Source: a bacterium (lineage in GTDB: Bacteria; UBA10199; 2-02-FULL-44-16; JAAZCA01). From it: 64,000 bases of DNA. The notes under the pieces are model-generated. The model was not told the DNA's origin. It did no database searches and worked only from the letters and a program-made list of their open reading frames with translations. Positions within the stretch are counted from its first letter, which is position 1, and each line of letters begins with the position of its first letter. A program made the translations under genes and the position numbers. The DNA lies in assembly GCA_021810905.1 (NCBI GenBank), contig JAJZQH010000012.1, positions 10,001 through 74,000 of the forward strand, read 5' to 3'. Positions 1-64,000 of the stretch are shown here, one piece after another.

Positions 1-1124
<1,124 letters not shown>

Positions 1125-1232
1125 TATCTATAGTGAGCCCGGGTTATTAAACCCGAGCGACACGACTTACAATTACACATTGGTTCTCAAAGAAACCAAA
1201 TGAGCCCTTTCAAGCTGGCTTCCATTTGTCCG

Positions 1233-1252
1233 CTATTCAGTTTTCAAAGAGC
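1233..1252 (-). promoter_or_regulatory. boxA-like antitermination site in the rRNA leader
   Basis: The minus strand reads GCTCTTTGAAAACTGAATAG between the promoter and the 16S 5' end. This matches the boxA-type element (TGCTCTTTAA class) that recruits the Nus antitermination complex in pre-16S leaders. It lies about 110 nt upstream of mature 16S. Confidence 0.7.
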
Positions 1253-1369
1253 GTTGGCACAAAAAAGTCTCAAGCTCCGAAAAACATTTACCCCGAGGAG
1301 CTTTGTAACTGCGCGATTTTATTGACATTTACTACTAATCGCGACCTGACTTCTCAAAGGGTGACGACG

Positions 1370-1430
1370 CTTCTACAGAAAAGGCCTATGACTGTCAATA
1401 TATGATTTAAAAAAAATCGTTTTTTTTCTG
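1370..1430 (-). promoter_or_regulatory. rRNA operon promoter with A/T-rich upstream element
   Basis: A perfect -35 TTGACA (1393-1398) is followed after 17 bases by TAGAAG (1370-1375) as the -10. Just upstream, 1399-1430 is a run of A and T that would act as an UP element for the alpha subunit. A GC-rich leader of about 240 nt follows. The stretch 1431-1636 upstream holds no gene that I can support. Confidence 0.6.
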
Positions 1431-1636
1431 TATCTGCTGGAGATCGCAAAACCGAATCATATTACTTCACCAATCAACATGTTGCATATGAATGTTAAAC
1501 AATAGCCCCACTATCAACGCCATGGAAAGATAATAGCACAACGAAATTCTTTGTTCAGACTTCACTCCAACCTGAACGACGAGCAATGCCCATCACATTC
1601 TACGCCGACCTTGATGAGCGGCGCATATGTTGATGG

Positions 1637-2779
1637 TCACACGATCTTCCCGCCCCACAGCTGCTCCAGGAAATCCCGCCACGGCAGGATGACGATGTCG
1701 CCTTCCTTGCGCGGGCGTTTGTCGAGAGACACGATGATTTTATTTTTTGTCGTATATTCTTCGGAGAATGCATGAAGGCCTTTCACATGGCTGGATTTCA
1801 CTTCCGGCGTTCCCTTCACTTCGATCGCTGTTTCGTGATCGCCCAGGATAAAATCTACCTCCATCTGCGACGTCGTTCGCCAGTAGGATAATGACGCGTC
1901 ATTTTTCGAATAGTGAATATAGGCGATCAGTTCCTGAAAGATAAAATGTTCGAACACATGGCCGAATATCTCATTTCCCTGCTCAACGTTTTTTCGTTTG
2001 AGCAGATAATTCGCAACACCAAGATCAAAGTAATAGAATTTCGGCGATTGGAAAACGCGCCTCTTGGGCCTCTTCTGAAATGAAGGCAGGAATCTTCCGA
2101 TCATCGTATCTTCCAATATCTGAAAATACTCCTTCACCGTCGGCGGGCTCACGCCGCACTCCTGCGCAATATTCTTATAAACGGGAATGCTCCCATTGCT
2201 GAAGGCGGCGACTTCGAGAAAACGGCTGAATGCGGGAAGATTTCTGACGACCGACTCGGCGGCGATTTCCTCTTTCAAATATGTGCCAACATAAGCCTGA
2301 ATGAGCGACTGCGGATTATCCTTGATGTAATGTTTCGGCAAGAGCCCATGATTCAAGGCCCGCATGAGATCAAAATCATCGATCTCCGGGTAGACGAGTG
2401 GAAATAGTTCAAGTTTCAGCGCCCTTCCGCCGAGGAGATTGGCGGCCGTCCTTTTCAATTTTCTGGGACTGGATCCGCAAAGGATGAACGGGATATTGTG
2501 ATTTGTAATCAGCCACTGCACCTCCCCGAGAAGCAGTGGGATGAGCTGGATCTCATCGATTACTACTTGATCCCTGACCTTTGGCCTTGCGAGCAACTCT
2601 TGGCGCATGAGCGTCGGATCGCGGTTAAGCCGCTCAAATTCGTCCGCCAGAAGCAGGTCGTAATAGCTCGCCTTGCCGAAGCGTTCGTGCAGAAGGGTAG
2701 ATTTCCCGGTCTGGCGAGGACCCCATAAAAAGAAGCTCTCATCAGAGTTTTTTGGGATGGTTATTTTTCTTTTATACAT
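1637..2779 (-). CDS. ATP-binding protein of the AAA/DUF4143 family
   Basis: The 380-residue protein has an N-terminal P-loop (GPRQTGKST, residues about 20-28), a Walker B region (VVIDEIQ, about 73-79) and a sensor-like CGSSPRKLK stretch. The C-terminal half fits DUF4143, ending in a nuclease-like fold signature, EVDFILGD followed by AIEVKG. Members of this family are common orphan ATPases in bacterial genomes and their cellular role is unsettled; they behave like selfish or defence-type genes. The start is chosen because the promoter and operator directly abut ATG 2779 with no Shine-Dalgarno sequence. It is a stand-alone gene upstream of the rRNA promoter in the same direction. A second, distant relative lies at 42500-43696. 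Confidence 0.85.
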   Translation of the reverse strand: MYKRKITIPKNSDESFFLWGPRQTGKSTLLHERFGKASYYDLLLADEFERLNRDPTLMRQELLARPKVRDQVVIDEIQLIPLLLGEVQWLITNHNIPFILCGSSPRKLKRTAANLLGGRALKLELFPLVYPEIDDFDLMRALNHGLLPKHYIKDNPQSLIQAYVGTYLKEEIAAESVVRNLPAFSRFLEVAAFSNGSIPVYKNIAQECGVSPPTVKEYFQILEDTMIGRFLPSFQKRPKRRVFQSPKFYYFDLGVANYLLKRKNVEQGNEIFGHVFEHFIFQELIAYIHYSKNDASLSYWRTTSQMEVDFILGDHETAIEVKGTPEVKSSHVKGLHAFSEEYTTKNKIIVSLDKRPRKEGDIVILPWRDFLEQLWGGKIV

Positions 2780-2815
2780 GATTAAATAATATACTACTTT
2801 ATTTAATCATGTCAA
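2777..2815 (-). promoter_or_regulatory. Promoter and palindromic operator of the ATPase gene
   Basis: A perfect 12-bp inverted repeat, CATGATTAAATA and TATTTAATCATG, spans 2777-2811 with an 11-nt loop. It sits inside a promoter: -35 TTGACA (2810-2815), 16 bases, -10 TATATT (2788-2793). The -10 ends eight bases before the ATG, so the transcript would start at or next to the start codon. The palindrome covers both promoter and start codon, which implies repression by a dimeric regulator, perhaps the product itself. Confidence 0.55.
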
Positions 2816-3035
2816 GATCATGTGTCTTTCAAGGTAGAAACAGATTCTCCGCATAGAAAACCGCGTGACGCCTCTGCAACAAAACCGTCAAAGTAACTTT
2901 TGAGGTTGAAACGTGTGAATTTACGGCCAGGGAGATCGCCGGGCATGAATTTTCGAAAGAGGTCCATCTGAACGAGCCTCGTAATGTCGAGCAAGGGGAC
3001 CACGAGAGAGTCCTGTCATAACGCAGATTGTTGAG

Positions 3036-4250
3036 TTATCTGCCGACAAACTTCACCCTCACAAACCTCCGCTTGCCGACCTTGATCAGAGGCGTGCCTT
3101 TTGTCGTGAGTTTCGCGTTGATGTCCGCGATTTTTTCTCCGTCCACCTCGACCGCGTTTTGCTGGATCATGCGGCGCGCGTCGGATTTTGAGGAGCAGAG
3201 CTTCGCATCCACGATCACGTCCACGAGCGCAAGCGCGTCCGCATCAGTTGCGATTTCAAACTCAGTTATCTCATCCGGGATTTCTTTGCGGGAAAAAATT
3301 CGCTCGAATTCGTCGCGCGCCGCAGCCGCATCTTCTTCCGAATGAAATCTCTCGATGATCTCCATCGCGAGCGACTCCTTCGCAACCTTTGGATGCAGAT
3401 CCCCCACCATCACTTTTTCTTTCAGCTCCTCGATCTCTTCGATCGAGAGATCGGATAGCAGATCGTAATACGTCCACATGAGATCGTCGGAGATCGACAT
3501 GATCTTGCCGAACATCTCGCGCGGCGCGTCCGCGATGCCTATTGAGTTGCCGTAGCTCTTGCTCATCTTCTGCACGCCGTCCGTGCCCACGAGCAGCGGC
3601 ATGGTGAGCACCACCTGAGGTTCCTTGCCATACGCGCGCTGCAGGTCGCGGCCCACGAGCAGGTTGAAGATCTGGTCCGTGCCGCCCAGCTCCACGTCCG
3701 CTTCGATCGCCACGGAGTCGTAGCCCTGCATGAGCGGGTAGAGGAATTCGTGCAGGCCCAGCGGATCGCCGGCAGTGAAGCGTTTTCTGAAATCGTCGCG
3801 CTCCATCATCCTCGCCATCGTGTAATGGCTCGCAAGGTTCACGACCTCCATGAAGCTCATCTTTCCCAGCCATTCGGAATTGTAACGCAGCTCGACTTTG
3901 TCAGGATCGAGGATCTTCGCCGCCTGATCGATATACGTCTTGAGATTTTCCGCTATCTGATCGGAGGTGAGCGGGGGCCTCGCCGTGCTCCGGCCCGACG
4001 GATCGCCTATGCGCGCGGTGAAGTCGCCGATGAGAAAGACCACCGTGTGGCCGAGGTCCTGGAACTGCTTTAGCTTCTGCATCACTACCGTATGGCCCAG
4101 GTGCAGATCGGGCGCCGTGGGATCAAAGCCCGCCTTCACGCGCAAGGGCCTGCCCTTCTTCAGCTTCGCAACAAGCTCCTCTTCGTCAACGAGTTCCACC
4201 GAACCGCGTTTGATGACCGAAAGCTGCTGTTCAATATCCATACCCTTCAT
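3036..4250 (-). CDS. tyrS: Tyrosyl-tRNA synthetase
   Basis: This class I synthetase attaches tyrosine to tRNA-Tyr in the cytoplasm. The 404-residue protein has the HIGH-type motif HLGH (residues 50-53), the GGTDQIFN segment of the tyrosine pocket, and KMSKS (about 228-232). A C-terminal S4-like RNA-binding domain follows ([21 protein letters not shown] onward, about 335-400). The length and the lysine-rich KMSKS form fit the second bacterial TyrRS group (TyrZ-like). The start has GGGGGA upstream. It lies 64 nt after hisD on the same strand and may be read by the same transcript. Confidence 0.97.
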
Positions 4251-4314
4251 CTATTCCCCCGCGTTCGCGTATCATTATAATGGTCCGGATCTCTAGCATG
4301 CCGCAAGGAGAAGC

Positions 4315-5577
4315 TCAACGATTTGATCTCAGCCGCATCGAGGCCGAAGCTGCATGAGCTGAAAGGCCTTCAATTTCCCCAAGTCTCGCGGAATCCGCGA
4401 TGATCCCTCGCCCCTCTCCGGCATCGTGCATCTGCAGCCATGTGCGAATTCTCAAGAAGTTGAAGACCGAGAGCCCGCCGGTGAACCTCGCGGCGCGACC
4501 GGTGGGAAGCGTGTGATTGGGGCCTGCGCCGTAGTCGCCGAGCGCCTCGGTCGAAAGGCCTCCGATAAAGAGCGCGCCATAGTGCTTAAAGCGCCGAATC
4601 ACAGCTGCAGCATCGTTCAACTGCAATGAGAGATGCTCGGGCGCAATCCTGTCGCAGATCTCTATGGCCTCATCGAGATCGCGTACGACAACGGCGAAAC
4701 CATTCTTGAGCGAGGACTCGGCCGTAGAACGCGTCGGTAGAGAGGCGAGCGCACGGGCGATCTCGCGATTCACCGCATCAGCGATCTTCTGCCCTATTGC
4801 CACGAGGATCGGGACCGCATCCGCATCGTGCTCCGCCTGTGCGAGCAAATCCATTGCGACGAACGCAGGGTCCGAATCGGAGTCGGCAAGTACGACGAGT
4901 TCCGAAGGTCCGGCCTGCAGATCGATGCCAACAGTACCCGACACAATTCTCTTGGCGGCCGCGACATATCTATTACCTGGGCCGACGATGATGTCGCATG
5001 AGGGTATTGATCCTGCTCCATATGCCAACGCCGCAATCGCCTGCGCGCCCCCTGCGGCGAGCAACATATCCGCATCTGCGATCGCCGCGGCAGCGAGCGT
5101 GTAGAGCGATGACCTGGGCGATGCGACAATAACTTTTTTGACTCCAGCCGCACGCGCCGTAACTGCCGTCATGAGCACGCTCGATGGGAGCGGATACCTT
5201 CCGCCCGGCGCATAGCAGCCGGCGCTCTCAACGGGTTCAATAAATTGTCCGGCGCTGCCCCCTCTTATCTTCACCTCTATTTCCGAAACGCTCTTTCGCT
5301 GCGCGTCCGCGAATGCACGAATGCGGCCGGCGACTCGTTCGAGAAGTTCGCGGTCCGCCCTGGGGATGAAATCAAGGGCATCGCCAAGTTCTTTCCGGCC
5401 GATCAATAGCGGCGCACCAGCGGGAATATCGCCGAGTCGCTCCGCATGTTCGCGCAGCGCGGCTTCGCCGCGATTTCGCACATCGTCAACGATGTGGCGG
5501 GCAACCCCAAGCGTTTCCGAGTCCACAAGATCGTGATACCTGGGATTATATTTATCCGATGAGATGATCTTGAGCAT
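4315..5577 (-). CDS. hisD: Histidinol dehydrogenase
   Basis: HisD carries out the last two steps of histidine synthesis: NAD-dependent oxidation of L-histidinol to histidinal and then to histidine. The 420 residues cover the full family length. Visible signatures are the substrate region ESAGCYAPGGRYPLPSS (about 116-132), the zinc-ligand segment LLAQAEHD, the catalytic IAPEHLSL and the family motif YGAGPNHTLPTG near residues 347-358. It is the last his gene, 26 nt after the hisA-I-E fusion, with AAGGGAT before the ATG. The stop is followed by tyrS in the same direction. Confidence 0.97.
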   Translation of the reverse strand: MLKIISSDKYNPRYHDLVDSETLGVARHIVDDVRNRGEAALREHAERLGDIPAGAPLLIGRKELGDALDFIPRADRELLERVAGRIRAFADAQRKSVSEIEVKIRGGSAGQFIEPVESAGCYAPGGRYPLPSSVLMTAVTARAAGVKKVIVASPRSSLYTLAAAAIADADMLLAAGGAQAIAALAYGAGSIPSCDIIVGPGNRYVAAAKRIVSGTVGIDLQAGPSELVVLADSDSDPAFVAMDLLAQAEHDADAVPILVAIGQKIADAVNREIARALASLPTRSTAESSLKNGFAVVVRDLDEAIEICDRIAPEHLSLQLNDAAAVIRRFKHYGALFIGGLSTEALGDYGAGPNHTLPTGRAARFTGGLSVFNFLRIRTWLQMHDAGEGRGIIADSARLGEIEGLSAHAASASMRLRSNR

Positions 5578-5603
5578 AGCACTATCCCTTATCGAAACAT
5601 CTC

Positions 5604-6860
5604 TCAGTTCTTGGCATCGCCGGTTCGCCTCGTAAGTTTTCGCGAGCGGAGATCCAATACGCGTTCGACATCGGATAACGAAACCCCGGAGCGAGCCAGT
5701 GCCGCCATTGCAAAATAGAGCAGATCGCCAGCCTCTTCGCTCACATGCGCGGGATCTTTTGCATCCGCAAGCTCTCCCGCTTCCTCACAGAGTTTCGCGC
5801 GCAGCAGGGCGGGATCCGACAACAGGCGGGCAGTATAGGATCCGGGTGGCGCATCTTTCTTGCGTGCGGCAAGGCGTCTCGCCAGCGCATTTAAGCCGCC
5901 ATCACTGCCCCAGCACGTCCTCGTGTCGTTGTGACAAAACCCGCTGCCGCGCTGATTGACCACAAACCGGAGGCAATCCCTGTCGCAATCCAGATCGATT
6001 CGAATAAGATCCTGCGTCTGACCCGAGCTCTCGCCCTTGCGCCACAGCCCGCGCCTGCGCGAGTGATATACACCGCTCTTCGTTCGCACCGCCTCGCGCA
6101 CGCTCTCCGCGTTCGACCACGCAAGTCCCAGCGCCACGCCATGTTCGTCGCACACGACCGTGGGCCAGAGCCCGTCCGGCCGATCCGAGGTGAGGGGCGC
6201 CGCGATAGCATCCGCCAGATCCATCTTTCCGGAATAGAGCGCCATGCCGATCTGCGCATCCGCACCCATTCGATCTATCTCGCCGATCTCCGCGGCCTCC
6301 GCAACGCCGCCCGCCACGGTTACGCGCGCGTGCCCCGCGGCATCGATCACCCGCCGCACCTCATCGAGGTCGATTCCCTGCATGCGGCCCTCGAGCTCTA
6401 CGAACGTAACGAGAAAACCGCCGACCAGATCGCGAAGTTCCGCGAGGCGTTCGAGCACTGTCTCACTCGTCTTCTTCGTCCAGCCCTCGACGACGATTTC
6501 GCCGTGCACCGCGTCCAACGCAGCGATGACGCGATCGCGCGGAAGACGTGAGAGAAGTTCCGGCTGCGCCGCCGTGCCGATGATGATCTTCCTCGCGCCT
6601 GCATCCAGCCAGCGAAGCGCCGTATCATAATCGCGTATGCCGCCTCCGACCCTACAGTCATATTTTGCCGTCAACCTCTCGATGAGCTCGCGGTTATTCC
6701 CTCTGCCCATCGCCGCATCCAGGTCGATGACGGCGATCTCGCCGGCAACGGAAAACTTCTCGGCAATTGGAAACGGATCTCCAGCATCTATTGCCATCTC
6801 GCGACCGCCTATCAGCTGAACCGCCCTGCCTCCCATGAGATCTATTGAAGGAATCATCAT
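5604..6860 (-). CDS. hisAIE: Trifunctional HisA-HisI-HisE fusion
   Basis: One 418-residue reading frame joins three enzymes of histidine synthesis. Residues 1 to about 228 are HisA, the ProFAR isomerase barrel: IPSIDLMGG with the catalytic Asp, GGGIRD, and AALDAVHG with the second Asp. Residues about 230-318 are HisI, phosphoribosyl-AMP cyclohydrolase: SGVYHSRRRGLWRKGESSG, then DLDCDRD, FCHND and RTCWG supplying three zinc cysteines. Residues about 325-418 are HisE, phosphoribosyl-ATP pyrophosphatase: PPGSYTARLL and EEAGDLLYF. HisI-HisE fusions are common; adding HisA is not. No frameshift is needed. It overlaps hisF by 4 bp (ATGA) and precedes hisD. Confidence 0.95.
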   Translation of the reverse strand: MMIPSIDLMGGRAVQLIGGREMAIDAGDPFPIAEKFSVAGEIAVIDLDAAMGRGNNRELIERLTAKYDCRVGGGIRDYDTALRWLDAGARKIIIGTAAQPELLSRLPRDRVIAALDAVHGEIVVEGWTKKTSETVLERLAELRDLVGGFLVTFVELEGRMQGIDLDEVRRVIDAAGHARVTVAGGVAEAAEIGEIDRMGADAQIGMALYSGKMDLADAIAAPLTSDRPDGLWPTVVCDEHGVALGLAWSNAESVREAVRTKSGVYHSRRRGLWRKGESSGQTQDLIRIDLDCDRDCLRFVVNQRGSGFCHNDTRTCWGSDGGLNALARRLAARKKDAPPGSYTARLLSDPALLRAKLCEEAGELADAKDPAHVSEEAGDLLYFAMAALARSGVSLSDVERVLDLRSRKLTRRTGDAKN

Positions 6861-7612
6861 ATCCGCATCTCCATGCCCTTTGTCGCTAGTTCCTGTTTCA
6901 GCGTTGCAACGCTGTATTCCCCGAAATGAAAGATCGATGCGGCGAGCAGGGCCGATGCGCCGGCACGCACCGCCATGACCATATGGTCCGCATTTGCCGC
7001 TCCGCCCGAGGCTATGATCGGCAGCTTCACCGCACCTACGATCGCACGAATCAGTTCGAGATCATACCCCGCTCGCGTGCCGTCGCGATCCCACGAAGTC
7101 AGCAGGATCTCGCCCGCACCGCGCTGCGCCGCCTCGCGGGCCCAGGCAACGGCATCTATCCCGGTGCGCACGCTTCCGGAGCGCGTCACCACCTCGAAAA
7201 ACCCTTTGGCATTTCGCGCCGCATCTATCGCCAGCACCGTACACTGACATCCGAAACGGGACGACATCTCGTCTATGAGATCTGCTCTCTCAACGGCAGC
7301 CGTATTGATGCTCACCTTGTCCGCACCCGCCTCCAGCAGTGACTCCGCGCGAGATATGTCATGGACGCCGCCTCCGATTGTGAGCGGGAGCGCGACCTGC
7401 GCGCGCACGGCCCTTACGGTGGCGAGTTGAGCCCCCCGCCCCTCGATCGTTGCGGAGACGTCCAGTATCGCGATCTCATCCGCCCCCTGCAGCTCGTACT
7501 CAGCAGCGAGTTCGGAGGGCGAACCCGCATCGCGCAATCCCTGGAACTTGACTCCCTTGACCACACGACCATCGCGCACATCAAGGCAGGGGATGATCCT
7601 CGTCGTCAGCAT
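6857..7612 (-). CDS. hisF: Imidazole glycerol phosphate synthase cyclase subunit
   Basis: HisF uses ammonia from HisH to convert PRFAR to imidazole glycerol phosphate and AICAR. The 251-residue barrel shows TTRIIPCLDVRDGRVVKG with the catalytic Asp near position 11, the IGGGVHD phosphate loop, LAIDAARN with the second Asp, and PIIASGGA. The frame is open further upstream, but ATG 7612 is the true start by homology, with GGGGATC before it. It overlaps the end of hisH by 7 bp, which suits coupled translation of two subunits. Confidence 0.97.
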   Translation of the reverse strand: MLTTRIIPCLDVRDGRVVKGVKFQGLRDAGSPSELAAEYELQGADEIAILDVSATIEGRGAQLATVRAVRAQVALPLTIGGGVHDISRAESLLEAGADKVSINTAAVERADLIDEMSSRFGCQCTVLAIDAARNAKGFFEVVTRSGSVRTGIDAVAWAREAAQRGAGEILLTSWDRDGTRAGYDLELIRAIVGAVKLPIIASGGAANADHMVMAVRAGASALLAASIFHFGEYSVATLKQELATKGMEMRI

Positions 7613-8241
7613 GAGATCCCCCCTTCCGCATGATATCTCATCGAGAGCTCCAGCCATCTGCCGATGATCCTGAGCCCAAGCTCGCCGGAGAGCTCCGGAT
7701 GGAACTGGCATGCCAGAACTGCGCCCTTCTCCATGCCGGCAACAAACGGGCCGCCGTAGTCCGACATGGCAGTCGCCCAGCCTGCGACCGGCCGCTGCAG
7801 GCGATATGAATTTGCAAAGTAGCAATGGCCGGGCAGAAGCATACGGCAGGATGGATCCGGATCAATCCTGTTCCAGCCCAGCTGCGGCACGCGCACTTCA
7901 TCGGGAAAACGATCGATCCTGCTCCCGATCAGACCGAGGCCTTTGACGTCCGGACTCTCTTCGCTCTCCTCGCAGAACAGCTGCATGCCGAGGCAGATGG
8001 CAAGCGTGGGCATCCCCTTCTCCAGGCGATCGCGCAGCGGAACGATCAAATCGCGCTCGCGCATACCTGCCATCGCCGCGGCGAGCGTGCCCACGCCCGG
8101 CAGAATCAGCAGTGGCGATGTGCTCACTTCGGACGCGTCGGAGGTCATGCACGGGTTCATGTTGAGCCTCGTCATCGCCGCGGCCACGGACGCCACGTTT
8201 GCGGTCCCCGTTCGCACTATGTAGACGTCGCTGCGAGCCAC
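7606..8241 (-). CDS. hisH: Imidazole glycerol phosphate synthase glutamine amidotransferase subunit
   Basis: HisH hydrolyses glutamine and passes ammonia to HisF. The 211-residue class I amidotransferase has the PGVG segment, the nucleophile elbow AICLGMQLF with its catalytic Cys, and QFHPELS with the catalytic His and Glu. The start is GTG at 8241: it overlaps the hisB stop by one base (TAGTG) and follows AAGGGGGT. The open frame continues upstream to 8430, but that part is out-of-frame hisB sequence. Confidence 0.95.
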   Translation of the reverse strand: MARSDVYIVRTGTANVASVAAAMTRLNMNPCMTSDASEVSTSPLLILPGVGTLAAAMAGMRERDLIVPLRDRLEKGMPTLAICLGMQLFCEESEESPDVKGLGLIGSRIDRFPDEVRVPQLGWNRIDPDPSCRMLLPGHCYFANSYRLQRPVAGWATAMSDYGGPFVAGMEKGAVLACQFHPELSGELGLRIIGRWLELSMRYHAEGGISC

Positions 8242-8825
8242 TACAGCACCCCCTTCGTGCTTGCCACGGCATCTCCGACAATCGCAACGGCCTGCCTCAT
8301 TGCCAGCGCCAGCGCCTTGACAGCCGCCTCCGCCTGGTGATGGTCGTTGAATCCGCGAAGCACGTCGACGTGAACTGTCGCGCGCGCCGACATGGCGAGC
8401 GAGGCGATCATGTGAGGTATATTCTCGCATGAAAGCTCGCCTACCTTTTCGCGCATGAGCATGAGGTTGATATCGGCAAAGGGCCTTCCTGACAAATCGA
8501 TGCAGGCCCTGGCAAGCGACTCATCCATCGGAGCAAACGCGAAACCAAAGCGCGCAATACCTCTCCGCTCCCCAAGGGCCTTGTCGATGGCGGTACCCAG
8601 TGCAAGCGCACAATCTTCGGCCGTGTGGTGATCGTCCACCGCCAGATCTCCGCTGCAGGACAACTTGAGATCAAAGCGCGCGTGTCTTGCAAGAGCGGTG
8701 AAGAGGTGATCGAGAAATTCTATGCCGGTAGCGATCTTCGATTCACCGCTTCCATCCAGATCGAGCTCAAGCTCAATCTTCGTCTCAGATGTCTTGCGCG
8801 AAATCGACGCCTTCCTTGAGTTCAT
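8241..8825 (-). CDS. hisB: Imidazoleglycerol-phosphate dehydratase
   Basis: HisB removes water from imidazole glycerol phosphate to give imidazole acetol phosphate. The 194-residue, single-domain form has the two metal-binding signatures of the family, DDHHTAED (about 64-71) and NDHHQAEA (about 161-168), plus the GIEFLDHL start of the fold. It carries no phosphatase domain, unlike the E. coli HisB fusion; here the phosphatase is predicted on hisC. It overlaps the upstream hisC-HAD gene by 4 bp. Confidence 0.97.
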   Translation of the reverse strand: MNSRKASISRKTSETKIELELDLDGSGESKIATGIEFLDHLFTALARHARFDLKLSCSGDLAVDDHHTAEDCALALGTAIDKALGERRGIARFGFAFAPMDESLARACIDLSGRPFADINLMLMREKVGELSCENIPHMIASLAMSARATVHVDVLRGFNDHHQAEAAVKALALAMRQAVAIVGDAVASTKGVL

Positions 8826-10549
8826 GGCAGCACCTCCATAATTTCTGCGATGTCACCCAGCACACGCGCGGCCCCCGCCCTTATGAGGGCGCTGCGCGCT
8901 ATCGACGGATCGTCGGCCGGCGCAAGCACGCCTATCGGGAGCGCCCCGGCAGCGCGCGCCGAGCGGATATCATCAGGCGTGTCTCCGATCATCCATGCCC
9001 GCACCGCGCAGAGCTTCTGTATGGCTGTACGCACGGGAGCAGGGTCAGGTTTGAGAGGTCCGTCATCCATCGTAACCACGGTTCCGAACAGGTCCTCTAT
9101 TCCGTTTTCACTCAGAAATCGCATCGCATCCGATCGCGGCCTGCCGGTGACAATGCCGAGACTGCAGAATGAGGCGATGCGCGCCAGCATTGCGCGATCG
9201 AGCATGAGTCTCTCGGTTGAGCGGAAGCCCGGAACGTCTCCATCCCCTTGGTAGAAGCGCTCGAATCTCCGCGTGACCTCGCCCAGATCAGCGGCTACGC
9301 CGCGACCTTTGATGAGCCTCCATGTGAGCTCCCAGTCGTTGTTTGCATCGCCTCCGGCCTTTGCCTCAGTGATATCATCGAATGAAATATTCACGCCATA
9401 AGTCTCGGCAGTAGCCACGGTGGCGCGCCTGTACGAATCCGTGACGTCTGCGAGCGTGTCGTCCATGTCAAAGAGGATCGCCTCCGGTGCATGCGCATTT
9501 TCAAATGCGCGCAGGAGCCTGGAAAAATCGGCTTCATCTCCCGGCAGCGTGATCCTGAGTTTTCCATCAAGATTTTTGTCTCCGTCGAAAGAGCGCACGG
9601 CTATTCCCTGGCCTGCCAGCGCATCCCTGATCCAGCCGGAGTTCGCAAATTCAGCGAGTATGAAATTGCCCTGCGAAGGAAAACACTTTACCCCATATGA
9701 AGAGAGGAACTCATCCAGTTTTCTGCGCTCGAGCTTCACGCGATCCGTATACGTACGCACGTCGGCATCATCCGCTGCGAGTCGCTCAGAAGCCAGGCTG
9801 AGGGATATTGAGGAGACTGCATAGGGTTGCCCCACGCTGCGCATCCACCCGATAACCTCCTCCGGCCCGGCTGCCCATCCGACACGAAGGCCGGCCATGC
9901 CCCACGCTTTTGAAAAAGTCCGCACGACAAGCGCATTTGGAATATCCAGCGCAACCCGGGTCAGGTCCTCATCCGCGAACTCCCCATACGCCAGATCGAC
10001 GAGCAGGAGCGCGGACGGAGCGGCAGCGGCAATCCTGATGAGATCGTCGGACGTAGCCACGAAACCGGTAGGATTATTCGGGCTGACTATTGCGACGAGC
10101 GCTGTCTTCTCGTTTATCTTCGAGAGCACCTCGTCGGCCGGAAAAGCGCGGTCGAGCCAGGGCACGCCGACGACGTCGCAACCGACGCGAGCGCAGTAGC
10201 GCGAAAGCATCTCAAAGGTCGGGAACGGGATGACGGCCTCGCGGCCGGCGCAGAGGACCGCGCGCACCGCGCGCTCGATCGCATCGTCTGCTCCTGCCGT
10301 GACGATAACGCGCGACGCGTCAATGCCATGCATCTTTGCTATCTTCGCTTCCGTCTCAGCAGCGGAAGGGTATCTGCGAATCGCCTCGCCGTCGATGCGG
10401 GAAAGGCGTTCGAGTATTGTCCGAGGGACTGGTTGTCCCTCGTTGCCGTCCAGCCTTAGATCCACGGGTGCGCCGTGCCTGGGCGGCCGATACGTCGGAC
10501 ATGACAGAGCCGCCGGACTCGGGCTCAATAAAGTTTTTCTCCGCTTCAT
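8822..10549 (-). CDS. hisC: Histidinol-phosphate aminotransferase fused to a HAD phosphatase
   Basis: Residues 1 to about 352 are a fold-type I PLP aminotransferase of the HisC type: LDGNEGQP, SPNNPTG (156-162), DLAYGEF and TFSKAWG with the PLP lysine at about 214. Residues about 355-575 are a HAD hydrolase: DMDDT with the nucleophile Asp 361, TGRPR, KPDP and GDTPDD. Histidine synthesis needs a histidinol-phosphate phosphatase after HisC. No HisN, PHP-type or HisB-N phosphatase is seen here, so the HAD part probably fills that step. That is inference from context. It overlaps hisB by 4 bp and starts 10 nt after hisG. Confidence 0.93.
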   Translation of the reverse strand: MKRRKTLLSPSPAALSCPTYRPPRHGAPVDLRLDGNEGQPVPRTILERLSRIDGEAIRRYPSAAETEAKIAKMHGIDASRVIVTAGADDAIERAVRAVLCAGREAVIPFPTFEMLSRYCARVGCDVVGVPWLDRAFPADEVLSKINEKTALVAIVSPNNPTGFVATSDDLIRIAAAAPSALLLVDLAYGEFADEDLTRVALDIPNALVVRTFSKAWGMAGLRVGWAAGPEEVIGWMRSVGQPYAVSSISLSLASERLAADDADVRTYTDRVKLERRKLDEFLSSYGVKCFPSQGNFILAEFANSGWIRDALAGQGIAVRSFDGDKNLDGKLRITLPGDEADFSRLLRAFENAHAPEAILFDMDDTLADVTDSYRRATVATAETYGVNISFDDITEAKAGGDANNDWELTWRLIKGRGVAADLGEVTRRFERFYQGDGDVPGFRSTERLMLDRAMLARIASFCSLGIVTGRPRSDAMRFLSENGIEDLFGTVVTMDDGPLKPDPAPVRTAIQKLCAVRAWMIGDTPDDIRSARAAGALPIGVLAPADDPSIARSALIRAGAARVLGDIAEIMEVLP

Positions 10550-10559
10550 GCCGCCTCCG

Positions 10560-11429
10560 TCACGGGACTATCTGTGAAAGCTTTGTCACAACAATGTCTG
10601 TTCCGCCGCGCCGCTTCACCTCCGGAACCAATGATGGCAGTTTCTCGCGCGGCACTGCGGCCTTGACCGCGTAGCCGGCCCCGCCGTGCAGCGGCGACAT
10701 GGTCGGCTCACGCATGCAGGGCAGGATTTTTATCACGGACTCCAGCTTGTCGGCGGGCACATTGATCTCCAGCATAACGCGCCCCCGCGCCTCCAGCACC
10801 GAGCGCAGCACCATGGCCAGCCCCTCCATCGCTTCCCGCTTATGCGGATCGCGCATGGCAGCGGGGCTCGCGTAGAGCCGCGTCGATGAGCGCATGAGTT
10901 CGCCGACCTCGAGCAGGTTGTTTGCACGCAGAGTTGCTCCGCTCGATACCAGGTCGACTATGCAGTCTGCGTCTTCAGGAGGAAACACCTCCGTTGCTCC
11001 GTACGAACGGACAAAAGTTGCGTCTATGCCGATCTCTCCTATCCATTTGCGAGTCAGGTTCTCGAATTCAGACGCTATCACGAGCCTTCGCCGAGGCAGG
11101 GCCCCGTCTTCAAGCAGCTCTGCAGAAGCCGCAGCAACGAGTTTCACCGGCTCAAGCCCCGTGTCCAACAGCTCCACGAGATCGACACCCAGCTCGGCAA
11201 CCCAGTCAGCGCCGGCAAAACCCATGTCGCGGGAGCCCAGGGAGAGCATCTCGATGATATTCTGCGGTTTGAGGATCTTTGCTTCGAAATTCGCCATCGA
11301 AAGGACAGGACGATATCCCCGGTTCGAGGTCCTCACCTGAACGCCCGCGTCGGCCAGCAGGCCCATCACTCCGTCGTGCATTCGACCTTTTGGAAGTGCG
11401 ATCTTGACCTGCGATGTCTCTCTGATCAT
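10560..11429 (-). CDS. hisG: ATP phosphoribosyltransferase, long form
   Basis: HisG condenses ATP and PRPP in the first, committed step of histidine synthesis. The 289 residues match the long form, whose C-terminal ACT-like domain (about 215-289) binds histidine for feedback inhibition, so no HisZ is required. Signatures are KIALPKGRM near the start, GFAGADWVAELG, and the PRPP-binding DCIVDLVSSGATLRANNL. ATG 11429 is chosen because AGGAGG lies nine bases upstream; the frame is open to 11489 but crosses the terminator hairpin. It is the first structural gene of the operon. Confidence 0.96.
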   Translation of the reverse strand: MIRETSQVKIALPKGRMHDGVMGLLADAGVQVRTSNRGYRPVLSMANFEAKILKPQNIIEMLSLGSRDMGFAGADWVAELGVDLVELLDTGLEPVKLVAAASAELLEDGALPRRRLVIASEFENLTRKWIGEIGIDATFVRSYGATEVFPPEDADCIVDLVSSGATLRANNLLEVGELMRSSTRLYASPAAMRDPHKREAMEGLAMVLRSVLEARGRVMLEINVPADKLESVIKILPCMREPTMSPLHGGAGYAVKAAVPREKLPSLVPEVKRRGGTDIVVTKLSQIVP

Positions 11430-11469
11430 CTGTGGGCGCCTCCTAAGCGCCTGCGGCCACGGGCGCCCT

Positions 11470-11500
11470 AAAAAAAGCGACGCCGGCATGGCCGGCGTCG
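11470..11500 (-). terminator. Terminator hairpin of the his attenuator
   Basis: On the minus strand a perfect 10-bp stem (CGACGCCGGC, 3-nt loop, GCCGGCGTCG) is followed by C and seven T. It lies about 40 nt upstream of the hisG start and 31 nt downstream of the leader-peptide stop codon. A rival pairing can form: GGCUGGC at 11534-11540, around the last leader codons, can pair with GCCGGCC at 11490-11496 (seven pairs, one G-U) and would break this stem. That arrangement is the classic attenuator. Confidence 0.75.
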
Positions 11501-11530
11501 TGTGGAAATCAATTCAACAAAGGACCACCC

Positions 11531-11593
11531 TCAGCCAGCCCGCAACGAAAAGAGGTGGTAATGGTGGCAACCTGTGCAAACGACCTTCTTCAT
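11531..11593 (-). CDS. hisL: his operon leader peptide
   Basis: A 20-codon frame starts at ATG 11593 and ends at TGA 11531-11533. It encodes MKKVVCTGC, then His-His-Tyr-His, then LFSLRAG. Three His codons in four positions, just ahead of a terminator hairpin and hisG, are what a histidine attenuator needs: ribosomes stalled at the His codons would free the antiterminator. A further alternative stem could pair ACCACC at 11554-11559 with GGTGGT at 11524-11529. The Shine-Dalgarno region is weak (GGAAA about 5-9 bases upstream). The Cys-x-x-Cys before the His codons is unexplained. Confidence 0.75.
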   Translation of the reverse strand: MKKVVCTGCHHYHLFSLRAG

Positions 11594-11601
11594 GACAATT
11601 T

Positions 11602-11630
11602 CCATGCCACGGCCAGACCTCAGCTGTCAA
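11602..11630 (-). promoter_or_regulatory. Possible his operon promoter
   Basis: A perfect TTGACA (11625-11630) lies 17 bases upstream of GCATGG, a poor -10. If used, transcription would begin near 11595, two bases before the leader ATG. The weak -10 keeps confidence low. The rest of 11631-11826 has no gene I can support. Confidence 0.3.
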
Positions 11631-11827
11631 GGAATTCCGCGGCCATGTCGCGGCAAAAAAAACAGGTAAACAATGCTCTCGGGATTTGGCGCAGCGGTTG
11701 GGCATGTCTCCCGTCATCCGGCACGAAGAAAGCTGTGGTGAGTGGAAAACGGTAAAATTGCAGCGGTTGTGAGAAATGACGAGGGAAATGCCATTCACCC
11801 TGCGGGTGAATGGGGGTTGCAAAGGAC

Positions 11828-11912
11828 GCGTTACCCACAGATCCTTCATCATCCGTCCGCCCTGCTACGCGGGAGGCTCGCGGCCGGACGACGAAGGATC
11901 TGTGGATAACGC
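11828..11912. repeat. Long imperfect inverted repeat at the 3' end of the HNH gene
   Basis: Two 20-bp arms, GCGTTACCCACAGATCCTTC (11828-11847) and GAAGGATCTGTGGATAACGC (11893-11912), pair with one mismatch. Inner bases also pair partly (CGTCCG with CGGACG). The element overlaps the stop codon of the HNH gene. It resembles dispersed palindromic repeats of the REP/MITE kind; no second copy is seen in this window. It has no T-run, so it is not a typical terminator. Confidence 0.6.
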
Positions 11913-12967
11913 TTCTGCTCTCCATACTCACTCCTCATCGTCAACTGATTATGCGCATGACAGAGGAGACGGATATTTTGCGGATCTTTCGAGCTCCCGC
12001 CTTTGGCAAACGGCTGCACATGATCGAATTCCAGAAAGCTTTGCGTTTCGCATCGCTTGCTGTCTGCGCTCACGTACTGGCACCTGCCCTGATCCCGCTG
12101 CCAGACAAGGTCTTTGACATGCTGCGGGATGTACCGCGTGTGAGCATCCCCGGACCTCTGGGGCCGCTGGCTCGGAGCGCTTTTTCTCGCCTTACGCTCG
12201 CCCCTCTTCTCCGGATCCTTCTTCTCAAGGAACGCATCGAGTGCCTCGTCGATGATCTCCTCCAGCCTGGCAGCAGGGTACTTGTGCCGAAGGAGCGCCT
12301 TCGCCCGCTCGATCTTGCTTCGGAGCTCCTCGCTTCCGGTGAACTGAAACTTGATCCTCTGCTCTGAGAGGGGCGAGATAGAATCCCTTCTCGCCGGCGT
12401 GATTGGAGGCGCAATCGCTGCACTACGTTCCTCGCATGCTGCTGAAACAGAAACCTCGACCCTGTCGGATGATGACTGCGATGGATCTGTGCCTGCTCCA
12501 CTCCCGCAACTCGCTCTGGAGCGAGTTAGTTCAGGGAGTGCCCGTATCATGTCCGGGACATCCGGCTTAGGCGCATACGCTGCTTTCATCCTCTCCACTT
12601 CGAGCTTTGACATGTGCACGGACTTCATCAGGAGTTCAGCATGATTCTCCTCGGTGAGAATCGGGGAGAGGATCGTGACCGTGGTCAGGTTGATCCTGCC
12701 CTCTGAGATGAGGGGAAGGATAACGGGAAAGCGCCTTGCCGCCCTGGCCGCGTGGATGCGTTTGTATGCGGCGTCTTCCGATAAGTGCAGCTCCTGCACG
12801 ACAAAGGTGAAGAGGGAGGAGAAGCCGAGCGTGGCATAGAGTCTTCTTTCATCCATCTCGGCGAGCAGGGACAAGAGCTCTGCGAGGGATCGGCATTCCT
12901 GGGAGATGAGCTGTTTTATCTCTCCAACCAGTTGTTCATCACTCAAGCTTGATGGATTCTTTCGCAT
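11849..12967 (-). CDS. HNH endonuclease family protein
   Basis: The 372-residue protein ends in an HNH nuclease domain (about 285-360): CQYV, then a paired Cys, LEFDHVQPFAKGGSS with the catalytic His, and NIRLLCHAHNQ. The first 140 residues are helical (DEQLVGEIKQLI, then YKRIHAARAARRFP) and resemble DUF222-type partners found with HNH domains. Residues about 150-205 are Ser/Ala/Pro-rich and probably disordered. The start ATG has AAGGAGG seven bases upstream. Such solitary HNH proteins occur in phages, mobile elements and as chromosomal genes; its substrate is unknown. Confidence 0.85.
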   Translation of the reverse strand: MRKNPSSLSDEQLVGEIKQLISQECRSLAELLSLLAEMDERRLYATLGFSSLFTFVVQELHLSEDAAYKRIHAARAARRFPVILPLISEGRINLTTVTILSPILTEENHAELLMKSVHMSKLEVERMKAAYAPKPDVPDMIRALPELTRSRASCGSGAGTDPSQSSSDRVEVSVSAACEERSAAIAPPITPARRDSISPLSEQRIKFQFTGSEELRSKIERAKALLRHKYPAARLEEIIDEALDAFLEKKDPEKRGERKARKSAPSQRPQRSGDAHTRYIPQHVKDLVWQRDQGRCQYVSADSKRCETQSFLEFDHVQPFAKGGSSKDPQNIRLLCHAHNQLTMRSEYGEQKRYPQILRRPAASLPRSRADG

Positions 12968-13557
12968 GGCAGGCCTCCTTGATATGGAAGTTCTCTACCA
13001 CATGAGTTTTTGAGTGAGCGCAGTCGCACGAGAGAAGAGAACGGCGCAAAGACGGCTCAATCCTTCAAACGCAGCGTTGATGCTGATATGCGCAATTCAT
13101 GAGATGCTGGAGGTACAAATTTCTCGATGATCGCAAGATTGGAGAAAGGCGCGAATCGCACATTCAAAATGCGTCAACAGAAAAAATGGGGAGGGAGAAT
13201 TATTTTTCAGGAGTAGGGATTTGCCTGTCCAAGTTGTCACTTCGTTCTGACGATAGTTGATATTTGTTCCGAGCTCCGCTCGTCACGCATTATAGTTCTT
13301 GTACGTTGTCACTTCGTTCTGCGGACAAAAAAAGAGAAGTAGCGGAGAAAGGGGGTTGGATAGAGGCAATGGGGAAATCTGCCGAAAGCGGCGCGGAGGC
13401 GATCATCCCGGGCGTCTGAGCGCGCGGAGCGAGGGGCAGCACTTCCCTCCACGAGGTGTTTTCGTCGAAAATCGGCCGGACCTCGAAAAAAATCTGGTCG
13501 ATTTTGCCAGGAAAATCCATATCTTACCCCCTACTGTCGGATTTGGGGGGAATAAAA
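12968..13557. other. Gene-poor region with a 17-bp direct repeat
   Basis: No gene is supported here. GTTGTCACTTCGTTCTG occurs twice, at 13233-13249 and 13305-13321, exactly 72 bp apart. A minus-strand frame of 76 codons ending at 13290 begins after GGGGGT, but its composition does not look like a conserved protein. Confidence 0.4.
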
Positions 13558-13588
13558 CCACGCAACATTTTTGAGAAGGTGCCGAAAG
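13558..13588 (+). promoter_or_regulatory. Shared-motif promoter of the 13617 gene
   Basis: CCACGCAAC (13558-13566), 14 bases, then GCCGAAAG (13581-13588). The same two boxes with the same spacing occur before several other unknown genes in the window. The downstream box resembles the sigma-28 -10 element GCCGATAA. It lies 28 nt before the start codon. Confidence 0.55.
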
Positions 13589-13616
13589 AAAAGTGTGGGA
13601 AATAAAGGAGGAGATT

Positions 13617-14894
13617 ATGGGCCTTGAGACGACGTTGAATTTTTCACCGTGTTCAGTCTTCGCATCCGACGGGCTGTTCGAGTCTGCCGTGAATGCCGAG
13701 GCGGAAGCAGATGGATCGAACCGCTGCGATGGAGATCAGACTTTCGATGCAGAAGGAGACGCCCCGGCATCAAGCCCTTGCGCTGAGACAACTTCCTCAT
13801 ACTGTTCCGGCAGCGGTGATGCCGCTCTGGAAAAGATGTCGCTGCGCCCGTCCGGCAACGTGCAGCGTTTTGCGACGAATGCCGCTGTCGCGGGCGATGG
13901 CGAACTCTCCGCAGGGAAGACTGAAAACGCCGACGATTTCGGACTCGGAGAACTCGATATCGCCTTCGTGGAAGAGCAGATGCGGCCGGGAAATTCTTCG
14001 ATTGCTGGCTTCCTCGGCCGGGATGAATCGCTCCTCGATGTCCTCCGAACGGACGCTGCGACGCTCAGAGACTACGGCGTTACGCATGAGGAGGTCGCGG
14101 AGCTTCTGAGCCAGATCGTCTCCGGAATGACTGAGGATTATCAAGTCCAAGTCGGCGATGACGAATTCGATGTTCGAGTGACCGTATATAGGGGTTCTCA
14201 AGAATGCCCTTTCTTTAAGCATGGCGATGACGGCAAGCGCGTTCACCTGCAGCCAATCGACATGAGGCTCGATATAGGACATCGCGGTAGTAAGGATTAC
14301 ACGGTCACGAATGTGCGCACTGGACAATCCCTGAACTTCGGCGGGCTGCTCATCCATCTCATCCGCGTCCACAAGTTTTTTGAGGGGAAGGGGACCAGCT
14401 ATCGCCTCCCGCCCGAGGACGTGATCAGATTCTTCGGCATGGAGAGGGAAGCGAGGTCCGCAACGGTGATCGAGACTCCTTCCTATCGCTACGAGAATTA
14501 TGCCATGCGTATCTTCGGTGTGCTGTGGCAAATCAAATCTCTTTATTCTGGAAATATCGACATCGACTCGTTCACAGGGGAGGAGGGCCTGCGCGCATTT
14601 TCCGAGATCGTCGACCAGGTCGCGTTTGTCGCGCCCGCGATCAGGGATAGCTGGAAGCAGCGTGCAGCCGAAATCGTCGATAACCTCGGGACCAAAGACG
14701 AGTCCTCGATTCTCGATATCCTCCTCGGGACCAAAAACGTGTCCTCCAGGACGACTTGGGCAGCAAAGCGCGCGGAGCTGGATGAGTTAGCTTCCGAGAT
14801 CGAGGCGGAGGTGATCCGATCCACGGGATTCGTTCCCCCTCAATATCATTGCAAAGCTACAGCGGCCAAGCTTCCGCCAAATTTGGGAAGATGA
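13617..14894 (+). CDS. Unknown protein, tandem paralogue 1 (C-terminally shortened)
   Basis: I do not recognise this family. The 425-residue protein starts at ATG 13617 behind AAAGGAGGAGATT. It has no Sec signal. Residues 1-100 are rich in Ser, Ala, Asp and Cys and probably disordered; the rest looks globular and acidic. The first about 390 bases are almost identical to the next gene (14959), as is a block encoding LLIHLIRVHKFFEGKGTSYR (about 250-270). The C-terminus stops about 100 residues before that of its paralogue, and sequence related to the missing part persists downstream. It carries the shared promoter motif. Confidence 0.75.
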   Translation: MGLETTLNFSPCSVFASDGLFESAVNAEAEADGSNRCDGDQTFDAEGDAPASSPCAETTSSYCSGSGDAALEKMSLRPSGNVQRFATNAAVAGDGELSAGKTENADDFGLGELDIAFVEEQMRPGNSSIAGFLGRDESLLDVLRTDAATLRDYGVTHEEVAELLSQIVSGMTEDYQVQVGDDEFDVRVTVYRGSQECPFFKHGDDGKRVHLQPIDMRLDIGHRGSKDYTVTNVRTGQSLNFGGLLIHLIRVHKFFEGKGTSYRLPPEDVIRFFGMEREARSATVIETPSYRYENYAMRIFGVLWQIKSLYSGNIDIDSFTGEEGLRAFSEIVDQVAFVAPAIRDSWKQRAAEIVDNLGTKDESSILDILLGTKNVSSRTTWAAKRAELDELASEIEAEVIRSTGFVPPQYHCKATAAKLPPNLGR

Positions 14895-14904
14895 CGAGAG
14901 CAGA

Positions 14905-14935
14905 CCGGTTAGGGAGCAGCCCCTTTTATAGAGAA
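14905..14935 (+). pseudogene. Remnant of the lost 3' end of paralogue 1
   Basis: After the stop at 14894, a 31-base stretch (CCGGTTAGGGAGCAGCCCC and following bases) matches 16269-16299, inside the second paralogue, at 27 of 31 positions. The region between the genes therefore derives from coding sequence lost from the first copy by deletion. Confidence 0.6.
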
Positions 14936-14958
14936 GTGTGTAAATAAAGGAGAAGATT

Positions 14959-16545
14959 GTGGGCCTTGAGACGACGTTGAATTTTTCACCGTGTTCAGTC
15001 TTCGCATCCGACGGGCTGTTCGAGTCTGCCGTGAATGCCGAGGCGGAAGCGGATGGATCGAACCGCTGCGATGGAGATCGGACTTTCGATGCAGAAGGAG
15101 ACGCCCCGGCATCAAGCCCTTGCGCTGAGACAACTTCCTCATACTGTTCCGGCAGCGGTGATGCCGCTCTGGAAAAGATGTCGCTACGCCCGCCCGGCAA
15201 CGTGCAGCGTTTTGCGACGAATGCCGCTGTCGCGGGCGACGGAAAACTCTCCGCAGGGAAGACTGAAAACGCTGACGATTTCGGACTCGGAGAACTCGAT
15301 ATCGCCTTCGTGGAAGAACAGATGCGACCTTTCATCGGACTTTCGAGAGCTGGCTTCCTCGGTCGGGACGAATCGCTCCTCGACATCCTGCGCGCGGACG
15401 CCGAGACACTCAGACGGTACGGCATCACGCATGAGGAGATTGCTGAGCTCCTGAGTCAGGTCGCCGCCTATTCCCGTAATACTGACCATTACCAAGTCAA
15501 AGTCGGTGATGAACGATTCGATGTTGATTTGAACATGTACTTGGGCTCTCAAGAATGTCCCTTCTTTAAGCATAGCGATGATGGCAAATACTTTCACCCT
15601 CATCCCATGGACTGGGACATCGACATAAGACACCGTGCCGGTTGCGATTACAAGGTCAGAAATGTGCGCACCGGACAATCTCTGGAGTTCGGCGGTCTGC
15701 TCATCCATCTCATCCGCGTCCACAAGTTTTTTGAGGGGAAGGGGACCAGCTATCGCCTCCCGCCGGAGGACGTGATCAGATTCTTCGGCATGGAGAGGGG
15801 GGTGAGGTCCGCCACATTGATCGAGACGCCTTCCTATCTCTACGATTATTATGGGGTCGGCGTCTTCCTTGTGCTCGGGAATTTTCTACGTCTTTATGAT
15901 GAAAACAGGGACTCTGGCAGCTTCACGGGGGAGGAGGGCCTCCGAGCCTTCTCCGCAGCCATCGATCGGATCGCGTTTGTCGCGCCCGAAATCAGGGAAG
16001 ATTGGAAACAGCGTGCAGCCGAAATCGTCGATAACCTCGGACCGAAAGATGAATCCTTAAAGGCGAGTTGGGCAGCAAAGCGCGCGGAGCTGGATGCGTT
16101 CTCTTCCGCGATCGAAGCGAAGGTGATCCGATCCGCGGGATTCGTTCCCCTTCGATATTGGTTCGATGGTACGGGTGCCTTGTTTTCGGAAGACGTCGAA
16201 AAGTTCAGGACGGCAAAGTTGCTGAGGGCGTTTGCCGATAAGGTTGGAGAGTTGATGAAGGAAAAAAGCCGGTTCGGGAGCAGCCCCGATTACAGAGAAT
16301 GGTATTCGTTGCTCAATTGGGCTGACAAACAGACCTCCTCCGGAAACCTCTATGACTATCCGTTCCCCGCGGAAATCTATCAGCGCATCCGTGGGACGAT
16401 CGAGCATATGAATGTGGTGATGATAGGAAGCGATTCGTACGAGGATGCCCGCTGGCAGCTGGATGCCCTTCTTGAACAACTGCGAAACCAGGCGGAGGCA
16501 GAACTGTCCGCCGCGCGCCAAGGACTTTCCATGAAAATGGAATAG
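14959..16545 (+). CDS. Unknown protein, tandem paralogue 2 (full length)
   Basis: The family is unknown to me. Start is GTG 14959 after AAAGGAGAAGATT, aligning exactly with the ATG of the first copy. The 528-residue product shares the disordered Ser/Asp/Cys-rich N-terminal 100 residues and the globular core with the preceding gene, then continues for about 100 residues (EDVEKFRTAKLLRAFADKVG onward) into a helical C-terminal region. No signal peptide or membrane segment is visible. Identity between copies is patchy: near-perfect blocks alternate with diverged ones, as expected from gene conversion. No promoter motif is seen between the copies, so the two are probably co-transcribed. Confidence 0.78.
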   Translation: MGLETTLNFSPCSVFASDGLFESAVNAEAEADGSNRCDGDRTFDAEGDAPASSPCAETTSSYCSGSGDAALEKMSLRPPGNVQRFATNAAVAGDGKLSAGKTENADDFGLGELDIAFVEEQMRPFIGLSRAGFLGRDESLLDILRADAETLRRYGITHEEIAELLSQVAAYSRNTDHYQVKVGDERFDVDLNMYLGSQECPFFKHSDDGKYFHPHPMDWDIDIRHRAGCDYKVRNVRTGQSLEFGGLLIHLIRVHKFFEGKGTSYRLPPEDVIRFFGMERGVRSATLIETPSYLYDYYGVGVFLVLGNFLRLYDENRDSGSFTGEEGLRAFSAAIDRIAFVAPEIREDWKQRAAEIVDNLGPKDESLKASWAAKRAELDAFSSAIEAKVIRSAGFVPLRYWFDGTGALFSEDVEKFRTAKLLRAFADKVGELMKEKSRFGSSPDYREWYSLLNWADKQTSSGNLYDYPFPAEIYQRIRGTIEHMNVVMIGSDSYEDARWQLDALLEQLRNQAEAELSAARQGLSMKME

Positions 16546-16632
16546 TCGAAACCGTGTTTTATCTGGCGATGTCGAGGACGTTCGAAACAAAACGAGACAT
16601 GCCCACCTGCTGCGCCAGGCGCTATCGTTTAC

Positions 16633-17445
16633 CTACTTTATTATCGCAGGCCCCGCGGACAGCGATTCCTGGATCCTGCGTATCCCGCGCGCGCGTCCCG
16701 TCTTCTCGTCCACATCGATGATCACGCCTTCGAGCCGCACGCCATCCTCCGATACCTTGAAGCCCTTTCGCTCTCCCGTGAGGAAGCGATGAATCGCCAC
16801 CTCCTTTGCGAGCCCTATCACCGATGCGTGGGGGCCGGTCATCCCGATATCCGAGATGTACGCAGTGCCGCCGGGCAGGACCTGCTCGTCCGCGGTCTGG
16901 ACGTGCGTGTGAGTCCCGACGAATGCGGAGATCCGCCCGTCGAGGTACCACCCCAGCGCGCGTTTCTCGCTCGTGGCCTCTGCGTGAAAATCGAGCACGA
17001 TCACGTCGGAAAATTTTTCAAGCTCCGGCAGGAGCTTGTCGATCGAGAGGAAGGCGTTCTCCGCCTTGTGTCCCTTCTCTTCCATATAGACGGTGCCCTG
17101 CATATTCACGACAGCTATGCGCGCGCCGTTCGAAGCGGAGAAATATCCCCAGCCCCTTCCGGGGAGGGATTCGTGAACGTTGTGCGGGCGGAGTATCGGG
17201 TGCGAATCAAAATATGGATGTATGGCGTCGTGCTCCCAGATGTGATTGCCTGCGGTGATGACGTTGATCGGGCTTTGAAAGAGTTCTTCAGCGATCGGAG
17301 GCGTGAGGCCCTTGCCGCCTGCAGCGTTCTCGCCGTTGGCGATCACGAAATCTATGTGATGCTCACGAAGAAGGCCCGGCAGGAGCTCGCGAACCGCGCG
17401 CCTACCGGGCCTACCGAAGATGTCGCCGATCACTAGGATTTTCAT
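16633..17445 (-). CDS. ymdB: YmdB-like metallophosphoesterase
   Basis: The 270-residue protein belongs to the YmdB/DR1281 family of calcineurin-like phosphoesterases that act on cyclic nucleotides. Metal-binding motifs are visible: ILVIGDIFGRPGR at the start, ANGENAAGGKG, AGNHIWEH, DFHAEATSEK and GTHTHVQTAD. In Bacillus the ymdB gene also lies beside rny, as here. ATG 17445 is chosen by the family start MKILVIGD; the frame is open upstream through the GTAC repeat. The gene follows rny by 83 nt on the same strand. Confidence 0.93.
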   Translation of the reverse strand: MKILVIGDIFGRPGRRAVRELLPGLLREHHIDFVIANGENAAGGKGLTPPIAEELFQSPINVITAGNHIWEHDAIHPYFDSHPILRPHNVHESLPGRGWGYFSASNGARIAVVNMQGTVYMEEKGHKAENAFLSIDKLLPELEKFSDVIVLDFHAEATSEKRALGWYLDGRISAFVGTHTHVQTADEQVLPGGTAYISDIGMTGPHASVIGLAKEVAIHRFLTGERKGFKVSEDGVRLEGVIIDVDEKTGRARGIRRIQESLSAGPAIIK

Positions 17446-17451
17446 CAAGTG

Positions 17452-17519
17452 GTACTTTGGTACTTTAGTACGTTGGTACGCTAGTAGGATTGTACAAAAG
17501 TACAAACGTACCAACGTAC
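17452..17519. repeat. GTAC array with exact 8-bp period
   Basis: GTAC occurs at 17452, 17460, 17468, 17476, 17492, 17500, 17508 and 17516; the unit at 17484 is GTAG. That is nine units in perfect 8-bp register between rny and the ymdB-like gene. The four spacer bases are related: on the plus strand mostly TTTG/TTTA/GTTG in the left half and AAAA/AAAC/CAAC in the right, so the array is nearly its own inverted repeat. It would be transcribed into the rny-ymdB message. Confidence 0.85.
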
Positions 17520-17528
17520 CAATATGAT

Positions 17529-19097
17529 TCATTTCGCATACTCTGTGGCCCTCGTTTCGCGAATGACCGTGACCTTGATCTGACCGGGATAAGTCATCTC
17601 CTGCTCGATCTTCTTCGCTATATCCTTGGAGAGGACAACGGCCTCGGCGTCGCTCACCAGATCGTTCACCGCCATCACGCGCACCTCGCGGCCGGCCTGG
17701 ATTGCATACGCCTTTTCAACTCCCTTGAACGAAGTTGAGATGCGCTCGAGATCTTCGAGTCGCTTGACGTACGCCTCGAGCACCTCGCGACGAGCGCCGG
17801 GACGAGCGCCGGACAGGGCGTCTGCCGCGTCAACCACGAGATCGAGCGGCGAGGTCTGCTCCAGGTCTTCATGATGCGCGCCGATCGCGTGGACGACTTC
17901 AGGATCCTCGCGGTATTTCTTTGCGTATTCCATTCCGATGAGCGCGTGACTCCCCTCGACCTCGTGCGAGACCGCCTTGCCGATGTCGTGCAGAAGACCG
18001 GCACGCCGCGCCTTTGCCTCATCGATCCCGAGTTCCGCCGCCATCATCCCGGCCAGATACGCAACTTCCTTGGTGTGCTCGTATACGTTCTGCGCAAAGC
18101 TGTAGCGATATTTCAGCGAGCCCAACAGCTTCACGAGTTCAGGATGAACGTTCGGAACGTTGAGCTCCAGGCAGAGCGCCTCGCCAGCCTCCTTGATGGA
18201 GCCCTCGACTTCCTTCTCCACCTTGCCGACCATCTCCTCGATGCGCGTGGGATGGATGCGGCCGTCGGCTATCAACCGTTCCAGCGTGATGCGCGCCACC
18301 TCCCTGCGCACCGGGTTGAAGCCGGAGAGGATCACCGCCTCCGGAGTGTCGTCTATGACTATATCTATGCCTGTTGCCGCTTCCAGGGCGCGGATGTTGC
18401 GGCCCTCGCGGCCGATGATGCGCCCCTTCATCTCGTCGCTCGGCAGCTGCACCACGGATATCGCGCGCTCGGCCACGTAGTCGGACGCCATGCGTTCCAT
18501 CGCAGTGGAGATGATGAGCTTGGACTTCTTGGAGGCCTCTTCCTTTGCCCGCTCCTCCACCTCGATGATCTCGCGCGCTGCATCCTGCTTTGCCTCGTCG
18601 ACCATGGCATCGCGCAGCTGACGCTTGGCCTCCTCCGCAGAAATACCCGCAACCTGCTCCAGCTGTTTGCGGACATCCGCGACCATCTCCATGTATCTCT
18701 TCTCGAGCCCTTCGATGTGCTTTTTTCTGTCGGCCTGAGACTGCTCCTCACGGCCGATCTCCTCTTCCTTCTTCTCTATCAGGGCGAATTTCTTCTCGAG
18801 GTTGTCTTCCTTGAGCTGGAGACGTTTTTCGACCTGAGAGAGTTCGCGCAGCTTCTCCTGCGACTCCTTTTCGAATTCCGCCCTTGCCTTTAGTTGCGCA
18901 TCCTTTGCTTCGAGTTCCGCTTCCTTTTTTATAGCGCGAGCCTGTCCCTCAGCATCACGAAGCAAAGAGGCTGATTTCTGCTCAGCCTCTTCTATCCGCT
19001 TGCGGCCTATCTGACGGCGTATTGCAATGCCGACGCCAAGACCCACACCTGCGGCAACGCATGCTGCGAGGATCGCCTGCCAAAGTTCTAATAGCAC
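17529..19097 (-). CDS. rny: Ribonuclease Y
   Basis: RNase Y is a membrane-anchored endoribonuclease that starts mRNA decay. The 522 residues show an N-terminal membrane helix ([20 protein letters not shown]), a long charged coiled coil (about 30-200), a KH domain with [13 protein letters not shown] and a metal-dependent HD domain with [21 protein letters not shown] 19097 is favoured because GGAGG lies a few bases upstream; the GTG at 19103 lies inside that ribosome-binding site. It is read toward the ymdB-like gene. Confidence 0.96.
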
Positions 19098-19152
19098 GGC
19101 CACCTCCGTTTATATAAAGCAACTTTCAGCAGAATGCTGAAAGCTGACGTGT

Positions 19153-19725
19153 CTACTGACACCTGATCACGCGTTTCTCAGTTACGATCCAGTCGAGCAC
19201 GCGCTCGCGGACCGCTGCGGGAAGCCGCGGCACAACCTGAAATTCGTACGCCAGAGCTATCCGCTTGCCACGAAAACGCCTCAGGCACTCGTCATAAAAC
19301 CCTTTGCCTACGCCCATGCGCCTGCCCTCGATGTCAAAGGCAACCCCCGGCACCACGAGCACGTTGAGCGTATTTATGTCGCGAAGCCTGCTCTGGCTGG
19401 AGGAAGGTTCCCGAAACCCTTCGCTGGTGGGAAGAAGCTCGGTCAGCTGCATGACCCGGAAATAGGCAAGGCCCTTTGTATCTGGAGCGAAGGCCGGGAA
19501 GTAGATCTCCTTGCGATGGCGGTCACCTTCGATGAAGATCTGTTCAGTGCGGACTTCATTCCGAAACGCGGCATAAAGGCCCACGCGCATTGCAGTGCGG
19601 ATCTCTTCCATCCCGAGTGCGCGCCGCTGGATAAGGCCGCTCAATTCCTCGACATCGGAGGGCTTAAGCTCGTCGCGGCTCGACATCATCCTGTTGAAGA
19701 GATGCAGCCTGGACTCCATCGACAT
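19153..19725 (-). CDS. fau: 5-formyltetrahydrofolate cyclo-ligase
   Basis: This enzyme converts 5-formyl-THF to 5,10-methenyl-THF using ATP. The 190-residue protein has the family's phosphate-binding signature, GVAFDIEGRRMGVGKGFYD (about 126-144), and the EIYFPAF segment. The neighbourhood zapA, 6S RNA, fau matches the order known from gamma-proteobacteria (ygfA), which supports both this call and the RNA call. GAGG lies five bases before the ATG. Confidence 0.92.
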   Translation of the reverse strand: MSMESRLHLFNRMMSSRDELKPSDVEELSGLIQRRALGMEEIRTAMRVGLYAAFRNEVRTEQIFIEGDRHRKEIYFPAFAPDTKGLAYFRVMQLTELLPTSEGFREPSSSQSRLRDINTLNVLVVPGVAFDIEGRRMGVGKGFYDECLRRFRGKRIALAYEFQVVPRLPAAVRERVLDWIVTEKRVIRCQ

Positions 19726-19799
19726 GGGAACCTCGCTCTCGATGGAGACGGCCGGAGTTTGAAACGTCAGGACGCCGACTGCAGTGGTGCAGTGGCGTT

Positions 19800-19976
19800 A
19801 TATTCGATGTGCAACGACCTCAAAAAAAGTGTGAGATCCTCCAAAATTCATCGAAATCACGCTGCATTGGAATCGCAGCGCCCCTGACAAGCAAACCTCT
19901 TTCGAGGTGCAAACCGGCTCATCTCCCATGTGTGCTGCTGTACTTCCGTCTATAATTGATCCGAAAAAAAATTCAA
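19800..19976 (-). other. Promoter and possible structured leader before fau
   Basis: The 217 nt or so before fau have a promoter-like pair, TTGAAT (19971-19976), 16 bases, TATAGA (19949-19954). The predicted transcript then holds small hairpins: ACCTC-GAAA-GAGGT with a GNRA-type loop (around 19896-19909), CGCTGC/GCAGCG (19860-19880) and a 7-bp stem near 19813-19838. It matches no riboswitch class I know. It could be an untranslated leader or a small RNA. Confidence 0.3.
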
Positions 19977-20018
19977 CAGTAGATCCTGCGACTCTTCCTT
20001 TTGAAGGGGACAAGATAA

Positions 20019-20043
20019 GGGGCCGGAGAAATCTCCGACCCCC
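20019..20043. terminator. Hairpin after 6S RNA
   Basis: GGGGCCGGAGA and TCTCCGACCCC form an 11-bp stem with one mismatch and a two-base loop. It lies just beyond the 3' end of the 6S RNA on the minus strand, but is followed only by TTATCTTGTC rather than a strong T-run. Confidence 0.45.
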
Positions 20044-20051
20044 TCAAAAAT

Positions 20052-20236
20052 AATCCCCCCGCTCAGGCCGTGTGGCGTCCCATTTTGAACCTGACTCTGT
20101 CAGGTGGGTGATCGTGTTGCCGGTTCAGGCTTCCCTACCTCTAGGCAGGGCATGCACACCTCGGCAAGGTACAATCCCCAAAATGGTCGTGACGGTTCTA
20201 AAATGCTACAGCCAAGCACGCACCCAGTAGGGGGAA
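20052..20236 (-). ncRNA. ssrS: 6S RNA
   Basis: 6S RNA mimics an open promoter and traps sigma-70 RNA polymerase. The minus strand reads GGTGTGCATGCCCTGCC, then GGGAAGCCTGAACCGGCAAC, then TCACCCACCTGAC, closely following the E. coli 6S core (GAAGCCTxAAxxxGCxACxAC). The 5' part (CCCCC near 20230-20234, CATTTT) can pair with the 3' part (AAAATG, GCCACAC, GGGGGG near 20055-20060) as the closing stem, giving about 185 nt. It lies between zapA and fau, the conserved position. The exact ends are estimates. Confidence 0.9.
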
Positions 20237-20261
20237 ACCCTAAAGCATTTTAAAGAACAAA

Positions 20262-20540
20262 TTATACTTGCAAATCAATTAGTTCTATTAAATCCTTAAT
20301 CTTTTTTTCAGCCTTCGTAAACTTTTCGTCACGGTCGCGCATCGACTTGAAATACTCATCAGCAATATTCATGGCCGCAAGTATTGCAACGTTAAGCGAT
20401 GCCACTGATTTTGTGCTCTGCATCACTTCGCCTATCCTCTGATCGACAAAACCAGCAATCCGATGTACATACTCCTCATCCGAATCGCTCTTGATCATGA
20501 ACTTGTGGCCCATGATCGCTATCTCTGTCGTCTTCTTCAC
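20262..20540 (-). CDS. zapA: Cell division protein ZapA
   Basis: ZapA binds and bundles FtsZ at the division ring. The 92-residue protein matches the family in length and pattern: KKTTEIAIMGHKFMIKSD, then VHRIAGFVDQRI, LNVAILAAMNIADEY and a C-terminal coiled coil (about 60-90). Start is GTG 20540 with GAGG nine bases upstream. The stop lies about 25 nt before the 6S RNA on the same strand, so 6S may be processed from a zapA transcript. Confidence 0.9.
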   Translation of the reverse strand: MKKTTEIAIMGHKFMIKSDSDEEYVHRIAGFVDQRIGEVMQSTKSVASLNVAILAAMNIADEYFKSMRDRDEKFTKAEKKIKDLIELIDLQV

Positions 20541-20685
20541 GCGTTGATCCTCTATGATTAATGATAAGTGGTCGCCAGAATTCAGTCAAGACATTTGAAC
20601 TGCACTGACGATCTCTTTTTTCTTAAAATACGGCCAGTTCCAAATACAACCGCAACTTGAGTTGAAGAATACATAATGCACTGGT

Positions 20686-22740
20686 TTAGACAAGCGCAAA
20701 AACTATCTCTCGATTCGGGATATCTACCTCCTCCACCACGATGCGCACACTGTCCCCCACCTTGAAAGATCGTTTCTTGCGCCTGCCGGTAAATGTCATG
20801 CTTCTCTCTTCATATATATAACGATCGTCGTCGAGCGAGCTTATCGGCACCAGACCCTCGATGAAAAAATCGATCAATTCCACGTACAAACCGAACTTGG
20901 CAACGTGGGAGATTATTCCGTTGTATTCCTCATCTATATGGTCCTGCATGAAGAGCGCTGCAAAGAGCTTTGCCATCTCCCTCTCCGCCTCCATGGCAAC
21001 CCGTTCCCGCCTCGAACAGTGTTCGGCCATCTCTTGAAGCCTGGCTTTTGACGAACCGTGAGGGGCATGACGCGTACCATGATCACCACCCCGATCTTTT
21101 AACAGTGCCTGGCTGAGGAGGCGATGCACAATCAGGTCCGGATATCGGCGAATCGGCGAGGTAAAATGGCAGTAGCAACTCGATGCAAGGCCGTAATGCC
21201 CTATATTTTCGGCACTATAGACTGCCTGGGACATCGACCGCAAGAGGCTGTGATTGACGAGGCGTTCCTCTGGTTTGCCTCGGACAGCTTTCACTACCTG
21301 CGCCAGAGTTCCGGGCAGAGGCTTGTCACCGACTCGAATCCTGTAGCCCAGGTTATTGAGCAATAAGCGGAAGTCCTGTAATTTTTCCGGAGGCGGCGGT
21401 TCGTGCACGCGAAAGACGCAGCCCGCGCCAGCGGATGTCAAAAATTCCGCAACCGCCTCATTCGCGGCGATCATGAACTCTTCGATCATCATGTGGCCTA
21501 CGTGCCTCTCCGCGCGCACTATGTTTGAAATATCGCCCTGGATATCCAGGAGTATTTCGGGCTCAGGCAAGTCAAAATCGATAGAACCGCGCTCCGTGCG
21601 CCGCTTTCTCAACCGTTCGAAGCACTCCTGCATCAACTCCAGTTGAGGGATCAGCGTATCATATTGAGCCAGCGCCTTTGAGTCGCGCTCCAGGAGCACT
21701 TGCTTGACCGCCGTATAGGTCAATCGCTCGCGGCTGCGTATAACGCTGCGAAAAAAACTTTTCCTTATTGGATTGCCTTGAAGATCGATGTCGAGTTCTG
21801 CGGTAAATGTCAGACGGTCTTCGTCAGGGCGCAGGCTGCAGAGGTCGTTGGAAAGCGTCTCCGGCAGCATGGGAATTGCTTCTCCTGGAAAATAGACGGA
21901 AGTGCCGCGCTGATATGCAGCCGCATCCAGCGCGGTGTGAGGCCTTACGAAATATGAGACGTCAGCGATCGAGACCCAAAGACGGATCGAGCCATCGGCC
22001 AGCCGCTCGACCGCAACGGCGTCGTCAAAATCCTTCGCAGTTTCGCCGTCGATGGTCACGAATACAGTCTTTCTCAGATCGCGCCTCTCTGTAAGATCGA
22101 GATCCGCGGCAAGCGCGCGGGAGGCCCTCGCCTCACTCTCCGCGGCCTGAGGAAATTCGCGATGAAGCTGATGCCTCGCGATGACGGCCTCTCGCTCCGT
22201 CTCCTCATCGCCGCGGGTTCCCAGTATTTTTATCACCTCGCCCTGCATGGGCTCGCCACCCTCAGGATATTTCAGAATTCGGACGACCACGTTCTGCCCT
22301 GCCCGGGCGCCTGCCAGGTAATCGCTCTTAACAATGATTCTGTGATGTACGCGTCGATCGTCCGCTACGACAATGAATATGCCGCCCTGCCGCTCCAGAC
22401 GTCCCATCAGCCGCGTAACTCTGCGTTCGACGACCCGCACTATCCGCCCCTCGCGCTTGTCTTCGCGTTCCGCAACGATTCGCGCCTCCACGAGATCGGT
22501 ATGAAAAGCGCTGCCCACAAATCGGGCCGGAATGAACAGATCGCGGCCGTCAGCGGCCAGGACAAAGCCGTACCCATCGCGGTGCAGCCTGAGTTCACCG
22601 GTGAGTAATTGACCAGCCGGAGTTTTAACGGACGCACCCCCGCGCGACTGCTCGCGTTCGCCCTTTCCCGGTCTCGTCTTCGGCTTTGTGCGCTGCCGCC
22701 TGCTAAATCCCCGGGCAGCACCCTTTCGTCTTGATCGCAT
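20686..22740 (-). CDS. rnr: Ribonuclease R
   Basis: RNase R is a 3'-5' exoribonuclease that degrades structured RNA. In order the protein shows a basic N-terminus (about 1-45), OB/cold-shock domains (GELRLHRDGYGFVLAADGRD), the RNB catalytic domain with its Asp cluster (DGETAKDFDDAVAVE), YCHFTSPIRRYPDLIVHR, and a C-terminal S1 domain. ATG 22740 gives 684 residues; an open frame reaches 22872, and neither start has a clear ribosome-binding site, so the start is uncertain. It is divergent from the DUF4912 gene. Confidence 0.94.
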   Translation of the reverse strand: MRSRRKGAARGFSRRQRTKPKTRPGKGEREQSRGGASVKTPAGQLLTGELRLHRDGYGFVLAADGRDLFIPARFVGSAFHTDLVEARIVAEREDKREGRIVRVVERRVTRLMGRLERQGGIFIVVADDRRVHHRIIVKSDYLAGARAGQNVVVRILKYPEGGEPMQGEVIKILGTRGDEETEREAVIARHQLHREFPQAAESEARASRALAADLDLTERRDLRKTVFVTIDGETAKDFDDAVAVERLADGSIRLWVSIADVSYFVRPHTALDAAAYQRGTSVYFPGEAIPMLPETLSNDLCSLRPDEDRLTFTAELDIDLQGNPIRKSFFRSVIRSRERLTYTAVKQVLLERDSKALAQYDTLIPQLELMQECFERLRKRRTERGSIDFDLPEPEILLDIQGDISNIVRAERHVGHMMIEEFMIAANEAVAEFLTSAGAGCVFRVHEPPPPEKLQDFRLLLNNLGYRIRVGDKPLPGTLAQVVKAVRGKPEERLVNHSLLRSMSQAVYSAENIGHYGLASSCYCHFTSPIRRYPDLIVHRLLSQALLKDRGGDHGTRHAPHGSSKARLQEMAEHCSRRERVAMEAEREMAKLFAALFMQDHIDEEYNGIISHVAKFGLYVELIDFFIEGLVPISSLDDDRYIYEERSMTFTGRRKKRSFKVGDSVRIVVEEVDIPNREIVFALV

Positions 22741-22937
22741 GGATTGGAGAATATGATGGGCTGAGGGAAATAACAAGGCATCAAAGTAGCAAGATCCTGG
22801 GCGACAAGAATTGAAAATATAGAATTTAGCCTTGCTTTCTTGCTCACTTGATGGAATCAAAATATTTAGCATTATCTGCAGGTTGCTTTCTCATGAAATC
22901 TTGGTATAAGCGACGGCATCCTTTGGGGGGATCCAAG

Positions 22938-24011
22938 ATGGCCAGAGCAAAACCCGCGAAAAAAAACAAGAAAGCGCCCGCCGCCGGGAAGCGCGCCGCG
23001 AAGAAGTCTAAACCGGCCGTCTCCCGAAACAAACGCAAGGCCGCAACGGAGAAGCGCATGACAACATCAAAACCAACTTCGAAAAAAACCTCCACCAAAA
23101 AGCGCTCATTTGCTGCCGGGAAAAGCGCCGCAGTGAAGACTTTGGAAAAAGCGGTAAAGGCGAGAAAACCGGCCATAGCTGCCCTGAAAAAGGCCGTCGT
23201 GAGTGCGGCGAAATCCGTGCGCGCGTATGCGAAGGGACAAAAGAAAGCGATCAAGGTCAAAGAGGCCAAGACAATTGAAGAGATCGTCGCACGCCCCGTC
23301 TCTGAAAACGCTGAAATCGCAGCCGGCGAGGCCACCAAGTTCAACATCGGCGTCGTGCACAACGGCGCTGCAATGGCTGCACAGGAAATACCGTATGAAT
23401 ACGGCAAGGATCGCGTCGTGCTGCTCGTCGTGGACCCCAGATTCGTATTCACTTACTGGGAGGTGCGCTCGGATTCGCTCGACGAGGCCCGCCGCCGGTT
23501 GGGCGGAGACGGAAAACTCACCCTGCGCTTCTACGACATCACATCAACGGGCGTGCCGGAACAATCGCACTACTGGGACGTGGAGGTCTTCGATCGGCTT
23601 GGCAACTGGTACCTGAGGCTTTCGCATCCGGACCAGCTCCTCTGCCTTGACATAGGAGTAAAAAATCACGCCGGTCACTTCCACTGCATCGGCCGCTCCA
23701 ACGTCATGAGGCTGCCTCCCCAGTCGCTCGCAAAACCCGGACCGATCAAATGGATGGTCGTTTCACCGGATGGCGGCAAGCTCATCTCGGACATAGAGGA
23801 GTACACCGACGCGGACATGGCGCTCCTCAAGAAAATACTCGGGCCTTACTTCTACGACCTGCTGATGCGCGGCCGGCTTGCATCCATAGCCGGATCGAGC
23901 GTCGAGGCCGTGTTCTATGACGTTTCGCTGCTGCGCGGGGAATTAGAAAACCTGGGTGCGTCACCAGGAGGCTCACCCGGCGGCTCCCCTTGGAGTGCGG
24001 CGCGCGCCTGA
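22938..24011 (+). CDS. DUF4912 protein with histone-like basic N-terminus
   Basis: The 357-residue protein has two parts. Residues 1 to about 115 are extremely rich in Lys and Ala (KPAKKNKKAPAAGKRAAKK and similar), like the tails of bacterial histone-H1-like proteins. Residues about 145-310 match DUF4912: RVVLLVVDPRFVFTYWEV, then LRFYDIT and YLRLSHPDQLLCLDIG. DUF4912 genes are often found with glycogen or trehalose genes, and here the next gene is a GH57 branching enzyme. The fold may bind carbohydrate, but I cannot assign a function. ATG 22938 follows GGGGGGATC. The C-terminus is Gly/Ser/Pro-rich. Confidence 0.8.
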   Translation: MARAKPAKKNKKAPAAGKRAAKKSKPAVSRNKRKAATEKRMTTSKPTSKKTSTKKRSFAAGKSAAVKTLEKAVKARKPAIAALKKAVVSAAKSVRAYAKGQKKAIKVKEAKTIEEIVARPVSENAEIAAGEATKFNIGVVHNGAAMAAQEIPYEYGKDRVVLLVVDPRFVFTYWEVRSDSLDEARRRLGGDGKLTLRFYDITSTGVPEQSHYWDVEVFDRLGNWYLRLSHPDQLLCLDIGVKNHAGHFHCIGRSNVMRLPPQSLAKPGPIKWMVVSPDGGKLISDIEEYTDADMALLKKILGPYFYDLLMRGRLASIAGSSVEAVFYDVSLLRGELENLGASPGGSPGGSPWSAARA

Positions 24012-24048
24012 ATCCACACCACCGAACCAACACAACATCGAGGCAAAC

Positions 24049-25629
24049 GTGACGAAAGGCTATCTCTCATTCGTACTGCATGCGCATCTACCATATGTTC
24101 GGCACCCCGAGCATGAGGAGTTCCTTGAGGAACAGTGGTTTTTCGAGGGCATGACTGAAACCTATATCCCGCTGCTCGACATGTGCGACGGGCTTACGCG
24201 AGACGGCATAGATTTCCGCTTCACCATGTCGCTCACGCCGCCGCTTATGTCGATGATGACCGACGGATTGTTGCAGGAACGCTATTTGCGCCACCTGTGG
24301 AAGATGATCGACCTGTGCAACAAGGAGATGCACCGCACGCATCACGACCGTGCATTCAGACCCGTGGTCGAGATGTATCACCACAAACTCAACCGGGCGC
24401 GCTGGATCTTCGAGGAGAGATGGGGGCGCAATCTCGTGGCCGGCTTCCGCCACTTCCAGCAGCTCGGCAAAATCGAAGTCATGACCTGCGGCGCCACGCA
24501 CGGTTTCCTGCCGCTGCTCCGCGTATCGCCGGAGGCGATCCGCGCGCAGATCCGCGTGGCGTGCGATCTTCACGAGAGGCACATGGGGATGAGGCCCCGC
24601 GGCATCTGGCTGCCCGAGTGCGGCTATTTTCCGGGGCTCGACGAGATCCTTTGGGAGAACGGCATACGCTTCTTCATAGCGGATTCGCACGCGATCCTGC
24701 ACGCTGATTCAAGGCCCAAGTATGGCGTTTACGCGCCCCTCTTCTGTCCGTCAGGCACTGCGGCCTTCGGCCGCGATTACGAGTCGTCGAAGCAGGTCTG
24801 GAGCGCCAAGGAAGGTTATCCCGGCGACTATCGCTACAGGGATTTCTACCGTGACGTGGGCTTTGATCTGGATTTCGACTACGTGCGGCCCTACATCCAT
24901 CCGGACGGAATACGCGTGATGACCGGTCTGAAATACTACCGCATCACCGGTCCTACCGATCACAAGCAGCCCTACAGCCCGCACGAAGGCCTTGAAGCTG
25001 CAGCATCGCACGCTGGCAATTTTCTCTTCAACCGTCAGAGACAATCGGAATTCCTGTGCGACGTCATAGGAAAGCCGCCCATCATCGTGGCGCCCTACGA
25101 CGCGGAACTCTTCGGCCACTGGTGGTACGAGGGGATCGACTGGCTCAACTTCGTCATGCGCAAGACCTCGTGCGATCAAAACGACGTGAAGCTCATTACG
25201 CCCTGGGAATACCTCTGCTGGCATCCCAAGAACCAGATGGCGCATCCGTCTGAATCCAGCTGGGGCAACAAGGGATACGCGGAGGTCTGGTGCAACGGCA
25301 CCAACGACTGGATCTACCGCCACCTGCATGAAGCGGCCTTCCGCATGACGGAGCTGGCCCGCATCTACCCCACGCCGGACGATAACCTCAGGCGTGCGCT
25401 CAATCAGATGGCGCGAGAACTTCTGCTCGCGCAGTCATCGGATTGGGCCTTCATAATGAACAGCGGTACGATGGTAGAATACGCGGTGAAGCGCACAAAG
25501 GAACATATCTGGCGCTTCACGAAGCTCTACGAGGACATAAAGAATTTCAGCCTCGACATGAATTTCGTGGGCGAACTCGAGTGGAAGGACAATATATTCC
25601 CCGACATCGACTACCGCGTGTATGCCTGA
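24049..25629 (+). CDS. GH57 1,4-alpha-glucan branching enzyme (DUF1957 type)
   Basis: The 526-residue protein makes alpha-1,6 branches in glycogen-like glucans. It shows the GH57 motifs in order: LHAHLPYVRHP, TCGATHGFLPLL, WLPECGYFPGLDE with the nucleophile Glu, and APYDAELFGHWWYEG with the acid/base Asp. A helical C-terminal DUF1957-type domain follows (about 410-526). GTG 24049 is chosen by the family start (KGYLSFVLHAH) with GAGG before it. It lies 37 nt after the DUF4912 gene and 38 nt before the kinase gene. Confidence 0.93.
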   Translation: MTKGYLSFVLHAHLPYVRHPEHEEFLEEQWFFEGMTETYIPLLDMCDGLTRDGIDFRFTMSLTPPLMSMMTDGLLQERYLRHLWKMIDLCNKEMHRTHHDRAFRPVVEMYHHKLNRARWIFEERWGRNLVAGFRHFQQLGKIEVMTCGATHGFLPLLRVSPEAIRAQIRVACDLHERHMGMRPRGIWLPECGYFPGLDEILWENGIRFFIADSHAILHADSRPKYGVYAPLFCPSGTAAFGRDYESSKQVWSAKEGYPGDYRYRDFYRDVGFDLDFDYVRPYIHPDGIRVMTGLKYYRITGPTDHKQPYSPHEGLEAAASHAGNFLFNRQRQSEFLCDVIGKPPIIVAPYDAELFGHWWYEGIDWLNFVMRKTSCDQNDVKLITPWEYLCWHPKNQMAHPSESSWGNKGYAEVWCNGTNDWIYRHLHEAAFRMTELARIYPTPDDNLRRALNQMARELLLAQSSDWAFIMNSGTMVEYAVKRTKEHIWRFTKLYEDIKNFSLDMNFVGELEWKDNIFPDIDYRVYA

Positions 25630-25667
25630 CAGCTGAATCCTAATGACGAAATCCATGGATTTTTTCT

Positions 25668-28600
25668 ATGGCCCAGAGCACGCTATTCTCTGAATCTCCG
25701 CAAACTGACTCCGTAGTCGGCGGCAAATATCGTCTCAGGAACAAGCTCTCCGAAGGAGGAGGCGGCGTCGTCTGGAGCGCCACGGATCAAGGCGGCCGGG
25801 AAATCGCGCTCAAATTCCTCAAGTTGTCTCCTTCAAAATCAAAACACGAGCTCGCCGAGAGATTCAAAAACGAATTTGCCATCCTCAAATCGCTCTCCCA
25901 CCCGAACATCGCGCAGATCTACGACTTCGGGGTCGACGCACAGACCGGGCTCTACTTCTTCACCAGCGAACTGCTCACCGAGGGCGATTTCCGAAACATG
26001 ATCGGCGCGCCGGTAGCGGTGATAGAGGAACTCTTGCTTCAGGCGCTTCGTGCGCTGGAGTATCTGCGCGCGCACAGGCTCCTCCACCTCGACGTAAAGC
26101 CGCACAACCTGCTCCTGCGCAATACCGGCGCGCATCCGGAACTCGCGCTAATAGACTTCGGACTTGCCACATTCCGCCCTCCAGACAGGCCCGGCGGAAC
26201 GCCCAACTACATGGCGCCGGAACTCATAGCCATGCGCCTTGAGGACGCCAGCGGCGTGGGCTTCGGTCCGCCGGATCATCGCAGCGATCTATATTCTCTT
26301 GGCGTCACCTTCTACCATTGCCTGACGGGAGTGCAGCCCTTCATGATGACCGGGCTCGACGGACACATCGATATTATGGCGACGCTCAGGCGTCATATGG
26401 AGTACGAACCGCCGCCGCCATCTTCTCAAAGGCCGGAGATTCCGAAATATCTCGACCGCATCATAATGAAGCTCATGGCCATGCTGCCGGACGAGCGCTA
26501 TCCCTCTGCCATCGTCGCGGCGCAGGCGCTCCAGTACAGCTCTCCCATAAAGCATGCGCCCGAGTCTCTTTCGACGTTGCTCGCCTATCTGCCGAAGCAG
26601 GGAAAACTCATCGGCAGGCATCGCGAACGGGAAACGATCGAGCAGACTCTCCGCGACGTCGTTGCGGCAGCTCCGCATGTCGCTCCCGCGATCTGCATCT
26701 TCGGAAAAAGGGGCGTAGGCCGCACGCGCCTGCTTCGCGCGATCAAGCCGATCGCGCAGCAGATGGAAATGGAGACGACGCTCGTCGGCGAAGGTGATCT
26801 GCTAACTGCCGATTTGATCGAAAAGATTCTCGAACAGGATGGCGAACGCGGAGTGCGAGCGCATGCCCTGATCATAGACGACATGGAGCGCTTTCTCCCG
26901 GACGGCGGCGGAACGACCGACCCTTCTGTGATGAACGCCTTTGCCGCACTGGCCAGACGATTGCGCATCCAGCACAGGTTGCCCGACGCGCCCAGACCGT
27001 ACATCTCACTTTTGTTCACTCTGAATTCAGAAAAGATCGACCCGTTGCGCACGCTCCCGGAGCTCAACCTGGAACCGTCTTTGTGCAAGGTGATCGAACT
27101 CAAGAATTTTACGTCGGCCGAAGTTTCGGAATACCTGGGCGCCGTGCTGGGAGAAGAGCCTGCGGGTCCCGTCGTGGAGCAACTGGTCCAGTGCACTGGC
27201 GGCAACCCGCGATTCATCACCGAACACCTGGAACAGATGATCTCGGAAGGTCGTCTCTTCTCTCTCGCCGGGCGCCCAGACGCCTCTACGCTCGATACCA
27301 TCGGCGTGGATTTTGCAAAAGCATCTCCGCCGCGCTCTCTTGCCGAAACCGTGATGGAGATGTTCTCGTCGCTGGGACCCGAGGCGCAGAAACTCGCGCT
27401 TACGCTGGCCTGCTTCGGAAGGCCTGCGGACGCGTCAGAACTGCGCGCGACGGCCTCAACCGGAAACGTCGAACGGGAACTGCTGAAGCTCGTGGAAGCA
27501 GGGTTAGTGCGGCGTTCGCGGCGCGACGGCCGCTTCTCATTCATCAACTACCTCTCGGCGCGCGTAATCAGCGATAACGCTTCAGCTGAAAGTTCCGAAA
27601 CATCACACGACGCCATCGCCGCGCTCCTGAAGAAAAAACGGGGCACAAAACCCGAAGAGCTCGATTTACACCTCGCTTACGGCGGCCACTCTCGTGCAAA
27701 ACTCGCGGCCCTCTCCCGCCTCGTCGAGCGTACCCTCTCCGCCAATGACGGACTTGCTGCGGCGGCGCATGCAGAGGCGATGCTCAAGATCATACCCCAT
27801 GAAGACTTTCAGCGCCGCGCAGACGTCATAATCATGCTCGGCAAGGCATATGAGCTGGCGCACAGCGAGCGCGAAGCGATGGCATCATACCAGCGGCTCA
27901 AGAGACTCTCGGCCCCGGCAAATCTTCGGCGCGAATTCCGTTCGAATGCCGCGGAGAGAATGGGACTGATAGCAATGCGCCGTCGCGATCTGCGGGACGC
28001 TCGCCGCTTTTTCCGCGATGCGCTGAATGAGATCGGCGACGTGAGGGGAATGGCCGCATGGCGCGTGCTGATAGAAAACCGGCTCGCGAGCGTCGATATG
28101 CGCGAGGGAAAGATAGAAGAGGCGCTTGAACGCTTCCGGCGAAGCGCCGCGGTCGCGGAGCGGCGGCTGTCCGGCGACGAACGCAAAGCGATGATCAATA
28201 ACGAACTGGGCGAGGCCCTGCTTCGCGCGGGAAAGGTCGAAGAGGCGATCACTATCCTCACGGAAGAGCTCGAAGCGACAAAACGCGCCCACGATCCCGA
28301 GCGAACCGCGAGCCGACACTATCTCCTGGGCAACGCCCTGCGGCATGAGTCGATCAAGCGATACGATGAAGCGCTCGATCACTATCGCCAGGGCCTCGCG
28401 CAGGCGCGCAAGCACAGGCTCATCGAACTGCAGGTGCGGCTGCTCAACGGACTCGGAAATCTCAACCTCATGACCGGCAAGCCGCGGGATGCGATGGAAC
28501 AGTATCGCGAAGCTCTCAAGCTCGCGCAGCAGATCGAGAGCGAGACCACGAGCGTGGAACTCATGATCGGGATGGGACTCGCCTCGCAGAAGTCCGGGGA

Positions 28601-28967
28601 TCACGACCGCACGATAGAATACCTGGAGGCGGCGCTCGATTTCTCGCGCGCACCCAAAGGCGCATCCGCGGGCCTCATCCGCCGCTATCACCCCACGATC
28701 TACGTCTCGCTCGCCGACGCCTATTTCCACAAGCGCGACTTCACGCGTGCGGAGGAGTATCTCAAAAAAGCGCAGGCGCTCGACCGCCGCAAGCCGCTCA
28801 CGCCTGACATCCGTTACAGCCTCTACGGAACCTATGTTGAATTATATCTCGAACGCGGAGATAAAAAATCCGCAGAGAAGTTCATGCCCACCATCGAAGC
28901 CATCGCCAAGTCCTTCCCGCCCGCAAAGGACCACTACGCACAACTGGCGGCCAGGTTGATGCATTAA
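25668..28967 (+). CDS. Serine/threonine kinase with ATPase and TPR regions
   Basis: This 1,099-residue protein has three parts. Residues about 20-300 are a Hanks-type kinase: glycine loop LSEGGGGVVW, Lys 49 in ALKFLK, catalytic HLDVKPHN (Asp 142), DFG (163-165) and APE (183-185). All catalytic residues are present. Residues about 320-640 are an AAA/STAND-like ATPase; its P-loop GKRGVGRT (about 345-352) has Arg where Lys is usual. Residues about 680-1095 are helical TPR-type repeats (ALDHYRQGLAQARK, AMEQYREALKLAQ). No signal or membrane segment is seen. No clear ribosome-binding site precedes ATG. It may sense or regulate carbon-storage metabolism given its neighbours; that is inference. Confidence 0.9.
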   Translation: MAQSTLFSESPQTDSVVGGKYRLRNKLSEGGGGVVWSATDQGGREIALKFLKLSPSKSKHELAERFKNEFAILKSLSHPNIAQIYDFGVDAQTGLYFFTSELLTEGDFRNMIGAPVAVIEELLLQALRALEYLRAHRLLHLDVKPHNLLLRNTGAHPELALIDFGLATFRPPDRPGGTPNYMAPELIAMRLEDASGVGFGPPDHRSDLYSLGVTFYHCLTGVQPFMMTGLDGHIDIMATLRRHMEYEPPPPSSQRPEIPKYLDRIIMKLMAMLPDERYPSAIVAAQALQYSSPIKHAPESLSTLLAYLPKQGKLIGRHRERETIEQTLRDVVAAAPHVAPAICIFGKRGVGRTRLLRAIKPIAQQMEMETTLVGEGDLLTADLIEKILEQDGERGVRAHALIIDDMERFLPDGGGTTDPSVMNAFAALARRLRIQHRLPDAPRPYISLLFTLNSEKIDPLRTLPELNLEPSLCKVIELKNFTSAEVSEYLGAVLGEEPAGPVVEQLVQCTGGNPRFITEHLEQMISEGRLFSLAGRPDASTLDTIGVDFAKASPPRSLAETVMEMFSSLGPEAQKLALTLACFGRPADASELRATASTGNVERELLKLVEAGLVRRSRRDGRFSFINYLSARVISDNASAESSETSHDAIAALLKKKRGTKPEELDLHLAYGGHSRAKLAALSRLVERTLSANDGLAAAAHAEAMLKIIPHEDFQRRADVIIMLGKAYELAHSEREAMASYQRLKRLSAPANLRREFRSNAAERMGLIAMRRRDLRDARRFFRDALNEIGDVRGMAAWRVLIENRLASVDMREGKIEEALERFRRSAAVAERRLSGDERKAMINNELGEALLRAGKVEEAITILTEELEATKRAHDPERTASRHYLLGNALRHESIKRYDEALDHYRQGLAQARKHRLIELQVRLLNGLGNLNLMTGKPRDAMEQYREALKLAQQIESETTSVELMIGMGLASQKSGDHDRTIEYLEAALDFSRAPKGASAGLIRRYHPTIYVSLADAYFHKRDFTRAEEYLKKAQALDRRKPLTPDIRYSLYGTYVELYLERGDKKSAEKFMPTIEAIAKSFPPAKDHYAQLAARLMH

Positions 28968-29301
28968 TTACAATCTGACGCAAACATCCCCGTCGTTCAG
29001 ACCCGGAAATGGTCATCGAGTTTCTACAAGCAGATCACTACAACGCCATCTACGGAGGCGCCGCCGCGCTGGCTCCGGAACTCCCGGAATATACGTATCT
29101 CCGTACCACGCACACGAAGGCAAGATAGGAAATCGTAAGAGAGAGAACATTCCTACGGTTCAACTTTGCAATATTTTTCGATAATATCGCCGACGGATTT
29201 GCTCCGATAACGGCGTGTCTACGGCCGCTGGAAGACCGCCGAGCACACGGGCTTGCTCCGTCTTACGCGGTTCTTTTGAACTCTCCGGCCGGATTTCGGC
29301 G
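28968..29301. other. Intergenic region between converging genes
   Basis: I see no gene, RNA or strong terminator in this 334-bp stretch. It contains TTCGATAATATCGCCG near 29179, A/T-rich but without a clear partner box. Confidence 0.4.
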
Positions 29302-30507
29302 TCAGCCGCCGCTGCCTTCCGACCAGTGGATCCACCGCTGGATCGGATTTCCGTCGAGATCATTATCGATGACGACGACGCTGCCGTTGTTGCGTGGCCT
29401 GCTCCTGACTTCCCTGTTCGTCCCGCGTTCTCCCGCGCCGCGGAATCGCTGATAGGCCTCAAAGATACCGTCGAGGCTGGGCCTGCGAGGCGGCATCAGT
29501 TCGCTGACCGCTCTGCTGATTTCACGAAAATCATATCTGATACCGGCAGCTTTGAAAATGGAGAGCAGATTGTTGAAACAGCTCATCTTCACGCGGTCAT
29601 CGGCATCTGATTTGACCAGCAGTTTTTCCAGGCCGTACTCGGTGCCGCCCTGTTCGTCGAGCGACCTCCGGATGAAGAGATAGCCCTTGAATATTTCGCG
29701 AACGTCGTTCAACCGGCGCAGCGCGCGGAGCGTGGCCGCATGAGAATAGCGATTACAGACGAGCATCCGCAAGGGATCGTCTTCGTCGCGATCGAGGACG
29801 ATCAATTTGACGTCAAAATAATCCCCCCTGACTCCCCGCTCCCACTTTGATTCAGGCGCATTCCTGATGATATCGCCGATCGTCCAGAGATCCTCGGCAA
29901 GCCTCGCACCTCCAATGACAGGGACCCGGAGGCCGGAGACGTCCTCGATCTCCCCGATACCCTTTTCACCCTCCATCTCAAGGTCCGCCCTGACGACGAG
30001 TTCGTCAGCCCACCTCTCGGCTACGTCGCGTTCGGTGTGCCTGACCGCGAACGAGGCATCTGTTGCAAAGGGCTCCATCATCCTCCATCGGATCGTGTTT
30101 TTGGAGGCGATGCTGGCGACGCGGAGGTCATTGGTCGCCGGGTCATAGACAGCGTAAGGCGTCCGCCTGAAGACGGAAACAGAAGACGAATTCAGGCCGA
30201 CGGGTTCGGCAGGCGAAGGTTCCTGGTGCAGTGCCGCGGAAAACGCCGCCCTCCGGAAGAACACACTTTTGGAGGCTGGAGAATAAACACGGAGCAGAGC
30301 AGCAGAGAAAGGAACAGACGCAGAATCGTCCAGATACGTCGCGGGTACGGCAGGCGTTTTATCTCCGGTTCCCTCGATCGGTGACGATGACGCATCGTCC
30401 GAGATATCGCTGCTTGGCATGAAGGCGTCCGACGTTGCCAGGATTGGCTGCGAGCCCGATGTTGTGTCGCCAAAGCAAGCGATGCTCATGCACGGAAGCG
30501 CGACCAT
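29302..30507 (-). CDS. Unknown protein with disordered N-terminus
   Basis: I do not recognise this 401-residue protein. ATG 30507 follows AGAGGAG by six bases. Residues 1-60 are rich in Ser, Thr, Asp and Pro with a short Cys-containing start (MVALPCMSIACFG) but no proper signal peptide. The central part (about 110-350) looks globular, with FDVKLIVLDRDEDDPLRMLV and a helical stretch HAATLRALRRLNDVREIFKG. The end has VVVIDNDLDGNPIQRW. It lies 90 nt after the sigma-like gene on the same strand and may share its transcript. Confidence 0.7.
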   Translation of the reverse strand: MVALPCMSIACFGDTTSGSQPILATSDAFMPSSDISDDASSSPIEGTGDKTPAVPATYLDDSASVPFSAALLRVYSPASKSVFFRRAAFSAALHQEPSPAEPVGLNSSSVSVFRRTPYAVYDPATNDLRVASIASKNTIRWRMMEPFATDASFAVRHTERDVAERWADELVVRADLEMEGEKGIGEIEDVSGLRVPVIGGARLAEDLWTIGDIIRNAPESKWERGVRGDYFDVKLIVLDRDEDDPLRMLVCNRYSHAATLRALRRLNDVREIFKGYLFIRRSLDEQGGTEYGLEKLLVKSDADDRVKMSCFNNLLSIFKAAGIRYDFREISRAVSELMPPRRPSLDGIFEAYQRFRGAGERGTNREVRSRPRNNGSVVVIDNDLDGNPIQRWIHWSEGSGG

Positions 30508-30597
30508 TTGTTTCTCCTCTGAAGAATCTCTCGCATGGCGCAACCGACGATCCGCCAAAAAGTTGGAAACGCAGGTGCTGATTCTATTTTCAACACA

Positions 30598-32949
30598 TCA
30601 CCGCCTGCGAGCCGGTCGGGCGAGCGTTTCCCGAATCGATAGTATTTCTGACGAGTTCAGCCTGTCGGAGCGTTCCCAGCCGAGCGCTTCCACGGTGCCG
30701 GGGAAGTTCCATAACAATATGGCGACAAAACGATAGGCGTCCCAAAACGCCTCAAGCGGATTCCTTGCGCCCAGGGTCGCGTAGTTCTCGCATACAAAAC
30801 GAATCCTGCCTTCACGGCCCGCGTATTCGCCGCTGCGAAGCGCATCACAGAGTTCGCCGGCATCGCGCGCTCGTTCCACGGGTCGTGCGGTTTCAGCCGG
30901 CGCGATTGCAGCGTCATGCTTCGACGTCGACGCAGCCGACGGTGCTGGCACGCTATCTTCAGAAGCGGCCTGCCTCTTCTTTGGAATCTTGATCGGCACG
31001 AGTTTCATGTCGCTGCGTATCAGCGCCATCAGTTCGTCGCAGGCCCTGTTCCTGAAGGCTTCGGCACGCACATGAGAGATGCACTGAAATCTCCCGACCT
31101 CCTCGATCGAAAGCTTTTTCTCCCAGTACAACGTATCGAAACCGCGCAGGAGCCTGATCGTGCGGCGTTGATACTGCTCCAGATGCGCGATGAGCTGCTC
31201 CGGCGGCCTCTCCCTGGAGAGCCCTTCAATCCTGAGCCCGAGCCAGAGCAGATCTTCATAAATGATTTCAGCTCTCATCTGCAGCCGCGCGGCGATCTCT
31301 CGGTGAGACATCCGCTGAACAATGGCGAGATCGTAAAGCACGCGCTCCTCCGGCTTCAGGTTCCCGATCGCCTGCAGGCGTCGTGCTTCGGCGTCGCGGG
31401 TCAACTGCGATGCAGTCGCAGAGTCCGGAACCTCAAGCGGGATGAGCTTCGCGTCGCTTAGTATCAGCGAACGCAGTTCGATGTAGGCCTCATTCCTGCC
31501 AAAAACGCCTCCCCTCTGAAAAACATGCAGTATCCTCCGGATCTCGGTGAAAGACATCTTTTCTCCCCAATGCTGCGGATCGAGGCCGTGCAAAAGCATG
31601 ACCGCGCGCCTCCGATACGGGTTCAGATGCGCGAGCAGTTGCTCCGGCGGTCTCCCTCTGGAGAGCCCTTCCACCCTGAGCCTGAGCCAGCGCAGCTCCG
31701 CAAAAACCCGTGCCGGGTTCATCAGCAGGCGAGCGGCGATTTCCTTTTGAGGGATGCCCTGAACATACGCGAGGTCGTAGAGAGCGCGCTCTTCCGTTGT
31801 CAGCTTTTCAATGACGGCGAGGCGCTGCTTCTCGTTCAGATGAAAGGGAAAAAAGGGCTTTGGCTTCTGGGGTCTCCCTGCGAGCACCTGCAGACGGGCC
31901 TTTGCCTTTCCCTCGATGAACGAAATCAACTGGCGCGATACCCCCATGATATCCGCAATTTCCCGCAGAACCATCCCGGAGCCGCGCAATTCGATCACGC
32001 GGCGCTGCGTCGGCGGCAATGCGAAAAGAAATGGCCGAAGTTCGGCATCAAAGGAAGCCTCATCCTCGGGCGATGCAACAGAACTCCGCTGCATCTCGAT
32101 GAGGGGTTGGCGACCTCTCTCATTTTTCGGCGTTTCGTCCAGGGAAGAGACTCGAACCCTGTTTGCCTCCAGCGCCCCTTCCACCTGCTGCTCCGTCAAT
32201 TTCGATATCGCGGCCAGCTCTTCGACAGAAGCCGCCTGCCCAGTTCTGGCAAAGAAATCGGCGAGCAACTCCTCCAGCATGCGCCCCCTCTTCTGTTGAA
32301 GCCTGGGGACGTTCACCGCCTTATTTTCTCTCTTGAGAAAGTGATTGATGAAATACCGAATCCACCACCCGGAATAGGTGCTGAAGGTAAAACCGCGATC
32401 CGGGTCAAAGAGGTCCAGGGCTCGAAGCAGGCCGATGTTTCCCTCCTGGACGAGCGTATCGAACGAATGCCCGCTCCTCGCATACTCCCTCGCTATTTTG
32501 CACACCCACCCCTGGTGCCGCGCTACGAGCTGGTGGCGTGCAAGCAGCCCTAGCGGGGAACTGCGCTTTGCGAGGAGATAGCGGCCGCGCTCTCGAAAAG
32601 TCTCGATGCTCGGGTGGGAGATGAAAAAACGCGAATCGGAATGACCCTTGACCCGCAGGGGTAGATTCTGGACCGATGTGTCGAGGGAGATGAATCCGTC
32701 TTTGGAACCTGGCGCAGCCTTCGCAGGCGAGCCCGTTTCCCCCGCGAAGGCGTAGGCATCTTCCGAGTCGCCTGCAGGGACGACGACGCCTTCGTTGCCG
32801 CGCACGAAGAACTCGGAAGAGGTCGAGCCCCCCTGCGAAAGATCGCTCTCCGTGTCCAGAGGCTGCTGCGTAAGCTCCAAGCCGGAGTCGAGGGTCAGAT
32901 TCGCAGTCGCCTGCCACGTCTCATTCAGGGATGTCGGATATGCGCACAT
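30598..32949 (-). CDS. Sigma-70-family factor with two extra C-terminal repeats
   Basis: In numbering from ATG 32949 (783 residues), 1 to about 105 are disordered. About 139-215 are sigma region 2: DTLVQEGNIGLLRALDLFDP and GFTFSTYSGWWIRYFINHFL, the -10 recognition helix. About 220-280 are region 3 and about 301-357 are region 4 with its helix-turn-helix (LREIADIMGVSRQLISFIEG). Two related repeats of about 130 residues follow, about 374-507 and 530-656. Each begins with a region-4-like HTH (QKEIAARLLMNPARVFAEL; HREIAARLQMRAEIIYEDL) and continues EGLSR-RPPEQL-AHL. A final unique segment ends the protein. The ATG lies eight bases after a shared-motif promoter; a GTG at 32967 is the alternative start. 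Confidence 0.85.
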   Translation of the reverse strand: MCAYPTSLNETWQATANLTLDSGLELTQQPLDTESDLSQGGSTSSEFFVRGNEGVVVPAGDSEDAYAFAGETGSPAKAAPGSKDGFISLDTSVQNLPLRVKGHSDSRFFISHPSIETFRERGRYLLAKRSSPLGLLARHQLVARHQGWVCKIAREYARSGHSFDTLVQEGNIGLLRALDLFDPDRGFTFSTYSGWWIRYFINHFLKRENKAVNVPRLQQKRGRMLEELLADFFARTGQAASVEELAAISKLTEQQVEGALEANRVRVSSLDETPKNERGRQPLIEMQRSSVASPEDEASFDAELRPFLFALPPTQRRVIELRGSGMVLREIADIMGVSRQLISFIEGKAKARLQVLAGRPQKPKPFFPFHLNEKQRLAVIEKLTTEERALYDLAYVQGIPQKEIAARLLMNPARVFAELRWLRLRVEGLSRGRPPEQLLAHLNPYRRRAVMLLHGLDPQHWGEKMSFTEIRRILHVFQRGGVFGRNEAYIELRSLILSDAKLIPLEVPDSATASQLTRDAEARRLQAIGNLKPEERVLYDLAIVQRMSHREIAARLQMRAEIIYEDLLWLGLRIEGLSRERPPEQLIAHLEQYQRRTIRLLRGFDTLYWEKKLSIEEVGRFQCISHVRAEAFRNRACDELMALIRSDMKLVPIKIPKKRQAASEDSVPAPSAASTSKHDAAIAPAETARPVERARDAGELCDALRSGEYAGREGRIRFVCENYATLGARNPLEAFWDAYRFVAILLWNFPGTVEALGWERSDRLNSSEILSIRETLARPARRR

Positions 32950-32957
32950 GCGAGCCC

Positions 32958-32988
32958 TTTTCAGCACTCTCCCTCGGAAGTTGCGCGG
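32958..32988 (-). promoter_or_regulatory. Shared-motif promoter of the sigma-like gene
   Basis: On the minus strand CCGCGCAAC (32980-32988), 14 bases, GCTGAAAA (32958-32965). The -10-like box differs from GCCGATAA at two positions. It ends eight bases before ATG 32949, so the message would have almost no leader. Confidence 0.45.
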
Positions 32989-33034
32989 ATTTCAAGCGCC
33001 AAGTTCACGACCGGCCAGGACGCGCCACTTTCCG

Positions 33035-34705
33035 CTAATGCAGCGTATGCTTATGTGGCTCGATCGGTTTTTCGTCCTTTGCAACGACATCATCTCCCGT
33101 TGCGCGAAGCGGCAATCTGCCGACCACGACTTCAACGGGCATTTCCCTTGCCAACTCCGCAGCCACCAGGAGCGCCCCTAGCGCCGCGGCGCGGCGTTGC
33201 GGAAGGGCGAACCCTTCATGTTCGCGGGCAGCTGCATTGCCGAGAGAAGCGAGAATGGACATCGCTTCCCGCGCTTCCCTGCCATCGAGAGCGGAATGTC
33301 CTCTCAAAGAATAGTCCTTCTGCCACTTCTCGATCGAGACGGCCTTGATCCGCTCGCGGATACCTGGATTGCCGGACCGATCAAGCAACGAAAGGGCTAC
33401 AACGGCATCATAGTTCGTTGACGCCAGATCGATCAATCCATCGACCGGAGCAAGGCCCGCGAGCATTTCCAGCGCCTGAGGATGCCCGTCGTCATGGAAT
33501 CGCGAAAGCGCGATCACCACTCTCGGTTCCTGCGGGGCCCTGCTCCGGAGCGGTTCCATATCCACACAGGTGACGATGGATCGTCCCAATGTTCCTTCAT
33601 CAATAAGTTTGCGGATCATCTCGCGAGCGACGAGATGCCCTTCTGCATAAAGCCCGAAGAGACCGTCAATCGCTCTCTGATTGTCATGACGCACGAGCGC
33701 CCCCAGTTCGGAAACCGGAGGACAGTTCCCCACATCGTAAGCCCAGGTGTTTTGCCGGGCCGCGTCGACGTATTGCGCCGGGTCGTAGTCCTGCAGCAAG
33801 CGATGGGCATCGGCATGGCCCACGTCGGCGAAAACTTGAAGCACTGAAGGATTCAAATCCCGAGCCGCAATCGGGACGGCTCGCAACGATTGAGGCACAC
33901 CGGCCACCTTCCATACGAGGTGGAGATTGATCAGGTCCGCGACGGCCGAATTGCTTTGCGCGGCCGCTGACGCGAGGGCCTGAAGCGCAACTTCACTCCC
34001 CTTCTTTGCGCGCTCCCATAGAATTCGTCTGGGCGCCTCATAATAACGGGCTGCGTCGACAAGCCTTGCAGCATCATAGTGAGATAGTGCCTCACGCGCC
34101 GGCTCGCAATAATGCGCGGCCAGCACGCACAGAGCCAATAACGGACGCTCGTCCTCTTTTGATTTCTGAATGAGCGCAGCGAGCCCTTCATCGCTGACCT
34201 GCAGTCTGCCATATGAAGGCCCGCCACGAAGATTGCGCGACGCGTTGTAATTCAATATCGCGTTCGCGTCTCCACTCTGGATGCGCTTCAGCAAGAGACT
34301 GGCGCCGATCATGTGGAAGGCTCCCCTTGTCAGGAGCTCCCGGGCCAGCTCAGGCTCGACGCGCGCCAGACCACCGGATATCAGGACATCGCCCGCATCA
34401 GTTTCCTGAAACAGAGATGACGTCGCCGGCCCCTTCTCAAAACGGAACCCGCAGGCACCGACCGCTTCGAGGTTCGTAATATCTGCACAATCCGTGCGCT
34501 TCACGCCAGTTTCCATCAATTCGTGGAAACAATTTCCGTCATCGCTTACAAAATAGAGGGATCTGCCTGAATCGTCGGCGCCCTGCTGAACGATCCAAAG
34601 AGGAGCGCTTTCGTCCTGATAAACCTCGGCCTCGGGTTCCGCCACTAACGATCTCTCCGAGAGTTGCGTCTGCATGCACGGAATAATATTCGCTAGGAGA
34701 TTCAT
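33035..34705 (-). CDS. Unknown helical-repeat-like protein
   Basis: I do not recognise this 556-residue protein. The start has GGAGGCAGGAG directly before ATG. The N-terminus (MNLLANIIPCMQ, then Glu/Ser-rich) has no clear signal peptide. From about residue 115 the protein is made of short Ala/Leu-rich helices (ARELLTRGAFHMIGASLLLKR; SEVALQALASAAAQSNSAVA; REAMSILASLGNAAA), suggesting a HEAT- or Sel1-like solenoid. It is the first gene of a minus-strand group with the sigma-like gene (86 nt downstream) and the next unknown gene. A weak version of the shared motif (TGCAAC, 16 bases, ATTGAAAC) lies at 34735-34764. Confidence 0.72.
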   Translation of the reverse strand: MNLLANIIPCMQTQLSERSLVAEPEAEVYQDESAPLWIVQQGADDSGRSLYFVSDDGNCFHELMETGVKRTDCADITNLEAVGACGFRFEKGPATSSLFQETDAGDVLISGGLARVEPELARELLTRGAFHMIGASLLLKRIQSGDANAILNYNASRNLRGGPSYGRLQVSDEGLAALIQKSKEDERPLLALCVLAAHYCEPAREALSHYDAARLVDAARYYEAPRRILWERAKKGSEVALQALASAAAQSNSAVADLINLHLVWKVAGVPQSLRAVPIAARDLNPSVLQVFADVGHADAHRLLQDYDPAQYVDAARQNTWAYDVGNCPPVSELGALVRHDNQRAIDGLFGLYAEGHLVAREMIRKLIDEGTLGRSIVTCVDMEPLRSRAPQEPRVVIALSRFHDDGHPQALEMLAGLAPVDGLIDLASTNYDAVVALSLLDRSGNPGIRERIKAVSIEKWQKDYSLRGHSALDGREAREAMSILASLGNAAAREHEGFALPQRRAAALGALLVAAELAREMPVEVVVGRLPLRATGDDVVAKDEKPIEPHKHTLH

Positions 34706-34983
34706 CTCCTGCCTCCATCATTTGATTAGACGTCGTTTCAATACTCATGGAGATAAAGGTTGCAAGAGACATTTTATCCGACGCACGTTCACTCTCAGCA
34801 CCCCGAACACCGATGCAAACGCTCTTGGATAATTTACCGGCTGCAAGAGATGTTATTACCGAAATCAGGGAATCGGCCGCTATCACTATAAACCCAGACA
34901 TATCAACAGCTTGGCAGCCAGGGGTGACATTCTTGCGTTGCAGTCAGAGTGACATTTTACCGTTGCGGTAACATTTCATCTTT
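34706..34983. other. Divergent intergenic region
   Basis: The region separates divergent unknown genes. Apart from the promoter motifs at its two sides I see nothing I can support. A plus-strand frame of 74 codons (34747-34971) lacks a ribosome-binding site. Confidence 0.4.
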
Positions 34984-35014
34984 TCACGCAACAATTTCTC
35001 AGGAACCTCGATAA
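34984..35014 (+). promoter_or_regulatory. Shared-motif promoter of the 35031 gene
   Basis: TCACGCAAC (34984-34992), 14 bases, CTCGATAA (35007-35014), preceded by TTTT. The same spacing as for 13617, the sigma-like gene, 42264 and 47398. It ends 16 nt before the ATG. Confidence 0.55.
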
Positions 35015-35030
35015 GGATGTACCTCTATCT

Positions 35031-36233
35031 ATGGACAGCTTTCTCACAATCCCTCTGCCGCAGCCAAAGCTCATGGTCGCGGACTATGTTGAGTCTGAAG
35101 GCCAGCCAGTCCCCGAGCACTGCGACTCATGTGACGACGCATTGGCGAGCGGCGACCCGTTCATCGTTCGCAGCGAACACCCGCAGGAATATGCAGGTGC
35201 ATCGGGCCTTCTCACCAGTTTCAAGGTGACCGCCGAACGCCTGGAGGCAGCCCCGTCATATGATGACGCCACAGGCCGCGGATCGGCACTCGACCGGGCA
35301 CTCTTGCGAATCCTCCAAAAGAAGCTCGCCGGCGGGAGCGATAAGGAATTTGAGTCGAATCTGACCGAATTGAGCGGCGATCGCATAGATCAATATTGCA
35401 GGCTGATGAATGTGCGCAGGGATGATTTTCTCAAAGATCTCTCATATTCATACTGGAAACTGCTTGGAGGTTACAACCAGAGCATTATCGCGGACAACGC
35501 CGTGCCGGGCCGCTATCACGTCTTCACAACCGCGGCGAAGGCGCCGTCCGTCAATTATAACTATTGCATGATCGAGGGGGCCAGGGTCATCCTCAGCAAG
35601 GGCAGCAATTTAGGAGGCCTGCTCGACGAGGACGCGATCATCAAGGGCGCCGCGACGTTCGTCGATTATTATGAATCCGTGAGGTGGCTCAAGAAGTTCG
35701 ATCCTTCGCACTGCCCTATCATAGAATGCCAGTGGGTGGACGGCGTCCATTATTTCCTGCAGTATCACCGAACTCGAGACGCTGAACCGGCCAGGTTTAA
35801 GCTCACCGAAGGACGCAAAGGGGACGAGGTCGAGGCATTGTTCGTGAGGGGCGCCACGCCTCCTGAGGGGATCGTCGTCAACGCGGCCATCAGTACCGAT
35901 TCTCAATGGAGAACGAAACTTTTTGAATACGAGGAGGCCTCGTATAATTGGGGTGAGGAAGTATATGATGAACTCATGACTCGGAGGCGCTGCGTCCAAC
36001 TCATGAACAAGTCGTGTCTCGAGGTGCTCGCGTACAACGCGTGTGTGGGGCATTTGCCTCGATCTTTCATGTTCAAACCTCGAATTTCCGTTGTCACAAA
36101 TTTTTCCGATGAATCCTTCCGGGGTCTCTCGCGTCAAGCGGCCGAGGAGACGCGGCGCACGGGAGTGCTTTTCTGTGTCCCGCTCCTGGTTCGCTCCGAC
36201 GGCAGGCGGGCGCTCGCGAGGATACTCCGATAA
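35031..36233 (+). CDS. Unknown protein resembling the PEP-synthase/PPDK N-terminal domain
   Basis: The 400-residue protein has no signal peptide. FIVRSEHPQEYAGASGLLTSF (about residues 43-63) resembles the RS-xxxED-xSxAG stretch of pyruvate phosphate dikinase/PEP synthase ATP-binding domains, and CPIIECQWVDGVHYFLQYHR (about 237-256) resembles the end of that domain (EWxxDGxLYxLQxR). The match is by eye and weak. After the TAA at 36231 the same frame continues with a segment containing GPVLSHWTALKYY that looks like a phosphohistidine domain, so the gene may be truncated. AAGGAT precedes the start loosely. Confidence 0.6.
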   Translation: MDSFLTIPLPQPKLMVADYVESEGQPVPEHCDSCDDALASGDPFIVRSEHPQEYAGASGLLTSFKVTAERLEAAPSYDDATGRGSALDRALLRILQKKLAGGSDKEFESNLTELSGDRIDQYCRLMNVRRDDFLKDLSYSYWKLLGGYNQSIIADNAVPGRYHVFTTAAKAPSVNYNYCMIEGARVILSKGSNLGGLLDEDAIIKGAATFVDYYESVRWLKKFDPSHCPIIECQWVDGVHYFLQYHRTRDAEPARFKLTEGRKGDEVEALFVRGATPPEGIVVNAAISTDSQWRTKLFEYEEASYNWGEEVYDELMTRRRCVQLMNKSCLEVLAYNACVGHLPRSFMFKPRISVVTNFSDESFRGLSRQAAEETRRTGVLFCVPLLVRSDGRRALARILR

Positions 36234-36355
36234 TCACGGGATGGGACCGCTGCTTGCGGGTTCCTGGTGGCAGGTCCCGTTCTCTCACATTGGACTGCTT
36301 TGAAATATTATGCCCCATTTGGAAGTGCCCTGATCATGAATGGGGGCAGTCTTGT

Positions 36356-36769
36356 CTATCTGACTTTCTGCAACGCGCTCTCCGCCCAATCGACGAAACG
36401 CTCGGCATCCTTGGCAATTTTTTCAGCCTCACTCTTTGTGACAAGCGATGGCCCATATTCGATATGACTCTTGATGGATATCACACGCGCAAGCCTTGAG
36501 ACATCCGGTTGCAATTCCCGAGGCAGAGACTGTTTAAGGAGCTCGACGGCGTCCAGATGATTGGAGCTGGTGCATCTCACGCCGGTAAACGCCACGGTCA
36601 GCGCATCGTTGGCGCTTATGACGGCATGGACCGCATCGATGACAAGGGCATTCCAATTCTCCAGCACGAGATTGTTGCGCATGCTCTGCCGCAATTCCAT
36701 CGAGCGTTTCAGATAATTCGCTGCATCCCTTTTATCGACGACGGCTGTTTTAATCTTTTTTGCAGTCAT
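36356..36769 (-). CDS. HEPN-domain protein (MNT-HEPN pair)
   Basis: The 137-residue helical protein fits HEPN RNase-like toxins. WNALVIDAVHAVISANDAL is the typical HEPN helix, and RCTSSNH (about residues 65-71) fits the catalytic R-x4-6-H motif. It overlaps the preceding nucleotidyltransferase gene by 20 bp, as in known HEPN/MNT modules, where MNT silences HEPN, in some cases by adding AMP. Its C-terminal end converges on the 35031 gene. Confidence 0.8.
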   Translation of the reverse strand: MTAKKIKTAVVDKRDAANYLKRSMELRQSMRNNLVLENWNALVIDAVHAVISANDALTVAFTGVRCTSSNHLDAVELLKQSLPRELQPDVSRLARVISIKSHIEYGPSLVTKSEAEKIAKDAERFVDWAESALQKVR

Positions 36770-37385
36770 AGCTCAGCACCTCGCTTGGCGTTAAACCGTA
36801 GATCGCCTTGCCCTCGACAAAGACGTTCCTCATGAATCCTTTTTTTTCCTTAACTGATCTTTTCAACTCGGAAATTGCAACGACCTTGGGAGATGCGTGA
36901 ATCCCGTATCGCGTGAGGATATCTGAATTCAAGGAAAGCAGTCGATCGAGATGGTCCGGTTTTATCCGGTCATCTCTGTACACAAAAAGCAGATCAAGAT
37001 CGCTTTCAAAATGCTCTTCCCCCCTCGCAAAACTGCCGTACATGATGATCGAGAGGGGCTTCGGTTGAAGCCGGCGAGCGTAAAACGCACCCAAATCCCT
37101 CGGCCATCCATCAATTATTTCCCACATGGGAATCAGCGCATGCGCCACGAACCAGTGGCTCCTGTTGAGGGTATAGAGCCTGGCCCTGCCGGCGTTTCTG
37201 GACTCGATCAAACCAAGCTTTTCCATATTATTCAACGAATCGAGCACGGCCTGAGGTGAGTAACCTGCAGAAGCCGCGGCTTCACGGCCGGTCATCTCTT
37301 TCCCTGAAAAGCAGAGATGCTTGATGACGCTGAGGGCGATGGCGCTCCCGAGCAATCGGTTGTATGCTTTCTGGTATTCAGACAT
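36750..37385 (-). CDS. HTH-nucleotidyltransferase (MNT antitoxin-like)
   Basis: The 211-residue protein has an N-terminal winged helix (about 15-75: GREAAASAGYSPQAVLDSL) and a minimal nucleotidyltransferase with MYGSFARGEEHFESDLDLLFV (about 114-134), holding GSxxRG and DxD. It probably neutralises the HEPN partner and may bind its own promoter through the HTH, since two identical palindromes cover that promoter. ATG 37385 has no ribosome-binding site and coincides with the expected transcription start. Confidence 0.85.
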   Translation of the reverse strand: MSEYQKAYNRLLGSAIALSVIKHLCFSGKEMTGREAAASAGYSPQAVLDSLNNMEKLGLIESRNAGRARLYTLNRSHWFVAHALIPMWEIIDGWPRDLGAFYARRLQPKPLSIIMYGSFARGEEHFESDLDLLFVYRDDRIKPDHLDRLLSLNSDILTRYGIHASPKVVAISELKRSVKEKKGFMRNVFVEGKAIYGLTPSEVLSYDCKKD

Positions 37386-37420
37386 ATGTCTATTATGGTA
37401 GACATATGTCTATTTTTCAA
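37380..37420 (-). promoter_or_regulatory. Twin-operator promoter of the MNT-HEPN operon
   Basis: Two perfect 12-bp palindromes AGACATATGTCT lie at 37380-37391 and 37400-37411, exactly 20 bp apart, so on the same face of the helix. The promoter TTGAAA (37415-37420), 17 bases, CATAAT (37392-37397) interleaves with them: one palindrome fills the spacer and the other covers the start codon. The predicted start of transcription is the A of the ATG. The -35 box overlaps the clpB stop codon. Confidence 0.65.
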
Positions 37421-40020
37421 GCGTTTTCTTGATGAGGTGCTGATTTGAATTCTATCGTCTCCCCCTTCGCGTCCGCCACGATCTGCTGGCCTTCCTTGAA
37501 TTTTCCTTCCAGCAATGCGCTCGAGAGCGGGTCGGCGATGTACTTCTGAATCGCACGCTTTAATGGTCTTGCGCCGTAGACCGGGTCCCAGCCGTGCCTG
37601 GCGATGAGGTTCTTTGCCGCGTCGGTGAGCGAGATCGAAAGCCCGCGCTGTGCGAGCAGGTGCGAGAGCCGGCCGAGCTGGATATCCACGATCGAGGCGA
37701 TCTCACCCTGCTTGAGCGGATGGAAGATCACCAGATCGTCGATGCGATTTATGAACTCCGGTTTGAAGTGCTGCTTCATCGCGGCGAGCACGCGCTCGGA
37801 CATCTTCTCCTCGTCTTCGGCCACGTCCGTGAGATACTGGCTGCCGATGTTGGAGGTCATGATGAGCACGGTATTCGTGAAGTTCACGGTGCGGCCCTGC
37901 CCGTCCGTGAGCCTGCCGTCGTCGAGAATCTGCAACAGCACGTTGAAGACGTCCGGGTGCGCTTTCTCGATCTCGTCGAAGAGCACCACGGAATACGGCC
38001 TGCGGCGCACGGCTTCGGTAAGATAACCACCCTCTTCATAGCCGACGTATCCCGGAGGCGCACCGATGAGGCGCGCCACGGAGTGCTTCTCCATGAACTC
38101 GCTCATGTCGATGCGCACCATCGCGCGCTCGTCGTCAAAGAGAAATTCCGCGAGTGCGCGCGCGGTCTCGGTCTTGCCCACACCCGTGGGCCCCATAAAA
38201 ATGAACGAGCCGATCGGACGGTTGGGGTCCTGCAGTCCAGCGCGCGAGCGGCGCACCGCCGCTGCAACTTTCTCAAGCGCCTCGTCCTGGCCGACCACGC
38301 GCTGGCGCAGCCGGTCCTCCATGTGCATGAGCTTGTCGACCTCGCCCTCCAACATCCTCGATACCGGCACGCCGGTCCACTTGGAGACGATCGCGGCGAT
38401 ATCGTCCGCGGTCACCTCCTCGGTAAGCATCTTCTTATCCTTCTGGAATTCGGCGAGCGCCGCCTGCTTCGCCTCAAGGTCTTTGGTGAGCTGAGGGATA
38501 GTTCCGTACTTGAGTTCTGCGGCACGCTCCAGATTTCCCTCACGCTCCGCCTTTTCCTGATCGAGCTTTGACTGTTCGATGCGCTCCTTGAGCGCGCGGA
38601 TTTCGCCGATCTGCGATCGCTCCTGCTGCCAGTGCGCCTTGAGCGCGCGCGACTGTTCTCTTAAATTCGCGATGTCGCGCTCCAGCACCGCGAGCCGCTC
38701 CTTGCTCGCGGGATCGGATTCCTTCCTGAGTGCCGTGCATTCGATCTCCTTGCCCATGATGTCGCGCTCTATCTCGTCGATCTCCACGGGCATGGAATCC
38801 ATCTCTATGCGCAGCTTGCTCGCGGCCTCATCGATCAGGTCGATCGCCTTGTCGGGGAGGAAGCGGTCGGTAATGTAGCGCTGCGAGAGCGTTGCCGCCG
38901 CGATGAGCGCCGCATCCTGTATGCGCACGCCGTGATGTATCTCGTAGCGCTCCTTGAGTCCGCGCAGGATCGCGATGGTGTCTTCGACTGAGGGCTGGCC
39001 CACGTACACTTGCTGGAAGCGCCGCTCGAACGCGGCGTCCTTTTCCACGTGCTTGCGGAATTCGTTGAGAGTAGTGGCGCCGATGCAGCGCAGCTCACCG
39101 CGCGCGAGCGCGGGCTTGAGCATGTTCGAGGCGTCGATGGCACCCTCGGCCCCGCCGGCGCCCATGAGCGTATGCAGCTCGTCGATGAAGAGGATGATCT
39201 CACCGCTCGCCGCGGTGACTTCCTTGAGCACGGCCTTGAGCCTGTCCTCGAACTCGCCGCGATATTTTGCGCCCGCGACGAGCGAGGAGATATCGAGGGC
39301 AATCACGCGCTTGTCCTTGAGCGTCTCCGGCACGTCGCCCGCGACGATGCGCTGCGCGAGCCCCTCCACTATCGCGGTCTTGCCCACGCCTGGCTCTCCG
39401 ATGAGCACGGGGTTGTTCTTCGTGCGGCGAGAGAGCACATGAATCACGCGCCGGATCTCGTCGTCGCGGCCGATCACCGGGTCGAGTTTTCCCTGGCGTG
39501 CCGCATCGGTAAGATCGCGGCCGTATTTTTTCAGCGCCTGGTATTTTCCTTCCGGGTCCTGATCTGTCACGCGATGCTCGCCTCGGATATCCTTGAGCAC
39601 CGCGAGGATCGTCTTCTTGACCACTCCCTGCGCGCGCAGGAGATCGCCGGCCTTGGTTCCCTTTTCCTCAGCGATCGCGATGAGGAGGTGTTCGGTGGAA
39701 ATGAATTCGTCCTTGAGCGCCTCAGCTTCCTTGAACGCGCGCTCGAATACGCGGTTGAGTGTGGGCGAGAGATATGCCTGCCCCGCTCCTGCGCCGCTCA
39801 CCGATGGCGCGCTGCGCGCCGCTGCTGTGACTTCATCGGATAAGCGCGCGAGCGGCACGCCGATCTTCTTGAGGATCGCCGCAGCCACGCCTTCCTGCTG
39901 AGATATGAGCGCATATAATAGATGTTCAGGCGAGATCTCCTGCTGGTTCCATTTTCCGGCGAGATTCTGGGCCTCGGTCACCGCTTCCTGGGCCTTGATG
40001 GTCAATCGGTCGAAACGCAT
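37417..40020 (-). CDS. clpB: Chaperone ClpB
   Basis: ClpB is the ATP-driven disaggregase that works with DnaK. The 867-residue protein has the N-terminal repeat domain ([16 protein letters not shown]), first AAA module with GEPGVGKT and [14 protein letters not shown], the long coiled-coil middle domain (about 405-520), the second AAA module with GPTGVGKTE and the sensor regions, and ends normally. ATG 40020 is the family start with GGGGGGA upstream; the open frame to 40173 is ignored. Confidence 0.98.
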
Positions 40021-40049
40021 GCGTCCCCCCTTTTCAGATTCCTCAGCCC

Positions 40050-40079
40050 ATATGAAGGCTTTGGGAGAAAAGATCAAGC
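40050..40079 (-). promoter_or_regulatory. Possible heat-shock promoter of clpB
   Basis: The minus strand has CTTGATC (around 40072-40078), about 13 bases, then CTTCATATG (around 40050-40057), a loose fit to the sigma-32 pattern CTTGAAA/CCCATNT. The rest of 40080-40285 shows nothing I can support. Confidence 0.25.
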
Positions 40080-40285
40080 CGGAGCCATAAAAAGACAAGG
40101 CCCACGAGCTCGATCTCCGGTCCAATTTGCCCACAATTCCCTGGCCTGTCGAATCCAGGTTGCGCCAGCGCACGTTTCCCCTGCGATGCTGAATGGCAAG
40201 ATTTTTTTGCCGGATGAGGGCGAACTCTATGCGGAGGGGGTATCATGGCTCGGACTCCGCACGTGAGGGGCGAGGAAACGGCGCC

Positions 40286-40340
40286 TTGACTCTTTCGGGC
40301 GAATATTCTATTATAGTTAACAAATATAGTAAATTACTAT
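40286..40340 (+). promoter_or_regulatory. Promoter and operator of the XRE-AbiEii pair
   Basis: TTGACT (40286-40291), 17 bases, TATTAT (40309-40314). Downstream, ATAGTAAATTACTAT (40326-40340) is a perfect 15-bp palindrome that overlaps the ATG at 40339, so the XRE protein probably represses its own gene there. The leader is about 18 nt and has no ribosome-binding site. Confidence 0.65.
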
Positions 40341-40788
40341 GTATTTACAGACACTTAAATTTATTATGATTTCACGGAACCTGAGGCAGGCGGACATCTC
40401 ACGGCTGGCCCATGTCTCGCGCGCGGCGGTCTGCAAATGGTTCAAGGCAAAAAACGGCGTTGCCAATGTCGAGACGCGGACGATCATGGCACTCGCCAGC
40501 GCGCTCGATCTCCCCCCTGAAATATTCCTCCACGAACAACGCGATATCTCCTCGCTCTCTTCACGTTTTCTATGGGATCGTCTCTATCCTTCCATGGAAG
40601 AGTTCGCACGTGCGCTCGCGCGCGGACAGCTGCCCGGAATCGCGCGGCTGGTGCAGGTGCTGGGCTTGCTCTGTGCCTCGCGCATTGCAGGCCCGAGGGC
40701 GATCGCGCTCTTCCACCGCTACAAGAAACTCATCAAGCCATCGCGGCGCGCCGAACTGGAGAAACTATGGCCCCTCTACTCACACTGA
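40339..40788 (+). CDS. XRE-type HTH antitoxin-like protein
   Basis: The 149-residue protein has an N-terminal helix-turn-helix of the XRE/Cro type (RQADISRLAHVSRAAVCKWFKAKNG, about residues 16-40) and a helical C-terminal part (about 75-145). It overlaps the following nucleotidyltransferase gene by 22 bp, the arrangement of type IV AbiE-like modules in which the DNA-binding partner regulates the operon and counters the toxin. A second ATG at 40366 is possible. Confidence 0.75.
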   Translation: MYLQTLKFIMISRNLRQADISRLAHVSRAAVCKWFKAKNGVANVETRTIMALASALDLPPEIFLHEQRDISSLSSRFLWDRLYPSMEEFARALARGQLPGIARLVQVLGLLCASRIAGPRAIALFHRYKKLIKPSRRAELEKLWPLYSH

Positions 40789-41549
40789 CTCCACTCCCGC
40801 GCATGTCGAAGAAGGCGTTACCAGCTCCCCTCGCAAAGGCAATCCTCCACATCTTCGCAAACTGCGGGCGAGGTGTCTGGCTCGTGGGAGGGACCGCGCT
40901 CGCCGCGTATTATGCCGAGCACCGCCGTTCAGATGACATCGATCTCTTCGCGGGAAACCCTGATGCGTTTCGCGCCGCCGTGCTCGCGGTAAAATCCCTC
41001 AAGGGTCTCGGCGCAGAGCTTGAGCACGAATCGCAGTCGCCACTGTATTATCGTGCCGGAATACGCTTCCATGGCCATGAGTTCAACGCAGACGTCGTGC
41101 TGGATGAGCACGTCCACGCCGTCGGGGATGCGCACAAGACACAGGAGGGAGTCGTCGTGGCAAGCATTCAGACGCTTATGGCCATGAAGGTCGCCTGCCT
41201 CGTCAGCCGTTGTTCGGAGAAAGACCTCTTTGATCTGGACTGGCTTTTCGCCCATGCAGGCGAACCAGCGCCCGCGGAACTCGTTGAGCTGGGGTCCAGC
41301 ATGGATGCGGGGCTCACCGTGGAAACTCTGCTCATAAGCCTCAAGGGTGCGATGCTCCGAAAGGACGCATGCGGATTCTTTCTCTCGGGGGCAAGGCTCA
41401 CGCGGAACGAGGTCTACAAAAAAGTCGTCGCCCTGCAGAAGAAGCTCATTCATGCCCTCTTGGAATACGAGAAGAGCATCCCGCTTTCTTCGGATGCAGC
41501 GGCGCTGCGACAGGCGGTGAAGGAGATGAAAAAATTGATGCGAAAGTAA
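40767..41549 (+). CDS. AbiEii-type nucleotidyltransferase toxin
   Basis: The 260-residue protein shows the DNA polymerase-beta-like NTase core of AbiEii toxins: VWLVGGTALAAYYAEHRRSDDIDLF (about residues 35-59), then TLMAMKVACLVSRCSEKDLFDL, matching the KxxA and (K/R)DxxDL motifs. ATG 40767 has GGAGAAACT upstream and overlaps the antitoxin-like gene; a start at 40803 is an alternative. It is a distinct version of the toxin from the one at 56618-57544. Confidence 0.8.
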   Translation: MAPLLTLTPLPRMSKKALPAPLAKAILHIFANCGRGVWLVGGTALAAYYAEHRRSDDIDLFAGNPDAFRAAVLAVKSLKGLGAELEHESQSPLYYRAGIRFHGHEFNADVVLDEHVHAVGDAHKTQEGVVVASIQTLMAMKVACLVSRCSEKDLFDLDWLFAHAGEPAPAELVELGSSMDAGLTVETLLISLKGAMLRKDACGFFLSGARLTRNEVYKKVVALQKKLIHALLEYEKSIPLSSDAAALRQAVKEMKKLMRK

Positions 41550-41591
41550 GGCCTATCCATCATCACGCCTGCTGCCTCCAGAGATACCCGA

Positions 41592-41623
41592 CAAAAAAGA
41601 CACGGCCCGCGAGAACCGCGGGC
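41592..41623 (-). terminator. Terminator of the 42264 gene
   Basis: GGCCCGCG and CGCGGGCC form an 8-bp GC stem (41603-41623). On the minus strand it is followed after GTG-T-C by TTTTTT (41592-41597). It stops transcripts from the gene ending at 41647. Confidence 0.75.
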
Positions 41624-41646
41624 CGATCTCTGCCATATCGTTCCAA

Positions 41647-42264
41647 CTAGAATTGGTAGCCAAAACCGATAGAACCAAGCATAAGTCGATCGCTACCGGA
41701 GGCAATGTCAGTTTTCGCACCTAATATCGCCAAGAAACCTGAGTTCGCAATATTGCTGGCAACACCGCCCTCTAAAGCGGGCATCACAGATGTCCCAATC
41801 GAAGCATATCTCAAGCCCGGTGAAAGCTGCAGGATCAATGAACCAATACTCGTAGGAATCTGGTAATCGATCTCCACTCCACCAAAAGCACGGACGCGCA
41901 TCTCGGAATAGTTCTTCTCAATCTGAATATACCGAGGAAGGGGCCTCCCCTGAAGATCTGTGCATGCATCATATTCACACGGCCATCCCACACCCGACGT
42001 GGTTTGCCATTTATAGGATGCCTGAATCAGCGTGAAGGTGGTGCGAAACCCCAGACTCAATTTCCCCAAGATCGGCATTGTGCTCGCAACCTGAAAACTG
42101 CCTCCGTAGGCATTGATGCCCTGTTTGTCGTCGCCGGCATTGCCCGTATCAAAGGTAAGGGTCGGCATGACGCCGCCGACCTTTTCGTCTGCAGGCTCCT
42201 GTTTTACGGATGACACCCCTGTGTCAGGCACCCCCAAGGCACCCACTTCTCCTGAGCTCAACAT
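41647..42264 (-). CDS. Beta-barrel-like protein without signal peptide
   Basis: The 205-residue protein ends in alternating polar/apolar strands (LILQLSPGLRYASIG; RLMLGSIGFGYQF) with a terminal Phe, like outer-membrane barrel proteins. It lacks any Sec signal: the start MLSSGEVGALGVPDTGVSS is firmly placed by GTAGGAGA seven bases upstream. Either export is by another route, the signal was lost, or it is not a membrane protein. It carries the shared promoter motif and its own terminator. Confidence 0.65.
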   Translation of the reverse strand: MLSSGEVGALGVPDTGVSSVKQEPADEKVGGVMPTLTFDTGNAGDDKQGINAYGGSFQVASTMPILGKLSLGFRTTFTLIQASYKWQTTSGVGWPCEYDACTDLQGRPLPRYIQIEKNYSEMRVRAFGGVEIDYQIPTSIGSLILQLSPGLRYASIGTSVMPALEGGVASNIANSGFLAILGAKTDIASGSDRLMLGSIGFGYQF

Positions 42265-42306
42265 AATTGTCTCCTACCCCCCGGGTAGTTGGCCCCCTCA
42301 GTATTA

Positions 42307-42337
42307 TTATCGTCAAAAAAAAAAAAAACGTTGCGCG
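42307..42337 (-). promoter_or_regulatory. Shared-motif promoter with 13-T spacer
   Basis: On the minus strand CCGCGCAAC (42329-42337), G plus thirteen T (14 bases), GACGATAA (42307-42314). The homopolymer fills the spacer, so slippage would change box spacing and expression. Confidence 0.55.
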
Positions 42338-42463
42338 GTTTTTTTTGAACTTTTTTCGATCTTTCCCATTTTAGCGCCTGTGCCTGAAAAATCCCGTCTT
42401 TGACTCTTAAAACGTCTATCAGTCAATTCATTAGACAACATGCATATCATTACGTTTAATTTG

Positions 42464-42493
42464 TTGACAAAAAAGTATATTTAATTGTAATTT
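42464..42493 (+). promoter_or_regulatory. Promoter of the 42500 ATPase gene
   Basis: TTGACA (42464-42469), 18 bases, TAATTT (42488-42493), ending six bases before ATG 42500. There is no ribosome-binding site, so the mRNA is probably leaderless. Confidence 0.5.
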
Positions 42494-42499
42494 TTTGTT

Positions 42500-43696
42500 A
42501 TGGAACTCCAAGAAATTCTGCGTTTGGACCAGCTTGCCAAAGAGGACAGCAGGCGTTACACGAAAAAACGAACCCCCTCGTATCAACGCCTTATCTCCTC
42601 TCTGGGAAGGCACTTCACTGGCATTGTCGGCCCTCGCGGTTCCGGAAAAACCGTCATCCTCAAACAGATGGCAGTAGAACAGGAAGGCGCCTGCTATCTA
42701 TCGCTCGACTCCGTGGGCGAGTTGAATCTGTTTGAGACCGCAAAGACGCTCGTCGAAAAATACCACTTCACGCTCCTGCTCCTGGATGAAATCCATTATC
42801 ACAAACATTTCGAGGGCGAACTCAAGAAGATATTCGACTTCCTGAACGTCCGGGTCGTATTCACCAGTTCCGTAGCTCTGGCCATCGCTGAATCAGCACA
42901 TGACCTCTCAAGGCGCGTGCAGCTCATCACACTCTACCCCTTTTCATTTCGGGAATATCTGTTCTTTGCAAAGGACGCTCTGCTGCCAGAGCTCACAATT
43001 GATGATATCCTTCATCGAAGGTGGACGAGCGAACATTTGCAATGGGGCCATGCGTTTGAGAGTTATCTCAAGGGAGAACTGTATCCGTTTTCTCTGGAGG
43101 AACCTGATGTGCTTCCACTGCTCAAAAATGTGCTCGAAAAAATCATCCGACGCGACGTGCCGCTGATTATGCGGCTTGCGACAGATGAAATAGATACGAT
43201 CTCAAAGGTGACGGCATTCATTGGGAGATCGTCTGTGGACGGGATCAACTTTTCCTCCGTTGCGAAAAATGTGGGAATCACGAAATACAAGGCTGAGCAG
43301 TACATAGAATTACTCGCTAAAAGTTTTGTCCTGAGACCGCTCTTCCCACACGGCACAAATGTCCTTCAAGAGCCCAAGGTGCTCATGTGCGTCCCCTATC
43401 GCCTCCTCTTCAAGCCGTATGATGAAGCGGTCGGCGCGCTCCGGGAAGATTTCGCAGCCGAGGCCATGACTATGGCCGGCAAAGAGTTGCATTACCTGAA
43501 ATCGACGCGTGGAATGAAGACGCCGGATTTTCTGCTCCAAGAAGACGGTGGCGATCTTGTCATAGAGGTGGGAGGAAAGGGCAAAGGCCGGACGCAATTC
43601 AAGGATTTCAGCGCGAAGCACAAAGTGCGCCTGACGGACGGCGTCGACGTCGATGGCGACCGCAGGCCCCTGTTTCTTCTCGGGTATATGGCGTAA
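42500..43696 (+). CDS. ATP-binding protein of the AAA/DUF4143 type
   Basis: The 398-residue protein has Walker A GPRGSGKT (about residues 43-50), Walker B LLLLDEIHYH (about 93-102), the family segment LITLYPFSFREYLF, a winged-helix-like middle part (SSVAKNVGITKYKAEQYI), and a C-terminal nuclease-like stretch (TPDFLLQEDGGDLVIEVGGKGK). It is distantly related to the ATPase at 1637-2779. Like that gene it is apparently leaderless and mono- or bicistronic. Its biological role is unknown. Confidence 0.82.
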   Translation: MELQEILRLDQLAKEDSRRYTKKRTPSYQRLISSLGRHFTGIVGPRGSGKTVILKQMAVEQEGACYLSLDSVGELNLFETAKTLVEKYHFTLLLLDEIHYHKHFEGELKKIFDFLNVRVVFTSSVALAIAESAHDLSRRVQLITLYPFSFREYLFFAKDALLPELTIDDILHRRWTSEHLQWGHAFESYLKGELYPFSLEEPDVLPLLKNVLEKIIRRDVPLIMRLATDEIDTISKVTAFIGRSSVDGINFSSVAKNVGITKYKAEQYIELLAKSFVLRPLFPHGTNVLQEPKVLMCVPYRLLFKPYDEAVGALREDFAAEAMTMAGKELHYLKSTRGMKTPDFLLQEDGGDLVIEVGGKGKGRTQFKDFSAKHKVRLTDGVDVDGDRRPLFLLGYMA

Positions 43697-43706
43697 AGGA
43701 GTATCC

Positions 43707-43871
43707 ATGAAATTTGAGATCAGAAGAGTCAGGGACCTTCGACATCTCGATATTCGCCCAAACGGATTTATATCCAGGTTAAACCGGGCGATAAATACGA
43801 AAAGAACTCCGAGTGACGGCGTCCGCATCGAAATCGCGTACGCCGCTTCCTTGCTTCTGCGGTTCGTGTAA
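43707..43871 (+). CDS. Small basic protein, uncertain
   Basis: A 54-codon frame starts 10 nt after the ATPase stop and has an excellent ribosome-binding site (AAAGGAG, six bases before ATG). The product begins MKFEIRRVRDLRHLDIRPN and is basic. I recognise no family. The good start and spacing favour a real small gene, the composition alone does not. Confidence 0.35.
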   Translation: MKFEIRRVRDLRHLDIRPNGFISRLNRAINTKRTPSDGVRIEIAYAASLLLRFV

Positions 43872-43986
43872 GTTGAGCTGCCGTAACTGCCTCCACATTT
43901 GAACGCACTTTCGCTGGACAATCCCACGCTCTTTGGATAGGCACCCCTGTTCGCATTTCCGGGTTTTTCATGCCGATGAGGTGCTC

Positions 43987-45933
43987 ATGCGGATGACCGA
44001 GGCCGAGCTTCAGGAGATCGCGCGGGATGAAGACGAGCGCTGGCGCTCCGTGCATGCCGCCGTAAAGTCCAGGATCGCGCGCGCGGAGCAGGACATGCAC
44101 GGCGACCGCAAGATGGCGCGCGAACTCACCTCCCAGCTCGTAGCCAGCACGCGCGACGAGGACAAACAGTCGCTCGCCTCCGACGAGGCCGTGGCGCACG
44201 GGCTCTCAAAACTCCGCAAGGATATTGTCGACGATTTCACCGGGCTCGTTCGCCAGCCCTATTTTGCCCGCGTGGTCACGGAAGAGGCCGGTAAGAACGT
44301 GGAGTTCCGCCTCGGGACCGCGAGCTTCCCGGAGCAGCGCATCGTCGACTGGCGCAAGGCCCCCATCAGCCAGCTCTATTACAACTATCGCGAAGGAGAC
44401 GAATTCGACGAGGTGATCCAGGACCGCGAGCGCGAGGGCCGCATTCTCGTCCGCCGCGCGTTTCAGGGCGTCGAGGCACGTCTGAACGTAATCGAGCTGC
44501 CCAGCGGCGTATTGCGACGCGAAAACGGCGCGTGGGTCACAGATCATCCAGACATGATGCTCTCGCGCGCAGGCGGCCATGACGGACACCTGCCGCCGAT
44601 ACTCTCGCTCATCACGCCCGAACAATTTGATCTGATCACCCGCGACGCCCAGCGCCCCGTCATCATCCAGGGCATTGCCGGGAGCGGCAAAACCACGGTC
44701 GCGCTGCATCGGCTCGCGTGGCTCCTTCACGAAGAAAACTCCTCTTGCAAGGCCGAGCGCTCGCTGGTGGTCGTGTTCAACCGCGCGCTCAAGGTCTACA
44801 TCGACACCACGCTGCCGGAACTCGGCGTCGAGGGCGTGGCGATCCGTACCTATCATCAGTGGGTGCGCGGAGTGGCAAAGGAGATCGCCGGAGATCTGCC
44901 GCTCGGCTCGTTCCGGCGCAGCCGCGAGGCGGAGCAGTTCAAATCGTCGCCGCTCTGTCTGCACGCGCTGCGCGACTACGTGGAGAAAAATCCCTCGCCG
45001 CCCTCCGGCGGGGCTGCAGAGGACCTCTTTTGCTTCTTCGCGTTCATGTCGCGGCGCGACGAGATCTGGCCGCGCTGGAACACAGTGCGCACGCAGTTCG
45101 AGGAGCAGGCCGAGAAGCGCTCTTGCGACGAACAGGACGACACGATCCTGCTCAACCTCGTGTACGCGCGCGAGGGCTGCTATCCAGTGCGCTCTTCAAA
45201 AGCGCTCGCGGTCTGCGATCACATCGTCATCGACGAGGCGCAGGACTTCGGCGTCATGGAGATCCACGCGATGCTCGGCGCACTGGATGCGGACCGCACC
45301 GTTTCGATCGTGGGAGACGCAGGCCAGAAGATCGTGATGAACCGGCACTTCGGCGGTTGGGAGGAGCTCTTGCGCGAGGCGGGCTTCGTCGGCATGACGC
45401 CTATCGAGCTCACCGTCTCGCACCGCAGCACGCGCGAGGTCATGGACGTGGCAGCGTACGTGCGCGGAAAAGACAACCCGATTTCAGACGGCAAGCGCGC
45501 GCCGCGCCGCGGTCCCGCGCCAGCGCTCATTCGTGCGGAAGGCTATGAGACCGAACCTCACCTCATCGCATCGTGGATCTCGAAACGAATGGAAGAAGAT
45601 CCCTACTCCCTCTCCGGCGTCATCTGCCGCCTGCCCGCGCAGGCCGAGCACCTGACGCAGGTGCTGCGCCGCATGGGGCATTCGTTTGTGCGCTGGGGAC
45701 ATCGCGACCAGTTCGATTTCTCGCCCGGCGTGACGGTCACGAACGTGCATCAGGTAAAGGGACTCGAATTCCGCAACGTGCTCATCGTCAATCCCACCGA
45801 GTCGCAATACCGCGCGGAGAGCGAGGAAGATCGCAACCTCCTCTACGTAGCGGTCACGCGAGCGGAGCAGCGGCTCGACGTGATATGCGTTGGCAAGCCC
45901 ACGCCGCTCCTGCCTCAGCTGGCGCGGGGATGA
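43987..45933 (+). CDS. HelD-like superfamily 1 helicase
   Basis: The 648-residue UvrD/HelD-type ATPase has an N-terminal coiled-coil region (about 1-75), then Walker A QGIAGSGKTTVALHRLAWLL (about 233-252), Walker B VIDEAQDFG, VSHRSTREVMD and the C-terminal VTNVHQVKGLEFRNVLIV and LLYVAVTRAEQRL motifs. HelD proteins clear or recycle RNA polymerase; whether this one does is inferred from overall layout. ATG 43987 has GAGGT upstream. It converges on the next gene with 7 nt between stops. Confidence 0.88.
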   Translation: MRMTEAELQEIARDEDERWRSVHAAVKSRIARAEQDMHGDRKMARELTSQLVASTRDEDKQSLASDEAVAHGLSKLRKDIVDDFTGLVRQPYFARVVTEEAGKNVEFRLGTASFPEQRIVDWRKAPISQLYYNYREGDEFDEVIQDREREGRILVRRAFQGVEARLNVIELPSGVLRRENGAWVTDHPDMMLSRAGGHDGHLPPILSLITPEQFDLITRDAQRPVIIQGIAGSGKTTVALHRLAWLLHEENSSCKAERSLVVVFNRALKVYIDTTLPELGVEGVAIRTYHQWVRGVAKEIAGDLPLGSFRRSREAEQFKSSPLCLHALRDYVEKNPSPPSGGAAEDLFCFFAFMSRRDEIWPRWNTVRTQFEEQAEKRSCDEQDDTILLNLVYAREGCYPVRSSKALAVCDHIVIDEAQDFGVMEIHAMLGALDADRTVSIVGDAGQKIVMNRHFGGWEELLREAGFVGMTPIELTVSHRSTREVMDVAAYVRGKDNPISDGKRAPRRGPAPALIRAEGYETEPHLIASWISKRMEEDPYSLSGVICRLPAQAEHLTQVLRRMGHSFVRWGHRDQFDFSPGVTVTNVHQVKGLEFRNVLIVNPTESQYRAESEEDRNLLYVAVTRAEQRLDVICVGKPTPLLPQLARG

Positions 45934-45940
45934 ATCGCTG

Positions 45941-47398
45941 TCATCGAGCTCCGCCCAGGATTTCAAGCCGTTCGTTCTGTGGCAGTCGCGCCAACAGGGC
46001 CGATTCGGTTGCAACGAATTCCCGACGTTCTTCCTCGCGCATGTGTCGCACGATTAGGGCCATCAGATCGACCGCACCATTATGAACCCTTGAAGAAATC
46101 ACGCCGCCGTCTTCTTTATTGACCGCGACAACGTGGGTATGCGGCTGCACGGCTATCATCAGGACCGGCCTCGCCGCCGCAACCAGGTTGATTCCAAGAT
46201 GAATATAGTTCTGATCGTGCGGCCAATGTTCCATGAGATCGGCAAGCAGCCCAAGATGATCTTCAAGCAATTGATCGCGTTCGACAACGGCTTCTGTATC
46301 CCCGGCGCTTTCGCCGCGGATCTTCTCTATCGTTCCGACTTCTTCGTCCACTCGCTCTTTAAAGGCGCGCTCAAAACGCTCAGGACCTCCCAGACGGCCG
46401 CAATGCGGCGTGTTAGCCGCCCATTTGAGGACCTCCGGGACCATGGCCGCCGCGCTCGCATCCAGGTCACAGATACCTTTAGACCAAATTCTCTCCTGGA
46501 ATCGTTTATGGAGTTCAGGCAAGTATCTCCTGATATTTGAGAGCAGCATCGGGCTCTTCCTCTTATCCAGCCAGCTGTCCTGCTGTTCAGGCGTCATCAA
46601 ATTCAGGATGCGCACCAACAGGTGGACGCCCTCCCTGGGTGGAATCAACGTGAGCCACGTCGCGAAGTTCCATTTCATCCCATCGCTGAGTTGAGACAAA
46701 AAAAGGTGCATACAGGTACTGAAGGAACCCGCGTTTGCATGCGTGTAACCATCCATCAACTCTTTGACCACGGCATCATGATCCGTATTCGGGGCTTCGG
46801 CTATCTTTCTCATGGCATCCCAGACTTCCGAGCGATGCGTTCGAAACTTGCCGAGCCACCCCCGAACCACATTCACCTGCGCAGCGGAATCGAGCTGCGG
46901 CCATTGCACAAGCTCGCGCGCGATCTGTTCCTTCCGCGCCTGGTAAGCGGCCTTCGCGCGCTGATCGGCCCGATGATTTCGCAACCTGAGTCCCGCGATC
47001 CCGGCCGCTAGCAGCGCCAGGGGGACGCCGACCCCAAGGGCGATCCAGTTGAGACTCGAAAGTTCGCCCTCTCCCGTCTGCTCGTTGCGCTCATAGCAAC
47101 CCTGCGACTCAAACGCCAACGCGCCGGCCCCCAGGAGCGCCGATTCGGCCTTTGCGCTCGACCAGCGCACCACATCGCCCCGGCTCGAAGGCACGGGCCT
47201 GTCTCCGAATCTCCGCTGCGCCGCACGAATCGGCTCGGATGCGTCTTCAGCGGTTATGCCAGCTGGCTCGCATGCGACCGGCGCGGAATCCAGGGCCTGC
47301 TCCTCAACGCCCAGATCCAGCACGTCATCAGACGGCTGAACGAGATCGATGGCTGGAGCACACGACGATACAAAATCTGCAATACCGGAAACGGCCAT
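45941..47398 (-). CDS. Unknown single-pass membrane protein
   Basis: I do not recognise this 485-residue protein. ATG 47398 follows AAAGGAGGGG. Residues 1-110 are acidic and Ser/Ala-rich without a signal peptide; a membrane helix follows (LNWIALGVGVPLALLAAGIAGL, about 114-135), then a basic stop-transfer stretch (RLRNHRADQRAKAAYQARK) and a large helical cytoplasmic-type domain (about 160-485). By charge the N-terminus would face out. It carries the shared promoter motif. Confidence 0.72.
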   Translation of the reverse strand: MAVSGIADFVSSCAPAIDLVQPSDDVLDLGVEEQALDSAPVACEPAGITAEDASEPIRAAQRRFGDRPVPSSRGDVVRWSSAKAESALLGAGALAFESQGCYERNEQTGEGELSSLNWIALGVGVPLALLAAGIAGLRLRNHRADQRAKAAYQARKEQIARELVQWPQLDSAAQVNVVRGWLGKFRTHRSEVWDAMRKIAEAPNTDHDAVVKELMDGYTHANAGSFSTCMHLFLSQLSDGMKWNFATWLTLIPPREGVHLLVRILNLMTPEQQDSWLDKRKSPMLLSNIRRYLPELHKRFQERIWSKGICDLDASAAAMVPEVLKWAANTPHCGRLGGPERFERAFKERVDEEVGTIEKIRGESAGDTEAVVERDQLLEDHLGLLADLMEHWPHDQNYIHLGINLVAAARPVLMIAVQPHTHVVAVNKEDGGVISSRVHNGAVDLMALIVRHMREEERREFVATESALLARLPQNERLEILGGAR

Positions 47399-47442
47399 TT
47401 CCCCTCCTTTATGAAAAGCACTTCCTGCTCATTCGCAGTGAA

Positions 47443-47473
47443 TTATCGCCTGCATTACCACTTTGTTGCGTGG
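47443..47473 (-). promoter_or_regulatory. Shared-motif promoter of the 47398 gene
   Basis: On the minus strand CCACGCAAC (47465-47473), 14 bases, GGCGATAA (47443-47450). It is preceded by A-rich DNA (several AAAAAA runs, 47474-47500) that could serve as an UP element. Confidence 0.6.
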
Positions 47474-47622
47474 TTTTTTTTCGATTTTTTTTCGATTTTT
47501 CCCGGCTGTTAAGGATCGGCGGTCATGCGCATTTTCAAGCTGTGCGAAGAACCACGCCGCCGCTTGATCTCTATGCGTTTTAATAGCAAATACGTTACAA
47601 GACACCAGGAGAGGAGAAGCTC

Positions 47623-48042
47623 ATGACCACCAAATGCCACACCGAATATCTCTGGTTCAACACGAAGAAGCTGCATGAATTCGTCAACATCACCGATGAA
47701 GTGGAGCGCATCGTGGAGAAGAGTAAAGTCGCTGACGGCATGGCGCTTGTCTCGGCGATGCACATAACCTCCGCGGTCTATGTGAACGATGCGGAGTCAG
47801 GGCTCATCGACGACATAGAGGAATGGCTGAACGAAATCGCGCCGATGAACAAGGACTATCGCCACCACCGCACGGGCGAGACGAACGGCTACGCGCATCT
47901 GTGGAATCTCACTCTCGGCCATCAGGTCATCGTGCCGATCACAAACGCCAAACTCGATCTCGGCCCATGGGAACAGGTCTACTACGCAGAGTTCGACGGC
48001 CAGCGCAAAAAACGAGTGATCGTCAAGGTCATGGGGATTTGA
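47623..48042 (+). CDS. yjbQ: YjbQ family protein (UPF0047)
   Basis: The 139-residue protein matches the YjbQ family throughout: [14 protein letters not shown]-like strand, [23 protein letters not shown] with the conserved His residues, and [22 protein letters not shown] near the end. Some members have thiamin phosphate synthase activity in vitro, but the physiological role is unclear. AGGAGAGGAGAAGCTC precedes the ATG. It stands alone between two unrelated units. Confidence 0.9.
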
Positions 48043-48104
48043 GGCGAGCTGCGTGCCACAAAGGACGCGACGTCCCCTTTTCTTCCGGTTTTACGGCTTA
48101 AAAC

Positions 48105-48389
48105 CTATCCCTCGTAGACATCCTTGCGGTGCTTGATGACGACGATCGTCACGAGCTGTGCATCCTGATCGATGCGATAGACAATCCGATAATCCCCGAC
48201 GCGCAATCTCCGGTGCCCCTTCAAACTGTAGCGCAGGGGCTTCCCCAGGCCGATCGGATCGATTACCAGCCTCTCCTCGATAGCCCGCTTGATGAGGTTT
48301 CGCACGCTCTTCGGAAGGCGGGGGATGTCCTCGTCGACTACCGACGCCAGGTATTCTATGCGGTAGAGATCACTTCCAAGCTTTGTCAT
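48105..48389 (-). CDS. RelE/ParE-type toxin
   Basis: The 94-residue protein fits the RelE fold: RIEYLASVVDEDIPRLPKSVRNLIKRAI, then PLRYSLKGHRRLRVGDYRIVYRID and VVIKHRKDVYE. The pattern G-x-RRLRVGDYRIVY is typical of ribosome-dependent mRNA interferases. It overlaps the upstream antitoxin gene by 20 bp. Confidence 0.87.
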   Translation of the reverse strand: MTKLGSDLYRIEYLASVVDEDIPRLPKSVRNLIKRAIEERLVIDPIGLGKPLRYSLKGHRRLRVGDYRIVYRIDQDAQLVTIVVIKHRKDVYEG

Positions 48390-48591
48390 GTGAGATCGTC
48401 CTCTTGGCCTTCTGCTCGCGCTTCATGGCGATGTCGGAGAGCAGCAGGTCCTCGTGGCGGTCGAGCGCCTCGACGATCAGCTCCTGCGCCACAACGGAGA
48501 GGGACTTGTCCTGGCTCTCGGCGATCTCCCCCAGCGCCTGCAACACGGCCTTGGTGAGGACGACGTTCAGCCTGGGGTTCTTGGTGGGCAT
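48370..48591 (-). CDS. Ribbon-helix-helix antitoxin-like protein
   Basis: The 73-residue protein begins MPTKNPRLNVVLTKAVLQAL, typical of the beta strand and first helix of ribbon-helix-helix DNA-binding antitoxins, and ends in an acidic/basic toxin-binding tail. ATG 48591 is chosen because AAAGGAGG lies ten bases upstream; a longer frame to 48618 would put that site inside the gene. A perfect 20-bp palindrome lies just upstream. Confidence 0.82.
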   Translation of the reverse strand: MPTKNPRLNVVLTKAVLQALGEIAESQDKSLSVVAQELIVEALDRHEDLLLSDIAMKREQKAKRTISHDKAWK

Positions 48592-48622
48592 AAGCCAGCA
48601 ACCTCCTTTCGCACTCAAAAAA

Positions 48623-48651
48623 GTGTATCACTAGTGATACACCTGTGTCAA
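48623..48651 (-). promoter_or_regulatory. Operator and promoter of the RelE module
   Basis: GTGTATCACTAGTGATACAC (48623-48642) is a perfect 20-bp palindrome. TTGACA (48646-48651) lies at its edge and a TACACT -10 lies within it after 18 bases. This is the usual autorepression design of such modules. Confidence 0.65.
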
Positions 48652-49050
48652 GAAGGCTTTCGCCTCAATGGGGACTCTGAGCGTCGAAGGCAGATCCGTC
48701 CTGGTCCTGCCTCCTCGTCCCGAATACGACACCACGCGCGTTAGCCTGACGTATTGAGTTCAACTCCGTGTCGACTCATTCGCCGAGAGGGAGGTAGACC
48801 CGCATCCTCGTGGCACAACCCCCGAATCATTAACAGCGCTCCGGTTGCGGATGACACGGAACGTTTTCTATCAATAATTACCAATATTTTGCTGTTGCTC
48901 ATTTTCAACGAATTCAGGGTGCTGCCTCGTAATCGTCTATTTCACTTCATAAACGTCATATAACTCTTTGCAGCACATGATTTTTTGTGTTATAAGGATT
49001 GCATCTCAATGGGGGATAATCTAAATAACCAACCAAAACAAGGAGTTACT
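48652..49050. other. Intergenic region with promoter of the TSP3 lipoprotein
   Basis: No gene is supported in this stretch. Near its end is a promoter for the plus-strand lipoprotein: TTTGCA (48967-48972), 17 bases, TTATAA (48990-48995), followed by a leader of about 50 nt. Confidence 0.5.
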
Positions 49051-51099
49051 ATGGACCGTACGCGGAAAGCCAAGTATTTCCTCTATCTGCTGTTCATCGT
49101 CTGTGCCGCTTCATTCTATCTCATCTCTTGCGGGCACTCTACCAGCGGCCAGATCCCTGACCCTGCCTTGGAGATGCCATCGCCCTCGATAAACACGACG
49201 GCGGATTCCGACGGCGACGGCGTGCCGGATCAGCTCGACAACTGTCCGCTGACGGCAAACGTGGATCAGATGGACATTGACTCGGACGGTCAAGGCGACG
49301 CGTGCGACGACGACATGGACGGCGACGAGATCCCCAATGTCAGCGACAATTGCGCAAGCGTGGCGAATAACGAACAGACGGACTCCGACGGCGACGGCGC
49401 GGGCGATGCGTGCGATACGTCGTTCGACGACCGCGATCATGACGGCATCGGCGACGCTATCGACAATTGCCCGGACGACCCGAACGCGAAACAGGAAGAC
49501 ATGGACAAGGATGGGATCGGCGACGTGTGCGACGACGACATCGACGGCGACGGGATACTCAACGCTGCCGATAATTGCCCGATAGTAGCCAATGCAAATC
49601 AAATCAATTCAGACGGTGATGTTTATGACGCAAATGATCCGAACACCGGCGGCGACGCGTGCGACATCGACGACGACAACGACGGCATCCTCGACGACGG
49701 CGACGGCAGCGGTGCAGTGGGCGACCACACCTGCGCGGCCGGGAACATGGCGAACTGCGACGACAACTGCCGCGTGAATGCGAATGCGAATCAGTCGGAT
49801 CAGCCTGACGGCGACGGCATCGGCGACGTCTGCGATACGGATGACGACAACGACGGCGTCGTTGACGGCAACGACAACTGCCCGGTGAACGCCAACCCCG
49901 ATCAAACCGACACCGACCACGACGGCGTGGGCGACGTATGCGATCCGGACGACGACAACGACGGCATACTTGATGACGGTGACGGTTCTGGCGCTATCGG
50001 CGTGGAGGCAGAGCAGTGCGTAGGCGGCGCTACTGTAGGTTGCGATGACAACTGCCGGCTTGTGGCTAATACACTGCAGGAAGACATGGACAACGATCAC
50101 TACGGCGACAAGTGCGACGGCGACAAAGACGGCGACGGCGTGAATAATTCCATTGATAATTGTGAAACAGTCGCAAATGCAAACCAGCTAGATACTGACG
50201 GCGATCAAATGGGCGATGCATGCGATAACAATGACGACAATGATGCATGGTTGGATGTCAACGATAATTGCCCATTGACCTCCCAACTTGATCAAACAAA
50301 TACAGACGGCGATGTGTATGACGCGAACGACCCGAACACCGGCGGCGATGCCTGCGACAACGACGACGATAACGACGGCGTGCTCGACGGACCGGACAAT
50401 TGCGATCTAGTTGCAAATCCTTTGCAGGAAGACGAATCCGATCACGACGGCATCGGCGAGGCATGCGATCCGGATGACGACAACGACGGGATCTGCGATA
50501 TAAATGAAACCGTCGCTGGTGTCTGCGTGCCGGGTCCGGCCCTTGGCGATAACTGCCAGTTTGACGTCAATCCCGATCAGACGAATACAGATGTGATCGT
50601 AGCCGCCCCCGGCGACGCCTTGGGCGACGTCTGCGATCCGGATGACGACAATGACGCCATCCTCGATGACGGCGATGCGGACGGCATCGTGGGCAATCAT
50701 CCGTGCAAGAACTACGGCTCCAAGAAGTGTCAGGTGACGCCTGCGGATCCCACGTGCGCCGACGAAGTTACGCATACCGCATGCGACGATAACTGCGTAT
50801 TCGCGGTGAATCCACAGCAGATCGACATAGACGGCGACGCCATCGGCAACGTCTGCGATCCGGATATGGACAACGACGAGGTGCTCAACGTCAATGACAA
50901 CTGCCCATTCATGCAGAACACGGATCAGATCAACTTCGACAAGGACTTCGCCCTGTTCCACGGAACATTCGGCGATGCGACGGGCGATAACTACGGAGAC
51001 GAATGCGATCCTGATGACGACGCGGACAGCGTGCTCGACTTCATGGACAACTGCCCGTACAACCAGGGCGCGGGCGCGGTGCCTGGATGCCCGGATTGA
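49051..51099 (+). CDS. Thrombospondin type 3 repeat lipoprotein
   Basis: The 682-residue protein starts after AAGGAG and has a lipoprotein signal (FLYLLFIVCAASFYLISC, lipobox LISC). From residue about 50 to the end it consists almost only of calcium-binding TSP3 repeats of the form D-x-D-x-DG-x-x-D-x-x-DNC (for example DSDGDGVPDQLDNCPL). This is an acidic, calcium-stabilised rod on the outer membrane, of the kind found in OmpA-family linkers, but no C-terminal OmpA domain is present; the chain ends in NQGAGAVPGCPD. A terminator follows at once. Confidence 0.92.
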   Translation: MDRTRKAKYFLYLLFIVCAASFYLISCGHSTSGQIPDPALEMPSPSINTTADSDGDGVPDQLDNCPLTANVDQMDIDSDGQGDACDDDMDGDEIPNVSDNCASVANNEQTDSDGDGAGDACDTSFDDRDHDGIGDAIDNCPDDPNAKQEDMDKDGIGDVCDDDIDGDGILNAADNCPIVANANQINSDGDVYDANDPNTGGDACDIDDDNDGILDDGDGSGAVGDHTCAAGNMANCDDNCRVNANANQSDQPDGDGIGDVCDTDDDNDGVVDGNDNCPVNANPDQTDTDHDGVGDVCDPDDDNDGILDDGDGSGAIGVEAEQCVGGATVGCDDNCRLVANTLQEDMDNDHYGDKCDGDKDGDGVNNSIDNCETVANANQLDTDGDQMGDACDNNDDNDAWLDVNDNCPLTSQLDQTNTDGDVYDANDPNTGGDACDNDDDNDGVLDGPDNCDLVANPLQEDESDHDGIGEACDPDDDNDGICDINETVAGVCVPGPALGDNCQFDVNPDQTNTDVIVAAPGDALGDVCDPDDDNDAILDDGDADGIVGNHPCKNYGSKKCQVTPADPTCADEVTHTACDDNCVFAVNPQQIDIDGDAIGNVCDPDMDNDEVLNVNDNCPFMQNTDQINFDKDFALFHGTFGDATGDNYGDECDPDDDADSVLDFMDNCPYNQGAGAVPGCPD

Positions 51100-51122
51100 C
51101 TCGACGATATAGAGGAATAAAA

Positions 51123-51153
51123 AATCCCCGCCCAAGAGGCGGGGATTTTTTTG
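51123..51153 (+). terminator. Rho-independent terminator of the TSP3 gene
   Basis: AATCCCCGCC, CAAGA loop, GGCGGGGATT followed by TTTTT. The stem is ten base pairs and perfect. The A-run on the other side makes it usable from the opposite strand too. Confidence 0.9.
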
Positions 51154-51158
51154 TCCAC

Positions 51159-51240
51159 GATCTACCTCCCCTAGCCCCTCCTTACAAAGGAGGGGAACAT
51201 TCCCTCCCCTTTGTAAGGGGAGGGTCAGGGTGAGGTAGAT
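51159..51240. repeat. Dispersed palindromic repeat, copy 1
   Basis: GATCTACCTCCCCTAGCCCC and the following CTCCTTACAAAGGAGGGG recur, with small changes, at 60170-60207. The unit is made of complementary CCTCCCCTTTGTAAGGGGAGG-like halves and lies between converging genes here. Confidence 0.7.
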
Positions 51241-51246
51241 ATCTCT

Positions 51247-52803
51247 CTACAAACTAAACGCCAGGTATACGCTCGCGCGGCCGCGCTTGATGAGCAGCCT
51301 CACGAGATCGCCCTTCTTGAGTTTCGCGACCGCGGCCGAATAATCCTCCGGCGATTGTATCTTCGCGCCGTTGACTTCAAGGAGGATGTCGCCTGACCTC
51401 ACCTCTGCCCCCTCAGAAGCGGAATCCGGTTCCACGCGCTGAATCACGACTCCTTTGAAATCAGCAGGCAGATCCAGTTCGCGCGCATCCTGCGGCGTGA
51501 TAGATTTTACGACGAGCCCTAATGCATCGGCCTTGCCCGGCGCCTGCTCCCGTTCCTCCGGGGCCATGCCGGCAACTTTCCCAGTCTCCTGCTTGCCTAT
51601 GCTGACTGTGAATTCCTTGCGCTCACCGTTTCTAATCGCTGTGATCTTTGCCGAGCTCTCGGGTTTTGCCTGGCTCACGAGCAACGAGAGATCGTACGGG
51701 TCCTCCACCTTCTCGCCGTTGAACGCGACTATTGCATCGCCGCGCATGAGACCTGCCGTCGCCGCCGGAGAGCCGCCGTACACTTCGGTAACCAGCGCGC
51801 CTTTCTCGTCCTCCTTCAACCCGAAGGACTTTGCGAGTTCAGGCGTGATCTCCTGAATGGCAACGCCGAGCCAGCCATGCGCGACGCTCCCCTTGGAGAT
51901 GAGATCCGGCACGAGCGATGTGGCCAGATCGATCGGTATCGCAAAGCCGATGCCCTGGCCGGCCGCGTAGATCATCGTATTGATGCCGATCACCTCGCCC
52001 TTGAGATTGAACAGGGGCCCGCCGCTGTTGCCGGGGTTGATCGAGGCATCCGTCTGGATGAACTTTGCAAAAGGACCGCCGCCTATGAGCCTTCCCATCG
52101 CGCTTATCACGCCGACCGTCACCGTATGTTCGAGCCCGAAGGGATTGCCTATAGCCATCACCCAGTCGCCCGCCCTCATCGCCTTGGAACTCCCGAGAAC
52201 GACAAACGGCAGATCCTTATCCGCCTTGATTTTGATGACAGCGATATCGGTCTTTTCATCGGTTCCAACGACCTTTGCCTTGTATTTGCGGCCGTCAGAA
52301 AGCCCCACTTCGATCTCGTCCGCCTGGCTCACGACGTGGTTGTTGGTGAGGATCGTGCCGTCCTTATCGATTACGAAACCCGATCCCAGGCTGTGTTGCG
52401 TCTGCTCGCGCGGGACTCCCTCCTTGAAGAACTTGTCGAAAAAATCCTCGAACGGATCTCTGGGACCATAATGAGGCATTGGCGTCATGAACTGTGGCGC
52501 ACGAGCCTTTTTGCTCGTCGAGATGTTAACGACGGCCTTCTGCACCCGTTCGGCAAGGTCGGCAAAGGAACCCTGCTGACACGGGCAAATGGCGCCGCCC
52601 GCCTCCGGGGTTTGAGAAGGCTGGGGTGGCGCCGGATTAAACCACGATGTCTGCTGCGCCGTAATCGCGGGCGCGCTGGCCCGCACGATATCTACGCCCT
52701 GCCCTTTGCGCACGGCGCCCGTCCAGGCGAGCGTAGCCGTAACCGCCGCCGCAGTTATAAAAGAGACGCCCATCAGAGTCCATATTGAGAACCTCTTTTT
52801 CAT
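51247..52803 (-). CDS. degP: Periplasmic serine protease, DegP/HtrA family
   Basis: The 518-residue protein has an N-terminal membrane anchor/signal (IWTLMGVSFITAAAVTATLAW), a trypsin-like domain with the triad His (TNNHVV), Asp (KTDIAVIKI) and Ser (NPGNSGGPLF), and two PDZ domains (about 300-390 and 420-515). It degrades or refolds misfolded envelope proteins. It lies 12 nt after the DUF1844 gene on the same strand. Confidence 0.95.
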   Translation of the reverse strand: MKKRFSIWTLMGVSFITAAAVTATLAWTGAVRKGQGVDIVRASAPAITAQQTSWFNPAPPQPSQTPEAGGAICPCQQGSFADLAERVQKAVVNISTSKKARAPQFMTPMPHYGPRDPFEDFFDKFFKEGVPREQTQHSLGSGFVIDKDGTILTNNHVVSQADEIEVGLSDGRKYKAKVVGTDEKTDIAVIKIKADKDLPFVVLGSSKAMRAGDWVMAIGNPFGLEHTVTVGVISAMGRLIGGGPFAKFIQTDASINPGNSGGPLFNLKGEVIGINTMIYAAGQGIGFAIPIDLATSLVPDLISKGSVAHGWLGVAIQEITPELAKSFGLKEDEKGALVTEVYGGSPAATAGLMRGDAIVAFNGEKVEDPYDLSLLVSQAKPESSAKITAIRNGERKEFTVSIGKQETGKVAGMAPEEREQAPGKADALGLVVKSITPQDARELDLPADFKGVVIQRVEPDSASEGAEVRSGDILLEVNGAKIQSPEDYSAAVAKLKKGDLVRLLIKRGRASVYLAFSL

Positions 52804-52815
52804 TATATACCTCCA

Positions 52816-53247
52816 TTATTTCTGTTTGCTTTTTTCCACGAACATCATGCGAAGATCATACAGAACATGCTCAAAGAGCCGCTCCTCATCCGGCGTGAGA
52901 TTGCCCTTCGTTTTCTCGCGAAGGATTGAGAGGAGATCGATCGTCTCCCTGGCGAGCGGCAGATTTTTTTCCTCCTTGCCGGTGGAGGGATTGGCAAAGA
53001 TACCCAGGTGAACCTGCGCAGACGTGGCCAGCGAGAGCACGAACGTCGTGAAATCTATCGGAGGGAGGCCGCCCGCTTCTTCTTTTGGAGGAGCTTTTTC
53101 GGCGGGTTCCGAAGCCGACTGAGGCGTACCCGTACCCTCGGCACTCTCTTTCACCTCCCCATTCTGGTCCTTGGGATTTCCTTCGGAATCAAAACGCCTG
53201 TGGTCCGACACCTTAACTTCATCTTCTTCGTGCCGTTTTTCGTCCAT
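52816..53247 (-). CDS. DUF1844 family protein
   Basis: The 143-residue protein has a charged, probably disordered N-terminal half and the DUF1844 core (about 65-140): IDFTTFVLSLATSAQVHLGI, then LARETIDLLSILREKTKGNLTPDEERLFEHVLYDLR. Function unknown. ATG 53247 follows AGGAGGGGGAT. It is divergent from bamD and probably co-transcribed with degP. Confidence 0.87.
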   Translation of the reverse strand: MDEKRHEEDEVKVSDHRRFDSEGNPKDQNGEVKESAEGTGTPQSASEPAEKAPPKEEAGGLPPIDFTTFVLSLATSAQVHLGIFANPSTGKEEKNLPLARETIDLLSILREKTKGNLTPDEERLFEHVLYDLRMMFVEKSKQK

Positions 53248-53355
53248 ATCCCCCTCCTGCAGCCGAGTCCGGGCAGATACTCTCCGCACAAAACCTTGTC
53301 AAGACGGAGCCCCCCTGTAGTTTTAGAAGCGCACATCCCTCATCAGCATTTTTCC

Positions 53356-53384
53356 TTTGCGTTTTTTCGCCCTTTACCTACTAT
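53356..53384 (+). promoter_or_regulatory. Promoter of bamD
   Basis: TTTGCG (53356-53361), 17 bases, TACTAT (53379-53384). The -10 ends eight bases before ATG 53393 and there is no ribosome-binding site, so the transcript is probably leaderless. Confidence 0.45.
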
Positions 53385-53392
53385 GCCGCGAC

Positions 53393-54154
53393 ATGAAACA
53401 TACGGGATTAATAACGATTTTTGCATTCACGGCTCTCGCTCTCATGGCCGCCGGCTGCGGCAAGGAGATGGTCTCGATCGGCAAGGGCGATCCAAAGGGC
53501 GAGATCAAGGAATGCCTGGATCTTTCCGCAAGGAACAAGCACGAAGAAGCAATACAATGCTTTGAGATGTTCAAGGCGCGCTATCCGCAGACGGCCGAAG
53601 GCCAGGAAGCGGAGCTGCTCATCGGCGATTCTTACTTCGCAAGAAAAGAATACCTAGTGGCGGCCGAGGCGTATGGAGCGTTTTTGAGGCTCTACCCGAA
53701 TCATCCCAAGGCGGATTACGCACACTACAAGATCGGCGTCTGTTATTTCAAGGAAAGCCCAAAGGCGATCGACCGCGATCAGGAATATCTGGGCACTGCC
53801 ATCGACCACCTGCGCTCAGTGCTGCGCCGCTACCCGAACAGCGAATACCGCGAGCCTGCGGCGCGCACGCTTCAGGCCGCGCTCACACGCATCGCCAAAC
53901 GTCAATATTACATAGGGCGGTTCTATTTCCGCACCGGCGAATACCTCGCCGCTATACCGCGATTTGAAGAAGTAGCCGAAAACTACGCACAGTCGGGCCT
54001 GGGCGACAAATCGCTCTATCAGGTGGTGCGCGCAAACCTCGCGCTCAAGCACATGGACGCCGCGCGCGAGGCCTACAGCCAGCTCGCATCGCGCTATCCA
54101 AAAAGTCCCTACGCGAAAAAAGCCGAACATAAAATGCTGAGCGCGGCAAAGTGA
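53393..54154 (+). CDS. bamD: Outer membrane assembly lipoprotein BamD
   Basis: BamD is a TPR lipoprotein of the BAM complex that folds outer-membrane proteins. The 253-residue product starts with a lipoprotein signal (TGLITIFAFTALALMAAGC) and continues with five TPR-like units (EEAIQCFEMFKARYP; VAAEAYGAFLRLYPNHPKADYAHYKIG; AIDHLRSVLRRYPNSEY), the spacing typical of BamD/YfiO. The frame is open to 53357, but the promoter lies there. A TPR gene follows 10 nt later. Confidence 0.9.
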   Translation: MKHTGLITIFAFTALALMAAGCGKEMVSIGKGDPKGEIKECLDLSARNKHEEAIQCFEMFKARYPQTAEGQEAELLIGDSYFARKEYLVAAEAYGAFLRLYPNHPKADYAHYKIGVCYFKESPKAIDRDQEYLGTAIDHLRSVLRRYPNSEYREPAARTLQAALTRIAKRQYYIGRFYFRTGEYLAAIPRFEEVAENYAQSGLGDKSLYQVVRANLALKHMDAAREAYSQLASRYPKSPYAKKAEHKMLSAAK

Positions 54155-54164
54155 GGAGGCAAAG

Positions 54165-54959
54165 ATGCATACGCTGAGAGAACTCATCGCGCGGGGCAAG
54201 CAGCACTTCGAGAACAAACAATACGATCAGGCGGAAGATTACCTCAGGCGCGCCGTAGAGGGTGACGCTAAATACGCCGACGTATTCAACATGCTGGGGA
54301 TCATAGCGCACGCAGGCGGGAAATTCGCCAACGCCATTACTCACTTTGAAAAGGCCCTGTCGCTGAATCCGCGCTACACCGAGGCGCTGCTCAACCTGGC
54401 CGTGCTGTATAACGACCTCGGCCAGTATGAAAAGGCAAAGTCGCTCTACATTCAGCTCAGGGGTAAAAAGGGAAAGAGCGATTCCCAGATCGAACCCGTG
54501 CTGCGCGGCAAGCTCTCCAACCTGCACGCGGACATCGGCGATATCTACCGCTCCATCGGCCTCTATTCCCACGCTATCGAAGAATACCGGAAGGCGCTCA
54601 AGCTCAATCCCGCATATTTCGATATCCGCACAAAGCTCGGACAGGCGCTGCGCGAAGCAGGCAGGCAGAAGGACTCCTTGAACGAACTCAAATCAGTGCT
54701 TCGTCTGCGTTCTTCCTACGGCCCTGCGCTTGTGCAGCTTGGCGTCACCTTCTACACGATGGAAAAAATTTCAGACGCGAAGAAGGCGTGGAAGACTGCT
54801 TTAACGAAGGAACCTGAGAACTCCTACGCCAAGATGTACCTGCGGCTCTGCGAGGCCACCGAGAAGGCGATGAAAGAGGCAAAGGCAACTGCTCTCGTCA
54901 GAAAAAAACCACAGAAGGCTCACGCACGAAAAAGCGGTACAAGTTCCCGGAAGCGATGA
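54165..54959 (+). CDS. TPR repeat protein
   Basis: The 264-residue protein has at least five tetratricopeptide repeats (for example NAITHFEKALSLNPRYTEALLNLAVLY and HAIEEYRKALKLNPAYFDIRTKLGQAL) and a short basic tail. It has no signal peptide, so it is probably a cytoplasmic scaffold. GAGGAGGCAAAG precedes the ATG. It is co-transcribed with bamD. Confidence 0.87.
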   Translation: MHTLRELIARGKQHFENKQYDQAEDYLRRAVEGDAKYADVFNMLGIIAHAGGKFANAITHFEKALSLNPRYTEALLNLAVLYNDLGQYEKAKSLYIQLRGKKGKSDSQIEPVLRGKLSNLHADIGDIYRSIGLYSHAIEEYRKALKLNPAYFDIRTKLGQALREAGRQKDSLNELKSVLRLRSSYGPALVQLGVTFYTMEKISDAKKAWKTALTKEPENSYAKMYLRLCEATEKAMKEAKATALVRKKPQKAHARKSGTSSRKR

Positions 54960-55026
54960 TGCTTCTTGCCCGGCCAGCCGCTCGATCCTGCACGGATCGC
55001 CTGCGGTACAACAGGAGGCTTTAGCC

Positions 55027-56025
55027 ATGCCTCAGTTCAGACAGGATTTCATCACAAAGGAATGGGTGATTGTTTCGGCCGAGCGGGCCAAGCGGCCGGA
55101 TCAGTTCCAGCATGAAAGGGCATGCCGCACTGACAGGCCGGCCCACGATGCGAACTGCCCTTTCTGCCCTGGAAACGAAGACAAGACGCCTCCGTCGGTT
55201 TACCAGCAAGGCGATGGAGCGAATTGGCGCATCCGCGTAGTACCCAACAAATTTGCCGCGGTGAACCCCGCTCTCTCTCCAAAGCGTCAACGCGACGGCG
55301 TCTTTCTTTCAGCAGAGGGCTTTGGAGTGGCCGAGGTCATCATAGAGAACCCGGCGCACAATACCTGTCTATCGCTCATGCCTCCGGAAGGGGTGAAGGG
55401 GGTCCTCGAGACATACAAGCAGCGCTACACTGCGTTGTCCGGGAACGAAGACATCGACCTCGTGACCATCTTCCGCAATCACGGCCCTGCCGCCGGCACA
55501 TCTCTAGAGCACCCTCATTCACAGGTAATAGCGACGCCCATAGTGCCCCCGCTCGTGCGTGTTCTCATGCAACAGGCGCTCATCTATCACGATACCTACG
55601 GCGAGTGCCCCTACTGCGTGATGATGAATGAAGAGATCAAACGTGGTGAACGCATTGTAGCAGACGGAAAACACTTCCTCGTATTCTGTCCATATGCCTC
55701 GCAGTCGCCTTTCCAGATGCGCATCATGCCAAAGCGCCACCACTCCCGCTTCGACAAAATCAACGACGAGGAGATGGCCGAGCTGGCCCACATGCTGCAG
55801 ACGGCGCTCAAGAAGCTCTACATAGGGCTAAACGATCCTGATTATAATCTGGTCCTGCACTCCTCACCCACGTCTGACGGCGAACTTCACTACGATCACT
55901 GGAGGATGATGATCATCCCCCGCATCACCACTGCCGCGGGCTTCGAGCTCGGCTCCGGAATCTTCATCAACACGATGCCGCCGGAGAATGCAGCCTCGTT
56001 CCTCCGCGGCGTAGCCGTCAATTGA
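55027..56025 (+). CDS. galT: Galactose-1-phosphate uridylyltransferase
   Basis: GalT exchanges UDP between glucose-1-P and galactose-1-P in the Leloir pathway. The 332-residue HIT-family protein has the zinc site CPFCPG (about 40-45), the catalytic EHPHSQ with its covalent His (about 160-165) and HYDHWRMMIIPR near the end. No galE or galK is nearby, so a wider nucleotidyl-sugar role is possible. AGGAGGC lies before the start. mntP follows after 6 nt. Confidence 0.93.
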   Translation: MPQFRQDFITKEWVIVSAERAKRPDQFQHERACRTDRPAHDANCPFCPGNEDKTPPSVYQQGDGANWRIRVVPNKFAAVNPALSPKRQRDGVFLSAEGFGVAEVIIENPAHNTCLSLMPPEGVKGVLETYKQRYTALSGNEDIDLVTIFRNHGPAAGTSLEHPHSQVIATPIVPPLVRVLMQQALIYHDTYGECPYCVMMNEEIKRGERIVADGKHFLVFCPYASQSPFQMRIMPKRHHSRFDKINDEEMAELAHMLQTALKKLYIGLNDPDYNLVLHSSPTSDGELHYDHWRMMIIPRITTAAGFELGSGIFINTMPPENAASFLRGVAVN

Positions 56026-56031
56026 CCGGGC

Positions 56032-56586
56032 ATGCATCCCGCAACCATCCTCATCATTGCTGTCGCTCTCTCCATGGACGCCTTCGCCGTTTCAGTGGCC
56101 AGCGGGCTCGCCATGGAACGGCTTCACGTACGGCATGCGATCAAGATCGCGACCTCGTTCGGACTTTTTCAGGCAATCATGCCGATCATCGGCTGGCTTG
56201 CTGGCGTCGGCCTCCGCGGATTCATCTCCGGCGTAGATCACTGGATAGCGTTCGCGCTGCTGGCCGGAGTCGGCGGGAAGATGATCTACGAATCGCGGCA
56301 GATCAAAGACGAGGAAGCGCCGGAGTGCATGAGCCTCCTCAAACTCCTGGTGCTGTCCGTGGCCACGAGCATCGACGCGCTGGCCGTGGGGCTATCGCTC
56401 TCGCTCTTGAAAGTGGCCATAGTATGGCCGTCGATCGTCATCGGCATCGTCACTTTCGTCTTCTCCTTCGCCGGCGTCTACATAGGCCGCAAGGTGGGGC
56501 ACCTCTTCGAGAGCACGATCGAAATCGCGGGCGGCCTGATCCTGATAGCGATAGGCATCAAGATCCTCGTGGAACACCTGGGATAA
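56032..56586 (+). CDS. mntP: Manganese efflux pump MntP
   Basis: The 184-residue protein has six predicted membrane helices and both Asp-containing family motifs, LSMDAFAVSVASGLAM (about 13-28) and TSIDALAVGLSLSLL (about 107-121). MntP exports Mn2+. No yybP-ykoY riboswitch is visible upstream, and the 6-nt gap implies co-transcription with galT. Confidence 0.93.
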   Translation: MHPATILIIAVALSMDAFAVSVASGLAMERLHVRHAIKIATSFGLFQAIMPIIGWLAGVGLRGFISGVDHWIAFALLAGVGGKMIYESRQIKDEEAPECMSLLKLLVLSVATSIDALAVGLSLSLLKVAIVWPSIVIGIVTFVFSFAGVYIGRKVGHLFESTIEIAGGLILIAIGIKILVEHLG

Positions 56587-56617
56587 GTCATCTGCCTCAA
56601 CAAAGGGCCATACCTTC

Positions 56618-57544
56618 TTAGACAATCTCAATCCTGCGTGCGACGTCCTTGAAAAAATCACGTGACCAGACCTCAAGTGCCTCTGGATGCTGCACAAAAG
56701 GCTCCACTTCTCGCCTGGCTTGTTCCACCGAAAGCGTTTCAATTTTATTCGCGAGCATGGCGTGAAAGACTGCTGCGCTCAGCGGCTCGACATCTTTGTA
56801 ATGCCCGCTCTGCCGCATCCGCTGTTCCAGGTGCGCAAGATGCAGTCCCGGGTGATTGGCAGCGAACCACACGAGATCGTACCAGTCGCGCCCCTTTATT
56901 CGGCTCTTCCATTGCCTGCAGAGGATCGCATGCATTTTTCCCGCAAAAAGATCGGGAAGGGAATATGTCCGCACGGAAAATGGAATCGGATGCAGCGCGA
57001 ATTTTGTCTCAGTGGTAAAACCGGGCGGAGGATCCGTGTCTATCTCCAGCCTGATCTTCACCTGCTGACCGCGAGGAATGGCGCCAACTCCCTCCATGCC
57101 TGGCGTCAACGTCAGGAGGTGCTTCATGGTGCCTGCCTTGAGAAATGCGGACTGAACCGCACTCTCCCGATTTTTCAGCTTCGACGCCACATCGGCGTCG
57201 AAGCCGAATGAGCGGATCTCTGCCTTAAGCGCATCGCCATAGGCCCCGAGATCAAAGCCGGGTATCGGCTTGATCAGCGAAAAATCAAGGTCCTCTGAAA
57301 ACCGATCCAGCCCATGAAAAATCCTGAGCGCCGTGCCGCCATAAAAAGCAGCCTTCTCGAAAAACTTGCTGCGCCAGAGTCCCAGAAGCGCCACCTCCTG
57401 CAGGATCTCCCGCAGCGCGCGAACGGCATCCTCAACGCGGCGGCAGTCGTATCGAGCGAGCATCTGCGTAATGGCCTCATGCATTTGCGCCTCTCTTTCG
57501 CCGCCGTATGACAGAGTGGAGGAGCGTAAGCTTTCGTGATCCAT
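56618..57544 (-). CDS. abiEii: AbiEii toxin (nucleotidyltransferase)
   Basis: The 308-residue protein has the four AbiEii motifs: FYGGTALRIFHGLDRFSEDLDF, then LPDLFAGKMHAILCRQ and KGRDWYDLVWF. This is the toxin half of a type IV toxin-antitoxin module that can abort phage infection. It overlaps the antitoxin gene by 68 bp; the ATG at 57484 (MHEAIT) is an alternative start that nearly removes the overlap. Confidence 0.9.
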   Translation of the reverse strand: MDHESLRSSTLSYGGEREAQMHEAITQMLARYDCRRVEDAVRALREILQEVALLGLWRSKFFEKAAFYGGTALRIFHGLDRFSEDLDFSLIKPIPGFDLGAYGDALKAEIRSFGFDADVASKLKNRESAVQSAFLKAGTMKHLLTLTPGMEGVGAIPRGQQVKIRLEIDTDPPPGFTTETKFALHPIPFSVRTYSLPDLFAGKMHAILCRQWKSRIKGRDWYDLVWFAANHPGLHLAHLEQRMRQSGHYKDVEPLSAAVFHAMLANKIETLSVEQARREVEPFVQHPEALEVWSRDFFKDVARRIEIV

Positions 57545-58127
57545 ACCCTAGAGCGATCCGCTCTATCAGATCAACATCGAGCCCGGTTAACGCGGATTCA
57601 TCGATGCGCAGATGTTTGATGAGATATTCCTGGATCTCCGCCTGGGTCCTGATTCCCGTTCCGCGATCCGCCTGGATCTTGTCCGCCAGCGCCTTCTCAG
57701 GCCTGGCGATCAGAAAAGCCCGCCCCCCCTCGATCTCCACGCGATCCACGCCGATTGGATACGCCTCCGGCGGAATCCCATGATAGATGAAGAGGCCGAG
57801 CGGCGTAGCAAACCGCCTGCTGCGCTTTGTCGTCACCGATGTGACCGCCTCCACCCTCTCAGGAATGAACCCATGGTATGAGAGCGCGTAATCCAGAGAA
57901 ATATATGAAGGGCCATAGATCATGTTGGCCATGATCTCGCGAGAGAACGGCCGCCGCGCGTATGCCTCGCCGAAGATATATAGCCCCTTCTTGATGCGAA
58001 CGATATCATTGCGGCGCAGGAGGCCGGTGATCTTGTCGCGCGGCCGCGCATAGTCCTTGAGCGCATCGAGGAGCATCTGATAATCGAACTCCTCGCCGGG
58101 GATAAGTTTTCGGAGTGCCTCCATCAT
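57477..58127 (-). CDS. abiEi: AbiEi-family antitoxin
   Basis: The 216-residue protein has an N-terminal winged HTH (RPRDKITGLLRRNDIVRIKKGLYIFG) and the AbiEi C-terminal domain (YGPSYISLDYALSYHGFIPERV; RPEKALADKI). It represses the operon through an inverted repeat and counters AbiEii without protein contact in studied cases. ATG 58127 has no ribosome-binding site and lies seven bases after a TATATT box. Confidence 0.88.
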   Translation of the reverse strand: MMEALRKLIPGEEFDYQMLLDALKDYARPRDKITGLLRRNDIVRIKKGLYIFGEAYARRPFSREIMANMIYGPSYISLDYALSYHGFIPERVEAVTSVTTKRSRRFATPLGLFIYHGIPPEAYPIGVDRVEIEGGRAFLIARPEKALADKIQADRGTGIRTQAEIQEYLIKHLRIDESALTGLDVDLIERIALGYGSRKLTLLHSVIRRRKRGANA

Positions 58128-58132
58128 CGGTC

Positions 58133-58184
58133 ATAATATAGCATATTTTGACATGGTATGTCGACATATATTCGACATACTATG
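58133..58184 (-). promoter_or_regulatory. AbiE operator and promoter
   Basis: CATGGTATGTCGA (58152-58164) and TCGACATACTATG (58172-58184) are 13-bp arms with one mismatch around a 7-bp centre. TCGACA (58159-58164) and TATATT (58135-58140), 18 bases apart on the minus strand, give the promoter, so the operator covers the -35 box. Confidence 0.6.
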
Positions 58185-58218
58185 CGATATCTGCGTACAT
58201 CTCGAAAAAGCGAAAATT

Positions 58219-58251
58219 CCACGCAACAAAAAAAAAAAAAAACGACGATAT
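58219..58251 (+). promoter_or_regulatory. Shared-motif promoter with 15-A spacer
   Basis: CCACGCAAC (58219-58227), fifteen A plus C (16 bases), GACGATAT (58244-58251). The spacer is two bases longer than in the other copies, and the extra bases are in the homopolymer. Confidence 0.5.
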
Positions 58252-58301
58252 AGAGTAAGAGGGGCGTCAAATGGATGGCGTCCAGAACAAGGAGTTAAGA
58301 A

Positions 58302-58757
58302 ATGAATATTCGAGATATCGTGAATGCATCCATTGATGCACAGCTCTTCGGGGTCAGGGTCGCTATATCCATCCTGACCTCGCCCCTCGCATGCTCGCCG
58401 GCAAAGAGCGTGCAGCCTGAGACGCCGGAATCAGGATGGGTAACTGCAGAGGGGATCACGCCCGAGATGCTCGAGCAGATGAGCACGGCGACTCCGGATG
58501 CGGGCGTACAGGAGGATACTTCGTCATCCAGCTATTTACCGCCGCCGAACAAACCAACAGCTGACTGTTGCACAAAGCCGTGTGAGAAACATATTTCATT
58601 GTTGTTACCTCGAAGTACCCCGGGCAACACACTGCCAGATTTTGTTCAGTGTGTGACCGATTGCAGTAATGCATCCGACCCATCTAAGGCCGCGATCTGC
58701 ATTGAGGAAAAAAACAAGGCAGGAAAAACCGATATCGCCGAGTGTTACAGCAAATAA
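58302..58757 (+). CDS. Unknown Cys-rich small protein
   Basis: The 151-residue product follows AACAAGGAGTTAAGAA. A moderately hydrophobic start (LFGVRVAISILTSPLACS) could be a poor lipoprotein signal. The rest is Pro/Ser/Thr-rich, with a C-terminal half holding eight or so cysteines (DCCTKPCEKH; FVQCVTDCSN) likely to form disulphides, so an exported protein is plausible. I recognise no family. It carries the shared promoter motif. Confidence 0.65.
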   Translation: MNIRDIVNASIDAQLFGVRVAISILTSPLACSPAKSVQPETPESGWVTAEGITPEMLEQMSTATPDAGVQEDTSSSSYLPPPNKPTADCCTKPCEKHISLLLPRSTPGNTLPDFVQCVTDCSNASDPSKAAICIEEKNKAGKTDIAECYSK

Positions 58758-58758
58758 G

Positions 58759-58861
58759 AAAAGGCCAGCACGACGCAGGCCTTTTCCTTGCCTTGATCGG
58801 AATATTCTTACGCCCTCTACAGATACTCCCCCGTCTCCGTGCTGATCTTGATCGAGTCGCC
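58759..58861 (-). pseudogene. efp: Duplicated 3' end of efp with its terminator
   Basis: This 103-bp stretch matches 59511-59613, the 3' end and terminator of efp, at about 97 positions. On the minus strand it still encodes GDSIKISTETGEYL in frame. It is a broken second copy lying on the far side of the RelE/Phd module. Its hairpin (AAAAGGCC/GGCCTTTT, 58759-58785) now also terminates the 58302 gene. Confidence 0.85.
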
Positions 58862-58887
58862 TTCTTCGACCACGCCGATCAAAGCGC

Positions 58888-58926
58888 TTGACATACACAC
58901 GTATGTGACTACAATTGTAGTCACAT
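58888..58926 (+). promoter_or_regulatory. Operator and promoter of the RelE/Phd module
   Basis: TTGACA (58888-58893), 16 bases, TACAAT (58910-58915). A perfect 24-bp palindrome, ATGTGACTACAA and its mirror TTGTAGTCACAT (58903-58926), covers the -10 and reaches the ATG at 58925. The transcript would have a leader of at most a few bases. Confidence 0.65.
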
Positions 58927-59224
58927 GTACAAGATCGCCATCGTGCCTGATGCTCTCAAGGAATTGAAAGATGTGCCGGCCTTTTATCGCAGGCTCATCA
59001 TGGTCGCCATTGAAAAACAGCTGGCGCATGAACCCTCGAAGGCGACGCGGAACCGCAAACGGCTCGACCCGCTGGTCACGGGGTTTGAATACGAGCCGCC
59101 GCTATGGGAATTGCGCGTCCAGGACTGGCGCGTTTTCTATGACGTCGACGACGAGGAGCGCCTCGTCCTGGTCCGCGCCATCCGAAAAAAACCGGCGGGC
59201 ACAACCACTGAGGAGATCGTATGA
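58925..59224 (+). CDS. RelE-type toxin
   Basis: The 99-residue protein matches the RelE/ParE fold: YKIAIVPDALKELKDVPAFYRRLI, then RLDPLVTGFEYEPPLWELRVQDWRVFYDVD and LVLVRAIRKK. It precedes its antitoxin (toxin-first order) and overlaps it by 4 bp (ATGA). No ribosome-binding site is present. Confidence 0.85.
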   Translation: MYKIAIVPDALKELKDVPAFYRRLIMVAIEKQLAHEPSKATRNRKRLDPLVTGFEYEPPLWELRVQDWRVFYDVDDEERLVLVRAIRKKPAGTTTEEIV

Positions 59225-59475
59225 AAATGAAAACCGTAGCCCTGCGCAACATGAAGGCCGGATTGAGCGCGTATATCGACGAGGCGCAAAAGGACTGCAT
59301 CCTGATTACGCGGCACGGAAAACCTGCAGCTATTGTCTGGGGCGTTGAGGGCCGCGACCTGGAGGACATCTTTTATATGACCAATCGCTCTTTCTGGGCG
59401 ACCGTGAGAAAGCGCCGCGCGCAGAAGGCGATTCCCTGGGAAAGCGCCAAGAAACGGCTGGGGATCACAGTCTGA
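59221..59475 (+). CDS. Phd/YefM-type antitoxin
   Basis: The 84-residue protein begins with the Phd/YefM fold (TVALRNMKAGLSAYIDEAQKDC, then ILITRHGKPAAIVWGVEG), a DNA-binding dimer, and ends in a toxin-binding tail (ATVRKRRAQKAIPWESAKKRL). Its usual job is to bind RelE and the palindromic operator upstream. Confidence 0.85.
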   Translation: MKMKTVALRNMKAGLSAYIDEAQKDCILITRHGKPAAIVWGVEGRDLEDIFYMTNRSFWATVRKRRAQKAIPWESAKKRLGITV

Positions 59476-59510
59476 AATAGAAACCAATCCCAACTCACGG
59501 CTCTTTATGA

Positions 59511-59537
59511 AAAAGGCCCGCACGACACGGGCCTTTT
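59511..59537. terminator. Bidirectional terminator between the antitoxin gene and efp
   Basis: AAAAGGCCCG, a 7-base loop, CGGGCCTTTT: a perfect 10-bp stem with A- and T-runs, usable from both strands. Confidence 0.8.
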
Positions 59538-59559
59538 CCTTGCCTTGATCGGAATATTC

Positions 59560-60117
59560 TTACGCCCTCTCGAGATACTCGCCCGTCTCCGTGCTGATCT
59601 TGATCGAGTCGCCCGCCTCTACGAATGGCGGGACCATTACTGTGAGGCCGGTCTCCACGACGCACTTTTTATATGAAGAAGATGCGGTCTGTTTCTTCAC
59701 GCTAGGTTCAGCCTCGGTCACCTTGAGGACCACAGTGGTCGGGAGCTCCACTCCGATCGGGCTCCCCTCGTAGAACGTCACCTCGATCTTCGTGTTGGGC
59801 AGCAGATAATGGACCGCGTCGCCGAACATCTCGCGGTCCATCTCGATCTGTTCGAAGCTCTCGGTGTTCATGAGGTGATAGCGCTCGCCATCGTCATAGA
59901 GATATTCCATCTGATGCTTCTCGAGGAACGCTATCTCCACGTCTTCAGTTGCGCGGAACCGGTTCTCGAACTGCACGCCGGTCTTGATGTTGCGCATCTT
60001 GGCCTGCACCATCGCGCGCAGGTTGCCCGGAGTTAAGTGCGTGACGCTCATCACGCGGCAGAGTTCACCGTTGAAGATGATGACTGTGCCGGGACGTATT
60101 CTGTTTGCCTGTGCCAT
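59560..60117 (-). CDS. efp: Elongation factor P
   Basis: EF-P relieves ribosome stalling at polyproline. The 185-residue protein has all three domains, ending GDSIKISTETGEYLERA. The loop that reaches the peptidyl-transferase centre reads HLTPGNLRAM: where E. coli has the modified Lys34 (VKPGKGQAF) this protein has Asn32. No epmA/epmB or earP is seen nearby. It lies downstream of alaS on the same strand. Confidence 0.95.
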   Translation of the reverse strand: MAQANRIRPGTVIIFNGELCRVMSVTHLTPGNLRAMVQAKMRNIKTGVQFENRFRATEDVEIAFLEKHQMEYLYDDGERYHLMNTESFEQIEMDREMFGDAVHYLLPNTKIEVTFYEGSPIGVELPTTVVLKVTEAEPSVKKQTASSSYKKCVVETGLTVMVPPFVEAGDSIKISTETGEYLERA

Positions 60118-60129
60118 GTGTTCTCCTGA

Positions 60130-60207
60130 CTCCTCCCCTTTGTAAGGGGAGGTCGGGAGGGGTAGATCGTGATCTACCTCCCCTGCCCCTCCTTATAAAG
60201 GAGGGGG
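60130..60207. repeat. Dispersed palindromic repeat, copy 2
   Basis: CTCCCCTTTGTAAGGGGAGG, then GGTAGATC/GATCTACC and CCCCTCCTTATAAAGGAGGGG. The right half shares its text with the repeat at 51159-51240. Here it separates alaS from efp and could fold in the joint mRNA. Confidence 0.7.
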
Positions 60208-60214
60208 AAAGTGT

Positions 60215-62821
60215 TCATCTCAAGAATTCTTCCACCGCCGCCAAGGCCTTCTCAAGCTCCGCGGCGTTCGGCCCTCCGCCCTGCGCGAAATCCGGCCTGC
60301 CGCCGCCCTTGCCGCCTACGAGTTCCGACACCCTGCCCACGATCTTTCCGGCATGAAATTTCGGCACGAGGGATTTGGAGACCGCCGCTATCAGCACTAC
60401 CTTCTCCTCGATCACGCTGCCCAGCACGACCACGCCCTCGCCGAGCTTGTCCCTGTATTTTTCCGCCCACTCGCCGAGCGTGGCGCGGTCCGGCGCGTCG
60501 ATTTTTGCGGCCAGGACCTTTACTCCCGCGACTTCCTTTATCCGGCCCATGAGATCGACAGCACCGCCACCCGCAACTTTGTTGCGCGCTGCCTTCAATT
60601 CCTTCTCCAGCAGCGCGACCTGTTCCACTAGTTTGCGCGCGCGGTCCGCCATCTCAGCGGGCTGCGCCTTGAGGACCTTCGCAAGCTCCAGCCTCTGCGA
60701 TTCCATCTCGTCGATGAGGTGCTCCACGCCGCGGCCGGTCACTGCCTCGATGCGCCGCACGCCCGCAGCCACGGACGACTCAGAGAGGATCTTGAGCATG
60801 CCGATGTCGCCGGTAGCGCTCACGTGCGTCCCGCCGCAGAGTTCCTTTGAAAAACCTGAGACGTCGATCATGCGCACGCGGTCTCCGTACTTCTCGCCGA
60901 AGAACGCGAGAGCGCCGCGCGCGACCGCTTCGTCGTAGCTGAGTTCATAGGTGAGCACTGGATAGTTTTTTCTGATCGCCTCGTTCACGCGCCGCTCGAC
61001 CTCGCGCAGCTCCTCGCGAGTCATGGCCTGAAAGTGCGAAAAATCGAAGCGGAAGCGCTTCGATTCCACGAGAGAACCGGCCTGCTTCACGTGTTCGCCC
61101 AGCACCTCGCGCAGTGCGCGGTGCAGCAGGTGCGTTGCAGTGTGATTGCAGCGCGTGCGCTCGCGGCGTTCCGCGTCGATGGCGAGCGTGAGCCTTGTGC
61201 CGCAAGCGATATAACCACGCATCACCCTGCCGCGATGCACGATGAGCTCAGGTACGGGGCGCGTCGTCGTCTGGATCTCGATCTCCAGCCCCTCCGCCAC
61301 CGCAACGCCCGAATCGCCCGCCTGCCCGCCTGATTCGCCGTAGAAAGGCGTCTCCTCGGTGACGAATTCGATCTCATCGCCCTGCTGTGCCTCGTTCGCA
61401 GGTATGCCATTCCTTATTATCGCCAGCACTTCGGTCTCGGCGCTATCCTCGGAATATCCGACAAATGCCGATCTGACGCCCTTGCTTGCGAGCTCCTTAT
61501 AGACGCTTGATACGACTTCTTCTCCCGAGCCCTTCCAGGCGGCTCGCGCTCGCTCGCGCTGAATTTCCATGAGCGTCTCGAACTTCTCCACGTTGACCGA
61601 AAGCCCTTGCTCAGCCGCGATCATCTGCGTCACGTCGAGAGGAAATCCGAACGTGTCATAGAGACGAAATGCCGTATCTCCCGATATGATCCCATCCCCT
61701 GCCTTCGCGTTAGCGGCCTCGGCGAGCAAGAGCTCCAGGCCCTTGTCCAGCGTCTCGTAGAAGCGTTCTTCCTCAGACGCTATCACCTTCTTGATAAAGT
61801 GCTCGTGCGTCGCAAGTTCCGGATACGCGCCGCCCATCTCCTCAAAGACCACGTCCGCAAGAGCGGCCAAAAACGGGGCGTTGCGGCCGATGCGCTTTCC
61901 GTAGCGTATCGCACGGCGCATGATCCTGCGGAGCACGTATCCGCGTCCTTCGTTCGAAGGGATCACGCCGTCGCCGATGAGAAAGACAGAGCCGCGCAGG
62001 TGATCCGCGATCACGCGCAGCGCTATGTCGGTCTCAGCAGATGCGCCGACCTTTACCTTTGCCGCCTCCGCAATCTCCGCGATGATCGGCTTGAAGAGAT
62101 CCGTCTCCCAGTTGGAGCGAACGCCCTCGATTACCGCCGACAAACGCTCCAGACCCATACCCGTATCTATAGAAGGCGCGGCGAGTTTCGAGATCTTGCC
62201 GGTCGTGCCGCGGTTGAACTGCATGAAGACGAGGTTCCATATCTCCATGAACCTGTCGGACTCGAGGTCCTTCTCCGTAACCGGACCCGAGCCGAAATCC
62301 CACAGTATCTCAGAGCAAGGACCGCATGGACCAGTATCGCCCATGGCCCAGAAGTTGTCCTTCTCGCCGAGCCGGAAGATGCGGTCCTTTTTTACATGCG
62401 CCAGCCACAGCCGCTCCGCCTCGTCGTCGTCGCGGAATACGGTGACGTACATCCTCTTCGCATCGAGCTTGTATTCCTTTGTGAGCAACTCCCATGCAAA
62501 CGCGATCGCCTCTTTCTTGAAGTAATCGCCGAAGCTGAAGTTGCCGAGCATTTCGAAGAATGTGTGATGCCGCGGCGTGTGACCCACGTTTTCCAGGTCG
62601 TTGTGCTTTCCAGAGACGCGCATGCATTTCTGCGAAGAGCACGCGCGCTTGAACTCCTTCTTCTCCTCGCCGGTGAACACGTCCTTGAACTGGACCATGC
62701 CTGCGTTAGTGAAAAAGAGGGTCGGATCGTTCGCTGGAACGAGAGAGGAGCTACGCACCCTCGTGTGACCGTTGCGCTCAAAATAGGCGAGAAACGCCTC
62801 GCGGATATCGGCTGATTTCAT
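60215..62821 (-). CDS. alaS: Alanyl-tRNA synthetase
   Basis: The 868-residue class II synthetase has the catalytic domain (FLAYFERNGHTRVRSSSLVP; TNAGMVQFKDVF), the tRNA-recognition domain, the editing domain with HTATHLLHRALREVLG and CGGTHVSATGDIG zinc ligands, and the C-terminal oligomerisation domain. Length and motifs are complete. It is divergent from the 63007 gene. Confidence 0.97.
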   Translation of the reverse strand: MKSADIREAFLAYFERNGHTRVRSSSLVPANDPTLFFTNAGMVQFKDVFTGEEKKEFKRACSSQKCMRVSGKHNDLENVGHTPRHHTFFEMLGNFSFGDYFKKEAIAFAWELLTKEYKLDAKRMYVTVFRDDDEAERLWLAHVKKDRIFRLGEKDNFWAMGDTGPCGPCSEILWDFGSGPVTEKDLESDRFMEIWNLVFMQFNRGTTGKISKLAAPSIDTGMGLERLSAVIEGVRSNWETDLFKPIIAEIAEAAKVKVGASAETDIALRVIADHLRGSVFLIGDGVIPSNEGRGYVLRRIMRRAIRYGKRIGRNAPFLAALADVVFEEMGGAYPELATHEHFIKKVIASEEERFYETLDKGLELLLAEAANAKAGDGIISGDTAFRLYDTFGFPLDVTQMIAAEQGLSVNVEKFETLMEIQRERARAAWKGSGEEVVSSVYKELASKGVRSAFVGYSEDSAETEVLAIIRNGIPANEAQQGDEIEFVTEETPFYGESGGQAGDSGVAVAEGLEIEIQTTTRPVPELIVHRGRVMRGYIACGTRLTLAIDAERRERTRCNHTATHLLHRALREVLGEHVKQAGSLVESKRFRFDFSHFQAMTREELREVERRVNEAIRKNYPVLTYELSYDEAVARGALAFFGEKYGDRVRMIDVSGFSKELCGGTHVSATGDIGMLKILSESSVAAGVRRIEAVTGRGVEHLIDEMESQRLELAKVLKAQPAEMADRARKLVEQVALLEKELKAARNKVAGGGAVDLMGRIKEVAGVKVLAAKIDAPDRATLGEWAEKYRDKLGEGVVVLGSVIEEKVVLIAAVSKSLVPKFHAGKIVGRVSELVGGKGGGRPDFAQGGGPNAAELEKALAAVEEFLR

Positions 62822-62969
62822 GATCGGACCGCTCCAAATTAGACCTAATAATCAATGAGTTACACCACACAGCAGGATCGTTTTCGAAAAAGACGCGGAA
62901 CCCTAGCATCGCCCCGCCCAAATGGCAAGCCCGCGTTCTTAAAGGGCAATCCAATTTCGGAGCGATTGA

Positions 62970-62999
62970 AGCAACTTCGCCCATACTGCCTGCCGATAA
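62970..62999 (+). promoter_or_regulatory. Candidate promoter with perfect GCCGATAA box
   Basis: AGCAAC (62970-62975), 16 bases, GCCGATAA (62992-62999). The downstream box equals the sigma-28 -10 consensus, but the upstream box is poorer than in other copies. It ends seven bases before ATG 63007. Confidence 0.4.
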
Positions 63000-63006
63000 A
63001 CATGAC

Positions 63007-63966
63007 ATGAGCGCTCGCACAATTAACCTCGCTAAGGCTCGCGAACTGACCGAGTCTGAGCGGAATTTTCTAAAGCAAAATACAGGCCGCGACTACACCG
63101 CTGTAGTGCCTGGCACTCCGGGCGATGGCCGCGTGGGGCTTGTTGGCGCGGATGCGGTGGACCTTATCGAGATTGAACCGGCAAAACAGGTCGATGCAGG
63201 TGTGGTCGACGAATTTCTGCAGCTGGTTGGGATTGCGGAGGCAGATACCCCTCAGCGCACGGCCCTGCTCTCGCATACCGATATGAACGGTCAAAAGCCG
63301 GAGAGAAGACTGCGGATGGGGCCTTCACTCGAGCGATTTTTTGCAGAACATGATGCTCAACGCGGCAGCCAGATAGAAGTAATCCCGCGCGACGAGCCGG
63401 CTCCGGAACAGGCAAAACGCCTTGAGGCCTTCAAAAACCTTGCGTCTTCGATGACGCCTGAGATGAGCGAACGGATCCTTACTGCAGACTTTCGCCACAT
63501 ATCGCCTTTCGTATTCGGCTATACGCAGGAAAAGATCCAGTATCTGCGCCTGGGACGCGTCGATCTCTGCGAGGAAACCGGTTATCATGAAACCGCCCAT
63601 CTGCTCACCGCTTATCTGGAGGAGAAGGACCCGTCATTCCGTCGAGAGTGGGATGCGATAGCCGGCGATACATATATAAGAGGCTGTTATGGTTATAATG
63701 ACCATCCCTACGAAGATGAGGGTGCGCTGCTTGCTGCGGGCCTGATCTCCGGATACGGCGCGGAGGATTACCATGAGGACATCTCCGAACTGGTGAGCGC
63801 CGTATATACCGAGCCTTACCGCGTGAAGGCTGCTATGGCATATTCTCCGATATTTCGGCAGAAGATCGATTTCCTGTACAATCACCATTATTTTCGTGAA
63901 GACCACTACCAGTACCTCACCGACAACGGCCCTTATCCTGAAGTTCGTCAGCCGGATTGCGCATAA
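63007..63966 (+). CDS. Unknown protein with HExxH metalloprotease-like motif
   Basis: The 319-residue protein has no signal peptide or membrane segment. TGYHETAHLLTAYLEE (from about residue 191) contains HETAH (194-198), the zinc-protease HExxH signature, and YHEDISELVSAVYTEP some 65 residues later could supply a third ligand. I cannot name the peptidase family. No ribosome-binding site precedes ATG 63007; the message may be leaderless. Acidic and Gln/Glu-rich segments fill residues 85-150. Confidence 0.7.
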   Translation: MSARTINLAKARELTESERNFLKQNTGRDYTAVVPGTPGDGRVGLVGADAVDLIEIEPAKQVDAGVVDEFLQLVGIAEADTPQRTALLSHTDMNGQKPERRLRMGPSLERFFAEHDAQRGSQIEVIPRDEPAPEQAKRLEAFKNLASSMTPEMSERILTADFRHISPFVFGYTQEKIQYLRLGRVDLCEETGYHETAHLLTAYLEEKDPSFRREWDAIAGDTYIRGCYGYNDHPYEDEGALLAAGLISGYGAEDYHEDISELVSAVYTEPYRVKAAMAYSPIFRQKIDFLYNHHYFREDHYQYLTDNGPYPEVRQPDCA

Positions 63967-63998
63967 AAAAAAAACCCGCTGCATTAGGTTGCAGCGGG
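63965..63998. terminator. Terminator hairpin at the right edge
   Basis: CCCGCTGCA and TGCAGCGGG form a perfect 9-bp stem (63975-63998) with ten A on its left, which is a T-run for minus-strand transcripts. Whether a T-run follows on the plus strand lies outside the window. Confidence 0.7.
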
Positions 63999-64000
63999 CC

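Follow-up and report, generated by a model that had tools for sequence, protein, structure and literature searches.

A histidine attenuator with a probably leaderless leader peptide upstream of long-form hisG, and its relatives across bacterial phyla

The window analysed here is a 64 kb stretch of bacterial DNA whose minus strand carries a complete his operon, preceded by a short reading frame with His codons and by a hairpin. Do these elements form an attenuator, and if so, how does its leader start and where else does the type occur? The original prediction described a 20-residue leader peptide with His-His-Tyr-His in front of a perfect terminator and hisG, and all its coordinates were confirmed on the minus strand (Table 1). 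On sequence evidence, the leader and its two hairpins very probably switch the operon on when histidine is short.

Table 1. Features of the his leader region and operon in the window
Feature	Positions	Strand	Remarks
Leader peptide ORF MKKVVCTGCHHYHLFSLRAG	11593-11531	minus	ATG 11593-11591, TGA 11533-11531; 20 residues
Regulatory codons CAC CAT TAC CAC (His His Tyr His)	11566-11555	minus	His codons at the same place in relatives
Antiterminator 5' strand GGCUGGC (DNA GGCTGGC)	11540-11534	minus	Overlaps last leader codons; partner 11496-11490
Antiterminator extension GUGG	11528-11525	minus	Partner CCAC 11505-11502; from duplex and parked-ribosome folds
GGUGGU	11529-11524	minus	6 pairs possible with ACCACC 11559-11554 (His-codon region); hairpin without translation
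Intrinsic terminator	11500-11470	minus	Perfect 10-bp stem CGACGCCGGC/GCCGGCGTCG (11500-11478), loop CAT, then C and T7 (11476-11470); paired changes among relatives
Post-terminator segment complementary to terminator loop and 3' arm	11468-11453	minus	Duplex energy compared with shuffles; 11468-11462 alternatively pairs with 11440-11434, beside the hisG Shine-Dalgarno
hisG Shine-Dalgarno AGGAGG	11444-11439	minus	
hisG, long form with HisG_C	11429-10560	minus	ATG at 11429
-35 element TTGACA (perfect)	11630-11625	minus	37 nt before leader ATG
Candidate -10 CATGGA, TGG in front	11606-11601	minus	Weak, 2 of 6; family position, poor sequence match
Remaining his operon: hisC::HAD, hisB (IGPD), hisH, hisF, hisA::hisIE, hisD	10549-4315	minus	

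Two genes of the operon are fusions, hisC with a HAD phosphatase (8822-10549) and hisA with hisIE (5604-6860); the histidinol-phosphatase step may fall to the HAD domain, HisB here having only the IGPD part. Upstream on the same strand lies an HNH-nuclease-like ORF (11849-12967), with the leader's -35 element between the two. A near-palindromic 91-bp element (11825-11915), where the HNH ORF ends, matches itself on the opposite strand and has copies on contigs C19 (91%) and C4 (73%). Elsewhere in the window are a tandem pair of ORFs (13593-16545; 433 and 528 aa) whose N-terminal parts are almost identical, apparently through a recent duplication, and a 6S RNA on the minus strand (20052-20236, 89 bits). 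The sequence CAYCAYTAYCAY is present a single time in the 64 kb, against an expectation of 0.07.

The proposed switch and its predicted folds

The leader has three His residues in total (His10, His11 and His13). As first read, GGCUGGC pairs with GCCGGCC in the terminator's 5' arm over exactly seven pairs, one of them G-U, and the six pairs between the His-codon region and GGUGGU are exact too. We consider it highly probable that the his operon is under ribosome-mediated transcription attenuation, with transcription starting at the leader AUG or beside it and ribosomes stalling at His codons. RNA polymerase would start at or beside the AUG, and a ribosome would load on this 5' AUG without a Shine-Dalgarno sequence. 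When charged tRNA-His is short, the ribosome would stall at His10, His11 or His13, leaving GGCUGGC to pair with the terminator's 5' arm, together with GUGG:CCAC; with this antiterminator in place the terminator would be blocked and hisG through hisD transcribed. When histidine is plentiful, the ribosome would reach the UGA and cover GGCUGGC, and the terminator would form. With no translation at all, the His-codon region would pair with region 2, favouring termination.

Predicted folds with a parked ribosome switch as the original prediction had proposed. Whichever of the three His codons occupies the A site, nascent RNA reaching to the terminator loop is predicted to form the antiterminator plus GUGG:CCAC (-18.9 kcal/mol), an additional pairing that the original prediction missed. 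A ribosome on the stop codon covers region 2 and makes the antiterminator impossible; the nascent RNA is then left with a single hairpin of -2 kcal/mol, and the terminator is predicted to form. In unstalled RNA from the AUG, the 1:2 hairpin forms first (-18.6 kcal/mol). In the energy comparison of the two folds, which had been suggested as a check, stalled nascent RNA takes the antiterminator, but the complete RNA at equilibrium prefers the terminator even after stalling (-30.3 vs -18.9 kcal/mol), and antitermination must therefore be kinetic. Likewise, because the minimum free energy fold of naked nascent RNA from the AUG to the terminator loop is the antiterminator (-27.2 kcal/mol), termination without translation would depend on the earlier 1:2 hairpin persisting. 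For this leader we infer both stalling and a histidine response.

Conservation among relatives and a covariance model

The window's genus holds no other genome, and within its family (four genomes) and order (nine genomes) a HisG match was found only in the window's genome and in G003, at a locus (L003) whose HisG is 72% identical to the window's. The L003 leader, MKKARDNHYHMTSS, has MKK...HYH in common with that of the window; its hairpin, GACGCCGGCC/GGCCGGCGTC, keeps the core, with an eroded U-tract in which GTCGTTT replaces the U-run. Adding 80 further HisG relatives from public genomes, we surveyed 81 HisG loci with at least 150 nt upstream (1 of 82 was left out). An ORF of 7-45 aa with at least three His in five residues was found upstream of 39 of the 81 hisG genes, compared with 0.7 per 81 in dinucleotide shuffles; the same rule on the reverse complement gave 8 of 81, which is above shuffles, codon repeats and hairpins not being strand-neutral. 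By this rule no His leader was found at the remaining 42 of the 81 loci, a point against the attenuator reading. Three leaders recognized by eye (L003, L012 and L074) brought the working set to 42, in which the terminator begins 19-53 nt past the leader stop and the stem is mostly of the ACGCCGGCC type. On this sequence evidence, the window belongs to a widespread kind of attenuator that precedes long-form hisG and is found in MAGs assigned to eight phyla (Planctomycetota, Myxococcota, Spirochaetota, Acidobacteriota, Armatimonadota, Gemmatimonadota, Bacteroidota and Pseudomonadota; some of these MAG labels are possibly wrong).

Most of these leaders have four to eight His residues, while L004 has three, like the window, and L003 two. 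The His run that had been called unusually compact is thus indeed short, but it is only the low end of a range. The Cys-x-x-Cys that had been singled out as a special feature is absent from L003 and the other leaders inspected; we rejected it as functional, and it looks incidental.

A possible objection is that the attenuator is decaying, its regulation weak or lost: few leaders have as small a number of His codons as those of the window and L003, and L003 has lost its U-tract. We think decay quite unlikely, given that the window retains a perfect stem, T7, the antiterminator and the -35 element, and that L003, at its level of HisG divergence, retains MKK and HYH.

By itself, the window's antiterminator duplex surpasses shuffles only modestly (-21.0 vs -17.0 kcal/mol; 39 of 300 shuffles as good; z = -1.3); the case for the antiterminator is strong because of the relatives. 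Across the 42 leaders the duplex energy has a mean z of -1.87 against shuffles, with 23 leaders below -1.65, although shuffle counts for these folds are not probabilities, since the sequences are related. In an alignment (A1) of 33 of the 42 leaders (excluding L012, L033, L063 and six from Spirochaetota), 72.5% of antiterminator cells are paired, compared with 28-50% in slid versions, and two-sided changes occur at 7 of 11 pairs; for the terminator the values are 92.4% and 6 of 10 pairs. Covariation, another suggested check, is present in both hairpins, and a check of the relatives for loss of the His codons or of the competing pairings, which had been named as the finding that would speak against the reading, did not refute it. 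Sequence and comparison show the parts, a pair of folds that exclude each other and the paired changes in both; the window has, before its his genes, a short ORF with His codons, an intrinsic terminator and, by prediction and comparison, an antiterminator that excludes it.

The hairpin might instead be a mere terminator of the HNH gene, which does lie upstream on the same strand, with the short ORF there by chance. This we regard as very improbable: a perfect -35 element separates the HNH gene from the leader, and the His codons, the antiterminator and the spacing are kept in relatives.

A covariance model (R1) gave an independent test of the attenuator. It was trained on 28 distant hisG leaders (the 33 minus the window, L003, L066, L073 and L077), in segments cut so that most or all His codons were excluded. 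R1 matched the window exactly at the leader with 37.0 bits (E 7.5e-9 in 64 kb), the next match there having 14.4 bits, and it matched L003 with 35.9 bits; none of 24 loci from the window's class matched at E 0.1 or better. A scan of 248 genomes of the class of L017 found matches in 42, and we inspected 29 loci, two of which (L135 and L137) were training leaders. The 27 held-out loci comprise 13 with a His-rich leader, one (L143) with a Phe-rich leader before pheA, and 13 with none, all of the latter below 33 bits except L145. Among the best 15 loci inspected (L135-L149, the two training leaders included), 14 have a His- or Phe-rich leader, and the window's score lies within this range. Four other R1 matches (L112, L113, L114 and L133), which on inspection looked like chance or simple GC hairpins, were excluded from the leader count.

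Rfam has no match to the leaders, in the window or in 20 leader loci: His_leader did not reach its gathering score in any of them and was not among the four weak matches, and a candidate sroD at 18.4 bits was dismissed as far under its gathering score of 50. Control by a T-box or riboswitch would have precedent, His T-boxes being used by other bacteria according to the part of PMC9413887 consulted, but is hardly conceivable here: at gathering score Rfam finds neither a T-box nor a riboswitch in the window, and below threshold only a PreQ1 match of 12.3 bits on the other strand.

Leader start and pairing beyond the terminator

How does translation of the leader begin? When the in-frame ATG or GTG that most closely precedes the His cluster is taken as the leader start, TTGAC lies 34-41 nt upstream in 33 of the 42 leaders, compared with 0.8% of shuffles; the spacing peaks at 37 nt (15 loci), which is also the spacing in the window. 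TTGAC is at the expected place in 10 of the 13 held-out His leaders as well. A good Shine-Dalgarno sequence is missing throughout: none of the 42 leaders is below -5 kcal/mol, and the mean is -1.3 (shuffles -1.8), whereas hisG Shine-Dalgarno energies average -7.0 kcal/mol. Most of the TTGAC leaders also have a -10-like hexamer whose end lies 6-10 nt upstream of the start codon, which would place the transcription start at the AUG or beside it; these hexamers were chosen as best fits, and the statistics use only the fixed-rule TTGAC count. Because of the -35 position and the lack of a good Shine-Dalgarno sequence, the leader ORF is probably leaderless, translated from the first RNA base. The promoter spacing comes from comparison, and the start site is what we infer from it. 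Neither this probable start nor the pairing beyond the terminator had been noticed in the original prediction.

The same attenuator could, on the other hand, have a leader with an ordinary 5' UTR and Shine-Dalgarno sequence, as in E. coli hisL. The -10 in the window is weak and the -35 element alone does not fix the start; a consensus promoter scan of the window found no promoter, and GGAA stands 6 nt before the leader ATG. Set against the leader energies and the spacing peak, this arrangement appears unlikely to us, and we retain the leaderless start.

Pairing beyond the terminator was computed for 41 of the 42 leaders (L063 excluded). The segment after the terminator and before hisG pairs with the loop and 3' arm of the terminator better than shuffles do (mean z -1.76; 18 below -1.65), and own partners beat those of other genomes (median rank 6 of 40), which argues that the terminator loop is matched specifically. 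The window's own pairing has -25.5 vs -19.9 kcal/mol shuffled, with 5 of 200 shuffles as good. Seven further leaders were excluded for want of a usable start; in the remaining 34, the hisG Shine-Dalgarno is predicted to open by an average of 1.1 kcal/mol when the antiterminator forms, vs -0.05 in shuffles (Wilcoxon p 0.005, kinship ignored), and to be more closed without the antiterminator (5.9 vs 4.4; p 0.012, kinship ignored). The segment is perhaps a second, translational layer in part of the range, but the window's own fold does not bear it out: there the predicted opening cost is 7.4 vs 7.6 kcal/mol (-0.2), no difference. For the complete his mRNA of E. coli and S. typhimurium, a review notes that translational control has not been reported, at least in the part consulted (PMC3896937).

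Origin, other target genes and known systems

Where did the window's attenuator come from? A HisG tree of 104 rows sets the 22 rows from the window's class (one of them, L105, on a very long branch), which require one change, apart by a branch with 98* from the window and L003. These two pair together (98*) among the HisG of other phyla, many of them with leaders, L004 being nearest. Of the 24 class loci, L094 alone has an upstream ORF (at -362) with at least three His in five residues, and R1 does not match this locus at E 1. The simplest reading is that the his operon and its attenuator were acquired together, since the HisG of the window and L003 group with those of other phyla and apart from their own class.

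The R1 scan of the window's phylum matched 6 of 46 genomes, and two of these matches precede a different gene. In G023 (L108:1461-2933; 59 bits) the His leader MKRVVYHHVHHHPSERAR and a terminator stand before an ORF of 434 aa, and in G004 (L111:1421-3093 / L117:865-2571) the His leader MQNRLHHHAHHIP and a terminator stand before one of 568 aa, 33% identical to the first; neither genome has a HisG match. To judge from their sequences, the two products look like serine hydrolases: both keep an RSFGG motif, and the longer has a weak Pfam Esterase match. Strong relatives of the hydrolase occur in these 2 of the 46 genomes of the phylum, with weak partial matches in four more. A predicted structure of the L108 product (mean pLDDT 41, from a two-row alignment) was not used.

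In a Phycisphaerales genome, the leader MNMLLRAFCYYFNRFTNAVGPAAV (L131, minus strand, about 1680-1500) follows TTGACT-N17-GATACT and precedes a gene that, by its sequence, we take to be pheA. A Phe-codon leader likewise precedes the pheA-like gene at L143, also on the minus strand, with the same promoter spacing and a terminator; both genomes belong to the class of L017.

We tentatively propose, while thinking it rather less probable than its alternative, that a class of leaderless amino-acid attenuators crosses phyla with the his operon and has been recruited to a serine-hydrolase-like gene in genomes with no HisG match and, with Phe codons, to pheA in Phycisphaerae; in part of this class a second layer would operate, in which formation of the antiterminator is required before the post-terminator segment pairs with the loop and 3' arm of the terminator and so opens the hisG ribosome site. 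If this is right, his attenuation reaches well beyond the groups in the cited descriptions (Proteobacteria and some Firmicutes in the parts consulted), the leader ribosome must start on a bare 5' AUG, and the timing of attenuation (ribosome loading vs polymerase) could be tested in its shortest form. R1 would then be a model for finding such switches in unannotated genomes, and an unknown hydrolase would be part of a histidine response where his genes were not found.

We found no his attenuators of the present type and no leaderless his leader in the literature searched, which did not extend to most subscription journals. The E. coli hisL attenuator, the Rfam family His_leader (RF00514; PMC9413887, in part), is alike in having a leader with His codons, a terminator and a competing antiterminator upstream of hisG, but R1 does not match the E. 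coli leader and Rfam does not match the present ones; the E. coli leader has seven consecutive His (PMC3896937, in part), compared with three His in the window. The leaders of Firmicutes hisZ/hisS and his genes share the His-codon leader, terminator and antiterminator in the portions of PMC2965389 and PMC9413887 consulted, but belong to another phylum and partly to other genes, and are likened here by description only. For the probable leaderless start, a published counterpart is trpL of Sinorhizobium meliloti, whose transcript begins with the ATG of the leader peptide and is subject to ribosome-mediated attenuation; it differs in its amino acid (tryptophan), its gene (trpE(G)), its group (Alphaproteobacteria) and its leader of 14 aa (PMC7298713, in part). 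Beside these systems, the window holds a real his attenuator whose mechanism is known in kind; what is new is the probably leaderless, cross-phylum design and the additional target genes.

What the first reader, a model, noticed from the sequence alone, without database searches (positions are those of the whole stretch)
13558..58251. A shared two-box promoter motif marks a scattered set of unknown genes
CC(A/G)CGCAAC and a box like G(C/A/G)CGATAA occur 14 bases apart upstream of genes 13617, 32949, 35031, 42264 and 47398 (motifs at 13558-13588, 32958-32988, 34984-35014, 42307-42337, 47443-47473), and 16 apart at 58219-58251. Weaker forms precede 63007 and 34705. All sit just upstream of the start codon on the correct strand. 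The genes are not related in sequence, are mostly of unknown function, and tend to have disordered, Ser/Asp-rich N-termini without Sec signals. The -10 box resembles that of sigma-28, the -35 box does not. A regulon under an alternative sigma factor is the simplest reading; secreted or effector-like products are a guess.
Basis: partly seen in the sequence, partly recalled or inferred. Interest (0 to 1): 0.82.

Follow-up and report, generated by a model that had tools for sequence, protein, structure and literature searches.

The report
Secretion-system sigma factor's phylum-wide gene switch
The repeated two-part DNA signal looks like an on-switch for a large set of mostly unknown genes, probably read by a flagellum-type control protein that now sits among the genes of a protein-export machine, which would help to find what this uncultivated group of bacteria exports.

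Summary
The motif is real. CGCAAC-N16-CGATAA occurs 661 times in 46 of 46 genomes of the window's phylum-level clade, against 9 for the reversed pattern. In 334 kb of own-genome sequence all 17 sites of 18 bits or more are intergenic, 14 lie within 150 bp upstream of a same-strand start, and the control gives none. The extended form GCAACTTT-N11-GCCGATAA has the layout of a sigma-28 promoter with another -35 box; the TAAA form is near background (35 vs 23). The window's own sigma-70-family protein has no ortholog in 45 relatives. The likely reader is a FliA-like sigma inside a non-flagellar type III secretion (T3SS) cluster: in 42 of 46 genomes, beside an SctI-like gene in 26 of 30 loci, with a changed -35 helix. 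I estimate 100-150 sites per genome. Products are mostly unknown, with acidic, Lys/Arg-poor, Ser/Thr-richer N-termini, suggesting T3SS substrates; 16 of 87 look Sec/membrane-targeted. Promoter reading and export are inferred. Closest analogue: HrpL/hrp box, whose sigma is of another class.

The parts
13553..13588 (+). T3SS-sigma-type promoter (A/T block, CCACGCAAC, -10 GCCGAAAG)
   Evidence: matrix 25.4, spacing 0
13617..14894 (+). unknown protein, 425 aa, acidic Ser-rich N-terminus
   Evidence: box 28 bp upstream; no Pfam family
14959..16545 (+). paralog of 13617, 528 aa, possibly co-transcribed; no box of its own
   Evidence: 300 bp at 14942-15241 98% identical to 13600-13899; no site of 15 bits or more in front of it
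32958..32993 (-). weak box (CCGCGCAAC ... GCTGAAAA)
   Evidence: matrix 16.7; none of the reversed control reaches 12 at this spacing
30598..32949 (-). sigma-70-family protein, 783 aa, with Ser/Asp-rich N-terminus and repeated C-terminal HTH-like segments (my reading); not the likely reader of the box
   Evidence: Pfam Sigma70_r2, r4, r4_2; no ortholog in the 45 other genomes, only sigma-domain matches, best near 30% over residues about 115-400
34979..35014 (+). promoter box
   Evidence: matrix 30.6
35031..36233 (+). unknown protein, 400 aa
   Evidence: box 16 bp upstream; no Pfam family
42307..42343 (-). promoter box, spacer one base longer
   Evidence: matrix 37.1 at +1 spacing
41647..42264 (-). 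unknown protein, 205 aa
   Evidence: box 42 bp upstream; no Pfam family
47443..47478 (-). promoter box, exact core
   Evidence: matrix 35.3; exact pattern match
45941..47398 (-). unknown protein, 485 aa, acidic N-terminus
   Evidence: box 44 bp upstream; no Pfam family
58214..58251 (+). promoter box, spacer two bases longer (A15 run)
   Evidence: matrix 25.4 at +2 spacing
58302..58757 (+). unknown protein, 151 aa
   Evidence: box 50 bp upstream; no Pfam family
62962..62999 (+). possible weak box, spacer two bases longer
   Evidence: matrix 16.4; at this spacing no reversed-control hit of 14 or more in 334 kb, 2 of 12 or more
63007..63966 (+). putative metallopeptidase-like protein, 319 aa
   Evidence: Peptidase_Mx1 below its cut-off, E 0.00096; residues 189-301 28% identical to part of the box-linked gene in L021; another similar stretch in L001 on the other strand

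Best explanation
The two boxes are the -35 and -10 of a sigma-28-class promoter with a changed -35 (GCAAC in place of TAAA; layout A/T block - TC[A/G]CGCAACTTTTT - about 8 free bases - GCCGATAA). They are most likely read by a FliA-like sigma factor (G000:C15:207486-208355) encoded just before the SctI-like gene of a non-flagellar type III secretion cluster. When that sigma is active it switches on a dispersed regulon of about 100-150 sites, many of whose products I take to be T3SS-exported, together with Sec-exported surface proteins. The window's box-linked genes are members. Shown by computation: the motif, its position, its conservation in the clade, the sigma's place in the T3SS cluster and its changed -35 helix. 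Inferred: that this sigma reads the box, when it is active, and that the products are exported.
For: Motif: 661 vs 9 reversed in 46 genomes; 17 of 17 sites intergenic. By my reading one FliA/WhiG-like sigma among six Sigma70_r2 proteins of the own genome (the only own match to it at E 0.001). It sits in a cluster with SctJ (YscJ_FliF 2.6e-28), SctN, a FliM-like SctQ, SctR (over its cut-off), SctS, SctT and SycD-like genes. SctV, over the hrcV cut-off and under the FlhA cut-off, is the only FHIPEP of the genome. T3SS-type sigma in 42 of 46 genomes (43 matches less G041, whose only match is its flagellar FliA); SctI-like neighbour in 26 of 30 loci. Four of 46 genomes carry a second FliA, an FHIPEP of 856 bits or more and FlgM together; their FliA has TESRVSQIH (one TESRICQIH) and FliA of PDB 6pmi GESRVSQLH, whereas the T3SS type has SKSW[TV][SC]R[LM]H in 30 of 30 rows. 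The T3SS type is one clade beside flagellar FliA (99/98). In G039 a perfect TAAA-N15-GCCGATAA lies upstream of flgM. TAAA form class-wide 35 vs 23. Products: residues 2-30 Lys+Arg 0.067 vs 0.140 (p 5e-12), Ser+Thr 0.146 vs 0.108, net charge of the first 50 residues -5.0 vs -0.25 (71 vs 190 proteins).
Against: No transcription or binding data. Four genomes (G001, G016, G029, G041) have the motif (22, 1, 4, 15) but no T3SS-type sigma was found; gaps in the MAGs are possible, not shown. The sigma is below the TIGR02479 cut-off (137 vs 190 bits). SctN scores best as flagellar FliI clade 2 (over that cut-off and over SctN's), SctQ best as FliM, SctT and SycD are below their cut-offs: the machine is flagellum-like in part. 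No fixed-spacing box of 15 bits or more in the 60 kb around the T3SS cluster. Only 1 of 4 flgM loci has the canonical box. 16 of 87 products look Sec/membrane-targeted and Leu depletion, which I would expect of T3SS signals (recalled), did not reach p 0.001. In relatives 4 of 22 products have the acidic N-terminus, and an ORF within 200 bp was found for 22 of 27 sites forward but also for 13 in the opposite direction. I saw no secretin in the T3SS stretches but did not search for one, so a full injectisome is not shown.
Confidence: 0.8

Rival explanations
1. The box is read by the sigma-70-family protein encoded in the window itself (30598-32949), an autoregulated alternative sigma.
For: It is a real sigma-70-family protein and has a weak box just upstream.
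Against: No ortholog in the 45 other genomes while the box is in all 46. Its own box is the weakest of the six. Of the 23 NCBIfam families it matched at E 1e-15, only the general sigma-70 superfamily is over its cut-off.
Confidence: 0.06
2. The box is a binding site of an activator or repressor (two-box operator) rather than a promoter.
For: No start-site data exist; an A/T block and a T-run flank the -35 box.
Against: In 334 kb, 17 sites of 18 bits at one spacing against 0 to 3 at each of five other spacings; fixed orientation to the downstream gene; GCCGATAA as in sigma-28 promoters (recalled consensus); median 47 bp to the start codon; a matching sigma with a changed -35 helix.
Confidence: 0.08
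3. The sigma regulon is real but not mainly about T3SS export: a surface, cell-envelope or developmental regulon in the manner of WhiG, with the T3SS linkage inherited.
For: Box-linked subtilases, TSP3-repeat proteins, lipoprotein-like starts and a murein transglycosylase; relatives show fewer acidic N-termini and, by my reading, more Sec-type products.
Against: The sigma stays next to the SctI-like gene across the clade; in the own genome 71 of 87 products lack a Sec/TM start by a crude rule and their N-termini are strongly shifted.
Confidence: 0.3

Closest known systems
HrpL / hrp box regulon of Pseudomonas syringae (PMC3879358, abstract and outline read; ECF class from the abstract of PMC5263251 in a search listing)
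   Same: One alternative sigma tied to the T3SS recognises a two-box promoter in front of effector and non-effector genes scattered over the genome.
   Different: HrpL is an ECF sigma and drives the T3SS structural genes too; here the sigma is FliA-like, the box is different, and no box of 15 bits was found in 60 kb around the structural cluster.
Flagellar FliA (sigma-28) / FlgM circuit (PMC4563271, passages read)
   Same: Related sigma, same -10 and spacing, sigma tied to a type III export machine, presumed late-gene role. The same review reports FliA consensus sequences in certain Yersinia injectisome genes, with a negative and seemingly indirect effect.
   Different: -35 is GCAAC not TAAA; changed -35 helix; FlgM and a flagellar-score FHIPEP in only 4 of 46 genomes; flagellin was not searched for; target genes are not flagellar by the family scans.
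'Myxo' non-flagellar T3SS (PMC3459982, section 9 and passages read)
   Same: Deltaproteobacterial NF-T3SS close to the flagellar root; here SctQ and SctN score best as FliM and FliI.
   Different: The text read holds no occurrence of 'sigma' or 'FliA'; whether this T3SS belongs to that group was not tested.
Chlamydial sigma-54 control of T3SS effectors (PMC7482065, abstract in a search listing)
   Same: An alternative sigma linked to effector expression.
   Different: Sigma-54 is an unrelated sigma class.

Membership tests
FliA/WhiG sigma family (TIGR02479) | full-length match over the curated cut-off (189.6 bits) | tested here: not met
   137.4 bits, E 6e-40, profile 1-219 of 224: a diverged relative, not filed as a member
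FliA/WhiG sigma family (TIGR02479) | groups with flagellar FliA against RpoD/RpoH and other sigmas | tested here: met
   36 rows (31 T3SS-type, 4 flagellar, L216) on one side, 99/97; only four own-genome outgroups, several long branches
canonical sigma-28 promoter | -10 GCCGATAA at the sigma-28 spacing | tested here: met
   54 sites: G in 35 and C in 31 before the fixed CGATAA; T in 30, 33 and 32 at the three positions after GCAAC; consensus recalled
canonical sigma-28 promoter | -35 TAAA | tested here: not met
   GCAAC instead; TAAA form 35 vs 23 in 46 genomes
FlgM-gated flagellar late regulon | FlgM anti-sigma | tested here: not met
   PF04316 in 4 of 46 genomes, not in the own genome
T3SS sigma regulon of the HrpL kind | sigma encoded in the T3SS cluster | tested here: met
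T3SS sigma regulon of the HrpL kind | sigma is of the ECF class | tested here: not met
   best specific NCBIfam match is FliA_WhiG (E 6e-40); the general sigma70-ECF superfamily model also matches (E 1e-28, over its cut-off)
T3SS sigma regulon of the HrpL kind | box-linked products are exported by the T3SS | not testable with these tools
   only N-terminal composition
non-flagellar T3SS | export-gate proteins over the non-flagellar cut-offs and under the flagellar ones | tested here: met
   SctV 792.7 vs 692.25 (FlhA 692.6 vs 772.1); SctR 238.9 vs 208.6 (FliP 201.8 vs 217.45); SctN is over both its own and a FliI cut-off
non-flagellar T3SS | secretin, needle, translocon | not tested
   no search made

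The most novel reading that the evidence does not exclude
The flagellar late-gene circuit was taken over with the export machine when the flagellum gave rise to this T3SS: a FliA-like sigma, re-aimed to a new -35 box by a changed recognition helix, stays in the T3SS cluster across a whole phylum-level clade and is freed by export of an unrecognised FlgM-like anti-sigma (perhaps the poorly conserved 110-142 aa ORF upstream of it, seen in 11 of 15 intervals examined), so that completion of the machine or contact turns on a regulon of about 100-150 sites.
Probability: 0.3. Interest if true: 0.87.

Novelty: new variant of a known kind. Interest (0 to 1): 0.74.

Why it matters
If right, one DNA pattern lists candidate exported and surface proteins of an uncultivated phylum-level clade (46 genomes held here), most without a known family. 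It would also be a case of flagellar gene control carried over into a non-flagellar secretion system, with two sigma-28 relatives coexisting in flagellated members, which makes the change of sigma specificity directly testable. The listings of my library searches showed no report of a FliA-class sigma dedicated to a T3SS effector regulon and none on T3SS in this clade (of the 13 papers naming UBA10199 I opened one, which has no mention of type III secretion). Most subscription papers are not in that library.

Tried and rejected
Box before 34705: rejected, score -2.6. Canonical sigma-28 sites: near background class-wide, except possibly G041 (8 vs 2). FlgM homology of the small ORF upstream of the sigma: 7 of the ORFs scanned, no FlgM match; it stays a positional guess. 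MZA anti-phage sigma (MzaA) for the window sigma: 110.9 bits against a cut-off of 800, only its sigma domain matches, and none of six nearby proteins scanned matched an MZA component. A phylum-wide pattern search returned the same 46 genomes as the class, so no outgroup was tested; the reversed pattern is the only null for the motif. The SctI-like label rests on position and the conserved C-terminus; 2 of 11 members match PF17001, best E 0.0037. Gene calls come from a home-made caller trained on the window; it is poor on AT-rich relatives, so relatives were tested with a simpler ORF rule. The spacing tally (96 of 102) is biased, because those stretches were fetched by a fixed-spacing search; I use instead. 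In one search, 82 of the 85 called box-linked proteins were used (L022, L144, L154 left out) plus three window proteins. In one search and the tree, 11 further sigma matches had no locus and were not aligned.

No structure prediction or fold search was run.
Full report
Observation. Four have one spacing, one has a spacer one base longer and one two bases longer. Two (13617, 32949) have imperfect -10 boxes. The 'weaker form' before 63007 scores 16.4 and may be real; the one before 34705 is not a site.

Is it more than chance? In the whole own genome (2.98 Mb, 99.5% complete) CCRCGCAAC-N13-17-GATAA has 14 exact matches against 0 for the reversed pattern; a fixed-spacing form with up to 2 mismatches has 109 against 8. 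I built a 36-position matrix from 54 of the 60 exact-core sites, chosen by sequence alone, and scanned 334 kb: the window, 110 kb around T3SS genes and eight arbitrary 20-kb stretches. At 18 bits or more there are 17 sites (3 in the window) and no reversed-control hit; 17 of 17 are intergenic (86% of this sequence is coding) and 14 of 17 lie within 150 bp upstream of a same-strand start. Some of these sites are also in the training set, but training ignored gene positions. Other spacings (-2 to +3) give 0 to 3 such sites each. The eight arbitrary stretches hold 8 sites in 160 kb, about 150 per genome. In all held own-genome sequence, which was partly fetched around hits, there are 102 sites of 20 bits or more, 87 with a called start within 200 bp (median 47), 3 inside same-strand genes and 2 overlapping antisense genes.

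Shape. The logo reads A/T block (about -8 to -4 relative to CGCAAC), TC[A/G]CGCAAC, TTTTT, about 8 free bases, GCCGATAA. Read as GCAACTTT-N11-GCCGATAA it has the layout of the sigma-28 consensus TAAAGTTT-N11-GCCGATAA (recalled) with another -35.

Distribution. CGCAAC-N16-CGATAA occurs in 46 of 46 held genomes of the class, which are also all that the phylum search returned: 661 matches against 9 reversed. TAAA-N15-GCCGATAA gives 35 against 23. The six named relatives found are Deltaproteobacteria MAGs and one labelled Bdellovibrio, two with groundwater and one with mines in the title. I believe the clade is GTDB UBA10199; that is recalled and not confirmed by a tool.

Which sigma? The own genome has six Sigma70_r2 proteins: by my reading RpoD, an RpoH-like protein, an ECF, the window protein, one at C18:9.2 kb, and one FliA/WhiG-like at C15:207486-208355. 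The window protein has no ortholog in 45 other genomes. The FliA-like one has matches in 43 of 46; I count 42 because the only match in G041 is its flagellar FliA. Thirty of these were aligned, plus G042. It lies in a T3SS cluster: SctJ, small ORFs, sigma, SctI-like, a 354-aa protein, SctL-like, SctN, SctO-like, SctP-like, SctQ, SctR, SctS, SctT, SycD-like chaperones (the SctI, L, O and P labels are my reading of position and sequence). A like order is seen in named MAG contigs L106 and L110, and an SctI-like gene is found beside the sigma in 26 of 30 loci. SctV is on contig C18, the only FHIPEP of the genome. SctV and SctR pass the non-flagellar cut-offs and miss the flagellar ones, but SctN scores best as flagellar FliI clade 2 and SctQ as FliM, so this is a flagellum-like kind of T3SS; secretin and needle were not searched for. 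Two of the 46 genomes (G003, G008) showed no FHIPEP.

Specificity. Four of 46 genomes (G030, G031, G039, G041) carry an FHIPEP of 856 bits or more, FlgM, and a second FliA, and no other genome has such an FHIPEP or FlgM. Their FliA has the -35 helix TESR[VI][SC]QIH; FliA of PDB 6pmi (E. coli, recalled) has GESRVSQLH and the sigma of 6pfj (WhiG, recalled) TESRVSQIH. The T3SS type has LSKSW[TV][SC]R[LM]H in 30 of 30 rows, plus LSKSWISRLH in G042. The T3SS type forms one clade beside the flagellar one (99/98, whose outgroups are long-branched). One of the four flgM loci (G039) has a perfect TAAA-type box upstream. A further FliA-like protein in G040 (L216) has LSKSWASRLH; the tree sets it inside the T3SS clade on a very long branch, so its place is unsure. 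So two sigma-28 relatives with different -35 helices coexist in flagellated members, and the box with the changed -35 is the abundant one.

Products. 87 box-linked proteins form 72 similarity clusters. Among 85 scanned, the commonest Pfam family (Peptidase_S8) is in 3. 16 of 87 have a Sec/TM-like start by a crude rule, against 65 of 255 background proteins. Among the rest (71 vs 190) residues 2-30 have half the Lys+Arg and more Ser+Thr, and the first 50 residues are much more acidic; Leu does not differ at p 0.001. Low charge and more Ser/Thr are what I would expect of T3SS signals (recalled); the acidity and the unchanged Leu are not. In relatives only 4 of 22 products show the acidity and many, by my reading, look like lipoproteins or surface proteins. 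The regulon is therefore mixed, as HrpL regulons are (PMC3879358, abstract).

Mechanism and rivals. Best reading: a T3SS-linked, FliA-like sigma with changed -35 specificity drives a dispersed regulon of candidate substrates and surface proteins. Binding, timing and export are inferred. How the sigma is held in check is open: no FlgM was found in 42 of 46 genomes, but a poorly conserved ORF of 110-142 aa starts within about 50 bp after p140 and upstream of the sigma in 11 of the 15 intervals I examined; two of these hold the same sequence, and in one the sigma is 2.3 kb further on. Against: four genomes have the box but no such sigma found; no box at the T3SS structural cluster; the sigma misses the TIGR02479 cut-off.

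Novelty. Library searches for a FliA-class sigma in T3SS effector control returned nothing on point in their listings. A review passage says that certain Yersinia injectisome genes contain FliA consensus sequences, with a negative, seemingly indirect effect of FliA (PMC4563271). The kind of system (sigma-controlled T3SS regulon) is known; this sigma class, box and clade-wide linkage look new.

Noticed in passing
30598-32949 (-): Orphan 783-aa sigma-70-family protein with an effector-like Ser/Asp-rich N-terminus, a weak T3SS-type box and repeated HTH-like C-terminal segments; no ortholog in 45 relatives. A second-tier sigma and even an exported one are both open.
   Followed up: partly
13600-13899 and 14942-15241: Tandem paralogs with 300 bp 98% identical while later stretches are 77-80%: recent duplication or gene conversion of the N-terminal module.
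   Followed up: partly
L035 (G000:C18:8999-9928): Another sigma-like protein with an acidic Ser/Asp-rich N-terminus and no box upstream (best score below 1).
   Followed up: partly
L069:15895-16260 (G000:C15:206895-207260): Small poorly conserved ORF just before the T3SS sigma, positionally matched in 11 of 15 intervals examined; candidate anti-sigma.
   Followed up: partly
L216 (G040:C241): A further FliA-like protein with LSKSWASRLH -35 helix on a very long branch.
   Followed up: no
42500-45933 (+): ATPase matching the PDC-S01 candidate-defence models (E 1e-20) with a UvrD-like helicase downstream (GajB/NERD-helicase-like); possible defence genes beside the box-linked genes.
   Followed up: no
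G041: Box present 15 vs 0 and canonical TAAA sites 8 vs 2, with a flagellar FliA but no T3SS-type sigma found.
   Followed up: no

Follow-up and report, generated by a model that had tools for sequence, protein, structure and literature searches.

Sigma factors are thought to have one region 4, which reads one -35 element. In SigA, RpoS and the cyanobacterial RpoD/SigA-type group 2 factors, regions 2, 3 and 4 can be aligned with residues 126-366 of the sigma-70 family protein described here, which is encoded in a 64,000-nucleotide stretch of bacterial DNA (the window, from here on). However, whereas the SigA/RpoS-type factors stop at region 4, the window protein adds about 300 residues, with four more predicted region-4-like modules, and a tail. 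Some ECF sigma factors likewise continue well beyond region 4 at the C-terminal end, but their extensions are SnoaL, TPR, WD40 or Cys-rich domains instead of region-4 repeats (PMC8999054). The sigma-70 protein MzaA, from the MZA defence system, is also oversized, and its C-terminal sigma part matches residues 137-369 of the window protein, but the extra part of MzaA is N-terminal and the array described here is C-terminal.

Three assignments to known families were considered and rejected. As an ECF sigma factor with an extension, the window protein would be expected to be devoid of region 3, which is present according to a weak Pfam match (residues 235-296) and a full-length alignment with SigA. 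Identity with MzaA fails at 110.9 bits against a cut-off of 800, with no other MZA gene among the neighbours. Regarding the FliA/WhiG family, the score is 90.5 bits against a cut-off of 189.6, and region 2.4, WWIRYFINHFLKRENKAVNVP, differs from the FliA type.

The open reading frame spans positions 30598-32967 of the reverse strand, with the ATG at 32949 as its best start, resulting in 783 residues (Table 1). The protein belongs to the sigma-70 family by virtue of both a region 2 with its motifs and a region 4 helix-turn-helix: the core-binding motif LVQEGNIGLL and the melting motif FSTYSGWWIR (FSTYxxWWIR) are intact, and residues 126-366 align end to end with the solved structures of SigA and RpoS. 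The Pfam family Sigma70_r4_2 is found in three stretches of the chain, the best of them at residues 378-416 (2.1e-14). The recognition helix of region 4 proper reads VSRQLISFIEGKA, against VTRERIRQIEAKA in RpoD, and both this region 4.2 helix and region 2.4 are unlike those of RpoD, RpoH and FliA from the same genome. The first-pass annotation had proposed complete sigma regions 2, 3 and 4 followed by two repeats, an architecture that is borne out by Pfam (weakly for region 3) and by the alignment of the repeats, whose limits had been placed within about 25 bases of the present ones.

Table 1. Features of the sigma factor gene and copies of the shared promoter motif, in window positions.
Feature	Position	Strand	Remarks
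Full coding sequence of the sigma-70 family protein (783 aa) with its C-terminal region-4-like array	30598..32949	-	
N-terminal segment, residues 1-125	32575..32949	-	S/T/P/D/E-rich, K/R-poor; without Pfam match
Sigma70_r2, residues 141-209	32323..32529	-	Pfam 2.6e-17
Sigma70_r3, residues 235-296	32062..32247	-	Pfam 0.0047, weak
Sigma70_r4 (PF04545), region 4 proper, residues 309-353	31891..32025	-	Pfam 1.1e-10
Repeat A first half, Sigma70_r4_2-like HTH, residues 374-430	31660..31830	-	Pfam 2.5e-7, above curated cut-off
Repeat A second half, predicted canonical region-4-like module, residues 434-505	31435..31650	-	Profile comparisons
Repeat B first half, Sigma70_r4_2-like HTH, residues 522-578	31216..31386	-	Pfam 8.8e-5, just below curated cut-off
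Repeat B second half, predicted canonical region-4-like module, residues 582-653	30991..31206	-	Profile comparisons
C-terminal tail, residues 664-783	30601..30960	-	Unlike region 4; no known family matched
Weak motif copy CGCAACTTCCGAGGGAGAGTGCTGAAAA (CGCAACTT-N16-TGAAAA)	32958..32985	-	PWM score 16.5
Shared motif	34987..35014	+	16 nt before 400-aa ORF 35031-36233
Shared motif	42307..42335	-	Before ORF 41647-42264
Shared motif	47443..47470	-	Before ORF 45941-47398
Shared motif	58222..58251	+	Before ORF 58302-58757

Repeat A comprises residues 374-515 (DNA 31830-31405) and repeat B residues 522-663 (DNA 31386-30961), both on the reverse strand. Their BLOSUM62 alignment scores 320, with a maximum of 56 among shuffles, and their identity is about 43-52% (49% over 136 columns). 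The signatures EIAARLxM and EGLSRxRPPEQLxAHL, already pointed out in the first-pass annotation, are indeed identical between the two. While the first halves resemble Sigma70_r4_2, the second halves are not detected by Pfam. Nevertheless, when 34 sigma factors were combined into a region-4 profile, hhalign gave these second halves a score of 34.5 against it; the highest control values were 20.4 (150 column shuffles) and 21.6 (200 random windows). Independent support comes from a profile of the repeats, which matches region 4 of another sigma factor of the same genome via positions 59-121 (E=3.5e-5). According to these profile comparisons, the chain carries five region-4-like modules: region 4 proper, plus an r4_2-like and an r4-like module, twice. 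At the level of sequence, the extra helix-turn-helix modules of the earlier reading are present, but they number four instead of two, two per repeat, since the second halves had been missed.

The conservation of the repeats is uneven. In the first halves, the recognition helices of A and B are identical at just 1 of 8 positions, versus 31 of 52 in the scaffold (p=0.02), and that of repeat B is acidic/hydrophobic. At codon positions 1, 2 and 3 the repeats are alike in 71%, 76% and 57% of cases, respectively, with the frame open throughout; positions 1 and 2 being more alike than position 3, purifying selection on the repeats is indicated. Both patterns fit a scaffold under selection whose contact residues are diverging or relaxed. 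A putative role of the extra modules in DNA contact is plausible. AlphaFold2 models of repeat A, with B as a second row, and of residues 120-668 are of low confidence (mean pLDDT 47 and 41), with helices where expected and a pLDDT of 58-74 for the helices of the first half of repeat A. A Foldseek search with this low-confidence repeat model gave no significant match, sigma -35 domains (3hug) being among the non-significant matches of highest probability.

Profile searches found the repeats in 1 of 385 genomes across the domain, which is their own genome, and in no other of the 46 genomes of the class. They were likewise not detected in viral contigs (two scans) or in phage and plasmid records (tblastn), and no orthologs of the repeats emerged when 84,980 species genomes were scanned for peptide patterns, a method limited to close relatives. 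Elsewhere, these searches matched just the sigma core. In the literature searched, no sigma factor with a tandem region 4 was found.

Even though the repeats are confined to a single genome, other oversized sigma factors are encoded in this class. Four of them (L168, L169, L170 and L171), which are about 930-1265 residues long and come from one family of the class, have a flavin amine-oxidase-like domain C-terminal to region 4. In a fifth one (L172:312-3254), cut by the contig end, at least four Fis-type helix-turn-helix repeats (HTH_8) precede sigma region 2. They combine sigma regions with large extra parts, as the window protein does, but these parts are HTH_8 arrays or amine-oxidase domains and not region-4 repeats. 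The genome of the window also encodes a sigma-like protein of 877 residues whose N-terminal part contains repeats of about 100 residues each (L114:2072-4705, reverse strand, in contig C12), directly downstream of a gene bearing a copy of the motif described below (at 6355). Since oversized sigma factors recur in the class, the window protein can be regarded as one case of a broader habit of building mosaic sigma factors.

The window is also populated by copies of a promoter motif of the form CGCAACTTT-N16..18-GCCGATAA, with two spacing groups, 16 and 18. The pattern CGCAACN{14,19}CGATAW has 95 exact sites in the 2.98 Mb genome versus 2 in a reversed control, and 87 of the 93 distinct sites precede an ORF of at least 60 residues, at a median distance of 36 nt from the start. 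This shared promoter motif is real and genome-wide, and every one of the 46 class genomes has it. With the 16-nt spacing, it can be written as GCAACTTT-N11-GCCGATAA, the sigma-28 consensus of E. coli being TAAAGTTT-n11-GCCGATAA (PMC2859248). It therefore equals FliA/sigma-28 promoters in the -10 element and in spacing, but differs from them in the -35 element, CGCAACTTT versus TAAAGTTT (PMC2859248). Most proteins encoded downstream of the motif are without a Pfam match, and their N-termini are high in S, T, P, A, D and E and low in K and R, which separates them from other ORFs with an AUC of 0.83; this composition resembles that of type III secretion substrates, a likeness that is no more than suggestive. 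A weak copy (13561) accompanies ORF 13593-14894, which forms with ORF 14959-16545 a tandem of paralogues that are 75% identical, the one tested having no Pfam match.

Given its presence in all 46 genomes, the motif should have a class-wide reader. A FliA-family sigma factor (C15:207489-208352 in this genome) is present in 43 of the 46, mostly at 55-77% identity; its best family is FliA_WhiG (7.2e-40), with 137.1 bits against a cut-off of 189.6. The gene adjoins those of SctN, SctQ, SctR and SctT, in a locus that qualifies as non-flagellar type III secretion by its SctR (238.6 against a cut-off of 208.6) and its SctQ- and SctT-like genes, while its ATPase passes the SctN and FliI models alike. 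Within the locus, the FliA-family gene is preceded by motif copies, in this genome as well as in others, and this sigma factor is likely to be the reader of the motif. Copies with the 18-nt spacer were observed upstream of genes in the type III locus (L110/L111, G000:C15:190001-225000). The three genomes without the FliA-family factor (G006, G024 and G041) are also those without SctR. Genome G006, which is 99% complete, has 28 motif sites and neither a FliA-like sigma factor nor SctR was detected in it, which points to a gap in the assembly or to an exception.

The window sigma factor seems to be placed under this promoter system instead of at its head. The first-pass annotation had stated that the gene itself has the shared promoter, and a copy is found there, although a weak one: its -35 element is perfect, whereas its -10 element is degenerate, with two mismatches. 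In shuffled DNA, scores such as that of this copy are expected 0.8 times per 270 kb on both strands, which corresponds to about 1e-4 for the gap. With 8 nt between its -10 element and the ATG, the copy would require a leaderless transcript or a start further on. The first 70 residues of the protein have a regulon-like composition, within the top 3% of controls, and the neighbours 29302-30507 and 35031-36233 also resemble regulon members. Taken at the level of sequence, the window sigma factor is probably a target of the regulon of the FliA-like sigma factor, and not its master. The product of ORF 29302-30507 (reverse strand), directly downstream, has no family match, and its N-terminal composition is among the most strongly regulon-like ones; the gene probably shares an operon with that of the sigma factor. 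Two adjacent small genes at 36356-37385, possibly a toxin-antitoxin-like pair, include one for a 211-residue product matching the candidate defence families PDC-S09/PDC-M05A (PADLOC).

Our preferred reading, to which we give a probability of about 0.45, is that of a working alternative sigma-70 factor whose four-module array arose by tandem duplication, which would occupy the second tier of the type III-linked regulon and use the array for upstream contacts. A two-module unit, r4_2-like plus r4-like, would have been duplicated in tandem to give the C-terminal array of four extra modules. The class-wide FliA-family sigma factor would switch the gene on within the type III secretion-linked regulon, making its product a second-tier sigma factor, whose own region 4 would have lost the usual -35-contact residues. 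The array would then contact upstream DNA and/or the RNA polymerase or a regulator, selecting the promoters of this sigma factor. Against this reading count the low-confidence structures, the first half of repeat B with its score below the cut-off and its acidic/hydrophobic recognition helix, the lack of an ortholog, the poor -10 element of its own promoter copy, and the motif sites of G006 without a FliA-like sigma factor. In a somewhat unlikely alternative, the array would be a regulatory domain, in which region-4 look-alikes keep the sigma factor off or tune it, in the manner of C-terminal extensions of several ECF groups, by binding to region 2/4 of the protein itself, to an anti-sigma factor or to the RNA polymerase flap. 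Preservation of the scaffold and of the linker EGLSRxRPPEQLxAHL, but not of the first-half recognition helices, is in line with this proposal, as is the fact that published C-terminal extensions of ECF factors mostly regulate, by conformational change or protein contact (PMC8999054); however, known regulatory extensions are not region-4-like, and no partner gene was recognised next door. Unlikely, too, would be an arrangement in which five sigma4-like modules with diverged helices read promoters or several operator sites, as a long or modular upstream code, in a protein expressed within, and possibly exported by, the type III regulon.

Export on its own, with the window protein as a type III secretion substrate acting on RNA polymerase in a different cell or in an organelle, appears quite improbable. 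It would agree with the likely membership in the type III-linked regulon, the adjoining ORFan genes with a similar N-terminus, and the top-3% composition of its first 70 residues; but this composition classifies weakly (AUC 0.83), sigma factors commonly have an acidic N-terminus, and the protein is at most a candidate substrate. We also give little credence to the repeats being decaying duplicates of region 4 without a function of their own: although they occur in a single genome, have divergent recognition helices and, in repeat B, fall below the Pfam threshold, they retain about 50% identity over 136 residues in a frame open throughout, with the codon-position signature of purifying selection. 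The first-pass annotation had suggested that the window sigma factor controls the shared-motif regulon and its own expression, a view in which it would read the motif via its extra modules. Its location among motif-driven genes and the weak copy upstream speak in favour, yet this proposal is very improbable and is rejected. The motif is found in 46 of 46 class genomes and the repeat sigma factor in 1 of 385, a distribution that excludes the latter as the ancestral reader; moreover, GCCGATAA is a FliA-type -10 element, the FliA-family sigma factor is retained, in 43 of 46 genomes, together with the type III locus, and region 2.4 of the window protein is not FliA-like.

The layout of the window protein follows the known sigma-70 plan, to which it adds the array, with a function that we infer from sequence. 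If it does carry five modules, this sigma factor would be a test case for modular promoter choice. Beyond this single protein, the sigma-28-type motif CGCAACTTT-N16..18-GCCGATAA picks out large groups of genes across an entire uncultured class, most of them unknown and some of them belonging to the type III locus. It offers a direct route to listing the likely secretion regulon, a side result that may matter more than the array itself.
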